Source: Periplaneta americana (lineage: Eukaryota > Arthropoda > Insecta > Blattodea > Blattidae). Taken from it: DNA of 64,000 bases. Position 1 is the first letter of the stretch. Every line of letters begins with the position of its first letter. The stretch is taken from NCBI RefSeq assembly GCF_040183065.1, contig NW_027185502.1, forward strand, positions 1,973,501-2,037,500. The letters run 5' to 3'. Below, piece after piece: positions 1-64,000 of this stretch. The position numbers and the translations under genes are program-made. Under the pieces are notes generated by a model. It worked only from the letters and a program-made list of their open reading frames with translations. It made no database searches and was not told where the DNA came from.

Positions 1-596
1 TTAAAATATCTTGGAGAAACAGTAACAAACGTAAATGATACTCAGGAGGAAATTAAACGCAGGATAAATATGTTATTATTCGGTTGAGAAGCTTTTCTCA
101 TTTACTCTGGTGTCAAAAAATCTGAAAGTTAGAATTTAGAAAACAGTTATATTACCGGTGTTCAGTAAGGTTTTGAAACTTGGACTCCCACTTTGAGAGA
201 AGAACAGAGATTAAGGGTGTTTGAGAATAAGGTTCTTAGGAGAATAGTTGAGGCTAAGATGGATGAAGTTGCAGGAGAGTGGAGAAAGTTACACAACGTA
301 GAACTGCACGCATTGTATCCTTCACCTGAAATAATTAGGATTCAGATGTTTGAGATGGACAGGGCATATAGCACGTATGGGCGAATCCAGAAATACATAT
401 AGAGTGTTAGTTGGTAGGACGGAGGGAAAAAACTGTGGGAAGGCCAAGACGTAGATGGGAGGATAATGTTAAAATTGATATGAGAGAGGTGGGATATGAT
501 GGTACAGACTGGATTAATCTTGCACAGGATAGGGACCGATGACGAGCTCATGTGAGGGCGGCAATGAAACTCCGGGTTCCTTAAAAGCCATAAGTA
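1..596 (+). pseudogene. RTE-A LINE, 3' fragment (degraded)
   Basis: This is the C-terminal part of an RTE-clade reverse transcriptase followed by the family 3' end. It starts inside the thumb-proximal region (KYLG.TVTNVNDT..EEIKRR), continues through [17 protein letters not shown] and GEWRKLHN, and ends in the family 3' sequence just before a short (TAAG)n tail. Stops and frameshifts break it at about 82, 160 and 400, and the usual [22 protein letters not shown] block survives only in shifted frames. The element runs off the left edge of the window. It is much more diverged than the copies near 22, 46 and 57 kb, so it is an old copy. Confidence 0.85.
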
Positions 597-1290
597 AGTA
601 TCTAAAGAAGTTTACTAAATATGACAATTCATTTATTTTTACATGATGAGCAATCAGAAATTTTTTACCTTCCTTCAGAGGATATTGTGATCAAACTTGC
701 CCATCTTCTCAAAGGAAAGGTTCCAGCCTAAGGAGCACTACGGAATGTGTTTTAAAATTTCATTTGATAATAAGCAATTTATTTAATTGGAAAGCCTAAT
801 ATTGTTTTCTGTCAAGAAAATTGAGAACTATTTTAAAACCTTAAACTTAGCAACATTATCGCTATTGTTTAAAGGAAAAACCTATCATTAATAATAATTA
901 GAAACAATAAATTATCTGTATTTTTTATAATTATAAACTTAATAAAATATTAGTTACATTAATATTATGTTGAACCATAGCCCAAGGTATGTCATCTTAT
1001 GTCCCAAGGTACATCAACCTGTGACCCAAGGTATATCACTCTGATGTGCCTAGGGACAGTATGTGGCACTTTAGGAAAATTTAAAAATATATATACAAAA
1101 AATTATTTAATTGAAACCTTAATTTTTTGTAAATGGTTTCGACTTAAGATATTGTTGTTAACAAAAAAAGTTAAGAAAACTTATACAAAAATTTAAAAAA
1201 TATTAAATTTAAAAAACTGTCCCTAGGTGCAACAGCAAAGAAAGTAATTCCCTCTTCAGAACTACGCTCAATAGGATGCCTTAGCAACTG
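597..1290. other. AT-rich spacer, no gene seen
   Basis: This stretch holds no supportable coding region. It contains a small inverted-repeat pair (1049-1060 and 1216-1227) and a triplicated short phrase, ccaaggtayatca, near 981-1036. Otherwise it is AT-rich filler between the RTE-A fragment and the hAT remnant. It may include the 5' flank of that hAT element, but no convincing terminal repeat was found. Confidence 0.5.
1049..1227. repeat. Small inverted-repeat element (candidate MITE)
   Basis: The 12-bp sequence cctagggacagt at 1049-1060 recurs as its exact reverse complement, actgtccctagg, at 1216-1227. It is extended to 14 bp by matching flanks (tg before, ca after). The 155 bp between are AT-rich and non-coding. 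The size and shape fit a tiny MITE, but no target duplication is certain. Confidence 0.35.
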
Positions 1291-3403
1291 TTTGTTGATA
1301 ATGAATTGGGAAGGCAAGGAGCGAGCCGCACTGCTCGTCGTGTTTGTGCATCAGGAGTGCAGTGAAGTCGTTTTAAATCCTACTGTTTGTCACGGAATGC
1401 AGAAAATGAATGCAGTCAATTATTTGATTAATAAACCGTTCTCAACTCATCTCTTGAATGATAAAATTGTAATTAAAGATCTGGGTAGGTCGAATCCTGA
1501 CATTAAAGTAGAACAAAGTTACTTGGAAGGCAAGATGGTGAAGAGGTCATTCAACTCGGAAATCTATTCGAAACATGACTGGCTGTGTGGTTGTGAGCTA
1601 AAAAATGCGCTATTTTGCTTCCCGTGTTTGTTGTTTGGAGGTGACATTTCATGGACTAAAACAGGTTGCGTCTTCAAACCACGAGAGCAATGTCATGGAT
1701 CTGGCCGTGCTGGGGATTCAGAATATTGCAAGTCGACTGAGTTCTGCTTGCAGACAGCAAACTGCACTTCACAACAAGAAAGCAGGAGGAAGCAGGCCTG
1801 TGTTGGTCTGCTTGTCAGTCGTGGTGCCTTGCTCTGCGCGGACTGATGAGTCGGACACTTCAACTGATCCAGGGACTTGTCGAGTTTAGTGCAGAATTGA
1901 ACGAGTTATTGGGAATCCATTTAGACAAAGCAACAGCAATTAAAGGAACCTCAGAAACAATCCAAAATCATTTGCTGGACTGTATGCTTCAGGTTTGTCA
2001 CGAATATATTTCCGAAGAAATTAAAGCTGCCAACTTTGTGGCGTTTATAGCAGATGAGTCATCTGATGTTTCACATATTTTTCAGATGGTCCTGGTATAT
2101 CGTTACATTGTAAATGATAATGTGGTAGAAAGATTTTGGCGTTTTCTGAACGCGTCCAATCATGATGCAGAATCCCTCTCCGCCTGAAAGAAATTAATGC
2201 TCAATTAAGAGACATTCCACATAACTTAATTTCACAAAGTTACGATGGAGCTGCGGTTTTGAGTGGAGAAGAACGGCGAGTAAGACAGCATTACCCTCAA
2301 GCATTTTAAGTGCTTTGTCATGCTCACCAACTTAATTTGGCCATGTCTCACGCGACTACAATAAACCGTGGAGTGCGCACATGTTTTTCTATTCTGAAAG
2401 GAATAAGTAGATTCTTTTCAAAATCACCACAGAGAACTAAGGTTCTGGATGAGGTGGTTGGTCGGCGTCTTCAAAGGGCAGCTCCTACGAGATGGAATTT
2501 TCACTCGCGGGCTGTTCTTATTGTTTACGAATGTCATAAAGAGTTAATAGAATGCATGGATGAAATTCAATCGCGGAGTGACATTAAGCAGCTTTGCACT
2601 ATTTCACAAGCCAGTGGGTTGAAATTAATTTTGTAGGATGAAGAATTTAAATTCTGGCTACATTTCTTTTATATAATTATGCCACACGTTACATTCTGTT
2701 CAACAAACTATACCGAAAGTAACGGATCCTGTTCAAGTGAGAGAACACAAACTTTTTTGAAAATAACATCAAGATGACAAGCAACAATACAGAGAGATCT
2801 GCAGGGTGAAAGAAAGAAATGGAGTGTCCTGAAAACGAAACCACGAAGAAATGACCGGAAAAGGTTGCGTGAAGCAAGGGAGGTTTGAGATGTTATAATC
2901 ACACAACCAAGTGAAAGATTCAGTTTCACTGGCCATCTCAGCGCTTATAACTTATTCGTGTCGGAAATGTTTCCTGAGTACTGTACATCATTTCCAACGA
3001 AACACCTCATATCAACTGTAGAAGCTTTCCCCTTCTGGATCAAAAGAAACTAGAAACTGAGCTTGAGGTGGTGTACACAAGGGAAGAGTTCAGACCCGTG
3101 TCCGATACAATTCCAATGTTGAAATTTATAGTAAATACAAAGACCATCAGCATATTTGAAGAAACAGCTACAAACAATAATAACAATTCTGATGTCAACA
3201 TCTGAAGCAGAAAGGTGTTTTTCAACTCTAAAAGGAATAAAGATTTTTTGCGCAACACGATGCATCAGGACAGATTATCTTCCCTAGCCATGCTGCCAAT
3301 AGAACGAAATCTGGTCATGGACGTACCTTATTGCAATAATAAAGTAATTGACACATTTGTCGCAATAAAAGGTAGAAGATTGGATTTCACCTATAAAATG
3401 TGA
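1291..3403 (+). pseudogene. hAT transposase, ZMYM1-like, broken
   Basis: A hAT-superfamily transposase of the ZMYM1/DUF4371 type is spread over all three plus frames. In order: a TTF-type zinc finger (HDWLCGCELKNALFCFPCLLFG, about 1574-1640); a DUF4371-like block with ADESSDVSH and VLVYRYI (about 1895-2130); SYDGAAVLSG (about 2238); CHAHQLNLAMSHA and LKGISRFFSKSPQR (about 2315-2440) with PTRWNFHSRAV; and the C-terminal dimerisation motif TSEAERCFSTLK with FLRNTMHQDRLSSLAM (about 3195-3295). At least five frameshifts or stops separate these blocks, for example at 1846, 2187, 2308 and 2634, so it cannot encode an active protein. A PIF/Harbinger element has inserted just past its 3' end. No hAT terminal repeats or 8-bp duplication were found. 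Confidence 0.85.
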
Positions 3404-3959
3404 CAAGACAAAGTGTAAAGTGTAAATAAGTGTTTATATGTGTATAGTGAGACTAATACTCGGTTTCACCAAGCTTCTTTAAATCAGCACAAACGACTTG
3501 TCAACAAATGGATCGTTTAATTTTAACGGGATCTTTAAAAGTTGACTGTTTCACCAAGCCTCGTATCTTTAAAAATAACAGGCGTTTACTAACGAGGGGA
3601 TTTTGTACATGTATCTTGCATGTTTTGTTTTTCATACGACCATGGCTTCGAAATCGTGAATTTCATTGGTTACATATGATCATGGCTGACTTTGTTTGGC
3701 ATGAGGAAACAATCATAAGCAAACGGGTAAGAGGCAGTAATTTTAAGAACATCTTCCTAAATACAACATGTTGTCATACCGCAATTAAAAACAAAAAGAC
3801 AGCTGCTTCCAAATGTAAATAGTAGGAATGTAGAGCAGTTAAATTGTAACTTCTAAAGGAAATCTGAGAAAATTTAGCGGACTATAAGGCCGACAGCTTC
3901 AAACAGATGCCACAATTAATTATATACAAAGCATTCTAAGCAGTTATAGGCTATTAGGC

Positions 3960-4200
3960 CTAAATTTAGGACGGGAAATCGCTCTTCCATAAATTGCATA
4001 CCAATTTTCCACTGTATTTCATACAGATTTATGTAATACCCTGCAACAATTTTGCCATGCGTGTGTGACAGGATTCAGGAGAGGTGTCATTAAATTGAAT
4101 TTTAAGGGGTATCCATTGTCTCCTAAAAGAAAATCTCTTTGCACCCTTTTCATTTAAAAGGCATCCTCCTTTGGAATGTTGTGCTATCCGTGTAGACCGT
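3960..4200 (-). pseudogene. PIF/Harbinger (HARBI1-like) transposase C-terminal remnant
   Basis: Read on the minus strand, this stretch gives GDNGYPLK followed by LMTPLLNPVTHA and, after a stop, NTVEN. That resembles the GDSGYPL...TPxxNPxTxAE...TVEN segment near the end of the DDE domain of Harbinger (HARBI1-like) nucleases. In-frame stops follow soon after. No Myb-like partner or complete DDE triad is visible. Its position inside an element with TAA target duplications makes this assignment much stronger than the short match alone. Confidence 0.6.
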
Positions 4201-4834
4201 AACATTATCTTAAACCGAGAAGAATATGTTGGAGAGGCGTTAAGTGGATGATTCCTATCTGTCGTATTCTAACCTATTACAACTAAACTAGCGCTGATGT
4301 AGTTCTGCTGGTTTCAGAAGTGAAAATCGTTGAATTTATAAGTGATTTTTTTTTGTGGTAATGCAGTTGATCGTATATGCAAGGCATAACAAAAACCTAA
4401 ACTAATCAAACGTAACCTGTCACAGATTCGTATGAGTACGAAGGAAACTACCTCAGCGCTAGTTTAGCCACAATTTTTCTATGCGGAGCTTTACATAGGC
4501 CTATGCAATTGTTTGAATATTGAATTAAAAAGAGGATCTTCTATTGCAGAATCTTTTGGCTATATTACTGCCAGAATATACGATTGGGACATGTACACAA
4601 TCTATGTTGTCTGTGACAACAGAAAATTTAGCTATAAGCTATAGAAATAATGACTATTGTATTGTTGATGTACGTCTGATATTTTATTCACATATCTAGA
4701 CAATACAGCTTTTGATACCCCGTTCATATCATCAATTATTATTTCAAAACTTCCCGCAACGTTATCTTAAAGCGAGAAGAATCTGTTGAAGAGGCATTAA
4801 GTGGGTGATTCCTATCTGTCGTATTCTAACCTAT
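4197..4834 (+). repeat. 80-bp direct duplication inside the Harbinger element
   Basis: Positions 4197-4276 and 4755-4834 are about 90% alike, both carrying attcctatctgtcgtattc. Sequences outside these blocks do not match. The duplication frames the small MITE at 4283-4467, so it arose either with an insertion event or by local slippage. Confidence 0.7.
4283..4467. mobile_element. 185-bp MITE with terminal inverted repeats
   Basis: The ends ctaaactagcgctgatgtag (4283-4302) and the reverse complement of 4446-4467 (ctaaactagcgctgaggtag) match at 19 of 20 positions. The interior is non-coding. A short ACAA flanks or lies close to both sides, but the target duplication is not certain. It is nested in the PIF/Harbinger element, so it is younger than that element. 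Confidence 0.6.
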
Positions 4835-5199
4835 ATTCAGTTTCTTCTAGCATCATTCTTACTACTTATTTCCTTAATGTGTAGCTTTCGTGGAATTCTT
4901 TATCACTTAAATCTTCAAAATGATTATTCCGAGTGTTATTACAACATATAAGTTCGTCATTATGTTTAAGTTCTAAATAAAGAACTTCATCACCGAATAA
5001 TTACGTCCGCCATGTTGTTGACTTCTTAACGAATCGTCACTGTTTTAACGCGACGAATAGGTCCTAATAAATTAACGATGAATTTAAAGATGCGTTAGCA
5101 ATAATGATACTTGGTGAAACACAAAAACTGACTAACGTGTCATTAAATTATTTAACGAGACGTTATAATGATAACGAAGGTTGGTGAAACCGGCCATAA

Positions 5200-5888
5200 G
5201 TGTTCTTTTACAATGTAAATAGTGTACCGGCACATAAACTGTCTTCAACATCACACACAGCAGCAACAACACGGCACATACTGACGACGACGACAAGCAG
5301 CATTACGTACTACGAGCCGCCACTGCCATACTATACTTTTATTCATATGTTCTCAGTTTAATCATTGTATTAATTATTATGTTTTGATTCATCATAGCGT
5401 TTATCAAGACTATGGATGACCGACAGCAGCCGTCTACAAATTTTGAGAGTGAGGTTAGGCGAGTATCTGGTCCAGTAACATCTTCACTTAAGGGACAAAT
5501 TAAGGTAGACTGCTACATGGATGAAGAATGTAAATAAAGAGACAAGGTATTGTACAAAATGTCTACCAAAGTTTCTAATGTGTAAACACTTAAAGAGGAA
5601 TGATTTCCACTGCTCCGAGTTAACCATAGGCCTACGAAAGTTTCATCAGTTAATTTGCCCCATAACAATCGACCACACTAAAATGAAACTTCAATGACAC
5701 AACGTTGTTTTAAAGTATACTATAACAGAAACTCCAAAGAAAGACAGTTGTCGTGGTGATCGAAAACAAACAACGCAAGTTTGGACTAAATATTTAATGC
5801 CAATGACACGTGATGGCATTAGTTAAAGTTCGCAGGTCTGACTATAGCTCCCTCTGAAGCATACTTGAATAATTGTAAAGGAAAAATT
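5200..5888. other. No gene recognised
   Basis: The stretch directly right of the Harbinger element probably continues the hAT element's 3' flank. A short open phrase around 5413-5540 (MDDRQQPSTNFESEVRR...) starts with ATG but ends within 45 codons, and nothing in it was recognised. The rest is AT-rich and non-coding. Confidence 0.4.
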
Positions 5889-5964
5889 GTTCCGGAGCCG
5901 GGTATCGATCCCGGGATCTTTGGCTTAGCTGACCAACGCTGTACCAACTGACATAACCAGGAAC
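5889..5964 (-). mobile_element. tRNA-like sequence, probable SINE head
   Basis: On the minus strand these 76 nt fold like a tRNA. The 7-bp acceptor stem is gttcctg paired with ccggaac (one G-T pair). There is an A-box-like tatgtcagttggtacag, an anticodon stem ttggt/gccaa around cagctaa, and a B-box-like gggatcgatacc with a 5-bp T stem. Position 33 is A instead of the near-universal T, the T loop is aberrant, and two extra bases sit before the acceptor strand. It is therefore a tRNA-derived SINE head or decayed tRNA copy, not a working tRNA gene. Confidence 0.5.
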
Positions 5965-6000
5965 TACACCCAACACCGTCTCAACTTTTCCCATTACATC

Positions 6001-6150
6001 CACACACCTCAAGTGGGCTGACAAGGCGTCAGAAACCCAACTTTGAGTGCACACAAATTGTGTGACTTGAATTGTGGTCAAATCACACAGAGTTTGTGTG
6101 CACTCAAAGTTGGGTTTCTTGCGTCTTGTCAGCACACTTGAGGTGTGTGT
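6001..6150. repeat. 150-bp near-perfect palindrome
   Basis: The left arm (6001-about 6065, starting cacacacctcaagtgggctg) is repeated in inverted order in the right arm (about 6080-6150, ending cacttgaggtgtgtg). The arms differ by only a few bases, and the centre is about 15 nt. A transcript would form a long hairpin. It adjoins the tRNA-like sequence at 5889-5964 and may be a foldback MITE. Confidence 0.75.
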
Positions 6151-6165
6151 ATATGCAAATATTTT

Positions 6166-7490
6166 TGAGTATTTCAGGCCTTGAGAAAAAAATTATTTTA
6201 AGGATATGCCGTGACCATTTTGCAACTGGCGAATGTGCTCAAGATAAACGTGGTGGAGACCACCGCTCTCACATGCATGAGGCAAAGAAAATCGCAATTA
6301 AAAATATATCGAAACACTTGTGCCTTTGGAATCCCATTACTGTAGAAACAAATAACATTATCTAGACAGTACTTTAACTATAAACAATTTTCATGACCTT
6401 TATAACAGTAGTTGTTCAGTCGAGTTAAAAGTTAATTACGAATATTTTAGAGATATTTCCGTGTTGGAGTGCAACCTAAGTTTCGACACTCCGACCACTG
6501 ATTGTTGTTCTAAGTGTATCCAGTACGAGGAAAGAATGCAGATGGATAAGAATAATGTTGATCTTCAACTTGAATTTGTCAGTCACAAATTAGGGGAAAT
6601 TAATGTTTAAACGCGTAAAAAGTGGCGAAGAAAATGCTCTAACACTAACATTTGATTGGCAAAAGAATCCTGCACTACCAAAACTGCTGGCTCAAGCAGC
6701 CTATTACTGAAGGCTGGTGCATTTATACGATTGAGGAGCGCTTGCGGGCGGTCATCAACTAACAGGCAGCCACGGGACGAGATCTTCGGACTGAGGGACA
6801 TAGCTATAAAGACTCTTCACAAATAGCTTCTGCAATTTACCATAGTTTGACCATACTGAACCACATGACTACTGTGCAATGCGCCTCTTCGCCGATGGTT
6901 GTGGAGGCCAAAACAAGAACACAACGATGATCGGAATGTTAATAAAATGGCTTGTTTCGGAGGCTCCTCAATATAAAGGAAACAGAACACTTCCTTCCCA
7001 CTGCCGGCCACCCGATCGGTAGGATAGAAGAAGAGCCGAAGACGCCAAAGGAATACTACAGTATGGTACACTGTTCAACATTGGACTGGAACACAAGTGT
7101 TGCAAAGATTCTAAAGAAACCAAATCTACGGCATTTTCGATTCTTAACTTATGGAACAATTTATTCTTAAACGTGGTGCCACACCAACAGAAAAGGTTGT
7201 GGTTCAAGGAGTACTTCATTACAATGTGGAGATAAGTGCAGCAAGAAAAGTTTGCCCCTGAAACATGGATGCCGGCGCCTTCAAGAATGAATACTGGAGT
7301 GCGAAGAGGAATGACGTCCTGCACTTACTGATTCTGCACTTTGGAGAGGCCTGGGCAACAGTTGGAATTTTACAAACAACTTAAGACTGACAGTGATGTT
7401 CAGGTTGAGTTGCTATCTGAAGATGAAATGAGACGGTTTCTGGAAGATCTTGATACTGTCAATGGCTATTTGTTATTTTGCTATTAATAG
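6166..7490 (+). pseudogene. Broken copy of an arthropod repeat-borne gene with a CGGQN motif
   Basis: Fragments in shifting plus frames match the layout of a multi-copy arthropod protein family that I know only as uncharacterised and transposon-like. They are ICRDHFATGECAQDKRGGDHRS (about 6205-6270), an FHDLYNSSCSVELKVNYEYFRD block followed by DTPTTDCCSKCIQYEERM (about 6393-6540), CGGQNKNTTMIGMLIKWL (about 6900-6955), then STLDWNTSVAKILKKPN (about 7078-7130). The RGG and CGGQN segments are the conserved landmarks. The enzyme activity is not established, and a nuclease-like role is only an inference. Several stops and shifts show it is dead. No terminal repeats were found. Confidence 0.6.
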
Positions 7491-8289
7491 ATAACTAAGA
7501 TTTATCAAAATTCTGAATTGTGTTCCATTCATATTTTATTGAGTTCCTTTTCTCTTTGCCTTAGTGCAGATGACCGAAGTATAAATTCCTGTTATTTAGG
7601 CTTCTAAGACAGGAGGACAGGGAGGCCGGCGTTACTCCAGGTTTTGGTAGTGACGTCTCAACTCCATGAATCTCATTGGATAGTGCAACCGCTTGAAATG
7701 ATCTTGTCCTAACTTGGGCTAAACGTAATCACTCCTCATTGGTACCCCTCTTGCCCATCCATGGAATCATCATAGAGCCAATTGGCTAGTCTACACCCAT
7801 AGCTTCATAAAGTCATTCTAAGAGACAATTGGCAAGTCTCTGAAATTGAGACAACTCATCCTGCCAAAGGGATTTCCGTGGTTTTCCTAAGGGATGAGTC
7901 CTAAGAGAAATGGGCCACAGAGCTTCATGCCCTTCCCTGTAAAGTTTCCGAATTTCCGATAAAACTGCACAAATGTCCTCGCTCAGATTCTACATGATGC
8001 CCGTCACATGGCGAGGTTACTCGTATCTGGTCGCATTGCGAGAACCTTTCAAAGTGCAGATTTAGAGCTCGCGGCGTCGTTTATTTCGCGAAAACATAAT
8101 AAAACACACGCGTATTTATTTAAACTGATATTGCCTCTTTGCTAGATATGCAATTGTTTGACTAACAACACATGCAGTGTAACGCAGGAAGTAAATATCT
8201 TTTTCTGGGAAAACTATCAAGTCTTGACCCTGTAGACCGCCCCCGACCACTGAGAAAAGGACGGCGCTTATACCCCTTGCACCCTGTAC
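7491..8289. other. No gene recognised
   Basis: The stretch has mixed composition with short unconnected open frames. The segment 7985-8110 is locally GC-richer. No motif, terminal repeat or RNA fold was supportable. Confidence 0.4.
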
Positions 8290-8899
8290 GGAGCGTTTGA
8301 ATGTTAGGCATAAGAAAAATTCTTTCTTCTAGTCTTTATTTTTATGTTTGAGAACAAAATGAGACATGTATAAATTCTCCCAGCACACGAGTCTTCATTT
8401 AAAAAATCAAATAGCTCTGCTGAAATGACAAATGTTTGAAGAGAATGTATCAATGAATGATTATGAACTAAGGAAGGTGTGTAAAAAGGAGACAATGACC
8501 CATAACAATTTTTGTATGGATGGAGCATAAGAAGAGCTTTAAAGTAAGGTATATAATCCGAAACTGATAACATATCTGTTCTAAAAAGTAACTATTTTCA
8601 AAAATATTTTTCAATGGCTGCTTTTCATATGAAAATTCAGTCATATGAAGTGGTGAGAATAATATAGCCCTAAGCCACACAGACAAAATTTACAGGAGAG
8701 CGTATTAAAGGTTCACAGTCCAATACTATTAAGTGTGGAATCGTAATTTCGTCGGAGTATATTTACGTCAATTATTAGGTAATATTTACAATATTTTATT
8801 AGTAGCTTCCCCATATGTGTAAGAATTACATCCCCGTCCGAATGTTGATATTTTCAATATAAATTTCTCTAGATAGAGAATTATTTGTTACCATATTTT

Positions 8900-9113
8900 G
8901 CAAAATATTGTTGCTAGATATTTTCAAGCTACTTTCACACGTTATTTTCAACTTCTCTTTTTTTCTTTCTCTTTTTTCTATTTTGTTTCAATTTTTAAGA
9001 AGAGTATGTTTGTTTCATTTTCCTTGTTTATATTTTATAAATTACTTTGTCAGTTTTGAACACTATAATTGGGCTTTGCCTGATATGTCCAATATTAAAT
9101 AAATAAATTATAA
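8900..9113 (+). mobile_element. LINE 3' end, Jockey/CR1-like (truncated)
   Basis: The sequence ends with gggctttgcctgatatgtcc followed by an (AAAT)-rich tail at about 9090-9113. That is a common style of 3' terminus in Jockey/CR1-like LINEs, and a related terminus (gatgcctgatat...taaataaataaa) occurs inverted at about 10091-10140. Only untranslated sequence seems to remain, and the 5' limit is uncertain. Confidence 0.5.
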
Positions 9114-9174
9114 ATTGGAAAAAAATGTTAACTATAAATCAACTCGCACAAAAAATTGTTAAAAGTGTGGCTTT

Positions 9175-9846
9175 GGACCTACTGATTAGATTTTTTGTAT
9201 TCGACAGATACTGGAGAAGAAACAAGCTGAATGAAGTTACAGGTGAATGGAGAAAGTTATATAATGCAGAACTGCGCGCATTGTATTCTTTACCTGGTAT
9301 AATTAGAAATGTTAAACCCAGATGTTAGAGATGGCTAGGGCATGTAGCACGTATGGGCGAATCCAGAAATGCATATCGTTGTTGTTCCTGCAATAACTCC
9401 TATGTGCAAAACATACAATTTTAAGTAGGAAGAAAAAAACACATATTTATTCATTCTATGGCAGCCGTACGTAGGAGATTATGAATTCTTACATTTTCGA
9501 AAGAAATAAATGTAATTACATATAGGAAATTATATTATTTGCTTTATCACAATCTAAGTTATTTAATAGGACAAAAAATCTGAAAATCGATAAATATGTC
9601 AGATCGGAGTTATTGCAGGAACAACGACGATAATATATAGCCTAGTGTTAGTTGGCAGACCGGAGGGAAGAAGACCTTTGGGGAGGCCGAAACGTAGATG
9701 GGAGGATAATGTTAAAATGGATTTGAGGGAGGTGGGATATGATGATATGGACTGGATTAATCTTGCTCAGGATAGGCGCCGATGGCGGGCTTATGTGGGG
9801 GCGGCAATGAACCTGCGGGTTCCTTGAAAGCCATAAGTAATTAAGT
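9175..9846 (+). pseudogene. RTE-A LINE, internally deleted copy
   Basis: The copy joins a piece of the RT fingers region (the F-IRQI block near 9190-9215) directly to the C-terminal part ([20 protein letters not shown]). It then continues to the LVGRPEGRRPLGRPKRRWEDNVKMDLREVGYDDMDW segment, the terminal MNLRVP and a (TAAG)n tail. The palm with the catalytic motifs is deleted. A 255-bp MITE interrupts it at 9376-9630. Confidence 0.85.
9376..9630. mobile_element. 255-bp MITE with TA target duplication
   Basis: The left end tcgttgttgttcctgcaata and the right end, read inward, tcgtcgttgttcctgcaata, match at all but one position and the match extends to 25 bp. TA flanks the element at 9374-9375 and 9631-9632. 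Comparison with the uninterrupted RTE-A sequence (gcatatagagtgttag) shows that the 255 bp are an insertion. TA duplication plus short inverted ends fits a Tc1/mariner-class non-autonomous element. Confidence 0.8.
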
Positions 9847-9953
9847 AAGTGGCTTTGAACTATCTCAGTCTCACCTCTTCATATAAGTGTTATGGACTCC
9901 TTGTAAGGAATATACACTATGATCTATAGTATGAAATCTGAAGAATAACTTAC

Positions 9954-9992
9954 GAAATCCCACTCTTCGCAAGATTTCGCCAGATTCAGGGC
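9954..9992 (-). CDS. Micro-exon 4 of a dispersed micro-exon gene (39 nt)
   Basis: On the minus strand a pyrimidine-rich stretch ending ttttttcag precedes this block and GTAAGTTATT follows it. The 39 nt read in phase 0 as ALNLAKSCEEWDF; phase +1 has a stop and phase +2 is open. Its flanks align with those of the other three micro-exons, but the exon itself does not. It is 6 nt shorter than its 45-nt paralogues and still a multiple of three. About 51% GC stands out from the AT-rich intron. The product is unknown. The splice sites and shared phase make an exon much more likely than chance, but no transcript evidence is available here. Confidence 0.6.
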
Positions 9993-10090
9993 CTGAAAAA
10001 AGAAACAAACCAGTAATAATTGTAGCGGAAATATATCAGTGACAAATATCTCACTAGCTATACTTTTATTCATCTTCTTATTTCAAATTT

Positions 10091-10840
10091 AAAAATTTAT
10101 TTATTTAATACACAAGGTTTCCACTATATCAGGCATCGCAGAGTCTCGTGCTCAGGCGCAGTTCAGTTAAGTTATACAAAATTGAATATAATAATACAAT
10201 AATATTAATATGTAGTAAAGTAGACATCATGTAATATTATATACAAATACAGAAAATACAAAAGTACACGAGTATTATATTACAATTTTAAAGTCAATTA
10301 GCTTAAGAAAAGACAAAACAATTAATTAATCTATTTTTTTTTTTTGCAAATCTATGTGTTCAGTGTACTTAGCTCTGATCAATGTAATATATATTCTGGG
10401 TGCAAAATCCAGCATTTGTGTGTCATTAGGGGATGTTTAGAAACAAACTGTAGTTTTGTCTCGTATGGTATTGTGATTTTTATGGAAGTAAATTAGCAAT
10501 GTTTGGTTATAAATTTGTTCTGGATTAAATATACCAAATTCCTGAAAAATTAATTTCGTTGGGTAATCAAAAGGTTTATAGAGACAAATTATGATCTTTG
10601 TTTTTTTTGGAGCAAATTTAAACGGCGGAGTTTTGATTTCGCCATTAGTCCCCAACCTAATACACCATGCTATGCAGCAGAGCTAAGTACACGGTATGCA
10701 GAACATAAATATGTTGATAAAAACGTAAAATGGAAAATTTATGGGCTTTTTTACGCAATCTGTTACACAGGAAGAAGATATGCTTGTTCCCTTTTAAATA
10801 ATGGCCAATAATAGTGCCTAAATACTTAACTTGTGAGGGT
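10091..10840 (-). pseudogene. Jockey/CR1-like LINE, C-terminal RT and 3' end
   Basis: On the minus strand, shifted frames give LGTIIGHYLKGNKHIFFLCNRLRKKAHKFSILR and then PPFKFAPKKTKIIICLYKPFDYPTKLIFQEFGIFNPEQIYNQTLLIYFHKN. This is the region after the RT palm in Jockey/CR1-type LINEs (the KYLG..I....L.W..HI..L..RL and QKRIIRII-like blocks). It ends in an (AAAT)n tail at about 10091-10115. There are several frameshifts and the 5' part is missing. The family may be the same as the RT core fragment at 23593-24057. Confidence 0.6.
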
Positions 10841-11109
10841 ATAGTGCAGTTGTAACGTTAGCAAGTAGGTAGGTTACAGTCATGTATTGTTACATTTCTA
10901 TTATTCCTTATTTTATATTAATTTACCTTAATCAATTTAATTATTACATATTAAGAGTCAGTGGCCTGGATAGTATAAGGAAGGGCTGTACATTTAGCAT
11001 TCACCATGGAGACACAGAAGTCTGCTTTAGTAGAAAAAAAAAGAGATATAATGCGGTTAATATGTGCAAAATGTTAGAATATTAACAAAAGCAGTAATGA
11101 GAAATACTA
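10841..11109. other. No gene recognised
   Basis: AT-rich spacer between the LINE fragment and the MITE. The short open frame at 10882-11085 shows no recognised motif. Confidence 0.4.
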
Positions 11110-11473
11110 CAGTCTATATCAGATGTCTTTGGAGCAGACCATAACAAGGGTCTCGATGCACGTCATGTTATCGTTGGTTGGCGAGTCATCTTAGCTGAGA
11201 GCGTTGTAGACACTAGCGCGTGCATATCCTGATTATGAGACACGAGCGTCCACTGCTACAGTTCTATTGCGTCTAGCGGTGTATGAGCACACGACAACTA
11301 GTGACTGATGCAAGAAGGTATGTTCAAAGACATTACTTTAATTTTTACTTTCGTTATATGAACGTAGTCGGTCACGTAATTCATACACACACATTCAGTA
11401 TCGTATGAACCGCGCTCTCTTGCATTTCTTCCGTCGGTTATATCTGCTCCAAAGACATAGATCTGGTATACAG
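11110..11473. mobile_element. MITE family M1, copy 1 (about 364 bp)
   Basis: The ends cagtctatatcagatgtctt and, read inward from the right, a diverged version containing atgtctttggagcagatata are inverted repeats. TA precedes the left end at 11108-11109. The copy at 20856-21217 has the same ends and the same interior in the opposite orientation, including tgtgtatgaatt and the caactagtgactgatgcaag block. The interior has no coding capacity. It is probably Tc1/mariner-class because of the TA target. Confidence 0.8.
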
Positions 11474-11876
11474 TATAAGTGGAGTTGAAGCTATCCAAAT
11501 TAGAGCCTCTCTATTCCCTCATCCTGTAAATCAAGAAAATTTGCCGCTAGAGGTCCAGCTGGAAATAATTGATTTTCCACATACTACACTGTTCAAAAAC
11601 ATGTAAATAACAAGTACTTCTATACAGTTCTTTACAGCCTGAACAGAATCCGAAGGTTTGTAAGTTTGCTCCGCAACTGAACCATTTTTTCATTGATGAA
11701 GCTAACTACGCCAAGATTAATGGTTAATTTGTCCGATGATTACATGCGCGATATGCTTACTGTTAGATTTGTTTTATCAGAGGTAACAAGATTGGTGCGA
11801 GGCAGAAATCGAAGAACCTATTCTTCTGAAACTTCATCTTTATGCTCTATTTTCGACAGTAATATTGCTTTTCCAT
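11474..11876. other. No gene recognised
   Basis: Nothing supportable is visible. The short open frame at 11693-11890 runs into the RTE-A 3' fragment and is not conserved with anything recognised. Confidence 0.4.
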
Positions 11877-11966
11877 CTTGCTCAGGATAGGGACCGATGG
11901 TGGGCTTATGTGAGGGCTGCAATGAACCTCCGAGTTCCTTAAAAGCCATAAGTAAGTAAGTAAATA
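11877..11966 (+). mobile_element. RTE-A LINE, 3' terminal 90 bp
   Basis: The block matches the last 80-90 bp of the other RTE-A copies, encoding LAQDRDRWWAYVRAAMNL and the final RVP, then stop and a (TAAG)n tail. It is an extreme 5' truncation, typical of target-primed reverse transcription. Confidence 0.85.
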
Positions 11967-14030
11967 TTACTTTTCCAATTACAATGATGCATTTTCGGAA
12001 GTTCTGTAGGTCTAGGGGGCTATTATGTCCTTGATTTTTAATGTAATATACAAGTGACTTCGCTCTGTCAGAGCGCCTCACATAAACTGTTACATCTTGG
12101 TTTCCCTTAATTTCACGTTTTTGTTGTATTGATTCTTGACGAAACTTCTGATATTCAATGAAATATAATGTGTCATCAATATTTCGTCATTTCTCTAAAG
12201 ATGTAAACGTTGAAGAACGGTTTCTTGCAATTTTCGGATGTGAGTTCTGCCATTTATTTACTCACTATTCTATTGAGATAATATACAATTTTGGTTGCGA
12301 GTGAAACTTAACCCATTACCGCCGTACGCGATGATAATTGTGCAGCTTGTTTCCAAAAGGTACCAAATCCATAATTTTCGAAGAATGAGTTACATGTGAC
12401 AGCACATACCTACTAGGTTTCGGAATCTGAAGATTAAAGAATTTTTGTCAAAAAGTACGTAGGCTAATCCCGTGTGTAGAGGTCGTCTAAATATCATATC
12501 CGCTTCATCTTTCATAGCAAGAAATCAGGTGGCTGTTTCTGTTACATCACGAAAGCAGCCAGCCAATGCAGAAACTGAGAATGGCCATGTTCTTAAATTT
12601 TCAGTAATGGCTGTTTTGTGCATGGCATAACATTTTTGTGCTTTTTGTTATATCTCTTTGTGATAAAGTCTTAAAACTGGATGTCGATGTGCCAGAATGT
12701 ACTGACAAATAAAGGAAGCGTGAAATGTCTGCAAATTGATTGTGAACTAAGTATACTTGTACGGAAAAGCGTAAAAGACAGTTCCAAGGGCTAAAATTAT
12801 TAGAATCATGAAAATAAATAACATTGACATCAAATGCACCTTTATTAATGTTATTGACGTTCACTATGACGTTTGGTAAGTTGTGCTTTTGTTGCTGCTG
12901 AGACAAGATGTTAATTCTAAATATTGTCTTATATGTGAAATAACTTTTGTTATTAATACTAAATATACTATTAATGTAAGTTATTTAGTATTAAGTGCAC
13001 TGTATATAAACCTTTCCGAGTTTTATATCAAAACGTACCAAATGCAAAATTAATTACCCTATAACTTTGGAATAAAATGTGAAATAGCTCAAAATTTCCT
13101 ATAAAAACTTGAAAGATGTGCAGATAAACTCTAAATCAAATACTGACATATTACAATAATTATTGTAGCTCAGTAAAGTTTTTTGTCCAGTTGAATTTGG
13201 CACCTTCTGGAAACAAGCTGCACATATGAACACGGCACGCATGTGTTTATTTAAACTGTTGAAAAAATGATACTACGTTTTGGATTTGAATTTTGAAAGT
13301 TTCTATTGGTTCAGAAGATAAGTGGCAACCCTCTCATCGCAATAAGGTCATCGCCGGCCGGGACACAGTTAGGATATGCCTGCAGTGCTAGTTCATTCAT
13401 TAATGTTTTTATTCCGCGTTAATTGTCCAAAGTTACGACGGCACCGCAGCCGTGGCAGGGCAACGCAGGGCTTGAGCAAAGTAAAGCCCGGATTTCTAAG
13501 CAAAATGCGTAGTGTTTTCTACACTGTTAAAGGTAAGCAGAAAGGTTATACTTCGTAAGACACACCTAGATAAGAAGTTTTAACTATGTTTGTTAGTGCT
13601 TATAGGCCCTAAATGCTTATTCTGCAGTAAAACGTTTTCGCTTACTTATTTTACGATTTTAAATTAAAAGAGCACATTTTACTCAAAACTGTCATTTTAA
13701 AAGAGCATATTTCACTTCTAGCCGTCATTTATCACTGATTCCCTTTTTTATTGGCTAATAAAAATTAACTTCAGTCGAATGCGTAAGAAAGCAATGCTGG
13801 GTATGACCCAGGATGTTGTGAAATAATACTGCGTAGTTCTAATTAGGACGGAACCTTGGGATTGCCCGCCAAGCTTCTGCTACTGGGCAGGTCAGTTGCT
13901 TATCGCACTTATCGGAATGATGTCATGTGCATGGATGGTGAATCCCCGAGTTCCAAGCTGCAGTGTGCAAGTTGTGCAATACGCGTTGATGCAATAAGCT
14001 GTGTGTGATTGCTGCTGTTGTAGTTACGGA
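11967..14030. other. 2-kb stretch without a recognised gene
   Basis: Only short open frames occur. A GC-richer patch near 13345-13510 (ccgccgg, gcaccgcagccgtggcaggg) gives the 60-codon open frame at 13376-13558, which starts with ATG but shows no recognised motif. The stretch contains no clear terminal repeats or tandem array. Confidence 0.4.
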
Positions 14031-14288
14031 ATGCCACCCACAAAACCTCTCAATCGGCATTCTTACACAAATGTGTAAATGCGTTTGGGAGTAATATTTT
14101 CAGTGAGGACGGCAGTGTCTTATTTTGCTCCGTGTGTGAAAAGAGTGTTGCTGCAAAGAAAAAATATAACTTTGTGCAGCATATTAATACAACGCGGCAT
14201 GAGGAGAGGTTTAAGAATAAATCTAAGTTAAACCAGCAACTGATTGAAAGCAGTGTGGGTGAGCAATCGAGTTCTAGTTATACATTTT
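14031..14288 (+). pseudogene. Zinc-finger N-terminus of a hAT-like/CGGBP1-like protein
   Basis: An ATG at 14031 opens MPPTKPLNRHSYTNV, and after a one-frame shift the reading continues as AFGSNIFSEDGSVLFCSVCEKSVAAKKKYNFVQHINTTRHEERFKNK. The CxxC...K...QHxxTxxH arrangement (Cys, Cys, His, His) is the degenerate BED/C2H2-like finger found at the start of hAT-derived proteins such as CGGBP1. The frame then runs into an (AAT)n microsatellite and no transposase core follows. It is either a truncated transposon or an isolated first exon; the frameshift favours the former. Confidence 0.5.
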
Positions 14289-14289
14289 C

Positions 14290-14350
<61 letters not shown>

Positions 14351-14411
14351 GTAATAATAGTAATAATAATAATAGTAGTAGTAATAATAATAATACTAGT
14401 AGTAATAATAG
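14289..14411. repeat. (AAT)n microsatellite
   Basis: About 120 bp of AAT units with scattered G substitutions (agtaataat). The long isoleucine run in one frame is an artefact of this repeat. Confidence 0.95.
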
Positions 14412-15237
14412 ACCTAGCAATAAATTAATATAATAAATTCACAGTAGTCTGAAGTTTTCTAAACTGTTCTATAGCCTACTTGAATTATATTTTACTCCAA
14501 TTTTTAAGAGTTCAATGACTTTCTGGCTAAAATTAGGATCTTGCTACCAGATGAGAACTAAATCCATCACACCTTTCTTAGACCAATGCCAGATACGACC
14601 AAAAAGAACACGAGGAAAACAGAAGAAAGAATTTTTAATATCACATCAACAAATCCATTTGTTTTTTGCATAAAGATTTTATCACCTTTTATTTACATAT
14701 TTATGTTTAAATCTAGAGTTAGTTTTTCCATATGTATTTCCTTTCTGTTTATCTTCATCTGATGAAGAAAGTGTGTTTTGTGATTCAGTATTCATTTTAT
14801 TCATTTCCACCACCACACGCCGCCCCCGCGCTCTTCCCAATAACGTGTTTGCCGGCAGAAAGTCAGCAAATCTGCCATCTCGAATCGAGCTGTCAACTGA
14901 ATGGCCCGGATAAGATCTTTCCCCTTGCCCTTTGCTCCATCAAATAATACCGGAAAGTTCACGCAGGGATTGTAGGCAGCGAGGATGATGTGACGATTAG
15001 CGCGTTGAACTTTACTGTGATATGAGCGTTGTTCAACAAACACATGATGTCCTAAGGATTATTCTCATTATAGTTGTAGCCTACACAATGTCAGTTAAAT
15101 GTGGAAATGTTTGTTCTATGTTTTGTAAAAATTATGCCTAGCAAAATATGCTAGATCTTTCTTCAGATTTCCGAAAGATAGAGATTGGGAGTAGTCATGA
15201 AACACCAGTAGAATAGTACTTTTCTGTTACAAGATGA
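14412..15237. other. No gene recognised
   Basis: The stretch is non-coding. The segment 14815-15010 is GC-richer with short frames open on both strands and no recognised domain. Confidence 0.4.
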
Positions 15238-15260
15238 TGATGATGACGATGACGATGACG

Positions 15261-15299
<39 letters not shown>

Positions 15300-15300
15300 T
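15238..15300. repeat. (GAT)n/(ATT)n compound microsatellite
   Basis: GATGAT/GACGAT units pass into twelve or more ATT units. Confidence 0.95.
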
Positions 15301-16259
15301 ACTGTTACTACTGCTTCTACTACCGGCACTACAGTTATTTGCTTTTGTCTTTCAGGTGCGCCATGCTCATACAGGTAAATAAACGCAGACAGACGTTAGT
15401 TCATGAGGTTTAATAGGGCGCGCCAGCTACTATCGCTATGTGCGTCCTTATATAAACTTCTTTAAAAAAACAAAACACAAACAATGTCATAAGCAAAATG
15501 CGAGTACTAACTAAAAACACTGTCAACAGTTCTAGACGAAACGTTTAAAATTAGAGGGATATAATATAGCCTAATATCTACAATAATCACAAAATATATC
15601 CAGGTCACTTTTTATTATCGGATTTCAATAACCATAATTCGAAACATTAGGGATAAGTAAAAATAGAATGTAATAAATTGGAAAAGTATACCGAAGTTTC
15701 AAATCGGTCGTAGGACTTAACTTTTAATACTCTGTTTTTAATAACAGACTGAAGATAATAGTTATTCCTTCACTGAATTTAACAGCTCCTTCTTCCGAAA
15801 ATATGAGTCAAAATCAAAGCACAATAAAAGAATCGCGAAGGTCCCAAATAAACATATTAGATCTTGCATCGACGAAGCTGCGGGATTTCTGATATTAGAC
15901 AGAAACGACAGACCATACTCCTCCATCGTGCAATTAGATAGGCATTAGCAATGACATAAGTCTCTATGTTAACTGAAGCAGTTACTCAACTGCATAAACC
16001 TACTTTACATTGTTCATATAAAACACAATTTCTTTATAGTTTCTCCATATAACAAATTAAAAGTCTTTACATTTTTATCCAAATAGTGTGTCTTGGGATA
16101 CGTAACATAAAAATGTAAATTGTTGATTTTGTGAAGAATGTGGACTCATGTTTTTTTTTTCGTAATAAGTGATTCAGGTAGTTATCCGGACAAACAATTT
16201 GCCTAGTCGTATATTTTGAAGGCATTAATTCACTAAATTAAGATAATTTTTTTACGATG
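15301..16259. other. No gene recognised
   Basis: AT-rich sequence without a usable open frame. It may contain the degraded 5' part of the P-element remnant that follows. Confidence 0.35.
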
Positions 16260-16950
16260 CAAGAAATCCTAAAAGAGAAAAACTGGCTCAAGCGGAAATG
16301 ACAGCTCTAAACACAGCAAGTCCAAATGTCGAGTTAATTAAAATTGTTCAAGATTATGAATTCATTAGTCACAAGTGTGCATAAAAAGAAGGAAATGGGG
16401 AAACGATATTCCAATTGCGATAAAAGTTTTGCTGCAACATTCCATTAATGTTCACCTCAAGGCGAAAGATTTCTAAGAAGAAAATTATGTTTACCAACAG
16501 TTAGATCTCTCAAAAATTGACTTCATGAATTTGGTATAGGCCCGGTATAAATCGCGCCATTCTACAATTAATTATTAAAAATAAAATCCGATATTGTACC
16601 ATTGAATGAAAAGGTTGTAACTATTATTGTTGACGATAAAATGTATTTCAAGGAAAATATAACTTACAATGCTGAAACAGACACTTGAGGGATTCATTGA
16701 ATTAGGTATAGACAGGCATAATCAACAAACTTCCACTGACGTAAAAATTTCAGATTTTATTATTCGAGGAATGTGCAAAATTTTAAAGCAAACTACGTAT
16801 AAGTTATTTTCTATCAAAAGATGCAATGCCTGTAGAAATTTTAAAATCGCATCTGCTTGATGTAAAAGATAAAATACAAGATACAGGCTTCATCCTTAAA
16901 GCAGCGACTGTGCCAGTATCTTCACTGAAAAATATTCCAGTGTGCAAATA
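16260..16950 (+). pseudogene. P-element/THAP9-like transposase remnant
   Basis: Blocks in shifting frames read NVELIKIVQDYEFISHKC, NIPLMFT.., then EGFIELGIDRHNQQ, KISDFIIRGMCKILKQTTYKLFS and EILKSHLLDVKDKIQDTGFILKAATV. The sequence GFxxLG...D.....FxxRGMxxxWKQ..xYxxS......L......I..L...GF is the organisation of the RNase-H-like part of P-element and THAP9 transposases. In-frame stops occur throughout. No THAP finger or inverted ends are visible. A second remnant of the same superfamily lies at 26986-27819 on the minus strand. Confidence 0.6.
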
Positions 16951-17874
16951 AATTGTTACATCAATAATAAAATGGATAACCATTAGCTAAGAGACGAAAT
17001 ACGCAATGTATGAAAGTTTCTAAATTCATGCACAACTAAACCATAATTACATTTGAAAATACGAGAATTGTTTCATTTCATTTCATTTCTATTCCAATAA
17101 CTGTGTAACTTCTTATTAATTTAAAATGTTGTGAACATTGTGACTCTAAATAAAACTATTGATTTGCATTTTTTATTGACATCAGATGAACACTTCTCCG
17201 TTTGTCCTGACGTGGCACGCCGCAAGAATTGTATAAAAAATCCAATCCGCTAGATAGCAGCACAAGTCACTTTTCGCCGCCGCTTGCAATGCTAAACAGG
17301 CCGAGCCCCTACAGACCAGGCTGCGCAGAAGTTCAGAGTCGGGACAAATTGAAGCTTGCGCCCGCCGCCATGTTTGGGGAGAGCGCCGGCTAGCAGACAT
17401 CCGCATATGCAATGTTTAAGGTTTAAAATAATATGTTTTTATATTTTATAAACCAATCGTAGTAACTAAATGAAACAAAATCCTGTTGAGATTTAAAGCG
17501 ACTACGTTGTGGACATAATTCAAGTTACCGTTAGTATGACGTGAAAAGAAAGATGACGGAAACAATTTGATAATTATCAAAGACGTTGTAGTTATTTGAC
17601 ATCATTTTAGAGCGAATAAAAAATACAAATGCATATTGTAAGCCAGTTCAGGTGAAAATAAAGTTATGTATTAGTAGTCTATTACCTGTTATTCGTAAAA
17701 CACTGCCAGCTATGTATTGTACATTACATAAAACAATATATATCCTACTATGTACATATGTTTCCTTTGATGTAGAGGAGAAACGAACAATTTGAGCTGC
17801 TTTCATATTGTATAGTATAATACATCTGTCAAATAAAAACATGTACACTAATGTTCTAGTTTTAAGATATAAAT
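16951..17874. other. No gene; contains a GC-richer island at 17180-17410
   Basis: The island (gccgccatgtttggggagag, cgctagc-like motifs) stands out from AT-rich surroundings and contains ATG-initiated frames on both strands. It could be a promoter or first exon of a host gene or part of a transposon. No TATA box, initiator or coding motif decides between them. Confidence 0.3.
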
Positions 17875-18310
17875 ACCATTCATTAGCTTATTATCATAGT
17901 AATATAAAATAAACTTTACATGCAGGAATTACTCCGTCAAATATAGGTACTTGAACACTAATAGGCTATATGAATTTTAGGCCTAGTGTACAGAATAAGA
18001 GCTTACCTATTGATTCTTAATTAATAAGATGGACTTCCTTAAATTTCTTACAAATTTATGTAAATTCATGTTAGAACTTTTAGGTGTATGGTGATATCTG
18101 ATCTTTATGTATATATGGTCATTATGGTCAATTTAACACGTTTAAAAATATTAATATCTCTGCTTCCATACCTGTAAAAAATATGTAAGCCTATTGTTTT
18201 ATTTTGAAAATATTGGCGTAAGTACCATTCATTAGCTTATTATCATAGCAGTAGTAGGACTATAAAATATACTTTACAGGCATTAATTACTCTGTCAAAC
18301 AAATTTTGAA
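17875..18310 (+). repeat. Direct duplication, about 75 bp, 348 bp apart
   Basis: The phrase accattcattagcttattatcatag and the following sequence to about tactctgtcaaa occur at 17875-17942 and again at 18223-18300. The intervening sequences differ. It is a short local duplication beside, but separate from, the 357-bp tandem repeat that starts near 18500. Confidence 0.7.
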
Positions 18311-18499
18311 TTAGTAATTAGTAGCACTAAGTTATAAGTTTAAATAAGTTTATTAGCGGTATTTTGAAAACCTAATATTCAGAACAACGCTTTTTTGAGT
18401 TAGATATTCGTCTTCGTCTGTAGCTATTATCTCGGTACATGTCCAACTAGGCTAAGCAAGCAAGAAATGAATTGTACGGTAATTATATTACTGTACTTA

Positions 18500-19240
18500 C
18501 TTGTGCAGAGAAATTCTAGATCCTTTCTTGTACGTGTATGTACAATTAAACGCTGCACACGAATTCACAATAGTGAACGGCACACTCAAATTTACTACTT
18601 AGGCGTAGAACTTATTAAACAATAACAAACCTACACGTTAGCAACGCGTATCTCTAACTTGTAGGAACACATTCACACTTCGAAGATATTACGCATTTTT
18701 AAAATACACTAATTGTTAGAAACGACTATTAATGTACTCCATCACTGACTATAAAACTGAACTTCCTATTAACTTTAACTTTAATGCACTATAAAAAAAT
18801 AACACAAATTAACACACTATTAAAAGTAAACACAAATGAACACGTGAATCTCCATGTGTTGATAAAGTGCTTCCAGATCCTTCCTTGTACGTATACGTAC
18901 AATTAAACGTTGTGCACGAATTCACCATAAAGAATGGCACTAGTCACCCAATTAAATTCAATTAATAACATCTACACGTTAGGAACGTGCATCTCTAAGT
19001 TGTAGGAACACATTCACGCTTCGAAGATATTACGCATTTTTAAAATACACTAATTTTATTATTAGAAATGACTATTAATGCACTCCATCAATGCTAAAGA
19101 CTAAACTTGCTGTTAACTTTAACTTTAATGCACTATTAAAAGTAGACAACACAAATCAACACTCTATTGAAAGTAAACAACACAAATGAACACGTGAATC
19201 TCCATGTGTTGACGTTTGACAAAGTGCTTCTACTCCCAAG
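18500..19240 (+). repeat. 357-bp tandem repeat, two units plus a partial third
   Basis: Unit 1 (from about 18500) and unit 2 (from about 18857) share gatcctttcttgtacg, attaaacg.tg..cacgaattcac, ggaacacattcac, cttcgaagatattacgcatt and aactttaactttaatgcact. The motif aacacgtgaatctccatgtg starts a third, truncated unit near 19188. The unit is non-coding. Each contains a small inverted pair around ttgtacgtatacgtacaa. Confidence 0.8.
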
Positions 19241-20167
19241 ACATGGCGTCGCGCGAACCTGCGCGAGAGATTTCAAATTTGTACACGGCATCAGCGCCAA
19301 TTGTGTGTCTAGATATATAACTACGTCTTTGAAACAGGCAAGCTTTCCAGTATTATTGTTATAGAGTATAGAATGGATTCCAAAACACTTCTGCGCATGC
19401 TCGAATGACAAAGATACGTACAGCCATTCAGCAGCGCGACGCGATAGTTCTGCTGGAATCATTCAATGATACATCCATATTTTAATAATATTTCTGACCT
19501 CATAGCGCTCTGAATGCACAGTTAAAAATCAGATTTAATTATATTTCGTTTATGCAGTGCCATGGCAGTACCCCTAAAGCCGCCCCTGGTTGACAGTATC
19601 AGAGTCGTGCTGTCCAATCTGTTCATTGATGGAAAGATGGAATTAAATGTCTTGTTAATTATATTCCTGCGACATCAAGATACTATTTGCTCTGCTCATG
19701 GTCTTCTTAGTCTTCGAAATGATTTCGATTTCAATTTCCTGCTGGAAAGCTTTTCCTCACTTAGCAATGCTCATCAGTATTCTTCAAACTAAACAGGTCA
19801 ATATTAGATTCTACAATTACAAACTGGCCGATTTCTAATGCCATTACAGTATTTAAGGGAAAACTTTGACAAACTGTGAAATAAAACGGAAAATATTCTC
19901 GACCTAGAAGTTGTTCTCGATCGAAAAGAATGAGCCTTGACAGCATGAATGGCGAAGATAGAAAAAAAATATACAGTCGCTTCTATTGCGAAATAACTGA
20001 CATGATTTTCCTTAACATTACCGAGATATTTAGTAATATTCAGCAGCTCTTCTTTCTTAATATTCTTAACTCTAAACACTTCTGCCAATAAAAATGTCCT
20101 CTTCTTGACGCAGAATTTTCGCAAAATTATGAAAATTATTTTGATCTCATTTCTCCAAACAATAGCA
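19241..20167. other. No gene recognised
   Basis: Open frames up to about 106 codons exist on the minus strand (19804-20124) but show no motif, no consistent splice structure and no codon-like bias. They are treated as chance frames. Confidence 0.4.
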
Positions 20168-20361
20168 AAAGAAATGTCAGAAGGAGGTGAAATAGAGAGA
20201 CGTAGTCAAGGATTCCCGTCATCACCTAAACTCTTACACATTTATTTGGAAAATTTAGTGGAAAACTGTCCTTTCAGAACATGGCAGGTGTAATAATTAC
20301 GAGGAAGTGCATAAGATTTGCAGCTGATATGTCGTTAGTAGCAAAAGAGGAAACGATATTA

Positions 20362-20575
20362 GGGGAGAGTCGGGTAGTATCGAACATCGGGTAATATCGG
20401 ACAGTGCGTTTCTTTCATCTGCCACCATATGGTAGTACCTGAATGACATGGTTACGTTTGTCTATGCGACATCACAGAAACGTAACCATGTCAATCAGGT
20501 ACTATCATCGTGTGGTAGATGAAAGAAACTCACTGTCCGATATTACCCGATGTCCGATACTACCCGACTCTCCCC
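20362..20575. mobile_element. 214-bp foldback (long-hairpin) element, TA target
   Basis: The left arm begins ggggagagtcgggtagtatc and the right arm ends in its reverse complement. Arms of about 98 bp are near-identical, with an 18-nt loop (gtctatgcgacatcacag). TA flanks both sides (20360-20361 and 20576-20577), and the RTE-B sequence is continuous across the insertion. A transcript of this region would form a very stable hairpin. Confidence 0.85.
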
Positions 20576-20855
20576 TAAAGGATATGCTACTGGAGCTAAA
20601 TGAGCAGTATGGGATGAAGATAAATGCAAAGACGAATCCTATTGTTATCGGAAGAAAAATAAAGAAGGTAAGAGTACGAATTCTAAATGAAGAATTAGAG
20701 CAAGTGAACAGCTTCAAATACTTGGGATGTACCATAAACAGTAACAGGAACTGCTACCAGGAAGTCAAAAGGAGGATAGCAATGGCAAAGGAAGCTTTTA
20801 ATAGAAAAAGGAGCATCTTGTGCGAATCTCTGGAAAAAGAACCAAGGAAGAGACA

Positions 20856-21217
20856 CACTCTACACCAGATGTCTTTGGAGCAGATATAACCAATGCAACA
20901 GAGCGCGGTTCACACGATACTGAATGTCTGTGTATGAATTAAGTGACCGACTACGTTCATACAACGAAAAGTGAAAATTAAAGTAATGTCTTTGAACATA
21001 CCTTCCTGCATCAGTCACTAGTTGTCGTCTGCTCATACACCGCTACACGCAATAGAACTGCGTCTCTGAATACGCCTCGTAACCAGGATATGCACGCACT
21101 AGTGTCTACAGCGCTCTCAGCTAAGTAATGACTCGCCACCAATGGGAGCGCAGCGATAACATGAGATGCATCGAGATCCTAGTTATGGTCTGCTCCAAAG
21201 ACATCTGTTATAAAGTG
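20856..21217. mobile_element. MITE family M1, copy 2 (362 bp)
   Basis: The ends cactctacaccagatgtctt and, from the right read inward, cactttataacagatgtctt are inverted repeats, both continuing tggagcaga. TA follows the right end at 21218-21219, while the left TA has decayed. The host RTE-B sequence (gagactagtgaagtgc) is continuous without it. The interior matches copy 1 at 11110-11473 in inverted orientation. Confidence 0.85.
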
Positions 21218-21575
21218 TAGTGAAGTGCTTTGTATGGAGTGTTGCATCGTACGGGGCAGAAACATGAACATTACGACGAAGTGAAGAGAAGCGACTAGAA
21301 GCATTTGAAATGTGTAAATGGAGAAGGATGGAAATGTTTTGAAAGAACTGTTCAGGATGAGAAAAAGGAATTGGTTGGGTTACTAGTTGAGAAGAAACTG
21401 CGTACTGAAGGATGCACTGGAAAAAATAGTGAACTGGATAATTATTCGGGGCGGAAGAAGATTTGATATATGGATCGTATGCGGAGACAAGGAGGAAGGC
21501 AGAAAATAGGAAAGATTGGAGAATGCTGGGTTTGCAGTGGAAGATCTGCCCTTGGACAGAAAACTACGAATGAAT

Positions 21576-22075
21576 TCTTCGAACAATGAGTTTAATGTTG
21601 TTTGTCTGGCCCTGATAGAGGGAACAGTGTGCTCGAACTTCACAAGTCATGAAAGTATTAAAGCTATCTTAAGTGTACGCCGTACCTTATGCAGAATGAT
21701 GTTAACTATTACTGCATAAAATGAACGCTCTTCTCCTTTCTTCATTGTCAGTGTATTATAAATTCACGGATTCAGTAGAGGTTGTCATTACTTGCGCTGA
21801 TAACCACCGAGAAAACTCTGCTCGGAAACAATTCCGGCCCTCTTTTCATGTTGATTTGACAAGTTTGTAGTGAAAAATCGGATGAGCGAACTGAAGTATA
21901 AATATCGTTCTACTTCACTATAAAAATGACTTAGACATCAATGAATGATAGACAAAGTAAGATACAATATGAAGATGAATACAACTGCAGTAAAAAGAAC
22001 ATCAAAAATAAAAATAAAGCTACGTATATAATTGGTGTCTAAGTTACTTTCAGCGAAGTGACATTATATTTATTT
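21576..22075. other. No gene recognised
   Basis: AT-rich spacer between two LINE copies. No motif or repeat was recognised. Confidence 0.4.
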
Positions 22076-23512
22076 TGTTTGGTAAGGAGATTGTACCAGA
22101 ACAATGGAAGGAGTCCATAATCGTACCTATCTTTAAGAAGGGGGACAAGACTAACTGTAGTAACTTTCGAGGAATATCACTTTTGTTAACGTCGTACAAA
22201 ATTTTGTCCAATATTCTTTTAAGAAGATTAACTCCATGTGTAGATGAAATTATTGGGGATCATCAGTGTGGTTTTAGGCGTAATAGATCAACTATTGACC
22301 AGATATGTTGTATTCGACAGATAATGGAGAAAAAATGGGAGTATAAGGGTACAGTGCATCAGTTATTAATCGATTTCAAAAAAGGCATATGACTCGATTA
22401 AGAGAGAAGTTTTATATGATATTCTTATTGAATTTGGTATTCCCAAGAAACTAGTTCGATTAATTAAAATGTGTCTCAGTGAAACTTACAGCAGAGTTCG
22501 TATAGGTCAGTTTCTGTCAGATGCGTTTCCAATTCACTGCGGGCTAAAGCAAGGAGATGCAGTATCACCTTTACTTTTTAACTTTGCTCTAGAGTATGCC
22601 ATTAGCAAAGTCCAGGATAACAGAGAGGGTTTGGAATTGAACGGGCTACATCAGCTACTTGTCTATGCGGATGACGTGAATATGTTAGGAGAAAATCCAC
22701 AAACAATTAGGGAAAACACGGGAATTTTACTGGAAGCAAGTAAAGAGATAGGTTTGGAAGTAAATCCCGAAAAGACAAAGTATATGATTATGTCTCGTGA
22801 CCAGAATATTGTACGAAATGGAAATATAAAAATTGGAAATTTATCTTTTGAAGAGGTGGAGAAGTTCAAATATCTTGGAGCAACAGTAACAAATATAAAT
22901 GATATTCGGGAGGAAATTAAACGCAGAATAAATATGGGAAATGCGTGTTATTATTCGGTTGAGACGCTTTTATCATCCAGTCTGCTGTCAAAAAATCTGA
23001 AAGTTAGAATTTATAAAACAGTTATATTACCGGTTGTTCTTTATGGTTGTGAAACTTGGACTCTCACTTTGAGAGAGGAACATAGGTTAAGGGTGTTTGA
23101 GAATAAGGTGCTTAGGAAAATATTTGGGGCTAAGAGGGATGAAGTTACAGGAGAATGGAGAAAGTTACACAACACAGAACTGTACGCATTGTATTCTTCA
23201 CCTGACATAATTAGGAACATTAAATCCAGACGTTTGAGATGGGCAGGGCATGTAGCACGTATGGGCGAATCCAGAAATGCATATAGAGTGTTAGTTGGGA
23301 GGCCGGAGGGAAAAAGACCTTTGGGAAGGCCGAGACGTAGATGGGAAAGTAATATTAAAATGGATTTGAGGGAGGTGGAATATGATGATAGAGACTGGAT
23401 TAATCTTGCTCAAGATAGGGACCAATGGCGGGCTTATGTGAGGGCGGAAATGAACCTCCGGGTTCCTTAAAAGCCAGTAAGTAAGTAAGTAAGTAAGAAA
23501 GTAAGTAAGTAA
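22076..23512 (+). pseudogene. RTE-A LINE, 5'-truncated, RT palm to tail
   Basis: The copy starts in the RT fingers ([52 protein letters not shown]) and breaks at motif A. There the run of six A before ggc shifts DFKKAYD to FKKGI. From 22469 a frame of 333 codons is open to the end: [42 protein letters not shown] (motif C YADD), [43 protein letters not shown] and RPRRRWE, ending in NLRVP. A (TAAG)n tail at 23475-23512 follows. The endonuclease and RT N-terminus are missing. The frameshift is shared with the copy at 45675-47656. The activity when intact would be target-primed reverse transcription in the nucleus. Confidence 0.93.
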
Positions 23513-23592
23513 GTGACTATAAGGGTAAAAAAAATATGATAAAAGATGTATGTGCAGAGACCCGAAGCATAATATGAACAGGGTGAACATAT

Positions 23593-24057
23593 TTGGTATT
23601 GGGTATTTTCTTGGATCTACGGAAAGCTTTTGACACTATCAATCATAATTTACTTTTGGACAAACTACATACTATTGGAGTTAGAGGTATAGTTTTTAAA
23701 TTATTTCAATCATATTTTAGTAACAGAAGGCAAATGACCGAAATTGAAGATCAATTTAGTGAATACAAATATATTGATATAGGTGTACCGCAAGGAACAA
23801 ATTTGGGACACATTTTATTTCTAATATATGTTAACGATCTGCTAAATATAAATTTAGAAAAATTTAATGGATCTATATATTCATATGCGGATGATACAGT
23901 AGTTATTTTCAGTGGTTTTTCTTGGCAAGAAGCATATAGAAATGCTAATATAGGTGCTAATAGTGTTAAAAAATGGCTTAATTCCAACTTCCTTTCTTTA
24001 ATTATTTTTTCGTTAACAGCTGCCAGCGTTCAACATTTTAAATTTAGCGATGAATAA
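23593..24057 (+). pseudogene. Jockey/CR1-like reverse transcriptase core fragment
   Basis: An open frame begins inside an RT palm: FLDLRKAFDTINHNLLLDKL (motif A, catalytic Asp), GVRGIVFKLFQSYFSNRRQ, VPQGTNLGHILFLIYVNDLL (motif B), then YSYADDTVVIF (motif C, YADD) and NSVKKWLNSNFLSL. These blocks are typical of Jockey/CR1-type LINE reverse transcriptases and different from the RTE families here. It has no start context, no endonuclease and no complete C-terminus. The residue between PQG and the GHILF block is changed (S to N), which alters a usually conserved PQGS. It sits 80 bp after the RTE-A tail. Confidence 0.85.
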
Positions 24058-24164
24058 TTTTATTTTCCTATAAACTTCATTATTTTCTTCATTTATCTGT
24101 TTATGTGAACTCTCATAATGATCTTCAACTTCTCACTCTCCTTTTTTCACCTATGACGAAGATA

Positions 24165-24475
24165 AAACAATTCTCCGAAACGTTGTGAATTCATTTACAA
24201 TTAAGCAATGTAAACATAATCCTCTCTACGTCTCTCCTGTACAACCCACCATTGTTTCTGCCCTCTAGCTGCAAAGCTATTTGCTAAAGCCTTACAGTGC
24301 GCGCCTCGCACAAATTAGGCCGGACGAATCTGTACGAGGCGACGCAGCGAGACCTCATTGCGACGCTGCGCAGACCGCGCATCTTGCAGCTGTAGAAACC
24401 ACTCACTATCTCTAGTGTAGTCCAGATTTGTGCGAGGCGGGCCTCGCACCTCGCGTGCGTCGGTTCAGAAAAACC
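24165..24475. repeat. GC-rich dispersed repeat R1, copy 1
   Basis: Shares with 25520-25829 the order gttgtgaattc, ccaccattgtttct, ccctctag, cctcgcacaaat, gtagaaaccactcact, agatttgtgcgaggcgggc and gcgtcggttcagaaaaacca. It has an internal inverted pair (gcctcgcacaaattaggccg near 24303 and ccagatttgtgcgaggc at 24422-24438). It is non-coding and much richer in G+C and CpG than its surroundings. Confidence 0.75.
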
Positions 24476-24735
24476 AACCCCGGCGCTGCGTACCATTTTC
24501 GCAATGAGCTGAGAAGCTTGTGGTTTCTCACGCTGCGAGTTCGCGTGAATCAGTTGCTGAGCGCTTGTTATGTCCAATGGAATTCGCCGTCTTGCCACTT
24601 TTGAAAGAATAAGCCAAAATTATCCTGCATTGTTAGTGGAGAAGACAGTGATATCTTCATCAGACTATTTGTCAACGCTATATGTATTTAATTCTAATAT
24701 TTTTCTTGTGACGAAATTGGATATAGATAAACTGG

Positions 24736-25250
24736 AGAACGAAGAGAAAGAAGAAAATTTGAAGCAAGTTTTCAAGAGAAAGCCACTAAATTAGAATCCA
24801 CACCTAAAAATTATAATGAGTACTGGACTCATTTAAAAAGCTGTAAACCAGGGATTTCAAAGCCCCTGCACTGCGTGCTCTCAAGAACCTGCAAAACATT
24901 TCCTTAAGAGCGATGATTGCACTTTATCTTGCTGAAAAGTGAATCTTGTTGGATTTGTAATGCTTGTAGTATGAGCACACAATACAGGCGATTTAACATC
25001 CCTGCTGTAAACAGATAACAGATTGTTGGGGTCAGGCTGAGAAGAAGGTACCTACTGAAAGATGCACTGGAAGAAATTGTGAACGGGAAAAGAAGTTCGG
25101 AGCAGAAGTAATTACCAGATGATACACAATATAAGATATTTGAAACCTATGTGGAGAATAAGAGGAAGGCAGAAAATATGGAAGATTGAATAATGTTAGA
25201 TTTTGCAGTGAAAGATCTGCCGTTGGGAAGAACACTGTCAGTGAATTAAT
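24736..25250 (+). pseudogene. RTE-B LINE, internally deleted copy
   Basis: Positions 24736-24846 match the RTE-B linker (EEKEENLKQVFKRK, ESTPKNYNEYWTHLKSC). Positions 25030-25250 match the RTE-B 3' end (ggcagaaaatatggaagatt, gatctgccgttgggaagaac). The RT domain between is replaced by about 180 bp of unrelated sequence. No intact frame remains. Confidence 0.8.
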
Positions 25251-25519
25251 ACGGGTTTACTGCTACATGCACAGTATTTGCCATCAGTAGACTGTCTTTT
25301 TATACTCTACCTAGGCTATCCAATTTCAATTGTTTTCTAGATACGTTAGTATTTTCTTCAGATATCCGTTCTTGTGAACCCTCAGGTTCGTTTTTCATAT
25401 CTTACGTATTTTATATTCCGCTCTTTGCAATCTAATGTTGATTGGTCAAGTAGAACAGGTATTTGTAACGACTCCGACGAGTAGGCTACCCTTCTCACCT
25501 CCTCTTTTTCTCACCTGAA

Positions 25520-25829
25520 TAGGGAGATACAACCAATCATCGAAAAGTTGTGAATTCCTTTAAATTTAAGGAGTGAAAAGCCGTGAATTTACAACTTTTC
25601 TTTACCAGCCACCATTGTTTCTTCCCTCTAGATCCAAAGCCATTTGCTGAAGCCTCGCACAAATCCGGCCGCGCAATTCGGTCCGAGACGAAGCCGCGAG
25701 GCCTCTCTGCCAACCTGTGCAGATCGCAGCCATAGAAACCACTCACTGTCCCACATGTAGTCCGGATTTGTGCGAGGCGGGCTTCGCATCTCGCACGTCG
25801 CATGCGTCGGTTCAGAAAAACCAAGGCTT
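25520..25829. repeat. GC-rich dispersed repeat R1, copy 2
   Basis: Contains a perfect 17-bp inverted repeat, gcctcgcacaaatccgg at 25652-25668 and ccggatttgtgcgaggc at 25762-25778. It aligns with copy 1 at 24165-24475 over about 310 bp. This looks like a non-autonomous transposon or hairpin repeat; outer termini and target duplications were not resolved. Confidence 0.75.
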
Positions 25830-25879
25830 TAAGCGAACGACAATGTTTAGCAACTTTCCATTCTCGTATCCACAACTGT

Positions 25880-26430
25880 AAGGCTCATGAGGAAGCCAAT
25901 AAATTTGAACATATTTTACAGTAATGCTTTTTCCGTCTGAAACAAAGACTGTAGTATCAATATTATAAATATTCAACATTCACTACTTCAAGACTTCCGA
26001 TTTGCCCTACGACACCCGGTACAATTAAAAACTGATATCAGCATCTCTGTTCTGAAGCTAAATCTATTTTCCATTTTTTTTCAATGAATAATTTGCATAA
26101 GGAAATACAGTGATACAACTATTAAAGATTTATATATTGTAAATTAAGGAGTTACTTACGATCGCGTCCATGACAGCAGCTAGGAGCTGCGTTTCAAGGA
26201 TCCTCTGTAAAAAGAAAAAAAATCGGTAATAATTATGCAGAAATCATAACATATCTGTAGATCAGTAGCAGTTACTGATTTAAAACCAATCGTAATAAAA
26301 ACAAAGAAAATAATCTACAGCTATTTTCAACAATGACACTGTCTCTACTGGACTAACTCTAACAATCCACTGATTTCATTAATCTTTATAGAGTAGGCCT
26401 GCACTGAGCTCTACTGCCATGGTTAGTATA
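25880..26430 (-). repeat. Micro-exon cassette 3 (intron segment)
   Basis: Aligns with the cassettes at 54619-55330, 34363-34690 and 8305-8620/9850-10040. Shared phrases include aaactgatat, tctgttctgaa.ctaaatctatttt, gttacttac, tgtaaaaagaaaaaaaa.cggtaat and, downstream, ccactgatttcattaatcttta versus ccactgtttttattaatcttc in cassette 1. It is the least disturbed cassette in the window. Only the exon at 26160-26204 fails to align. Confidence 0.7.
26160..26204 (-). CDS. Micro-exon 3 of a dispersed micro-exon gene (45 nt)
   Basis: On the minus strand ttttttttctttttacag precedes it and GTAAGTAACT follows. In phase 0 it reads RILETQLLAAVMDAI; both other phases contain stops, so this exon fixes the reading phase of the set. 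It is 53% GC in AT-rich introns. The cassette around it aligns with those of exons 1, 2 and 4, while the exon matches exon 1 at only 14 of 45 bases. The peptide is hydrophobic and helix-prone. The function is unknown. Alternatives are a decayed exon copy or a chance splice-like pair, made less likely by four concordant cases. Confidence 0.65.
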
Positions 26431-26985
26431 ATCGACCGATATTTACGATAATTATTGAATGCTAATACATTCGATATCATTCTGTCCAATTTCATTGGCC
26501 AAAATGGTAACCCATCACTGAAGTGGTGCATATCTGACTGGAATTATATTAATAATTTCAAATCTCCACCATGTTCAAGGGAGAAAAATCCTGATAAAGA
26601 CAATCTTGATATTATAATTAGCCTGTACACTTGTATAGGCTATAGGGGGAGAAGATGTCACTCCAATCACCTGGAAAAAGTGCTCGGCATGCCAAAATCA
26701 ATTAAAGTGAGCTAATCTCGTTATAATTATAGCAGTGACGTCAACCGGCACGCATATAAGCCGCGGCCATATTTACTCCTTGCTCGGCACAGAAGCGTAA
26801 GCAGCAATGCTGGAAGGAAGGTAACTAAAGGCGATTTCATACATGTTGTTGTGGTTTATTGAATACCGGAGACGAGGATTAATAAACGTTATTGTCATTA
26901 GTGAAATGACTCATTAGAGATAGCACTTTATTATTTAATATGTTATTTCAATAGGAATAACATCAGCAATTTTCTACTGCAATTC
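26431..26985. other. No gene recognised
   Basis: The open frame at 26455-26715 has no recognised motif. A GC-richer patch at 26735-26790 (gtcaaccggcacgcat) follows. Nothing else is supportable. Confidence 0.35.
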
Positions 26986-27819
26986 TCATACCAACACTTC
27001 GACTGCCACGTTAACAGATTGTTGTAGTGCATTTGCTATAACAGACAACTTTCTTAACAATAAATATCTTCTAGTCCTAAAATACAATGATAAGACTTTT
27101 TCAAAAATATTATAACAAGTTTGGAACGTAAGAGTTGAAGTGTTAATGAATAAAGACTTCAAATCCTTTAGTGTCAACTCTTTTTCTACCAACGTTTCAC
27201 ATTTTCCTGCATTTAGAATTATACCAAACACAAATGTACAAGGGTATACAAGTGACATTTCCTTGTACGACTTGAGAGTCACTAATGTGCTAATAAAATT
27301 TATAGATTAATCCCTGTTATCAGTTATTAGAGATGGAAAACAGTTTTCACAAATAGCTTACTACGTAACTTACTTTGTTTTATTTTGATCCCAACAAACA
27401 GTAAAGAGCTTGTTGTTCACTCAAGTCAATATTTCTATCTTCAGTTAAATTACAATCTAGCCTCAATTTCCTTTTGCTCGCATTCATCTTCACTAGACCT
27501 TTCTGTTTCGGGTTTACTTACATCTGTACCTAGAAACTCAACTAATTGTTCAGAATCCCAAACTGCGTAATTTCCATGCTTCGTTTTTTTGAGAACAACT
27601 GAGAAATCGTAATGCAGTTTTGAATTCTGTTACGTCCGGGATTGGATTTATGGAACGGACAGTAGAAAATAAATTTTCTAACGTATCCTGCGTGCATCTA
27701 TCTACCATAAGATATTTGAAGTTCGCTTCATTGAGACATCTTTCTTGAAAATCAAGAACAGTTTTTGTTACCAATATTATACCAGTTTGGAATGGTTTCC
27801 AACGTCCGCTTTTGTCCAT
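26986..27819 (-). pseudogene. P-element/THAP9-like transposase, C-terminal remnant
   Basis: Reading the minus strand from 27819: KSGRWKPFQTGIILVTKTVLDFQERCL, NFKYLMVDRCTQDTLENLFSTVRSINPIPDVTEFKTALRFLSCSQ. The TQDxLENxFSxxR...P...F..ALR order is the conserved C-terminal landmark of P-element/THAP9 transposases. After stops and a gap, CETLVEKELTLKDLKSLFINT and NIFEKVLSLYFRTRRYLLLRKL follow (27200-26990), consistent with the tail of the same protein. The N-terminal THAP and catalytic parts are missing. An RTE-A copy abuts it at 27851. Confidence 0.75.
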
Positions 27820-27850
27820 CTTTATGTTTTCAATTACAAAAATTATGTCA

Positions 27851-28790
27851 TTACTTACTTACTGGCTTTTAAGGAACCCGGAGGTTCACTGCCGCCCTCA
27901 CATATGCGCGCCATAGGTCCCTATCCTGAGCAAGATTAATCCATTTTCTATCATCATATTCCACCTCCCTCAAATCCATTTTAATATTACCTTCCCATCT
28001 ACGTCTCGGCCTTCCCAAAGGTCTTTTTCCCTCCGGCTTCCCAACTAACACTCTATATGCATTTCTGGATTCGCCCATACGTGCTACATGCCCTGCCCAT
28101 CTTAAACATCTAATTTAATGTTCCTAATTATGTCAGGTGAAGAATACAATGCGTGCAGTTCTGTGTTGTGTAACTTTCTCTATTCTCCTGTAATTTCATC
28201 CCTCTTAGCCCCAAATATTTTCCTAATTACCTTATTCTCAAATACCTTTAATCTCTCTAAAGTGAGAGTCCAAGTTTCACAACCATACAGAACAACCGGT
28301 AATATAACTGTTATAAATTCTAACTTTCAGATTTTTTTTATTGTAGACTAGATGACAAAATCTTCTCAGCCGAATAATAACAGACATTTCCCATATTTAT
28401 TCTGCGTTTAATTTCCTCCCAAGTGTCATTTATATTTGTTACTGATGCTGCAAGATATATGAATTTTTCTACCTCTTCGAAGGATAAATTTGCAATTTTT
28501 ATATTTCCATTTCGTATAATATTCTGGTCACGAGACAATCATATACTTTATCTTTTCGGGATTTACTTCCAAACCTATTGCTTTACTTGCTTCCAGTAAA
28601 ATTCCCGCGTTTTCCCTAATAGCTTGTGGATTTCCTCCTAACATATTCACGTCGTCCACATAGACAAGCAGCTGATATAACCCGTTTAATTACAAACCCT
28701 CTCTGTTATCCTGGACTTTCCTAATGGAATATTGTAGAGCGAAGTTAAAAAGTAAAGGTGATAGTGCATCTCCTTGCTTTAGTCCGCAGT
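27851..28790 (-). pseudogene. RTE-A LINE, minus-strand 5'-truncated copy
   Basis: Read from 28790 down: [15 protein letters not shown], then LVYVDDVNMLGGNPQ in which the YADD motif has become [48 protein letters not shown], and [36 protein letters not shown]. It ends in NLRVP and a short (TAAG)n tail at 27851-27866. Several frameshifts are present. Confidence 0.9.
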
Positions 28791-29109
28791 GAAAATATTA
28801 TGTCGTTGAGAAAATTAATCATAGACGTATATTCCTCCTCTTGTTTCTGACCAAATGCTAATTTTGTATAACGCCAATTGATTACACATTGACCGCACAA
28901 CAACACGGCATTCTTCAAAATAAGAATGGAATAGCACACTAGAAACCTGTGTTCCTACGCACGTCTTGCATTATACTAAGTCTCCGGAAGGGTAAATATG
29001 GCCGCCGCGTCGTCATTTGCCGGATCAAAAGAATGCGGTACTCTCCAGTATACATTGTTCTGCGCAACAGAAGTCGGCGTAGTGTAAATAAGGGCTACAA
29101 TGTGGTTAT
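28791..29109. other. No gene recognised
   Basis: Mixed sequence between the RTE-A truncation point and the RTE-B 5' end. It has a GC-rich patch at 28980-29050 (atggccgccgcgtcgtcatt) without a recognised product. Confidence 0.35.
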
Positions 29110-32100
29110 GGGGCAAAGGCTAATTGGCATTCCCGGTCTCTGATCGGGTCAAAAACTCTGATATAACTGATATTTAACCCTTGAGGCGAATTTCGGTGAA
29201 GTCCGGAGGGCCTAATTAGTCAAATTCACTCTCCTCACCTCCACGCTGGGGCCCCTGGGATCTTTTAAGATCCGAAAGAGAGAGTGGTGTGCGGAAAGCA
29301 ACGGGAAGCTACCGCATTTATCTTTCCCAAGAAATACTGCAAACATTGCATGATGAGTCTTTCCGGACCTCAACTCTCCCCATTAGAGGGGGATGCTGTG
29401 GAAGGACAACAACCCAACAGAGATAGAAAGGGTTGGAACATGGACTGTAAGGACTCTTGTGCAAGCAGTTAAGTTGGAAAACTTGAAGGAAGAAATGAGA
29501 AGAAACAAAGTAGATGTGATGGGAATACCAGAAGTGAGGTGGGAAAATAGTGGTGAGTTGGTGAGTGATGAATTTAGGTTGTTTTATTCAAACGGTGAGT
29601 GCAAAGGAAGTCATGGTCTTGGTGTATTACTGGGACCTCGTGTAAAAAATAAAGTGATATCATTGCGTTATGTAGATGACCGGATGATAATGGTGAGACT
29701 ACAAGGGAAGAAATGGATTTACTGCTAGTTAAAGTTTACATGCCACGTAGTGGATTAGCAGACGAGGAAGTGGAAGAACGCTATGAGAAGATAGAAGGGA
29801 TAGTTGAGAAGGAGAAGGGAGCATGCGTAATCCTAATGGGCGACTGGAACGCAGTAATAGGAGGGGGACAAGATGGAAGAACTGTTGGAAAATATGGATT
29901 GGGAAAAAGAAATGATAAAGGAGAATATCTGGTGAATTTCTGTAAAAGAAATGCAACGATTGTTGGAAATATATTAATCCAATAACGTAAACGAAGAAAT
30001 TACACAGGGACATGCTCAAGGGACGAAAGCAGATATCAAACAGACTATATATTGATACAGGAAATATTCCGAATTTGCTTAAAAATGCGAAGACTTTACC
30101 AGGCGCGGATATTAACTCGATCATGTCCTGCTAATAGGCGAAGTAGATATTCGTTTGAAGAAGGTAAGAGGAAGACAAGTGACGAAGAAATTCAACATGC
30201 AACACCGGAGAACGAAGAGGACAGAAGAAAATTTGAAGCAGATTTTCAAGAGAAAGTTACTACATTAGAATCCACACCTGAGAATAGTAATGAGTACTGG
30301 ACTCATCTAAAAGCTGCATATAGACAACAGCAGAAGAAGCTATAGCATACGCAGAAAGTGTGAGAATTAAGAAATCTTGGGTCACAGGGAAAATGTGGAA
30401 GAAGATGGAGGAAAGGGAGAAATGGAAAAACATGTACACAAAAGAAGATAGAAGAAACTACAGGAAGCTTAACAACGAATAAGAAGAGAAACTGATAAAG
30501 CAAAGGAAAACTGGATGAAAGATAAATGTGAAGAAATAAAGGATATGTAGAGAAAAGGAAGATATGATTCAATGTAACGCCAAGTAAAAGTTTGGATTTC
30601 ACAAACAAGAACAGGAATTCCATGTGGTTGACAGAGGACGACATCGGAAATTAAATAACAGACAAACCAGGAATACTAAACAGATGGACGAAATATGTAG
30701 AAGAGTTATATGAGACAGGGAATGGTCCATATGACTTAGCTATAGAGGACGAAGAAGCCGTATCATATGACGAAAAAGGATTTCTTATTTTAAGGGAAGA
30801 GCTAAACTAGCGCTAAAGAAAATTAAGGATGGAAAAGTAACAGGAGATGATGGAATCCACCTTGAATTAGTGAAATGCTTGGGTGAAGATAAAAAGGAAA
30901 TGCTATTATTATGCAACGAAATATATGAAAACGGTCAATGATCTGAAGATTTTATGGAGACAATGTTGCTTCCAATCCAGAAGAAAAATAATTCCAAGAA
31001 ATGTAATGAGTTCAGGACTATTAGTCTGATATCGCAATCGGCGAAGATTCTGATAAGAATACTGAATCGACGTTTATATTCTAAGATGGAAGAACAGTTG
31101 GAAGAAGAGCAGTTTGGCTTCAGGAAGGGAAAAATACGAGAGATGCAATTGGACTGCTAGGAACAATCGGCGAAAGATACCTGGAGAAGAATAAAGAAGT
31201 GTACATAGCATTTGTGGACTTAGAAAAGGCTTTTGACAGAGTGGATTGGAATAAGCTGTTCGGAATCCTAAAGAAAATTGGTGTGGATTGAAAGAGAGAA
31301 GACTGTTCAGTAATATTTATATGAAACGAGTGAAAGTCAGAATGGGAGAAGAAATGTCAGAAGGAAGTGAAATTTGGTGAGGAGTACGTCAAGGATATCC
31401 GTTATCTCCTACCCTGTTCAATATCTAGTTGGAGGATTTAGTAAAGAACTGTTTTCAAAACATGGGAGGAGTGATAGTAAGAGGAAGTAGAATAACGTGC
31501 ATAAGATTTACTGATGATACGGCGTTATTAGCAGAAGAGGAAATGATACTAAAGAATGTGCTACTGGAGCTAAATGACAGCTGTGAGCAGTATGGGATGA
31601 AGATAAATGCAAACAAGACGAAGTGCACGGCCATAGGAAGAAAAATACAGAAGATAAAGTTACGAATTCTAAATGAGGCAGTGGAGCAAGTGGACAGCTT
31701 CAAATACTTGGGGTGTACTATAAGCAGTAACACGAGCTGCTGCCAGGAAGTCTAAAGGGGGATAGCAATGGCCAAGGAAGCTTTTAATAGAAAAAGGAGC
31801 ATCTTCTGCAAAAAGAACTAAGGAAGAGACTAGTGAAGTGCATTGTATGGAGTGGCACTGTATGGGGCAGAAACATGGACATTAAGACGAAGTGAATAGA
31901 AGCGAATAGATGCATTTGAAATCTGGATAAGGAGAAGAATGGGACGTGTGTAGTGGACAGACAGAGTAAGAAATGAACCTGTGTTGGAAAGAGTGGGTGA
32001 AGAAAGAATTATGCTGAAACTGATCAGGAAGAGAAAATGAATTGGTTGGGTCACTGGCTGAGAAGAAACTCCCTACTGAATGGGCTCTGGAAGGAATGGT

Positions 32101-32304
32101 GAACGGGCGAAGAAGATATCAGATGATAGACGGCATTAAGATATATGGATCATATGAGGAAACAAAGAGGAGAACAGAAAATAGGAGAGACTGGAGAAAG
32201 CTGGGTTTGCAGTGAAAGACCTGCCCTTGGGCAGAACACTAAATGAATGAATGAATGAATGAATGAATGAATGAATGAATGAATGAATGAATGAATGAAT
32301 GAAT
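29110..32304 (+). mobile_element. RTE-B LINE, near full-length, inactivated
   Basis: At about 3.2 kb this copy has the size of a complete RTE element. After a GC-rich 5' leader comes an APE-type endonuclease (about 29425-29985): GTWTVRTLVQ, EMRRNKVDVMGIPEVRW, LGVLLGP, LLVKVYMPRSG, VILMGDWNAVIGGG (catalytic D/N pair). A linker (ESTPENSNEYWTHLKAAYRQQQKK) and RT follow: TMLLPIQKKNNSKKCNEFRTISLISQSAKILIRILNRRL, QFGFRKG, FVDLEKAFDRVDW (motif A), FTDDTALLAEEEMILKN (motif C as TDD), MKINANKTKC and FKYLGCTISSNTSC. Its 3' end has (TGAA)n at about 32243-32304. At least eight shifts or stops break it. No clear target duplication was found. Confidence 0.88.
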
Positions 32305-32780
32305 GTAGCAACTTACTTCATTCCTTTTTCATACAAAGCAAAATTAACACAAGCTGTCAGACAATGTGAACAATAAGTTGCAAAACTTTTGTATTATGAA
32401 ATGTGTCTGAAATATCTTGAGCAATTTGAATCTGACAACGTACAGCAAAAGTAAGAATTTTGGAAATAAAATCGTTTAACTATCTTAGCATTCACGTTGT
32501 GTAAGGACTGGTGTACAGATAAAAAAAACATAATGATGAAAAATATATTTGCAAGGAGAACGGGATTTGGAAAAAAAAAATCTGTGAAAATGGACAAATA
32601 TTTAACAGACAAGAATAATTGTAAACGAGATAATGATGATGAAAATAAGCATTATTAAAGATTGAAGAGATATCTTATAATGTTAAAAAATTGACAAATT
32701 TGACGAAATTGCAACGTATCTGAAATGTACCAGAAGATATATAATTACTTGTTGGAGGTGTATAGTTTCTTTGCAATATT
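32305..32780. other. No gene recognised
   Basis: AT-rich spacer between the RTE-B tail and micro-exon cassette 2. Confidence 0.4.
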
Positions 32781-32965
32781 TGGTGCAAGAAGTAGGCTAT
32801 TGTCTTTCTTCCAGCGTTTATTTTTATATTTAAGGACAGGAAGCCCTAGAGAAATTTTATTAATACCGCTGTCACTTGCCATTTCATCAAACATTAAATT
32901 ATCGATAATGCATGCTCGAACAATAAATTGTAACTAAAGAGAATATGTGTTCCTATGAATGATTA

Positions 32966-34362
32966 CACTGGGTAACAACGAAAATGTTTCTCTCGATATT
33001 TTAATTGTTTCTGGTTCAGTTTTTTGCGCTGATTTCAAATCTATAATTACGTTTTCTGAAATGATAACTGTTCCAGAAATACAACGGTATTCTTAATTAT
33101 GTTTGTTCTACGTTAAAGCATGACTTCCAAAGGTGATTGCAGGAATTCAGCGGATTCTTTCTGTTACGTTTGTGGATATTACATCAGTACAAGGCAGAAG
33201 AAGCATAGCATCAGACCTGGCACCAAATATTATACAGCTTACTTTGAAGTACCAATACGAGGCCAAGACAATTCATGGGCACCACATGTGTGCTGTGATT
33301 CCTGGAAGGATGACTACGAGGATTTCGGAAATGTATGCCTTTCGCTGTTTCCAGAATTTGGAGGGAACCAACCAACCATATGATGGTGATAGGTTTTTTT
33401 ACTGGGACTCCAAGGTGGATTCACTAAGTATCCATGCTTCCTCTGTTTATGGGACAACCGAGCAACAATGAAACACTATATCCAATGAGAGTGGCCTTTA
33501 CATAACAAACTTGTTCCAGGACAACTGAATGTCCTACATGAATCTCTTATTGTGAGGGAAACGATTTTGCTACATCCTTTCCACATTAAATTAGGAATGG
33601 GGAAGGTCTGGACTAGTAGCCATATGCTTTGCGATATATTCGCTCCATTTTTCCACATTTAACTGATGCAAAAGTAATTGCTGGAGTGTTTCCTGGATCT
33701 CACATTAGACTGATGCTGGAGGCCATAGAGTTGGAACAAAAATGACTCCACTCAATCAAGTACCTGGCAAGCATTTCGTGATGTGCACGGCTTCCTAGGC
33801 AATAAGAAGAGTGCAAATTACCGAGAGCAGACTGAGAACTTGCTACATACATATCATAACTTAGGTGCAGAATGTCAACAAAGCTGCATTACCTGCACTC
33901 CCATTTGGACTTCTTTATGCAGAATCTAGGCGATGTGTCTGAAGAACATGGAAGACGATTCCACCAAGACATGCAAAGTATGGAATTGCGATATCAAGGA
34001 AAACGGGATACAGCCATGATGGGAGACTACGTGTGGGGTTTGGTAGGGATAGTAATCAGCAACACAAAAGGAAAGCACGATCACATCTGCATTTCTAATA
34101 TACTTAATTCAAGACTGTTATTGTATAAATATGTATTGTCCATCGTAAAGATTGTACTATATAGTCATTATTCTTTCTGATAAGCCTAATAAATATGCAT
34201 ATTACTTAAACATATACAGTTAATTTCCCAAAGAACTATTGACGCTACAATGAAAATACTGATATTTCCGAACTCACCGTATGTGATTTATCGATATGAA
34301 ACCAAAAAAAAAAAAAAAAAAACAGGAGAAACAAAAATTTGCTCAAAATTTGTTACCCAGTG
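32966..34362. mobile_element. CMC (CACTA-type) DNA transposon, 1397 bp, TTA target duplication
   Basis: The left end is cactgggtaacaacgaaaat, and the right end read inward is cactgggtaacaaattttga. Both are flanked by TTA (32963-32965 and 34363-34365). Paralogous introns at 8446-8475 and 54730-54745 show the empty site (gaatgatta). Ends beginning CACTG with a 3-bp duplication fit the CACTA/Mirage/Chapaev (CMC) superfamily. The interior carries a broken gene of the YLHSHLD family. The superfamily call rests on the ends, not on a recognised DDE domain. Confidence 0.75.
33120..34120 (+). pseudogene. YLHSHLD-family gene inside the CMC-type element, broken
   Basis: In order: SFCYVCGYYISTRQ (Cys pair), YYTAYFEVPIRGQDNSWAPHVCCDSW (a Cys-rich domain), AFRCFQNLEGTNQP, then KLVPGQLNVLHESLIVRETILLHPFHIKLGMGK. 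The C-terminal block follows: LHYLHSHLDFFMQNLGDVSEEHGRRFHQDMQSMELRYQGKRDTAMMGDYVW (about 33880-34035). From memory this is the layout of a family present in many copies in arthropod genomes and annotated there as uncharacterised. At least five stops or shifts break it. Its position between inverted CACTG ends suggests that the family is the cargo or transposase gene of this transposon. No catalytic triad was identified. Confidence 0.72.
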
Positions 34363-34602
34363 TTATGAATTAAGGAAAGTTGATGGAAAGGAGACAATGA
34401 CTCGCTGTAATCATTGTAAAGATGGAACAAAATGGAATTCTTGAGGTAATCTACAAAGTCCGAAACTGGAATCAATATTCTTGTTCTATAATTAAATCGA
34501 TTAAAAAAATCCGCGAACACTTTTCCAATGGAGATTATGTTAAGGGAAAGCCTGAATGCAACATATTATACCATTAACTATGTTCACTCATCAGTTACTT
34601 AC

Positions 34603-34647
34603 CTCTTCCAGTAGAATATGCTCCCAAATTCCGTTGACGAATTTGAC
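34603..34647 (-). CDS. Micro-exon 2 of a dispersed micro-exon gene (45 nt)
   Basis: On the minus strand gattattttctttttatag precedes it and GTAAGTAACT follows. In phase 0 it reads VKFVNGIWEHILLEE; all three phases are open here, so the phase is taken from exon 3. Its flanks align with the other cassettes, but the exon matches exon 1 at only 13 of 45 bases, about the level expected by chance. An (AAAC)n microsatellite lies 60 bp upstream in the intron. The product is unknown, and transcription is inferred from splice signals only. Confidence 0.62.
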
Positions 34648-34708
34648 CTATAAAAAGAAAATAATCGTCAGAACACATGTCATAAAACACTTGCAGATCT
34701 CTACAAAA

Positions 34709-34752
34709 TAAACAAACAAACAAACAAACAAACAAACAAACAAACAAACAAG
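34709..34752. repeat. (AAAC)n microsatellite
   Basis: About eleven AAAC units within the intron-like sequence upstream of micro-exon 2. Confidence 0.95.
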
Positions 34753-34879
34753 TAAATAATAAACGAGCAGGGAGCAAGCAAATAAAAAAATATTCATACA
34801 GGCTACACAGCGGACACAATGTCTGGATCCATTTTTGAGTAAACGTTGGAATTTCTTTATTATTTCAGACTGAACTGCT

Positions 34880-36420
34880 AGTACGTCGAGTAGGGGAAAG
34901 TCCCCTAGACACGGACAGCTCCCAGTAGCGGACAAACATAATTCTTGCTATGCCAAGTGGATAATAGTGTGCCGATTAATTTTCGGCACCCTGTGTTCTC
35001 CGTATTCATTTTCCTTTCGGTTGATCTATCGTACCCGGTTTCCGATAGGTTCTCCTTCGTATACTCCATTTCCTCTCTAATTTCTTGTATGGATATGGAA
35101 AGCGAGATTATTGGCTGAGTTATGGTTGATTCTTATTGGTTATTTTTCTGTTTTCTTATTGGTGTTCTTTTCAAAAATTTTCCGTTACTTGGTTGGCGGC
35201 TTCTGTTGACCACGCGGTGGGAAGATTTGGAGTTCGGAGTAGGCAGTCACGGGGAGAGGCTCGGGTTGGGTGCGAGGACATCGGAGAGAGAGGCGCAGTC
35301 TGGGGAGTGACGTAGGAGATGGACGTCGGTCAAGCGTCTGGGTTACACTGCGGGTTGTCAGCGCAGTTATAGCCGGGTTTGTGCCTATGTTGGATATTTG
35401 TCGTCAGCAGTTAATGTTAATATTAGTCTCTAGCTGTGAGTCCTTGGAGAGCTAGTGCCTGTGTTGGACACTGAAGGATTTGGTGGTTCGTGAGCAAGAC
35501 GGCGGGCGACCTATTCATTTCGGGACTTGGTGTCTGTGTTCGATATGGCTGTAAATTATGCCGATTCATCGCCCATGTCACATATTCATATAGTTTCTTT
35601 GGAAAAGTTCCCGATGAGCAGGTTATAATGGGACTTCGCTTAACTCTCCGCAGACCGAGTGCATGGTCGAGTACAGAGAATCTGCCGGCAAGGACAGGCA
35701 AGATGCAAGCATTGTGTCGGAGGAATGTTTATGTCGCTCAGTGATCACATGAACTAGTGGACGACGAGTGATTGTGGACTGACTGAATGTGCTTTATGGA
35801 AAAGCTGGTGTTTAGTTACTTTTCCATTCCCCACGACTACAGGGTGACTGCGGCATGTGGAAACGTGGCACTTGGGATTTGTTATATCTCGGTGTGCTCA
35901 CATCACTTTTTCAGTTATTTTCTAGAGATCGCGGGACAAATGAACTTCCCCATGACTTGCTGGTCAGGCTGGGATCAGTGGAGATAGCCGTTCAGTGAGT
36001 AACGCCTCAGCCAACTATCGGCGATCACCGAGGATCAGCACTGCAGTGCGAGAGCGTCCTGTGGATGGCGGCGATCGTTTATGGATGAGTCGGCCGTGGG
36101 GTCACCAAGCTATTCAGAGCGGGTTGAGATGCTGCAAATTAGTTTTCTGTCTGCGCATACTGATTAGCAGCATCTCGATGCTGCCTAGCAGAGACCGGCA
36201 AATCACACAAGACTCACGCCCGTACCCGGTTGCCGTCAGGCTTGGGTTCCGGTGACGCTACAAAGCAAGTTAACTTTTAGCCTGAAGCCATTGAGCCCGG
36301 GTTTTATAGGTTCAGTCCAGGCGGGACCCAAGAAAGCCTGCCTGTTTGCTCGTATTATAAGGCAGAGTGACTTGCATTCACGGAAGACAGTCTGCGCTGG
36401 TTAAGATGAAACAGTACTAG
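34880..36420. other. GC-rich non-coding region of unknown nature
   Basis: This 1.5-kb stretch is clearly richer in G+C and CpG than its surroundings, yet it has no open frame above about 90 codons and no recognised motif. Phrases such as ttgggttccggtgacgctac (36240-36259) and cagtccaggcgggacccaag recall LTR or leader sequences, but no second copy, primer-binding site or TG...CA boundary was found. Candidates are a solo LTR, a long untranslated exon or the left part of the unit that contains the 54-bp minisatellite. Confidence 0.35.
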
Positions 36421-36634
36421 TTTGAAACCTAAGTTCGTTGGCTATTTAGTCACTTCAAAAAATCTTTATCTTATGGTCCAACACGGCAGATATTTCTTGA
36501 TTAAAGAAACACAGTTTTACGATTTATTGCGCTACAGAATTCATAAAGTTATAAGACAATATTATACATTTCATATTCCTGCAAAGTGCATCTGACTCAA
36601 CAAAATAGTAACATTTCGTAACTTGTGACTAGTT
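36421..36634. other. No gene recognised
   Basis: AT-rich spacer leading into the purine microsatellite. Confidence 0.4.
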
Positions 36635-36912
36635 GAGGAGAGGAGAGGAGAGGAGAGGAGAGGAGAGGAGAGGAGAGAAGAGAAGAGAAGAGAAGAGAAG
36701 AGAAGAGAAGAGAAGAGAAGAGAAGAGAAGAGAAGAGAAGAGAAGAGAAGAGAAGAGGGGACGGGAGGGGATGTGAGAGGACGGGAGGGGAGGGGAGAAG
36801 AGAAGAGGAGAGGAGAGAAGAGAAGAGAAGAGGGGAGAGGAGAGGAGAGGAGAGGAGAGGAGAGGAGAGGAGAGGAGAGGAGAGGAGAGGAGAGGAGAGG
36901 AGAGGAGAGGAG
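36635..36912. repeat. (GGAGA)n / (AGAAG)n purine microsatellite
   Basis: About 278 bp of pentanucleotide units: pure GGAGA at both ends and AGAAG in the middle. One strand is all purine, so it could adopt triplex or other non-B structure. Open frames rich in Ser-Pro-Leu-Leu or Gly-Glu-Arg on either strand are artefacts. Confidence 0.97.
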
Positions 36913-37281
36913 GAAATATGTTGAAAAGATATTGGTAACAATTATTGTGAATATCAACAACTATTATAGAAAAAATATTTCATTTTAACTTTCTCCTATC
37001 AACAATTAAAAGCTTTATGAATACCTGTAAACTGTATAAAAGTTTTTCGTTCTTCAGAATATTGATTTGCTATTTAAATTGTGAGGGACAGATTTGTTCT
37101 CATTTATGAAGCTGAAAGTTTGAATGGTTTGCATTAAATTTATATTACTACGATGAAAAGGAAAGTGCAAGTAATTTATAATAACTGTTGGTATTTAATG
37201 AATATTATGTTGACGAGAAATAGATTGCTTTGTCTTTATTAACGGTACGTTTCAGAAGACAACAAATTAAGTTTTCAGTAG
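36913..37281. other. No gene recognised
   Basis: AT-rich spacer. Near its right end, three possible splice acceptors in the plus sense (gttttcag at 37271-37278, tctatag at 37288-37294, cttcttgtcag at 37296-37306) precede the long repeat frame. Confidence 0.4.
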
Positions 37282-40200
37282 TTTATATCTATAGGCTTCT
37301 TGTCAGGTTTGAATGACTTGGTTCATATTTATCATGCATCTGAAAGCAGCAGTCTGGCGCAGGTCGGAGGAACCCAACAGGCCTTTCGGGTCACTCTTAG
37401 GACTGTTTGGGAGTCACGTGCAACCACACTGCCTGCCTGCTTGAGAGGGAAGGTTGCAGGCGGGCGAACGATACGAAGCGTAAGCCCGCTCAAGGACGTG
37501 AACAGTTACGGGCAAGCCTCATCGAGTTCGCCGGCTCTGCTGCCTGTACGTGTCGGTGCATCGCCGGCGGTATGCTATGATGAGCGGGCTCTGCTGCCTG
37601 TATGTGTCGGTGCATCGCCGGCGGTATGTTATGATGAGCGGGCTCTACTGCCTGTATGTGTCGGGGCATCGCCGGCGGTATGTTATGATGAGCGGGCTCT
37701 ACTGCCTGTATGTGTCGGGGCATCGCCGGCGGTATGTTATGATGAGCGGGCTCTACTGCCTGTATGTGTCGGGGCATCGCCGGCGGTATGTTATGATGAG
37801 CGGGCTCTACTGCCTGTATGTGTCGGTGCATCGCCGGCGGTATGTTATGATGAGCGGGCTCTACTGCCTGTATGTGTCGGTGCATCGCCGGCGGTATGCT
37901 ATGATGAGCGGGCTCTGCTGCCTGTATGTGTCGGTGCATCGCCGGCGGTATGTTATGATGAGCGGGCTCTACTGCCTGTATGTGTCGGGGCATCGCCGGC
38001 GGTATGTTATGATGAGCGGGCTCTACTGCCTGTATGTGTCGGAGCATCGCCGGCGGTATGTTATGATGAGCGGGCTCTACTGCCTGTATGTGTCGGTGCA
38101 TCGCCGGCGGTATGTTATGATGAGCGGGCTCTACTGCCTGTATGTGTCGGGGCATCGCCGGCGGTATGTTATGATGAGCGGGCTCTACTGCCTGTATGTG
38201 TCGGTGCATCGCCGGCGGTATGTTATGATGAGCGGGCTCTACTGCCTGTATGTGTCGGTGCATCGCCGGCGGTATGCTATGATGAGCGGGCTCTGCTGCC
38301 TGTATGTGTCGGTGCATCGCCGGCGGTATGTTATGATGAGCGGGCTCTACTGCCTGTATGTGTCGGGGCATCGCCGGCGGTATGTTATGATGAGCGGGCT
38401 CTACTGCCTGTATGTGTCGGAGCATCGCCGGCGGTATGCTATGATGAGCGGGCTCTACTGCCTGTATGTGTCGGTGCATCGCCGGCGGTATGCTATGATG
38501 AGCGGGCTCTACTGTCTGTATGTGTCGGTGCATCGCCGGCGGTATGCTATGATGAGCGGGCTCTACTGCCTGTATGTGTCGGTGCATCGCCGGCGGTATG
38601 CTATGATGAGCGGGCTCTACTGCCTGTATGTGTCGGTGCATCGCCGGCGGTATGTTATGATGAGCGGGCTCTACTGCCTGTACGTGTCGGTGCATCGCCG
38701 GCGGTATGCTATGATGAGCGGGCTCTACTGCCTGTATGTGTCGGTGCATCGCCGGCGGTATGTTATGATGAGCGGGCTCTACTGCCTGTATGTGTCGGTG
38801 CATCGCCGGCGGTATGCTATGATGAGCGGGCTCTACTGCCTGTATGTGTCGGTGCATCGCCGGCGGTATGCTATGATGAGCGGGCTCTACTGCCTGTATG
38901 TGTCGGTGCATCGCCGGCGGTATGCTATGATGAGCGGGCTCTACTGCCTGTATGTGTCGGTGCATCGCCGGCGGTATGCTATGATGAGCGGGCTCTACTG
39001 CCTGTATGTGTCGGGGCATCGCCGGCGGTATGCTATGATGAGCGGGCTCTACTGCCTGTATGTGTCGGGGCATCGCCGGCGGTATGCTATGATGAGCGGG
39101 CTCTACTGCCTGAATGTGTCGGTGCATCGCCGGCGGTATGCTATGATGAGCGGGCTCTACTGCCTGTATGTGTCGGTGCATCGCCGGCGGTATGCTATGA
39201 TGAGCGGGCTCTACTGCCTGTATGTGTCGGGGCATCGCCGGCGGTATGCTATGATGAGCGGGCTCTACTGCCTGTATGTGTCGGGGCATCGCCGGCGGTA
39301 TGCTATGATGAGCGGGCTCTACTGCCTGTATGTGTCGGGGCATCGCCGGCGGTATGCTATGATGAGCGGGCTCTACTGCCTGTATGTGTCGGTGCATCGC
39401 CGGCGGTATGCTATGATGAGCGGGCTCTACTGCCTGTATGTGTCGGTGCATCGCCGGCGGTATGCTATGATGAGCGGGCTCTACTGCCTGTATGTGTCGG
39501 TGCATCGCCGGCGGTATGTTATGATGAGCGGGCTCTACTGCCTGTACGTGTCGGTGCATCGCCGGCGGTATGCTATGATGAGCGGGCTCTACTGCCTGTA
39601 TGTGTCGGTGCATCGCCGGCGGTATGTTATGATGAGCGGGCTCTACTGCCTGTATGTGTCGGTGCATCGCCGGCGGTATGCTATGATGAGCGGGCTCTAC
39701 TGCCTGTATGTGTCGGTGCATCGCCGGCGGTATGCTATGATGAGCGGGCTCTACTGCCTGTATGTGTCGGTGCATCGCCGGCGGTATGCTATGATGAGCG
39801 GGCTCTACTGCCTGTACGTGTCGGTGCATCGCCGGCGGTATGCTATGATGAGCGGGCTCTACTGCCTGTATGTGTCGGTGCATCGCCGGCGGTATGTTAT
39901 GATGAGCGGGCTCTACTGCCTGTATGTGTCGGGGCATCGCCGGCGGTATGCTATGATGAGCGGGCTCTACTGCCTGTATGTGTCGGGGCATCGCCGGCGG
40001 TATGTTATGATGAGCGGGCTCTACTGCCTGTACGTGTCGGTGCATCGCCGGCGGTATGCTATGATGAGCGGGCTCTACTGCCTGTATGTGTCGGTGCATC
40101 GCCGGCGGTATGTTATGATGAGCGGGCTCTACTGCCTGTATGTGTCGGTGCATCGCCGGCGGTATGTTATGATGAGCGGGCTCTACTGCCTGTACGTGTC

Positions 40201-41541
40201 GGTGCATCGCCGGCGGTATGCTATGATGAGCGGGCTCTACTGCCTGTATGTGTCGGTGCATCGCCGGCGGTATGTTATGATGAGCGGGCTCTACTGCCTG
40301 TATGTGTCGGTGCATCGCCGGCGGTATGCTATGATGAGCGGGCTCTACTGCCTGTATGTGTCGGTGCATCGCCGGCGGTATGCTATGATGAGCGGGCTCT
40401 ACTGCCTGTATGTGTCGGTGCATCGCCGGCGGTATGCTATGATGAGCGGGCTCTACTGCCTGTATGTGTCGGTGCATCGCCGGCGGTATGCTATGATGAG
40501 CGGGCTCTACTGCCTGTATGTGTCGGTGCATCGCCGGCGGTATGTTATGATGAGCGGGCTCTACTGCCTGTACGTGTCGGTGCATCGCCGGCGGTATGTT
40601 ATGATGAGCGGGCTCTACTGCCTGTACGTGTCGGTGCATCGCCGGCGGTATGCTATGATGAGCGGGCTCTACTGCCTGTATGTGTCGGTGCATCGCCGGC
40701 GGTATGTTATGATGAGCGGGCTCTACTGCCTGTACGTGTCGGTGCATCGCCGGCGGTATGCTATGATGAGCGGGCTCTACTGCCTGTATGTGTCGGTGCA
40801 TCGCCGGCGGTATGCTATGATGAGCGGGCTCTACTGCCTGAATGTGTCGGTGCATCGCCGGCGGTATGCTATGATGAGCGGGCTCTACTGCCTGTATGTG
40901 TCGGTGCATCGCCGGCGGTATGCTATGATGAGCGGGCTCTACTGCCTGTATGTGTCGGTGCATCGCCGGCGGTATGTTATGATGAGCGGGCTCTACTGCC
41001 TGTATGTGTCGGTGCATCGCCGGCGGTATGCTATGATGAGCGGGCTCTACTGCCTGTATGTGTCGGTGCATCGCCGGCGGTATGCTATGATGAGCGGGCT
41101 CTACTGCCTGTATGTGTCGGTGCATCGCCGGCGGTATGCTATGATGAGCGGGCTCTACTGCCTGTATGTGTCGGTGCATCGCCGGCGGTATGCTATGATG
41201 AGCGGGCTCTACTGCCTGTATGTGTCGGTGCATCGCCGGCGGTATGCTATGATGAGCGGGCTCTACTGCCTGTACGTGTCGGTGCATCGCCGGCGGTATG
41301 TTATGATGAGCGGGCTCTACTGCCTGTACGTGTCGGTGCATCGCCGGCGGTATGCTATGATGAGCGGGCTCTACTGCCTGTATGTGTCGGTGCATCGCCG
41401 GCGGTATGCTATGATGAGCGGGCTCTACTGCCTGTACGTGTCGGTGCATCGCCGGCGGTATGCTATGATGAGCGGGCTCTACTGCCTGTATGTGTCGGTG
41501 CATCGCCGGCGGTATGCTATGATGAGCGGGCGGCGACCTAG
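37282..41541 (+). CDS. Candidate coding exon across the 54-bp minisatellite (no ATG in frame)
   Basis: After a stop at 37279-37281 this frame is open for 4.26 kb to TAG at 41539-41541. It has about 80 non-repeated residues (LNDLVHIYHASESSSLAQVG...), then 74 copies of an 18-residue unit (ALLPVCVGASPAVCYDER) and a final AAT. The frame contains no ATG, so translation would need an upstream spliced exon; acceptor-like sites lie at 37278-37306. Three of the four frequently variable bases are synonymous only in this frame: Cys tgc/tgt, Gly ggt/ggg/gga and Leu cta/ctg. The fourth changes Cys to Arg. Rare units have Glu or Ser substitutions. The frame also stays open because 54 is divisible by 3 and the unit lacks stops, so coding is not proven. 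Confidence 0.3.
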   Translation, partial: FISIGFLSGLNDLVHIYHASESSSLAQVGGTQQAFRVTLRTVWESRATTLPACLRGKVAGGRTIRSVSPLKDVNSYGQASSSSPALLPVRVGASPAVCYDERALLPVCVGASPAVCYDERALLPVCVGASPAVCYDERALLPVCVGASPAVCYDERALLPVCVGASPAVCYDERALLPVCVGASPAVCYDERALLPVCVGASPAVCYDERALLPVCVGASPAVCYDERALLPVCVGASPAVCYDERALLPVCVGASPAVCYDERALLPVCVGASPAVCYDERALLPVCVGASPAVCYDERALLPVCVGASPAVCYDERALLPVCVGASPAVCYDERALLPVCVGASPAVCYDERALLPVCVGASPAVCYDERALLPVCVGASPAVCYDERALLPVCVGASPAVCYDERALLSVCVGASPAVCYDERALLPVCVGASPAVCYDERALLPVCVGASPAVCYDERALLPVRVGASPAVCYDERALLPVCVGASPAVCYDERALLPVCVGASPAVCYDERALLPVCVGASPAVCYDERALLPVCVGASPAVCYDERALLPVCVGASPAVCYDERALLPVCVGASPAVCYDERALLPVCVGASPAVCYDERALLPECVGASPAVCYDERALLPVCVGASPAVCYDERALLPVCVGASPAVCYDERALLPVCVGASPAVCYDERALLPVCVGASPAVCYDERALLPVCVGASPAVCYDERALLPVCVGASPAVCYDERALLPVCVGASPAVCYDERALLPVRVGASPAVCYDERALLPVCVGASPAVCYDERALLPVCVGASPAVCYDERALLPVCVGASPAVCYDERALLPVCVGASPAVCYDERALLPVRVGASPAVCYDERALLPVCVGASPAVCYDERALLPVCVGASPAVCYDERALLPVCVGASPAVCYDERALLPVRVGASPAVCYDERALLPVCVGASPAVCYDERALLPVCVGASPAVCYDERALLPVRVGASPAVCYDERALLPVCVGASPAVCYDERALLPVCVGASPAVCYDERALLPVCVGASPAVCYDERALLPVCVGASPAVCYDERALLPVCVGASPAVCYDERALLPVCVGASPAVCYDERALLPVRVGASPAVCYDERALLPVRVGASPAVCYDERALLPVCVGASPAVCYDERALLPVRVGASPAVCYDERALLPVCVGASPAVCYDERALLPECVGASPAVCYDERALLPVCVGASPAVCYDERALLPVCVGASPAVCYDERALLPVCVGASPAVCYDERALLPVCVGASPAVCYDERALLPVCVGASPAVCYDERALLPVCVGASPAVCYDERALLPVCVGASPAVCYDERALLPVRVGASPAVCYDERALLPVRVGASPAVCYDERALLPVCVGASPAVCYDERALLPVRVGASPAVCYDERALLPVCVGASPAVCYDERAAT
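37534..41529. repeat. 54-bp minisatellite, exactly 74 units, no indels
   Basis: The array is 3,996 bp, or 74 x 54. The unit begins gctctactgcctgtatgtgt and ends ggtatgctatgatgagcgg, with the 8-bp palindrome cgccggcg inside. Units differ at four common positions and a few rare ones, and no unit has an insertion or deletion. It is GC-rich in an AT-rich genome. Its homogeneity points to recent expansion or ongoing conversion. Confidence 0.98.
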
Positions 41542-43050
41542 TTGCCACAAGATATGCGTGGTTTTTCCCCCGAGAGCTCTCTGCCTGTTCTACGCTTTTG
41601 AGTGTTGTCGTTTTATGGGTTATGAATGATTGCTATTATATTCTTGCTTGTGTGGGTTGTAGGGGGTTGTGGATGGGTTGAGTGATATTCTGTCTGGGTA
41701 CACAATTATGAGTATGACAGATTTTCATTGCATTCTTGTTGGAGTACTTTGTCTGGTTGTGCGTGATTTGGGGGTGTTCTGTCTGCGCACAGAATTTATA
41801 TTATTTATATTTATGTACTAGATTTAGTCATATCTTTAAAAATTGTTATTAAAGCGGCCGTTGATATTTAACCATATTGGTTTATTAACTTACCCACCGT
41901 CCAACAAGTTTCGTAGTTACGCAAGATCTTTGACGGACACGGACCCGGTGCCCCTCCCTAAAAGGGGCCCCAAAAAGTTCACACGCCACAACAGACGGCA
42001 ACTATTTATCGTTAAAAAGTAATTGTTGGTTCACTGGATTCGACAGGTTGAGACATCCTCTACAGTAGATCACGTGGATTTTAGTGTGAGGTTATGTTTT
42101 CCATCTGCTATGTATTATTTTCTACACTTTATGCTGTCTCGTGAGCGACCGTAGCGTTTGTGATATGTAGTTACTGGATTGTATATTAAAAGGGTTTATG
42201 TACTATATGGCTTTGACTTGCGAGTGACTATGATTGGAAGCGGGAAATTTCAGGTCAGCGTGCTAGTCATTCTGTATCGGACAGTATCTGTTCTCCCAGT
42301 ACCGAACAAGAAAATATCATCAAGGATAAGATTTCACAACCTATTTCTTATTTCAAGACCTTTATTCTGACGTGGAAAATAATAAGAGAGGCAGATGTGA
42401 AGAGAATAATATGAAATGTGCATTGCGGAAAGTTACGGAACAGGGATCACTATCAGAGAGACAGCTGCGCATGTCCCGTTCCTGAGGAGACATAGTTAAG
42501 GAACTAAAATCAGGGAATTCAATTACTACAGTGCAAATCTGGTAAAGAAAATGGAATCGTAAAAATAACTATCGACTTTAACGTATAGAATGCATAATCT
42601 CTTTGAAAGCAATGATAAATACTGGGTACAGTGGATTGTATGTGGAGATTGGGCGCATTTGGACTGTACTGATTCAGATAACATAGATTGTTTTGTATGT
42701 TCATTGTGAGTAAACCCAATAATTGTCCCACACAATCATTCTCTTCAAGTAGTATGGCAAAGGATTGTTGTGGCATCAGAAATGTCCACTTTCGATTGAA
42801 AACACTTTCATCCTAATGATTCTTTCTTTTTAATTGCTTGTATTTGTTTTAAATTGTGTAACAAATAGTGTTTACTGCATGTCCGACACTGGGATTCATT
42901 ATTTTTTTGCAGTGCTCTAATATCAAGGTTGTTTAACTTTAATTTGTTCATGTAATTTGTCTTAACTGTAGGCCATTAAATTCATGGAGATTGTGACAGG
43001 GAGAGTCAACTGATCATATTTGCAGTACTATTATTGGAATTAGTCACTTA
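41542..43050. other. No gene recognised
   Basis: The stretch includes a GC-rich phrase at 41885-41985 (cacggacccggtgcccctcc, then an aggggcccc stretch) of unknown origin. The remainder is AT-rich. The open frames at 42179-42370 and 42519-42776 are short and show no motif. Confidence 0.4.
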
Positions 43051-43054
43051 AATT

Positions 43055-43990
43055 TTCCACAATTGTTGAAAAGGCTTAAGTGTCCGGTAGCCTACTGGGA
43101 GACCTTTCCCTACTGAAGAACGTGTGGCTATTGTCGTTGCCCGACTGTGCCTTTTAACATTATCTAGAGGTGCAACAGGAGTTTACACGTAAACTACAAA
43201 AACCGGAGCCAACACAAGCAAATATCCGACTCCTTGTCAATAAATTAAAAAAAAAACAGGAAACGCTGCCGATGAGCCACGTTTTGGTAGACTTCCTATG
43301 CCCTAGCAGACTAAGGAGCGTATTCGAGAAGTCATCTAGAGCAGCCCTCGAGCATCTAGTCATCGTCCAATTATGTAACCAGCTGATCAACTGTTTGAAG
43401 TTCACACAAAAAAGCAACCTTATCACATTCAGGGGTTGCGACAAAGATTACGCAGCTCATAGGGAGTGTGTTAGGATTTGAGACCAATAGTAAATTTAAT
43501 GTATGACTGGGTTCACAAAAGCACTGTTTGTCTGTTGATGTTCGCAGAAAGTGCCGCCATTACAGGTGACATTTATATGAGTATGCTGGAAAATCTATTG
43601 AATTACAGTCACAACAGGATTATACTGTTGACACCGTTACCTTTCAGCAAGATGGAGCACCCTCCATTTCCTCATTTTGCGTTAGTTGTGATAAGATTCC
43701 TCAACCAACGCTTTTCTAACAGATGAATAGGCGAAGGTTCAACACTAGCATGGTCACTGCCATCACGCTCACTAATTTGACGCTCTTAGATATTTTTTGC
43801 TTTGGGTGTCATCAAGTCAAGCGTGTATAAAATCGAAGTAAGAAATCTACAGGACCTGAAGAATCGGATTTCACACGCATCTGCAGCGACATGCTTGCTT
43901 AGGGCTTCATTCATGCTGGGCATAATGCTTTGACGTGAAGAGCGGTCATATTGAATTATGATGACTTACATATGTCGTAACAATAGCTCT
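43055..43990 (+). pseudogene. Tc1/mariner-type transposase remnant (DUF4817-type helix-turn-helix)
   Basis: Shifting frames read: PTEERVAIVVARLCL; ANIRLLVNK; GNAADEPRFGRLPMP; ERIREVI*SSPRAS; the KKQPYHIQGLRQRL block; then ITGDIYMSMLENLL and the C-terminal series HFALVVIRFLNQRFSNRWIG-like, FFALGVIKSSVYKIEVRNLQDLKNRISHA. This is the organisation of a large insect mariner-like family with an N-terminal DUF4817 domain, an FQQDGAPPH-type catalytic segment (lost here) and a DFFxWGxxK block. About 150-200 residues between HTH and the C-terminal third are deleted around 43480-43510. Confidence 0.75.
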
Positions 43991-44044
43991 ATATAAAGTT
44001 CATGCCAAAATAACCATTATTTCATTAAAATGGAACCAGACATT

Positions 44045-44381
44045 ATGTATGTATGTATGTATTTATGTATGTATTTTTTAATTCTTATTATTGGGTTATT
44101 TTACGACGCTATATCAACATCTAGGTTATTTAGCGTCTGAATGAAATGAAGGTGATAATGCCGGTGAAATGAGTCCGGGGTCCAGCACCGAAAGTTACCC
44201 AGCATTTGCTCATATTGGGTTGAGAGAAAACCCTGGAAAAAACCTCAACCAGGTAACTTTCCCGACCGGGATTCGAACCCGGGCCACTTGGTTTCGCGGC
44301 CAGACGCGCTGACCGTTACTCCACAGGTGTGGACTGTATGTATGTATGTATGTATGTATGTATGTATGTATGTATGTATGA
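44045..44381. repeat. (TGTA)n microsatellite split by a SINE
   Basis: TGTA units at 44045-44076 and 44335-44381 flank the SINE at 44093-44333. The SINE probably inserted into a TGTA tract, so its target duplication cannot be told from the repeat. Confidence 0.9.
44093..44333 (-). mobile_element. tRNA-derived SINE, family S1, copy 1
   Basis: On the minus strand the head is tRNA-like, with an A-box-like gtggagtaacggtcagcg and a B box in cccgggttcgaatcccgg. A conserved body follows (cctcaacccaatatgagcaa, ctttcggtgctggac, ttcattcagacgctaaataa), ending in agcgtcgtaaaataaccc. A second copy of the same length lies at 63723-63964. The sequence is of the kind I associate with cockroach and termite genomes. 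RNA polymerase III would start at the head end (44333 side). Confidence 0.88.
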
Positions 44382-44394
44382 TTTACGACGAATT

Positions 44395-44690
44395 GGAGAA
44401 AGCGAAGAGACACATTTTAAATCTGGATATGGAAAGAGTTGGTGAAGAAAACGCCAACACTGATCAGGAAGAGAAAAATTAATTGGTTTGGTCACTGGCT
44501 GAGAAGAATGTCAACTGAAGGATGCACTGGAAGGAATGGTGAACGGGAGAAAAGTTCGGGCAGAAGAACATATCAGATGATAGACGACATTAAGATGTAT
44601 GGATCATATGAGGAGACAAAGAGGGTTTGCAGTGAAAGACCTACCCTTGGACCGAACACTGAATGAATAAATTAATAAATGAATTAATTG
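44395..44690 (+). pseudogene. RTE-B LINE, 3' end fragment
   Basis: Encodes ERVGEEN..., FGHWLRRMSTEGCTGRNGE, SSGRRTYQMIDDIKMYGSYEET in shifting frames. It matches the RTE-B 3' end at 31985-32235 and is followed by a degenerate (TGAA)n tail. Confidence 0.85.
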
Positions 44691-45674
44691 ATGAATGAAT
44701 GAATTAATTAATTAATATACAGGGTGGAAGCGAAACAACGTTCCTGATTGAAAGGCACGATAGGTTACACGCAAATGAATAGAAAACCTATATTACGTTT
44801 TGTGATTAAATACACGGTTAATTAGAAAAATAAGTTGGAAGTTTCAGCAGTCCGGCAACATCGCCACTCACACACACTTGTCGTGATACAGATGTAAGAG
44901 GTCAACGAACTCGGTGTGTCGCTAGACGAGCTGTTCTCTGCGCTGTGTTGCAACGTGCAATGGCTCGCAATGAGGGATTTTAAAATTAAATTTACACGAA
45001 AATCGTCCACAATATTGAAATACGCCAGAGGGATGAATTATTCTTTATTAGATTTTCTATCGATATGGACAAAAATAACGATCTTACTTGCAGTAGTTAC
45101 AGAACAATAGGCTGTTAAAAATTCGAAAAAAAAAATATTTTCTGAAAAAAAATATTATTAACTTTGCACCAATATGATATTATAGTTTATTGTTACATAC
45201 TCATTCATGACTATGAATCAAATTACATAATCCAAAAGCCTGAACTACACAGAATCACCGACTTTGGCTACTTCGTAATAGGGAGCCACGAGTCTGAGGA
45301 TCATAAACCAAGCTGTCTGACATTATTCAGCGACAGATATCAGCGGACTAAAATTAATAATTCCCCGATTTTATTTATCTCCTTAGTAGATATTAGCCTA
45401 AGCTTTTGTGTCCTGGTGTGTTGTTACTTTCAATAACTGTCCAATTGCTCTGTAATTTACACGAAGACATGCACAAAACTTGTCAGATATTTAATACTGA
45501 CTTACAAACCTCTTGCAGTACGAAATGGCACCGCCATGATCTTCAGTAATAATTTCAATGTTATGATGTACAGAAACATTAATAACTTTATTTTGGAACA
45601 CGAAAATGAAATGATTTTTCCTGGGAGGAACTGGTGCAGAGAAATGAAATATAGCAATGAAAAATGTGTTTGTT
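44691..45674. other. No gene recognised; one possible transposon end
   Basis: At 44716-44730 tatacagggtggaagcgaaa resembles the TA-flanked start of many insect mariner-like elements, but no matching right end was found. The open frames at 44916-45110 and 45164-45436 show no motif. Confidence 0.35.
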
Positions 45675-47656
45675 TTAAGAAAAAGAAATCGTGGTTTGAT
45701 GAATATTGTTGCAGGATAGTAGAAAGAAGAAAACAGGCAAAATTGAAATTCTTACAGGATCCAGTTGAGGCGAATAGAGGTATTTATTTCAATCAAAGAC
45801 GGGAAGCGAGTCGTACACTTAGGAGTTCAAACAGAGTTACTTGAAGGAGAACTGAATGCGAATATAAACAAATAGAAGGTATAAAAACATCAGAGATTTA
45901 TATAAGGGTATAAAGGAATTTAAGAACGGATATCAGGCAAGGGTAAACGTGATCAAGGATGAGAATGGTGACTTACTTGCAGACTCTCATTGAATCCTGA
46001 ACAGATGCAAAAAACTAGTTCGGGAAATTACTAAATGTACAAAGGCCAAATAGAAATGATCGGGACGAAATTCAAATACAAGTTGCTGTGACATTTATAC
46101 CCGAATCAACACTATCTGAAATCGAAACTGCGATAGAAAATCTGAAAAACTACAAGTCTCCAGGTATCGATCAAATTCCAGCAGAATTAATACAAGAGGG
46201 TGGAAGTGAATTATCTAGCGAAATTGATAAACTTGTACTTGCTATTTGGGAAAAGGAAATTGTACCAGAACAATGGAAGGAGTCCATAATTGTACCTATT
46301 TTTAAGAAGGGGGACAAGACTAACTGTAGTAACTTTCGAGGAATATCACTTTTGTTGACGTCGTACAAAATTTTGTCAAATATTCTGTTGAGAAGATTAA
46401 CTCCATACTTAGATCAAATTACTGGTTATCATCAGTGTGGTTTCAGACTTATAGATCTACTATTGATCAGATTTTTTTATTCGACAGATATTGGAAAAAA
46501 ATGGGACTATAAGGGTGCAGTATATCAGTTATTCATAGATTTCAAAAAAGGCATATGACTCGTTGTAGAGAGAAGTTTTAAATAATATTCTTATTGAATT
46601 TGGTATTCCCAAGAAACTAGTTAAATCAATTAAAATGTGTCTCAGTGAAATTTACAGCAGAGTCCGTAAGGGTCAGTTTCTGTCAGTTGCGTTTCCAATT
46701 CACTGCGGGCTAAAGCAAGGAGATGCACTATCACCTTTACTTTTTAACTTTGCTCTAGAGTATGCCATTAGGAAAGTCCAGGATAACAGAGAGGGTTTGG
46801 AATTGAACGGGTTACATCAGCTGCTTGTCTATGCGGATGACATGAATATGTTAGGAGAAAATCCACAAACGATTAGGAAAAATACGGGAATTTTACTTGA
46901 AGCAAGTAAAGAGATAGGTTTGGAAGTAAATCCCGAAAAGACAAAGTATATTACTATGTCTCGTGACCAGAATATTGTACGAAATGTAAATATAAAAATT
47001 GGAAATTTTTCCTTTGGAGAGGTGGAAAAATTTAAATACCTGGGAGCAACAGTAACAAATATAAATGATAGTCGGGAGGAAATTAAACACAGAATAAATA
47101 TGGGAAATGCGTGTTATTATTCGGTTGAGACGCTTTTATCATCCAGTCTGCTGTCAAAAAATCTGAAAGTTAGAATTTATAAAACAGTTATAGTACCGTT
47201 TGTTCCATATGGTTGTGAAACTTGGACTCTCACTTTGAGAGAGGAACATAGATTAAGGGTGTTTGAGAATAAGCATCGTAAGAAAATATTTGGGGCTAAG
47301 AGGGATGAAGTTACAGGAGAATGGAGGAAGTTACACAACACAGAACTGCACGCATTGTATTCTTCACCTGACATAATTAGGAACACTAAATCCAGATATT
47401 TGAGATGGGGAGGGCATGTAGCACGTATGGGCGCATGCAGAAATGCTTATAGAGTGTTAGTTGGGAGGCCGGAGGGAAAAAGACCTTTGGGGAGGCCGAG
47501 ATGTAGATGGGAAGATAATATTAAAATGGATTTGAGGGAGATGGGATATGATGATAGAGAATGAATTAATCTTGCTCAGGATAGGGACCAATGGCGGGCT
47601 AATGTGAGGGCGGCAATGAACCTCCGGGTTCCTTAAAAGCCAGTAAGTAAGAAGTT
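45675..47656 (+). pseudogene. RTE-A LINE, 5'-truncated copy with RT
   Basis: The copy starts at the linker (KKKKSWFDEYCCRIVERRKQAKLKFLQDPVEANRG), with stops near 45843 and 45992. The RT fingers are open at 46088-46558: ESTLSEIETAIENLKNYKSPGIDQIPAELIQEGG, EIVPEQWKESIIVPIFKKGDK, YHQCGF. Motif A is broken by the same six-A run as in the 22-kb copy (FKKGI). A second frame, 46635-47564, holds [33 protein letters not shown] (motif C), [21 protein letters not shown] premature stop (DREstop) removes the last 30 residues. The tail is short. The endonuclease is missing. Confidence 0.92.
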
Positions 47657-48045
47657 TGCGAGTGTTTATTGGGAAATAATCTAGAAATACAATTGAGATT
47701 TTGAATGAAATTTGGAGCTTATTTATTAGGATACAGTTTAGAAATAGAGATTTTAAAATATGTCCGATAAATCCGAAGTCCGTTGAATCGATGTCCGTTA
47801 AATCGAAAGTCTACTGTATTAGTATGGAAAGGATAAAAAATGAACTCATATGGAAAAGTCTGAAAACGTGTTAAAGTGATGGTGGACCGACAAGCAGGAA
47901 TGTGAAGGTTCAGCATGACTAAAATTGGAAAGTTGCCTGAAAATAAATATAATATCATACCATACCACACCACAATACTAGTGCTGCTCATCGGAGTGAC
48001 TACTACCGCGGAGGAATCGGAGATTACGAATAAAGCCCTCCACCG
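47657..48045. other. No gene recognised
   Basis: AT-rich spacer. A phrase tagtgctgctcatcggagtg at 47978-47997 may be the start of the element that carries the BED finger. Confidence 0.35.
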
Positions 48046-48345
48046 GTGATCTCCGGCACTATCGTAGGTGGAAGAGGGAAAATACGGAGGGATGCGGTGG
48101 TTCGGAGCGAAGTGAAGGTCGAGGACGTAGAGCTGAAGGACGACCGACGCGTACGGACTGAGGGTAGTTGTGAGTGGAATAAAATGGTACTAAATCGTAT
48201 ATCCGTCGCATGGAAATTCTTTAATTTAGTTGGAGATAATAATAAAGTCGCACGCTGTCGGCGAATTTACTCTAAGGGTGGTGGTACTTCGAATTTGTTA
48301 GACCATTTGAAGCGATCGCACAGTCGCGAACTTGAAGAAACTAAG
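48046..48345 (+). pseudogene. BED-type zinc finger exon of a hAT-like element
   Basis: The open frame ends WKFFNLVGDNNKVARCRRIYSKGGGTSNLLDHLKRSHSRELEETK and is followed at once by gtaagtaaat, a good splice donor. WKFF, a Cys, GTSNLLDHLKRSH and the His pair mark a BED zinc finger as found at the N-terminus of hAT (ZBED-like) transposases. The second Cys of the CxxC pair is Ile, so zinc binding is doubtful. No transposase core follows within reach. The first residues may belong to an untranslated leader, and no ATG is well supported before the finger. Confidence 0.6.
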
Positions 48346-48395
48346 TAAGTAAATTTAACTATTAAAATACACTTCTGATCTCTTTTAAAAAGTGT

Positions 48396-48640
48396 GTTTA
48401 CTTTGTTTTATACTGTATATAATAAAAAGTGTGTTTACTTTGATTTATACTGTATATAATAAAAAGTGTATTTACTTTGATTTATACTGTATATAATAAA
48501 AAGTGCGTTTACTTTGATTTATACTGTATATAATAAAGAGTGTGTTTACTTTGATTTATACTGTATATAATAAAAAGTGTGTTTACTTTGATTTATACTG
48601 TATATAATAAAAAGTGTGTTTACTTTGATTTATATATAAA
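48396..48640. repeat. 37-bp tandem repeat, about 6.6 units
   Basis: Unit starts at 48396, 48433, 48470, 48507, 48544, 48581 and 48618, exactly 37 bp apart. The unit starts gtttactttgatttatactg and ends ataataaaaagtgt. Units differ by single bases. Confidence 0.95.
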
Positions 48641-50780
48641 AGTTCTAATAAATAATTTCGTGGTGTTGTGTGCAGACAGAGTAACATTGCGAATGAAAAA
48701 CTGAGAGGCAGAAGAATTTCAGCAAAAAGGACCCTCTGAGATTGATCCAGCATGTTGCTACGAGATGAAACTCCAAACTTCAGTGATGAGCCGCTTACTT
48801 GAAATGAAATATGAGTTGGTGATTGTGTTGTCAGAAAAGCCAAACGCTCTTAGGACGCTAACAGGTCCGTATTTGGAAATCTCTATGGCGTGGACAAGGT
48901 TAGATAGATTCTGTGAGTAGGTCTAAATTTTAAAATGTAGGCATGTAAGTGTTTAGGCTAACATTAAGAGTCGCGGTTGTGGTACTCGTACTTGCTGTCA
49001 AAAATAAATTATTACCCTTCAGATACACATTGACGGTTAATTAGTGATATCGATTTCGTAGTTTTAAAATTACGCAAAACATTTGATACGATTTCTTTTA
49101 ACTGCTTTAGTGCTATTGTTCCAAAGGTTCACAGTCTAGAAAAAAAATTCTTGAAATTTCTATAAAACGTAACTTTCGAGGCAATAAAAATCATACATAA
49201 TTATGGAATATTTAAAAGGCAACTTGAGTTATCAGATTAAAATATTGAGTTTCATTCTGAAACTAAAGAAACGTGTGGTAATAATATAATTACAATTATC
49301 CTTAAGTTGATATCCGCTTATATTTTTTATTACAGAGGAATAGTGACGCGTTTTAGAAGAGGCAGTTCAAATACTGACACCCTTTAACACAATGATCACA
49401 ATCCTGTCTCGTGAAGAATCTTAATAAATTATTTTGGACAGTAAACTTTAACCCATTGATACCACACGTTTCTTTTGTCCCATTCTGAAACTCCCTTAAT
49501 ATATTTTACGTTAAACTAAACCGATTAGAATAATAATTGACAAAAACTGTTTGTGAATAAACGAGTGTTTACTGTACAGGCAAATTATAAATGTTTACAA
49601 ATTATAAATGTTTACATTAGCTACTGAAAAGCTTTACTTCTGCGTTAGTTTTCAGTTAATTTTAATGTTATTAATTTGATCAATGATATAAAACTAATAC
49701 GCCTTTCCACATATACTATGAATTTCAAAACTAGAAAAAAAATCTGTCAGCTAACATAATACTTCAGGCAAAACAAGAAAAAAAGAAGAGCCAAAGAGAG
49801 AGAGAGGTAAATAAAAAAGAGAAAATAAACAAAAAAAATTACGCACTTATTCTAAAAGATACGCGGACTCCAATCACTACCCGATCAGCAGTAGTGTCAG
49901 AGTTGTAAGCTCCAAAACCGGTTGTGGAGCTAGAGTCAGTGCGTGAACTTGCTTATGTCTGTGGAAACACCGGAGCACGCAGCGAGTCTAGTGGAGCGCT
50001 CCGCTCCGTTTAGTCTCTGTCTAACAACGCTGCCTTAAAGGAATGCTCAGCGGAAAATGCATGTCTGCGCCACAGCACATATGCAACCTGCGCTGCATCA
50101 ATCGGAGATAACCAGACGTCTCCGATTGAAAGCGCGCAAACAACCGCTCCGGAGAAAAACCTAATCATAAGCAGCACTACACACTACACTATATATATCA
50201 TATCGTACCATATCAGGCATAAAACGAATTGTGTTTTTATAGCGTTTATTTTTTATCACCCCTGCTTGAGCGTATCCGATGACTGCTTATACTGCCTACT
50301 CATAAGACGATTTTACGAGTAACAATACTTTCGCTGAAATGATAAGTGGCAGCACAAATAGATTATGTGCATCCATGTCTGCTCCCAACTATGAAAAAAA
50401 AAAGTTCTGTTTTGTGCCAATGTGACATATAGAAGTGTGTTAGGAATAATAACCGTCAGAAACTTGTGACAGGAACTCTTGTGGATAAATTCGTGAAACC
50501 CGTACTTAGTAATCTAAGGAAGTTCCACACAGAGAAAGTTTTTCGGTTGTCTTGTTTTTTGAAGAGCAAAGAATGTAACGGAATAACGAAGAGGAAGAAG
50601 AAGCTATTACAGCAGCGAAACAAAGCAACATTCTAATCACACAATATAACCATGAAGCACAGGCTGGGACTGATATCCACAAGCGATTGCACTTGCCGTT
50701 AGGAGCTGCCAAATTCGATTTTTTTTCTATTCGCTACATGTTTGACCATTGCATGACCCGGCGATATAAGCAGTCATGGA
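48641..50780. other. 2.1-kb stretch without a recognised gene
   Basis: It is mostly AT-rich. A GC-richer patch at 49885-50165 contains ggagcgctccgctcc-like inverted phrases and tctccgatt repeats (atcggaga near 50101, tctccgatt near 50118) that hint at transposon ends. No coherent element was resolved. Confidence 0.4.
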
Positions 50781-51099
50781 ATGCATAAATGCGTTCGAGC
50801 AGGCAAGGATTCTTATATTTGAAACAGTAAGCCCTAGAGCAGCGGTAGCGAAAATGTAATCCTGCGCCGAGCCACTGTGTAACCTGCAACGTGCATAGCA
50901 CCTATGGAGGGAGGCGGACACCCGAAGGGGAAGTGCAGCAACTGTCTGACTTATTAACGGATTTTCATTTTCCTTATGTCTAGCATTTAAATATAATTTT
51001 ATACAGTACAAGGCTACAAACTAATGTTTAGTACGTGTATCGAAGAAAGAAATGAACAATAAATGAACAATATCACAACCTAAAATTAACTGTCTTCAG

Positions 51100-51447
51100 A
51101 ATGTCTCTGCGACAAAGTTTCAAAATCAGGAATTATGTCACTTACTGCCAGTCGCAGTTGATCACGAAGTTATTTGTCTGTCAGTAGTGATCTAAATTTG
51201 GTTTTTACTATTTTAATTGTTGAAAATAATTTTTCACAAACGTAAGTTGTGGCGAACATGGCTTCAACAGAGCAAGCGAAAGAACGAAGCTTCGGATATT
51301 TATCTTTTGGCAAAGACTTGAAAGTTCAACATTTGTCAAGTCCTTGCATCTGGCTTTCATTTGACATCACATTGTACATCAGTGAGTTCAAATTGAAGAG
51401 CTAACCGCATTATTCGTACATCTGCTGAAAAAGGGTCCACGTACAAA

Positions 51448-51450
<3 letters not shown>
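51100..51450 (-). pseudogene. hAT transposase C-terminal remnant (GTF2IRD2/ZBED-like)
   Basis: On the minus strand, shifting frames give VDPFSADVRIMRLALQFELTDVQCD, QMLNFQVF, then ISEASFFRLLC, LRL.KIIFNN. This follows the order PF..D......Q.ELI.LQCD...L......F......P.L...A......FGSTY.CE..FS.MK..K that ends hAT transposases of the GTF2IRD2/SCAND3 type. It is decayed, with at least six stops. Its location inside a hAT element with matching ends supports the call. Confidence 0.6.

Positions 51451-51451
<1 letters not shown>

Positions 51452-51491
<40 letters not shown>
51452..51491. repeat. (GAT)n microsatellite
   Basis: About thirteen GAT units. Confidence 0.95.
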
Positions 51492-51492
<1 letters not shown>

Positions 51493-52017
51493 AACAACAA
51501 CAATAACACTTAACCTTTTAATGTTTCATCAGTAACATGTAGTCTAATGTCGTTTTATGTTATAGGGTAAACAATGGTAATTTCGTGATAATATCATGAA
51601 AATTCATTTAAAATGCGAATGTGTAAATATATCCTCATTCCGATTTTTTCATCTAAAAGACGATAATTTGCTGTACAAATCTGGAGACAAAAAGGTTGGA
51701 CATGTTCTTGAACAAGTGCCAAAAACTACTTTTACAACTTAAGCTAAAAGGTTGGTTATTTCGTGATAACCTGGTAATTTCGTGATATTACATTGATAAT
51801 TTCGTGAGAGGTAGAAGAACTGTGGAAAAATTTATTAAAGTCAAATGAAATTCTCATTAATTGTTACAAGACTTCAAACATAGTAATTCCGTCTAATATC
51901 CATAGCAAGAAAACATAATAAGAAAGAAATCAAAGTACGAATTGTAATTGAAAAGGGATCTTCTTTGTCTGAAAGGATGAACACTTTTATTACGGACTTT
52001 ACTATAGCCTATATTAC

Positions 52018-52733
52018 TAGGGTAATTCCAAAAGTAATGCATAACATTTGTTTAAAAATTATATTTTTATCCTACAGCTTTGCTATTTTCACAGAATATA
52101 GATGCATCCTTTAGGAATAAACTGTCACTTTTCCACATAATCCCCGTCCCTTCCAACTGCTTTACGTAACCTAGGGACGACGGCCTGTAGACCAGCACGG
52201 TTAAAAGTCTGGACCAACACGTCTGAGCCACTCTTTAGCGGTGTGCACAAGGGAGTCATCTTCTAGCCTCGTTCCGCGAAGGGATCCTTCAATTTATCAA
52301 AGAGATGGTAATCGCATGATGCCAGTTCAGGACTGTAAGGCGAATGTTTCAGTGTTGTCTATCCGAATTTTCTGATCTGGTCTGTGGTCTTGTGACTGAC
52401 ATATGGCTGTGCGTTGTCGTGCAATAGCAGAATATCCTGCTTCTCCCGACGTCGTCGAACACGACTCAGTCGAGCTTGAAGTTTCTTGAGAGTTGCCACA
52501 TACGTGTTAGAATTAATGGTGGTTCCGTGTGGCATGATGTCCACACGCAAGAGTCCTTCTGAATCGAAAAACACAGTAGCCATAACTTTTCCTGCCGAAG
52601 GTGTACTTTTGAATTTCTATTTCTTTGGTGAATTTGCATGATGCCACTCCATTGTCTGCTTCTGTCTCCGGTCCAAAATGGTGGAGCCATGTTTCGTCTT
52701 CTGTCACAATTCTTGCAAGTAAGTCATCTAGCA
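52018..52733 (-). pseudogene. mariner transposase (SETMAR/Mos1-like), C-terminal half
   Basis: On the minus strand: LARIVTEDETWLHHFGPETE (first catalytic Asp context DETW), GYCVFRF / MATVFFDSEGLLRVDIMPHGTTINSNTYVATLKKLQARL, then RRREKQDILLLHDNAQPYVS (second Asp, HDNAxPH type). After a stop come frames matching the HLF-PLK and WRK tail, poorly kept. The end at 52018 (agggtaattccaaaagtaat) looks like the 3' inverted terminal repeat. The N-terminal HTH half is absent beyond 52733. Frameshifts near 52510 and 52360 inactivate it. Confidence 0.85.
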
Positions 52734-53169
52734 CTTATCATTGGCACTTAGCATGATAACAAATCAAACAGAAGCTACACTGAACCCACTGGGTCCCCCT
52801 TTTCTTTTTGTTATCACATCTTATCTTCAGATTTCTAAAATTCGTATTGTAATACAATTTTTAAAAAGTATAAAAAGTAACGCTTAATGCTCAACAAAAT
52901 TTCGCCTCAAACAGCTAAGATTTCTATCAGTAAAGCTAAGCCTGTATGGCGACTACATCTGTATCTAAAATTCCAAAAACATTTCCTAAAATTTCATGAA
53001 AATACAATAGATATTTGTATCAAATATCATATGCTTACCTTGAGGAATAAGCCTGTAATGTAATTACAAACATCCACAAAATTTGTACGCCTGAGAAGTC
53101 GACGCAAACTTGCTCTCTCCAAACATAAAAGCTCACTGAAGCAACTACAATAGTCACACAAAGCGTGGC

Positions 53170-53446
53170 TGTATGTTTCTGGAACCTGGACAACATATGT
53201 GTTATGCCCAGGGCTAGGCTAGCAGATGCTCAAAATGTCCTTCTCTGCACGAACACACGCTTCAGCACGCCGCGCCGTCTGACCTCTCGCTGCACGTTAT
53301 CCAATTCGTGCTGGTGTATCTCCATTGCAGCCGTGTTAAACTTTGCAACGAGCTCTTCCCTGCTTGCTATCTCAGTTTGGTACACTTTCTCCTTCATGCA
53401 GCCCCAAAGAAAGAAGTCCAATGGTGTTAGGTCTGTAACTCGTTAA
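53170..53446 (-). pseudogene. Tc1/mariner-like transposase, C-terminal end
   Basis: On the minus strand, DLTPLDFFLWGCMKEKVYQTEIASREELVAKFNTAAMEIHQHELDNVQREVRRR, then a shift before the last residues. The PLDFFLWGxxKxxVY segment is the third catalytic Asp region of mariner-like elements of the DUF4817 group. Everything upstream of the final third is missing. It is a different copy and lineage from 52018-52733. Confidence 0.8.
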
Positions 53447-53949
53447 GAACGCCCTGTAGCATGATTTCCTGTGGAGTATTAAATTTGAAACAGGAACAGT
53501 GTCAGCGGAATACACGGTCTTGAGATGCTTAGCCAGCGTTATAAAGTCTTGTCGGGCGTGTGGTAAATCACTGCCTACAATGAAGTATTCTTACGCCACA
53601 GATCATTGCTGGCTAATCGCATTGGTCCAGTAGAACAAAGCATGCATTTTAATTGGTTAAAACGCATTGTTCGAAATCTTTTCTTGCGCGTAATCTCATT
53701 ATAGCGACTTATCACTGTATTGCACTGAATAAAATTAAATGTAAGAGATGTTTGATTAAGACGACATCTGTAAGTACGTGAAATCAAAAGTGCTTTTAAG
53801 CCCATCTCACCTGGTGGATGGCGTGGTCGGCACCCCGGGCGGGAAACGGATAACGAAACAAAAATTGTTGGTGAGGAGGCGCGGCAGTGAGTGGAGACTG
53901 ACGGAGGGGGTTAATCGGGTCTTTTTGGTAAAGAAGAGACGGTAGCGTG

Positions 53950-53980
53950 ATGGCGTCGGCGGAAGAAAACGAAATGCCTT
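53950..53980 (+). CDS. Possible first coding exon within the TA-flanked element
   Basis: An ATG at 53950 opens a ten-codon frame (MASAEENEMP) that meets gtaagtaact, a consensus splice donor, at 53981. The surrounding 53820-53985 is GC-rich (gaggaggcgcggcagtgagt), as first exons of transposon genes often are. A further acidic open phrase (NPDEEEQESSAASSVSKSTDLSD) follows at about 54145-54215. No acceptor or transposase was linked to it, so this is tentative. Confidence 0.25.
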
Positions 53981-55009
53981 GTAAGTAACTTTGATTGTAC
54001 ATTATTTTGTAAATATATAATAATTCAAGTAGAGTTTACAATACTGCAATCATTTCTAACCATGTAGTTTTCCTATAGTACCCTGAGAGCTCCAGCTCTT
54101 GCACCAAATAGTTCTCCCTTGTTGTGCACAATGGCGGCGTGAGAAATCCTGACGAGGAGGAGCAGGAATCGAGCGCAGCATCATCCGTTAGCAAGTCAAC
54201 CGACTTGAGTGACGGTCGCACAACTTATGCAATCCCTTGGCGGAAATTTGAATCTCGTAACACCATTGGTTAGTTCACGAAAGAGCAAAGAAAAAGTATC
54301 ACGAAATAACCACTGCCACGAAATTACCAATCTTTACCCTACAACCGTTTCCTCTTAATACTTGTGAAAAAATCATACATTTAATATTCTCATCATATTG
54401 ACAGCAAAAAAAATACGTCCTCCCATCCTACTTGGAACTTTCGTACATGGTTTCAAGAGAGATATATGCCACTCGCAGGTCAGAGACAAATACAAATGGA
54501 ATGGAGTTTGACTCCAGTGAGTGAGAGGGTGGGAGTTGGCGGAGGTTAGAAGCAAGCGAAATGCATAGCTATCACTGCGAGCCACAATGTCTCGCGAGTC
54601 ACGTTCTCGCCTCGGCTGCCCTAGAGAAATATTTTATCAATACCGCTGTCACATGCCTTTTCGTAAAAAAAATTCAATCATCAGTAATTCATACTCAAAT
54701 AACAAATTGTAACAGAAAGAACTGTGAGTGCCTATGAATGATTACATATTAACAAAAGTGGATAGAAAGAGGACAATAAGTCGTAGTACCATTGTTGAGA
54801 TGGAAGAAAATATAACTTTTGAGGTAAGGTATACTAATCCGAAACTGGTATGAATATTTATGTTCTAAAATTAAATCTACTTTAGAGTATTTTTTTTTCC
54901 GGTGAACACTTTACCAATTTGGATCCAGTTATACTACTATTAAAGAAGATCCTGTAAGAAACATGTTATACTATTACATCTATAGCTAGTACACTCATGA
55001 GTTACTTAC

Positions 55010-55054
55010 CATCCTACGAAGCTCACAAATGTGGACAGTCCCGAAAAACAGGTC
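55010..55054 (-). CDS. Micro-exon 1 of a dispersed micro-exon gene (45 nt)
   Basis: On the minus strand ttttttcttttacag precedes it and GTAAGTAACT follows. In phase 0 it reads DLFFGTVHICELRRM; phase +1 is also open and phase +2 has a stop. It is the most upstream member of the set visible here. The introns on both sides align with those of exons 2, 3 and 4, the exon does not. The gene's first and last exons are not in the window or could not be recognised, so no start codon, signal peptide or stop can be assigned. Confidence 0.65.
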
Positions 55055-55330
55055 CTGTAAAAGAAAAAAAAAACTGGTAAAAATTGTGCTTCAATAAACG
55101 CCATTGTAAGAGTTACTCATTGGGACCAATGCTAAGAAGACCAAACCAATAAAAAAATAAAGTTTCAACTTAACACTTGCCATCCACAAATTTTCATGTT
55201 AGACGATAACAACAAAACAACAGATATCAATACACTGAATTTAATATTCCACTGTTTTTATTAATCTTCTTAGTAAAACTTATGCTTCAGTGGCTTGGTT
55301 CGTATAAATGAGTGCCGTCACTTTCAACAT

Positions 55331-55530
55331 CTGTCCGATTGAAGGGCTTCCTACAAAAGCGGTGTGCTCCATTTTTGGCCAAATTAATGTTTTGCTTGTT
55401 TCATACATTAAAAAATATACCCGACCTTTTAGTACAAGAACGGTGTGCTATGATTGCGAGCATTTGGTAATGAGTTGTAGTTGAATTGGAGCGGAACTCA
55501 ATCGTTTCATTGCAAAAAGGAGGCAGCTAT
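55331..55530. other. No gene recognised
   Basis: Probably the end of cassette 1 and spacer up to the AT-repeat. Confidence 0.35.
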
Positions 55531-55539
55531 AATATAATA

Positions 55540-56022
55540 TAATTTATAAAACAGTTATATTACCGGTTCTTCTGTATGGTTGTGGAACTTGGACTCTCAC
55601 TCTGAGAGAGGAACATAGGTTAAGGGTGTTTGAGAATAAGGTGCTTAGGAAAATATTTGGGGCTAAGCGGGATGAAGTTACAGGAGAATGGAGAAAGTTA
55701 CATAACACAGAACTGCACGCATTGTATTCTTCACCTGACATAATTAGGAACATTAAATCCAGACGTTTGAGATGGGCAGGGCATGTAGCACGTATGGGCG
55801 AATCCAGAAATGCATATAGAGTGTTAGTTGGGAGACCGGAGGGAAAAAGACCTTTAGGAAGGCCGAGACGTAGGTGGGAGGATAATATTAAAATGGATTT
55901 GAGGGAGGTGGGGTATGATGATAGAGACTGGATTAATCTTGCACAGGATAGGGAGCGCTGGTGGGCTTATGTGAGGGCGGCAATGAACCTTCGGGTTCCT
56001 TAAAAGCCATTTGTAAGTAAGC
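55540..56022 (+). pseudogene. RTE-A LINE, 3' 480 bp, inserted in an AT repeat
   Basis: It begins at [14 protein letters not shown] and is open from about 55600 to 56003: [67 protein letters not shown], ending MNLRVP, stop, and a short tail. It is the least damaged C-terminus in the window, apart from one Gly-for-Glu change at CGTWTL. AATAT-type repeat lies on both sides, so the target was that repeat. Confidence 0.92.
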
Positions 56023-56445
56023 AATATAATATAATATAATATAATATAATATAATATAATATAATATAATATAACAAAACATAATATAATATAATATAAT
56101 ATAATATAATATAATATAATATAATATAATATAATATAATATAATATAATATAACATAATATAATATAATATAACATAATATAACGTAACATAACATAAC
56201 ATAATATAACATAACATAACATAATATAATATAATATAACATAACATAACATAACTTACATAATATAACATAACATAATATAATATAACATAACATAACA
56301 TAACATAATATAATATAATATAACATAACATAAATAATATAATATAATATAATATAATATAATATAATATAATATAATATAACATAACATAATACAATAT
56401 AATATAATATAATATAACATAACATCATATAATATAATATACAGT
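56023..56445. repeat. (ATAAT)n / (ATAAC)n microsatellite
   Basis: About 420 bp of AT-rich pentanucleotide units. The Tyr-Ile-Leu-rich frames on the minus strand are artefacts. Confidence 0.97.
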
Positions 56446-57393
56446 GTATGTACAGGATGGTCCAATTAACTCTTTCATCTCCGACAGCGTGTGAAATATT
56501 TCATATAATAGACAAACCGACAATTACAAGTTAAATTAAATCGAAGGGGACATCTGATGCATGTAATGTATTGCTTGTACATAAAATACTTTTCAAGATA
56601 TTAGAGTCAACTTCCTTTTTTTAATGGCAATCAACTAGCCTATGTTTTGTATTGCAAATGTTGTGTTAGCTCTGTCCACTAACAACTGACTACTTTACAG
56701 ACTGTTTGAATGTCACCGGTAAGACTAAACATAAACAATATCTGACGCACCCTTTCTTATGTCTAGTTTATAATGTTGACGTAATTGAAGATCGAACACA
56801 CCCACAGTATTGTACACTAACCAATACAACCCTCAATTCTTCAGTTCTGTGCTGGACAATTGAATGGTAATACATCGGCGAGAAATCTGATTGCATACCA
56901 GAAATTTTGTGTTTTGTTTTTTGCAAATAGTTGTTTATTGTACACAACTTTTATGTCTCACTTCACCATGTGCAACATTTACATAGTATTAAAATACACA
57001 GGATATTGTGATTGTAATTTAATTGACGCTCAACTCTAACCAGAATTGTCCTCCCTCTGTTCGATCCTCGGTCAGACATTGCTCATGTTTACTCTTACCG
57101 ATGACGTTCAAACAGTCAGTAGGGTAGCCAGTTGTTATTAGACAAAGCTAACGGAATATTTGCAATACAGAACATAGTTGGTTCCCATTTATAAAAACAA
57201 AGTTGACTCTAATATCTTGATAATTATTTCTTGTTCAAAAAATACATTACGTGTATCAATCACATCCATGTATTGTGGGTTCCTATCACCACGGCATGGC
57301 GCGTCCTCAGGTTGCGGATAGAGGAGACGGCCTCCAGATATGGAGGGTAGCTGTGAATATATTGAATAAGCAGTCGTGGACAGTCGATAAGGG

Positions 57394-58431
57394 GTGGTCC
57401 TCCAGCTTGGGGGTTGGGCGAAGGGCTATCACCGTAAAAAACAGCTTGTTACGTATCCCTATAATAAGCCTCGGAATAGGACTGACTCTCTGGCACGACC
57501 ACAGCAAAGGAATAAGGATTTGAGATTTGGCACTTGGAACGTAACTAGTCTTTATAGAACAGGAGGGGTAACATTAGTAGCAAAAGAACTAGCTAGATAT
57601 AGAATATACTTCGTAGGAGTACAAGAGGTTAGGTTAGATGGGAATGGCATATCACAAATAGGAGATTACTTGTTGTATTATGGGGAAGGAAACAATAATC
57701 ACCAATTAGGAACAGGATTCTTTGTTCATAAAAGAATAAAATCAGCAGTAAAAAAGGTCGAATTTATCAGTGACAGGTTATCATATTTAGTACTTAAGGG
57801 TAGATGGTGCGACATCATAGTTATAAATGCTCACGCCCCTACAGAAGAGAAAGACGACCATATAAAGAATAGCTTCTATGAGGAATTGGAACATACTTTT
57901 GATCAGTTCCCTAGATATCACATGAAAATTTTATTGGGGGATTTCAATGCTAACGTAGGACGGGAGGATATTTTTAGACCAACTATTGGAAAAGAGAGCC
58001 TACACGTAATTAGTAGTGACAATGGAGTTAGATTAGTCAACTTTGCCACATCGAAAAATTTAATTGTCAAAAGTACAACATTCCCCCATAAGGATATACA
58101 TAAATATACTTGGACTTCTCCAGATGGATTGACACACAACCAAATAGATTACATCTTGATAGATAAACGGAGACATACTAGTATAGTAGATATTCGAACT
58201 TTCAGGGGTGCAGACTGTAATTCTGACCATTATTTGGTGATTGGAGAATTAAGAGAAAGATTATCAGTAGCCAAGCGAGTAGAGCAACAAGTTAATATTA
58301 CCAAATTCAATATTTTGAAATTAAAGGACGAGGAAGCTAAGCAAAATTATCAGGTCGAAATTTCGAATAGGTTTGCCACTTTAGAAAGTTCCGACGAAGT
58401 TGAGAAAGAATTAGATGTTAATAGCGTGTAG
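57394..58431 (+). pseudogene. RTE-A endonuclease domain (APE type) frame
   Basis: An open frame of 345 codons holds a complete AP-endonuclease-like domain as in craniofacial-development-protein-2/BovB-type ORFs. It has LRFGTWNVTSL (Asn), VGVQEVRLDG (catalytic Glu), VINAHAPTEEKDD, KILLGDFNANVG (Asp/Asn pair), HNQIDYILID and the final CNSDHYLVIGEL (Asp-His). Such enzymes nick genomic DNA to prime reverse transcription. The start is uncertain: the first codon of the open frame is not ATG and the leader is GC-rich. It ends at a premature TAG at 58429; the RT-linker frame continues after it. Confidence 0.9.
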
Positions 58432-58526
58432 GAAAATATCAGAGATAGTATCAAAATTGCAGCTGAGCAGAGCATAGGTTATTATGAAACTAAGAAAAAG
58501 AAACGTGGTTTGATGAAGATTGTTGC

Positions 58527-60305
58527 ATGGTAGTAGAAAGAAGGAAACAGGCAAAATTGAAATTCTTACAGGATCCAGTTGAGGAGAAGAGAGATAATTA
58601 TTTCAATGAAAGACGGGAAGCAAGTCGTACACTTAGGAATAAAAAGAGAGGTTACTTGAAGGAAAAACTGAATGAGGTAGAAACAAATAGTAAGAATAAA
58701 AACATTCGAGATTTATATAAGGGTATAAAGGAATTTAAGAACGGATATCAGCCAAGGGTAAACGTGATCAAGGATGAGAATGGTGACTTGCTTGCAGACT
58801 CTCCATCAATCCTAAACAGATGGAAAAACTATTTTGCGCAACTACTAAATGTACATAGGCCAAATAGAAATGATCGGGACGAAATTGAAATACAAACTGC
58901 TGAGCCATTTATACCCGAACCCACGCTTTCAGAAGTCGAAATTGCGATAGAAAATCTGAAAAAGTACAAGTCTCCAGGTATCGATCAAATTCCAGCAGAA
59001 TTAATACAAGAGGGTGGGAGTGCATTATATAGCGAAATTTATAAACTTGTACTTGCAATTTGGGAAAAGGAAATTGTACCAGAACAATGGAAGGAGTCCA
59101 TAATTGTACCTATTTTTAAAAAGGGGGACAAAACCAACTGTGGTAACTTTCGAGGAATATCACTTTTGTTGACGTCGTACAAAATTTTGTCCAATATTCT
59201 TTTGAGAAGATTAACTCCGTACGTAGATGAAATTATTGGGGATCATCAGTGCGGTTTTCGGCGTAATAGATCGTCTATTGATCAGATTTTTTTTTATTCG
59301 ACAGATAATGGAGAAAAAATGGGAGTATAAGGGTACAGTACATCAGTTATTCATAGATTTCAAAAAGGCTTATGACTCGGTTAAGAGGGAAGTATTATAT
59401 GATATTCTTATTGAATTTGGTATTCCCAAGAAACTAGTTCGATTAATTAAAATGTGTCTCAGTGAAACATACAGCAGAGTCCGTATAGGTCAGTTTCTAT
59501 CTGATGCTTTTCCAATTCACTGCGGGCTAAAGCAGGGAGATGCACTATCACCTTTACTTTTTAACTTCGCTCTAGAATATGCCATTAGGAACGTCCAGGA
59601 TAACAGAGAAGGTTTGGAATTGAACGCGTTACATCAGCTTCTTGTCTATGCGGATGACGTGAATATGTTAGGAGAAAATACACAAACGATTAGGGAAAAC
59701 ACGGAAATTATACTCGAAGCAAGTAAAGCCATAGGTTTGGAAGTAAATCCCGAAAAGACAAAGTATATGATTATGTCTCGTGACCAGAATATTGTACGAA
59801 ATGGAAATAAAAAATTGGAGATTTATCCTTCGAAGAGGTGGAAAAATTCAAATATCTTGGAGCAACAGTAACAAATATAAATGACACTTAGGAGGAAATT
59901 AAACGCAGAATAAATATGGGAAATGCGTGTTATTATTGGGTTGAGAAGCTCTTATCATCCAGTCTGCTGTCGAAAAATCTGAAAGTTAGAATTTATAAAA
60001 CAGTTATATTACCGGTTCTTCTGTATGGTTGTGAAACTTGGACTCTCACTCTGAGAGAGGAACATAAGTTCAGGGTGTTTGAGAATAAGGTGCTAAGGAA
60101 AATATTTGGGGCTAAGCGGGATGAAGTTACAGGAGAATGGAGAAAGTTACACAACACAGAACTGCACGCATTGTATTCTTCACCTGACATAATTAGGAAC
60201 ATTAAATCCAGACGTTTGAGATGGGCAGGGCATGTAGCACGTATGGGCGAATCCAGAAATGCATATAGAGTGTTAGTTGGGAGACCGAGGGAAAAAGACC
60301 TTTAG
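58527..60305 (+). pseudogene. RTE-A reverse transcriptase, three frames
   Basis: Frame one (58527-59330) covers the linker and fingers: [69 protein letters not shown]. After a shift in a T run, frame two (59227-59871) has [11 protein letters not shown] (motif A Asp), [21 protein letters not shown] (motif B), [15 protein letters not shown] (motif C YADD) and EVNPEKTKY. After a second shift and a stop, frame three (59916-60305) has [35 protein letters not shown]. All catalytic residues are present in the pieces. Unlike the 22- and 46-kb copies, motif A here has the in-frame five-A run. Confidence 0.92.
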
Positions 60306-60497
60306 GAAGGCCGAGACGTAGATGGGAGGATAATATTAAAATGGATTTGAGGGAGGTGGGGTATGATGATAGAGACTGGATTAATCTTGCACAGGATAGG
60401 GACCGCTGGCGGGCTTATGTGAGGGCGGCAATGAACCTTCGGGTTCCTTAAAAGCCATTTGTAAGTAAGTAAGTAAGTAAGTAAGTATCAATCACAT

Positions 60498-61008
60498 GTT
60501 CTCCTCGATGTAATTGCATGTCACGCGCTGCAGGAGGTGCGCCACTCTGCATGTGCTGCAGTTCACGATATTCGCACAGCAAATGTCTTCAGTGCAAAAT
60601 GTGGCTAATTATATCCAATTGCAAGAAGGGGATAGCTCCATTATTTGTTCATATATTACCCCCCACCCAATTGCTGTTTGTATGCCTAATAAACGAGAGA
60701 GTGATAAAATGAAACTCTCAGTCACCAGGACAAAGTCATAAATAGGAAAGAAGCTCATTAAAATTTGAAATTTTCAGAATGTTTTTTGCTGTTTTCCACA
60801 GCTTTGTAAAAGTGAAGCTATCTCGTTTTTGCAAGGAACCCTTCAATTGCTCAATGTGGCAGTCCCTAAAGACGTGGTACCTCCAAGTAAATACTTGACT
60901 AGAAGGATATTAATACTTTAAATATCCAAAATGTTCAATACAAAAAAACTCTGATGATAATGTAGATATTATGGTAACTAATTTATACATTGGTTTAGAC
61001 TTCAGTGT
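60498..61008. other. No gene recognised
   Basis: Overlapping frames of 64-75 codons (60514-60741) open on the plus strand with ATG but have no motif. The left part continues the inverted-repeat arm. Confidence 0.35.
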
Positions 61009-61555
61009 GGGAGCGAGAAGATGGGACCCACAGTGCACGGAGTTATGTAGCAAACATTGGGAGCGAGAAGATCGGACCTACCGTGCACGGAGTTATGTAG
61101 CAAACATTGGGAGCGAGAAGATGGGACCCACAGTGCACGGAGTTATGAAGCAAACATTGGGAGCGAGAAGATGGATCCACAGTGCACGGAGTTATGTAGC
61201 AAACATTGGGAGCGAGAAGATGGGACCCACAGTGCACGGAGTTATGTAGCAAACATTGGGAGCGAGAAGATGGGACCCACAGTGCACGGAGTTATGAAGC
61301 AAACATTGGGAGCGAGAAGATGGGACCCACAGTGCACGGAGTTATGTAGCAAACATTGGGAGCGAGAATATGGGACCCACAGTGCACGGAGTTATGAAGC
61401 AAACATTGGGAGCGAGAAGATGGATCCACAGTGCACGGAGTTATGAAGCAAACATTGGGAGCGAGAAGATGGGACCCACAGTGCACGGAGTTATGAAGCA
61501 AACATTGGGAGCGAGAAGATGGGACCCACAGTGCACGGAGTTATGAAGCAAACAA
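61009..61555. repeat. 50-bp minisatellite, about 11 units
   Basis: The unit begins gggagcgagaagatgggacc and ends gttatgtagcaaacatt; some units read atgaag instead of atgtag. Two units have lost one base (gatggatccac), and one has atcggacctaccg. The period is not divisible by three, so the reading frame rotates and none of the frames is credible as a gene. Confidence 0.96.
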
Positions 61556-61669
61556 GTCCCCTGAAGCTGCGTGCGGTCTCGGATTGCTCCGGCTTTGGGA
61601 GGCGGGGCGGAGTTAGCCGAGTGGTCTGGCGGTTGTGTTCAGCGTAGAGTGGGGAGCCACTATGGGGTC

Positions 61670-61860
61670 CCATCGTGGTTGTGGGGTTACCTTAAAGAAC
61701 GAGTTTTCCTGACACATCCAACAACCCTACTGCAACTGAAAGATGCTATCTCGCAAGAAATTGCCAATATTCCAAGACATTATCTGCAAAATGCTGTGCA
61801 TGGTGTCGCAGACACTGGGAGCTCAATACGTAGTAAATATGCATCCGTAGATAGTTGCTA
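61670..61860 (+). pseudogene. Tc1/mariner-like transposase, C-terminal end
   Basis: The frame reads LWGYLKERVFLTHPTTLLQLKDAISQEIANIPRHYLQNAVHGVADTG and then diverges from the usual ending. This is the last catalytic Asp neighbourhood (WGYLK) and tail of a mariner-like transposase of the DUF4817 group. The upstream part is replaced by the minisatellite and a GC-rich phrase at 61556-61665. Confidence 0.8.
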
Positions 61861-62117
61861 ACCGCTAGGATCACTAATATCGCCTCATTATAGACAATGC
61901 GAAATAGTATCGGCACAGTCTATTGTTCCTATCATTCTCACAACTCAAGCTTCGTGTCTGTATATACTAGACTGTGGCCCTACGTTGAACAAGAGAACGG
62001 CGGACATCTTCCCTATGTTTTGTAAACTCGTTGTTTGCCCAACACTGTGATGTTTTTGTTTTTTCCCTATCTCAAATATTATAATATTTGTAGCGGTTTA
62101 ATGTTTGAACTGACTAC
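61861..62117. other. No gene recognised
   Basis: AT-rich spacer. Nothing supportable is visible. Confidence 0.4.
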
Positions 62118-62127
62118 ATTATTGTTG

Positions 62128-62170
<43 letters not shown>
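62118..62170. repeat. (ATT)n microsatellite
   Basis: About sixteen ATT units after a short GTT stretch. Confidence 0.95.
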
Positions 62171-62171
<1 letters not shown>

Positions 62172-62565
62172 TATCCATTAATATTATAGGCCTAGTATCT
62201 TTTAATAGAATATATTCATGAATATCCTTTAAAATGTAATTTTTTCACAGCCATCCATTTTTCTTAATTTAAACTTCGCTTTAATTTAGTGTAATAAAAA
62301 TGCTTGTATCATTGTTACACTTACACAATAATCATAGTGGTGATTTATTAGAACTAACACATCTCTTTCTTTCTTTATTTCAAAACGAATGATGCTTGCC
62401 AGAATTTGTTATACCTCAAATGTATAGAGAGGATCATTGTGAGATTACTAACCTCTATAGCAAATGTTGAAAATTCTTTATTTATTCGGCTGAAAATTTA
62501 CTTAATGACCAGTTTTTAACGCCCAATTAAGCAGAAGTTTTGATTTCCTGTCACGAGATGCGCAG
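62171..62565. other. No gene recognised
   Basis: AT-rich spacer without open frame, motif or repeat. Confidence 0.4.
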
Positions 62566-63110
62566 ATGTTTATTCTTTACTCCTTATTGTCGGCAGTTGT
62601 TTTCGAAATGTTTGTTTTAGTCACTGAAAATACAGTACAGATTGAATCAACGGGTCTTCCTTGTGAAGCAATACTGGATTCAATATTACAGCTACTCAAA
62701 GGGCATACCAGAGAGAATTTGGTGTTCGTAATGCCCTCCAAAGACACACAATACCGAACTGGTAAAGGAATAGGAAACAACTGGATCTGTGGTGAGTGGA
62801 AAAGGCCACGCTTGTGGACAAGACTGGAGCGGCCACTCCGTCAAGCAGCCGTCGGAAAGCTTGTACTCACGATGACATCAAGTCGCAATGCATGAGCTGT
62901 AATATTAATCGAAGACCTGCACAAGGTTTGCGCTCTCCGAGCCGGCTCACAGCTCATGAGCGGAATGCAGATATTAGCTGCGCTCTGTATAAGGGTGGAC
63001 TGGAAGAAGGGATGATCTCGTACAAAATGTACACAAAAGGGAAGTACTATTACGAGGTTCATGAAATGAATTCCCGTTCATTGTCTGCAACACTATCTTG
63101 GACTTATTAA
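62566..63110 (+). other. Open frame of unknown nature (109 codons) and overlapping frame
   Basis: An ATG at 62566 opens MFILYSLLSAVVFEMFVLVTENTVQIEST, a hydrophobic start that could pass for a signal or membrane segment, followed by CEAILDSILQLLKGHTRENLVFV and a basic end to 62895. A second frame (62796-63110) overlaps it. I do not recognise either. There is no Kozak-type context of note and no conserved domain. It could be a chance frame or a relic of a transposon gene. Confidence 0.25.
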
Positions 63111-63493
63111 TTAATACAGACATATTTATTTTACAGAAATAATAGAAATTTTATACGTAATATCATTTTTTTATATTTTCATTTATCAGTACATGAAAAC
63201 GATGTTTTATGCTGTTGGCAGCTGAAAGGAACAGTAGTCTACTGATCGTAATGAAACATCAGTTACAGATGTTCGATGTCTGCCTTTATTAATGTTGATT
63301 ATAGAAAACAGTTGCCCAATAAGTGTTGAGCCAAACATAACAATCATTTTCACAGTCAGCCTGTGTAGTCGTGGATATTATTGCTAATGTTTAGTCTTGT
63401 AAAACTCAACCGGGCTAGTAGTATTATTCAAACGATCTTTATCCCTTAGGCCACATTGAAGATCAATAAGTCCGAGCTGTAAATCGTTAAATG
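63111..63493. other. No gene recognised
   Basis: AT-rich spacer before the two SINEs. Confidence 0.4.
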
Positions 63494-63629
63494 TTGTGTT
63501 TTATTTAACGACGCTCGCAACTGCCGAGGTTATATCAGCACACTTAAATGCAATCGACCTGGCTCGGAATCGAACCCGCAACCTCGGGCATAGAAGACCA
63601 GCGCTATACCAACTGCGCCAACCAGGCCC
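63494..63629 (-). mobile_element. tRNA-Arg-derived SINE, family S2
   Basis: On the minus strand the head reads ggcctggttggcgcagttgg, with A box tggcgcagttggtatagcg, a cttctat loop carrying TCT (Arg) anticodon, and B box gcgggttcgattccg. A short body follows (ttaagtgtgctgatataacc, tcggcagttgcgagcgtcgt), then taaataaaacac. The last part (gcgtcgttaaataa) resembles the end of family S1, so the two SINEs probably borrow the same LINE 3' end. Confidence 0.8.
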
Positions 63630-63722
63630 ACCTGTAACTTAAATGACATTGTTTCAACTGGTGTTGAAGGAATTTATTATGATAACTTTAAACTTCTTTC
63701 CAATTAAGACAAGATTTTTAGT

Positions 63723-63964
63723 AGGTTATTTTACGACGCTTTATGAACAACTTATGTTATTTAGCGTCTGAATGAGAAGAAGGTGATAATGCCGGTGAAA
63801 TGAGTCTGAGGTCCAATACCGAAAGTTGCTCAGTGTTTGCTCATACTGGGTTGAGGGAAAACCCTGGAAAAACCTCAACCAGATAACTTGCCCCGACCGG
63901 GAATCGAACCGGGGCCACCTGGTTTCGCGGCTAGACGCGCTAACCGTTATTCCACAGGTGTGGG
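63723..63964 (-). mobile_element. tRNA-derived SINE, family S1, copy 2
   Basis: Same head, body and end as 44093-44333: tggaataacggttagcgcgt, B box in ccccggttcgattcccgg, cctcaacccagtatgagcaa, ttctcattcagacgctaaat, agcgtcgtaaaataacc. It is about 90% alike over 240 bp. It sits 95 bp from the S2 SINE in the same orientation. Confidence 0.88.
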
Positions 63965-64000
63965 CCTTAAGACAAGATCTTGGAACCTAGAATTAAATTC

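Follow-up and report, generated by a model that had tools for sequence, protein, structure and literature searches.

Four dispersed symmetric microexons in a Periplaneta americana gene, with partly alignable introns and unalignable exons

Described systems of small symmetric exons

Aphids and schistosomes possess genes built of microexons, with symmetric exons that change rapidly, and there such genes have been linked to host manipulation or immune evasion. In aphids these are the bicycle genes, which are expressed in the salivary gland and whose proteins carry an N-terminal secretion signal. According to the available portion of PMC9168663, bicycle internal exons are almost all in phase 2 and the proteins carry CYC motifs; internal tandem duplication is described there for the bicycle-related megacycle gene, and an N-terminal secretion signal is named for its protein. 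The schistosome MEGs, in the portion of PMC8293314 at hand, are made up mainly of exons no longer than 36 bp, have small symmetric exons whose removal leaves the frame intact, lie in transposon-rich surroundings, are confined to one lineage, and encode proteins that all have a signal peptide. A related pattern is found in the paralogues treated in the accessible part of PMC2474615, in which intron segments are alike, exon segments are distinctly different, and exchange of exon segments has been proposed.

Four exons and one annotated protein

The window considered here is the whole 64-kb stretch of cockroach DNA that was analyzed. Four blocks had been predicted in it on the minus strand, and direct reading confirms their coordinates, splice signals and peptides (Table 1). 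Each is preceded by a pyrimidine tract and AG and followed by GTAAGT, with 8 to 20 kb from one to the next, and all are symmetric, being multiples of three in one common phase (phase 0). Of the three offsets only 0 is open throughout: exons 1 and 2 are also open in offset 1, and exons 2 and 4 in offset 2. Taken by itself the open frame is weak evidence, because when random blocks of the same four lengths are drawn, offset 0 is open in every one of them 4.4% of the time. A scan rule chosen after the exons had been seen (AG after at least 14 pyrimidines in 18, a block of 36-51 nt that is a multiple of 3, offset 0 open, GTAAGT) returned just the four exons on the minus strand and had no plus-strand match. 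Across 60 first-order Markov sequences modelled on the minus strand, the average was 0.05 matches per strand and the maximum 1. An earlier rule (15/18 pyrimidines, GTRAGT, 20-75 nt, open frame not required) recovered three of the four exons, missing exon 2, and gave two overlapping plus-strand matches at 11886-11955, inside a LINE end.

Table 1. Features of the gene and its duplicated units, in window coordinates
Feature	Positions	Strand	Remarks
Microexon 1	55010..55054	-	45 nt; DLFFGTVHICELRRM = P0121 residues 122-136
Microexon 2	34603..34647	-	45 nt; VKFVNGIWEHILLEE = P0121 residues 137-151, 1 aa different
Microexon 3	26160..26204	-	45 nt; RILETQLLAAVMDAI = P0121 residues 152-166, 2 aa different
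Microexon 4	9954..9992	-	39 nt; ALNLAKSCEEWDF = P0121 residues 167-179
Unit 1 upstream flank	55055..55383	-	vs unit 3 E 6.6e-5, vs r45 E 1.8e-8
Unit 1 downstream flank	54618..55009	-	uninterrupted copy, +1 to +392
Unit 2 upstream flank	34648..34707	-	only last ~60 nt resemble unit 3; units 1 and 4 not significant
Unit 2 downstream flank, first part	34369..34602	-	70% identity to unit 1 in gapped alignment, from the donor on
Unit 2 downstream flank, second part	32776..32967	-	past ~1.4 kb insertion (32968-34368)
Unit 3 upstream flank	26205..26644	-	aligns to unit 1 and r60
Unit 3 downstream flank	26026..26159	-	alignable part 26026-26128
Unit 4 upstream flank	9993..10052	-	similarity to units 1 and 3 confined to last ~60 nt
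Unit 4 downstream flank, first part	9846..9953	-	assigned by position; no pairwise alignment alone beyond donor region
Unit 4 downstream flank, second part	8302..8668	-	–
Relic unit r60, upstream of exon 1	60846..61004	-	upstream flank
Relic unit r45, in intron 1	45329..45672	-	upstream flank only
r45 pseudo-exon candidate	45088..45111	-	24 nt, bordered by sites resembling an acceptor and a donor; offset 0 contains TAA; not part of P0121
Relic unit r32, in intron 2	32339..32551	-	upstream flank; LINE tail cuts at ~32306

The 58-aa peptide of the joined exons was searched against 5.77 billion proteins and, among seven scored candidates, matched one: P0121, an annotated but uncharacterized Periplaneta americana protein of 193 aa (E 1e-28, full query coverage, 55/58 identical). 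The four exon peptides are consecutive in P0121, in the predicted order 1-2-3-4 and with exact borders. Alternative splicing had been put forward as possible; the single protein found includes all four exons. The analysis supports both the predicted insect gene of at least 45 kb and the reading of the four blocks as coding exons, joined in the order 1-2-3-4 in this protein. P0121 may itself be a gene model lacking full transcript support. A non-coding RNA host gene was rejected as a candidate, with no Rfam family at the gathering score in the window.

The product is probably intracellular. Its two halves would differ, the N-terminal one being Ser-rich and acidic with an internal repeat, and the C-terminal one, which the microexons encode, rich in helices. 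By eye, no hydrophobic stretch was seen at its N-terminus (MSRRLWDACRGRSRR...), and the start of the model may be wrong; inspection also finds one Tyr (Y99) and five scattered Cys. The tail of the protein, AISEDRVMKVIRVC, together with the stop would make 45 nt. A single-sequence AlphaFold2 model (pLDDT 42, pTM 0.24) was too weak for a fold search; it places helices across exon borders (130-149, 156-176), and the helical phase across these borders was uninformative, the native exon order ranking 5th of 24. Neither the joined exons nor P0121 matched a Pfam family (DUF5361, at E 0.11 with one joined fragment, was far below the cutoff). In the PDB no relative of the joined exons was found, and P0121 drew 10 chains through residues 61-98, each an antibody light chain or an antibody and none with an E below 1.2. 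Residues 90-193, compared with proteins of ~106-337 aa in a search blind to much longer, much shorter or very divergent relatives, returned P0121 alone among 25 candidates. As far as one protein search could see, the gene appears to be restricted to the lineage of the American cockroach.

The original comparison with bicycle genes and MEGs holds for the small symmetric exons and the restriction to a lineage, and breaks down over the phase and the size of the exons and over the signal peptide, of which none is visible by eye. The gene resembles bicycle genes in having many small internal exons in one phase, apparently fast coding change and lineage restriction. It differs from the partial description cited above in that all four exons are in phase 0 rather than phase 2 and in that P0121, with its single Tyr, does not show the CYC motifs. 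No signal peptide is obvious by eye in the model, whose start may be wrong. Set against the portion of the MEG literature at hand, the cockroach exons are similarly small and symmetric, in transposon-rich surroundings and in one lineage, but at 45, 45, 45 and 39 nt they exceed the usual MEG size, and by eye P0121 shows no signal peptide. The gene is neither a bicycle gene nor a schistosome MEG. The units also share with the paralogues of PMC2474615, as partially described, the combination of similar introns and differing exons; there the contrast lies between paralogous genes and within larger exons, whereas here it involves the units of one gene and whole exons, and the cockroach product bears no sign of being a toxin.

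Unit flanks and decayed units

The sequence on both sides of the exons had been described as aligning over hundreds of bases, which is correct for some pairs and sides and not as a general statement. Downstream, the alignment covers ~390 nt between units 1 and 2 (split in unit 2 by an insertion) and ~295 nt between units 1 and 4, and only ~100 nt between units 1 and 3. Upstream, the last 60 nt are similar in four of the six unit pairs (0/500 shuffles), with pairs 1-2 and 2-4 at P 0.06, and an alignment of ~300 nt is limited to pair 1-3. The first part of the unit 4 downstream flank is followed by LINE fragments (9224-9376, 9635-9850).

Searches with nhmmer from 12 seeds, the relic seeds being taken from an earlier search, gave 22 inter-unit matches on the gene strand when both directions are counted (11 distinct pairs of places) and none on the opposite strand; the two seeds upstream of units 2 and 4 had no match. 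A search with unit profiles likewise found nothing on the opposite strand at E 1. Because these profiles were built from the units themselves, recovering those units is circular, and the informative part is that there was no other clear match and none on the opposite strand.

Besides the four units with exons, three relic units were recognized. After relics r60 and r32 a usable-looking exon was not found. The period of the units is indicated in intron 2, where the unit 2 downstream flank ends ~220-290 nt before the upstream flank of r32 begins. A possible extra relic at 50212-50396 (E 0.012, profile search) was left out of the count. Deeper homology between introns (intron 1, 44430-44716; intron 2, 31341-32306; intron 3, 21189-21576 and 25010-25250) was dropped as mostly LINE sequence; the intron 2 block reads as a LINE end with a (TGAA)n tail, its translation being judged by eye. 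A match of 30184-30316 to 24710-24843 was also dropped, having by eye the appearance of a LINE coding remnant. A LINE open reading frame at 22469-23467 has Periplaneta americana proteins as its best matches.

The predicted growth by cassette duplication is supported by the unit-to-unit flank alignments, which are on one strand only, and the locus shows the homologous flanks, single orientation and common phase characteristic of tandem exon-intron duplication. Since the flanks align on one strand and three decayed units are present, the gene appears to have grown in this way. Duplication of a unit of ~1.2-1.3 kb would have enlarged the gene, some units staying live (at least four in the window) and others dying (at least three relics), while LINEs and satellites would have lengthened the introns. 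Since all exons share one phase and have lengths divisible by three, the reading frame could survive the gain or loss of a unit.

The filling of the introns with LINEs and the dispersal of the units over 45 kb might instead suggest a transposable element, with the variable 45 nt as a non-coding part of it; a known transposon of this kind was named by the original prediction as fatal to it. What was found is an annotated protein with all four blocks in order, and seven units on one strand with none detected on the other, which makes such an element highly improbable.

Exon divergence and the origin of the gene

The exons themselves are hardly alike. Exons 1 and 2 are identical at 12/45 positions (13/45 had been reported), exons 1 and 3 at 14/45 as reported, and exons 2 and 3 at 10/45; none of the six nucleotide comparisons between exons was better than shuffles (P 0.07-0.73). 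The 45-nt tile adjoining the exon exceeded the 97.5% null in 5/6 pairs upstream and 4/6 downstream, the exon itself in 0/6. The pyrimidine tract and the donor fall within these adjoining tiles, and their function makes both similar even between unrelated introns. Farther tiles were mostly at the null, exceeding it in 3/36 cases upstream and 14/40 downstream, with one more at the limit. The flank similarity is patchy.

In the 11 aligned flank blocks, K2P distances are 0.17-0.39 substitutions per site (70-85% identity outside gaps), values biased low because the blocks were selected for aligning. For the three 45-nt exons taken jointly, simulations under a model without insertions or deletions rejected distances up to 0.8 (0/1000 each), and 1.0 was at P 0.026; if homologous, these exons jointly differ by about 1 or more. 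For exons 1 and 2 alone, the best-supported pair, distances up to 0.6 were rejected (P 0.026), with P 0.15 at 0.8.

If the exons are not homologous, nothing was accelerated. This would be the case had one intron been copied, in the manner of introners, into several sites of a single coding sequence, the exons then being unrelated pieces of one domain. Conserved introns and unalignable exons would be expected without selection, and the helices that span exon borders in the weak structural model fit a domain cut arbitrarily. Introner insertion is expected at unrelated positions and phases, whereas the five intron positions here are all in phase 0 with near-equal spacings of 45, 45, 45 and 39 nt; by our own arithmetic the phase alone has a chance of ~1 in 81, and the near-equal lengths make it less. 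Introners would also have copies in many genes of a genome; the copies seen here, in the 64-kb window, are in one gene, and decayed units lie within introns. The available portion of PMC9860276, which supplies the likeness of similar introns with unrelated exons, finds introners, within animals and land plants, in just two taxonomic groups. We consider intron copying distinctly unlikely.

On the tandem duplication model, the exons would have changed much faster than the surrounding introns after duplication, most likely through diversifying selection on the encoded C-terminal region. The account that we favor, with moderate confidence, is a lineage-restricted coding gene that arose by tandem duplication of units and whose exons outpaced their introns, most likely by diversifying selection. 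A more extreme version is conceivable, although we hold it with some doubt: within units of ~1.2 kb that can otherwise be recognized as copies, only the 45-nt coding block, from edge to edge, would have turned over at least three times as fast as the intron, either under extreme diversifying selection or because entire exon segments are exchanged. The gene would then carry unrelated 15-residue pieces, compatible in frame, and would gain, lose and rewrite them.

Positive selection becomes unnecessary if exon divergence is old and proceeded at a normal pace, with gene conversion between the tandem units keeping the introns alike and selection purging conversions into exons. Tandem units on one strand are good substrates for conversion, and homogenization of paralogues by this process is documented in the partial literature at hand. 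Against it, none of the 11 flank blocks is near-identical, as would follow recent conversion; the flanks of units 2 and 4 contain unit-specific insertions; and similarity drops at both edges of the 45-nt exons, where many conversion tracts would have to end. Such homogenization is in our judgment unlikely.

Because the introns and exons of the same duplicated units are directly comparable, the rate of exon change can be gauged here by a reference within the gene itself. With the genomes of related cockroaches it would become possible to test directly whether selection, segment exchange or intron conversion is the cause. If the favored account is true, this cockroach gene has the architecture of the aphid and schistosome genes outside parasitism, in a product that is probably not secreted, and the architecture would thus arise in other settings as well.

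The microexons and their annotated product

The original prediction placed four blocks, each with a pyrimidine tract, AG, GTAAGT and an open peptide, on the minus strand, and all of these elements are present where it put them. A mechanical block rule, fixed only after the exons had been seen, picks out the four blocks and no others when run over the minus strand of the whole window, and nothing on the plus strand, while simulated sequence (n=60) gives a mean of 0.05 matches per strand (maximum 1). An earlier rule, stricter on the pyrimidine tract, recovers three of the four exons along with two overlapping plus-strand matches in a LINE end. All four blocks are open in offset 0, which by itself is weak evidence because 4.4% of random draws are open as well.

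The four peptides were joined in the predicted order and searched against 5.77 billion proteins, with padding of the query that led to candidate proteins of about 106-337 aa. A single protein passed, P0121, a 193-aa "uncharacterized protein [Periplaneta americana]" (E 1e-28, 58/58 query residues covered, 95% identity). The predicted order 1-2-3-4 was borne out, as the peptides are consecutive in P0121 with zero residues intervening; residues 1-121 and 180-193 have no tblastn match inside the window. Three residues differ from the window exons (one in exon 2, two in exon 3), arguing that P0121, which lies on a contig of 1,265,629 nt, derives from another allele, assembly or paralogue. According to PMC12774602, Gnomon built the Periplaneta americana RefSeq annotation from RNA-seq data, transcriptomes and protein sets of insects, and P0121 is presumably part of it. 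The P0121 model probably has RNA support for its 45-nt exons, which lie 8-20 kb apart, since the protein search turned up no homologue to guide it. The symmetry of all four exons would allow alternative splicing; the only product found includes all four.

The first half of P0121 is Ser-rich. Its N-terminal half contains a 22-aa internal repeat encoded outside the window (residues 38-59 and 72-93, WERELLSDSEASLSSSWSSIKE and WEDELLSDSEASLSSSWSSIKE, 21/22 identical), suggesting a second, recent exon duplication. The C-terminal half forms a beta hairpin and three helices in a weak model (pLDDT 42). No signal peptide is visible in P0121, and no Pfam, PDB or protein relatives were found for the gene product. 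It is probably an intracellular lineage-specific protein.

Features of the window, with the microexons on the minus strand
Feature	Window positions	P0121 residues	Basis or detail
Exon 1	55010-55054	122-136	P0121 sequence and tblastn against window
Exon 2	34603-34647	137-151	P0121 sequence and tblastn against window
Exon 3	26160-26204	152-166	P0121 sequence and tblastn against window
Exon 4	9954-9992	167-179	P0121 sequence and tblastn against window
LINE copy or fragment	1-611		
LINE copy or fragment	9224-9376		
LINE copy or fragment	9635-9850		
LINE copy or fragment	22084-23503		
LINE copy or fragment	27850-28793		inverted
LINE copy or fragment	45676-47655		
LINE copy or fragment	55538-56024		
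LINE copy or fragment	57394-60487		
Minisatellite, intron 1	37533-41531		54-bp unit, 74 copies, 98% matches
Palindrome	20359-20578		about 220 nt
365-nt element, inverted pair	20857-21221 / 11106-11474		
Open frame, plus strand	1292-1846		184 aa
AATAT array	56023-56441		84 copies, adjoining LINE end
50-bp tandem repeat	61008-61554		11 copies

Duplicated flanks, relic units and repeats

Similarity among the units, each a microexon with its flanking intron sequence, was sought with LINEs and satellites masked and the opposite strand as decoy. Twelve single-sequence seeds, three of them relic seeds chosen from a prior blastn search, gave 22 inter-unit matches on the gene's strand at E 0.01 or better (11 distinct pairs of places, since both directions are counted) and none on the decoy strand; neither the seed upstream of unit 2 nor that upstream of unit 4 had a match. 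Much of the likeness seen deeper in the introns proved to be LINE sequence and was discarded.

Downstream of the exon, units 1 and 2 share about 390 nt of alignable flank, the unit 2 copy being split by about 1.4 kb (32968-34368), and units 1 and 4 share about 295 nt, where LINE pieces cut the unit 4 copy; unit 1 has the uninterrupted form. Upstream, units 1 and 3 align over about 300 nt. Three more upstream flanks have no live exon, namely the relics r45 (intron 1), r32 (intron 2) and r60 (before exon 1). After r45, 24 nt lie between an acceptor-like and a donor-like site with TAA in offset 0, and this candidate is skipped in P0121; r60 and r32 are followed by no exon that looks usable. The r32 flank begins 220-290 nt beyond the unit 2 flank, which suggests an ancestral period estimated at 1.2-1.3 kb. 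A profile search of the window found no further clear unit and none on the opposite strand, with one doubtful match at 50212-50396 (E 0.012).

The LINE copies and fragments belong to one family that carries parts of an endonuclease and a reverse transcriptase; they are more than 80% alike in their overlaps and have close relatives in Periplaneta americana. Of 7,985 candidates scored in a search with the LINE ORF at 22469-23467, 7,982 were within the E 0.001 threshold, and the closest are Periplaneta americana proteins (the best 120 listed are all so named except P0044, which is unlabelled). This places the window in the American cockroach or a very close relative. Three minisatellite frames hold ORFs of more than 1300 aa because 54 is a multiple of 3; neither the 1413-aa ORF nor the 184-aa plus-strand frame has a Pfam match at E 0.01, and the latter presumably resembles a transposase-type zinc finger region, judged by eye. 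In intron 3, the palindrome and the 365-nt element look like later insertions, because they break a stretch left whole at 31341-32248 in intron 2.

Exon change and proposed growth of the gene

None of the six exon pairs has a score that stands out from shuffled sequence (nucleotide P 0.07-0.73, protein P 0.23-0.95). In an anchored tiling, the exon itself exceeds the 97.5% null in 0/6 pairs, and the adjoining 45-nt tile does so in 5/6 upstream and 4/6 downstream, a likeness that is partly functional because the pyrimidine tract and donor lie in these tiles. Farther tiles are patchy (3/36 upstream, 14/40 downstream above null). The cleanest pair is 1-2, with six of eight downstream tiles above null and the exon not.

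Eleven aligned flank blocks, selected for alignability, have K2P distances of 0.17-0.39. When exon divergence was simulated without insertions or deletions (1000 runs per distance), a joint score as low as that of the three 45-nt exons was reached by 0/1000 runs at distances up to 0.8 and by 2.6% at 1.0; exon pair 1-2 alone is weaker (2.6% of runs at 0.6, 15% at 0.8). Set against the flank distances, this suggests that the exons, if homologous, have accumulated roughly three times the change of the alignable flanks, or more. Exon homology is favored over independent origin by the common phase and near-equal length; sequence similarity does not show it. It is possible that gene conversion held the introns alike, that an intron was copied into a single coding sequence, or that exon segments were exchanged, as PMC2474615 proposes for viperid toxin genes (ASSET).

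Within the literature library searched, "Periplaneta americana" and "microexon" occur together in no paper, nor do "cockroach" and "micro-exon"; no title among the matches listed in further searches, several of them the best 8-12 of more than 100 papers, points to this gene. With bicycle genes and MEGs the gene shares small symmetric exons and, as far as the protein search reached, lineage restriction, and is a member of neither. Bicycle exons differ in being almost all phase 2 with CYC motifs (PMC9168663), and MEGs differ in having exons mainly <=36 bp and proteins with a signal peptide (PMC8293314).

Most likely, the gene would have grown by tandem duplication of an exon-intron unit, with units born and lost over time, introns lengthened by transposons, and rapid change limited to the exons. 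This exon-confined change may be best explained by diversifying selection, as originally proposed.
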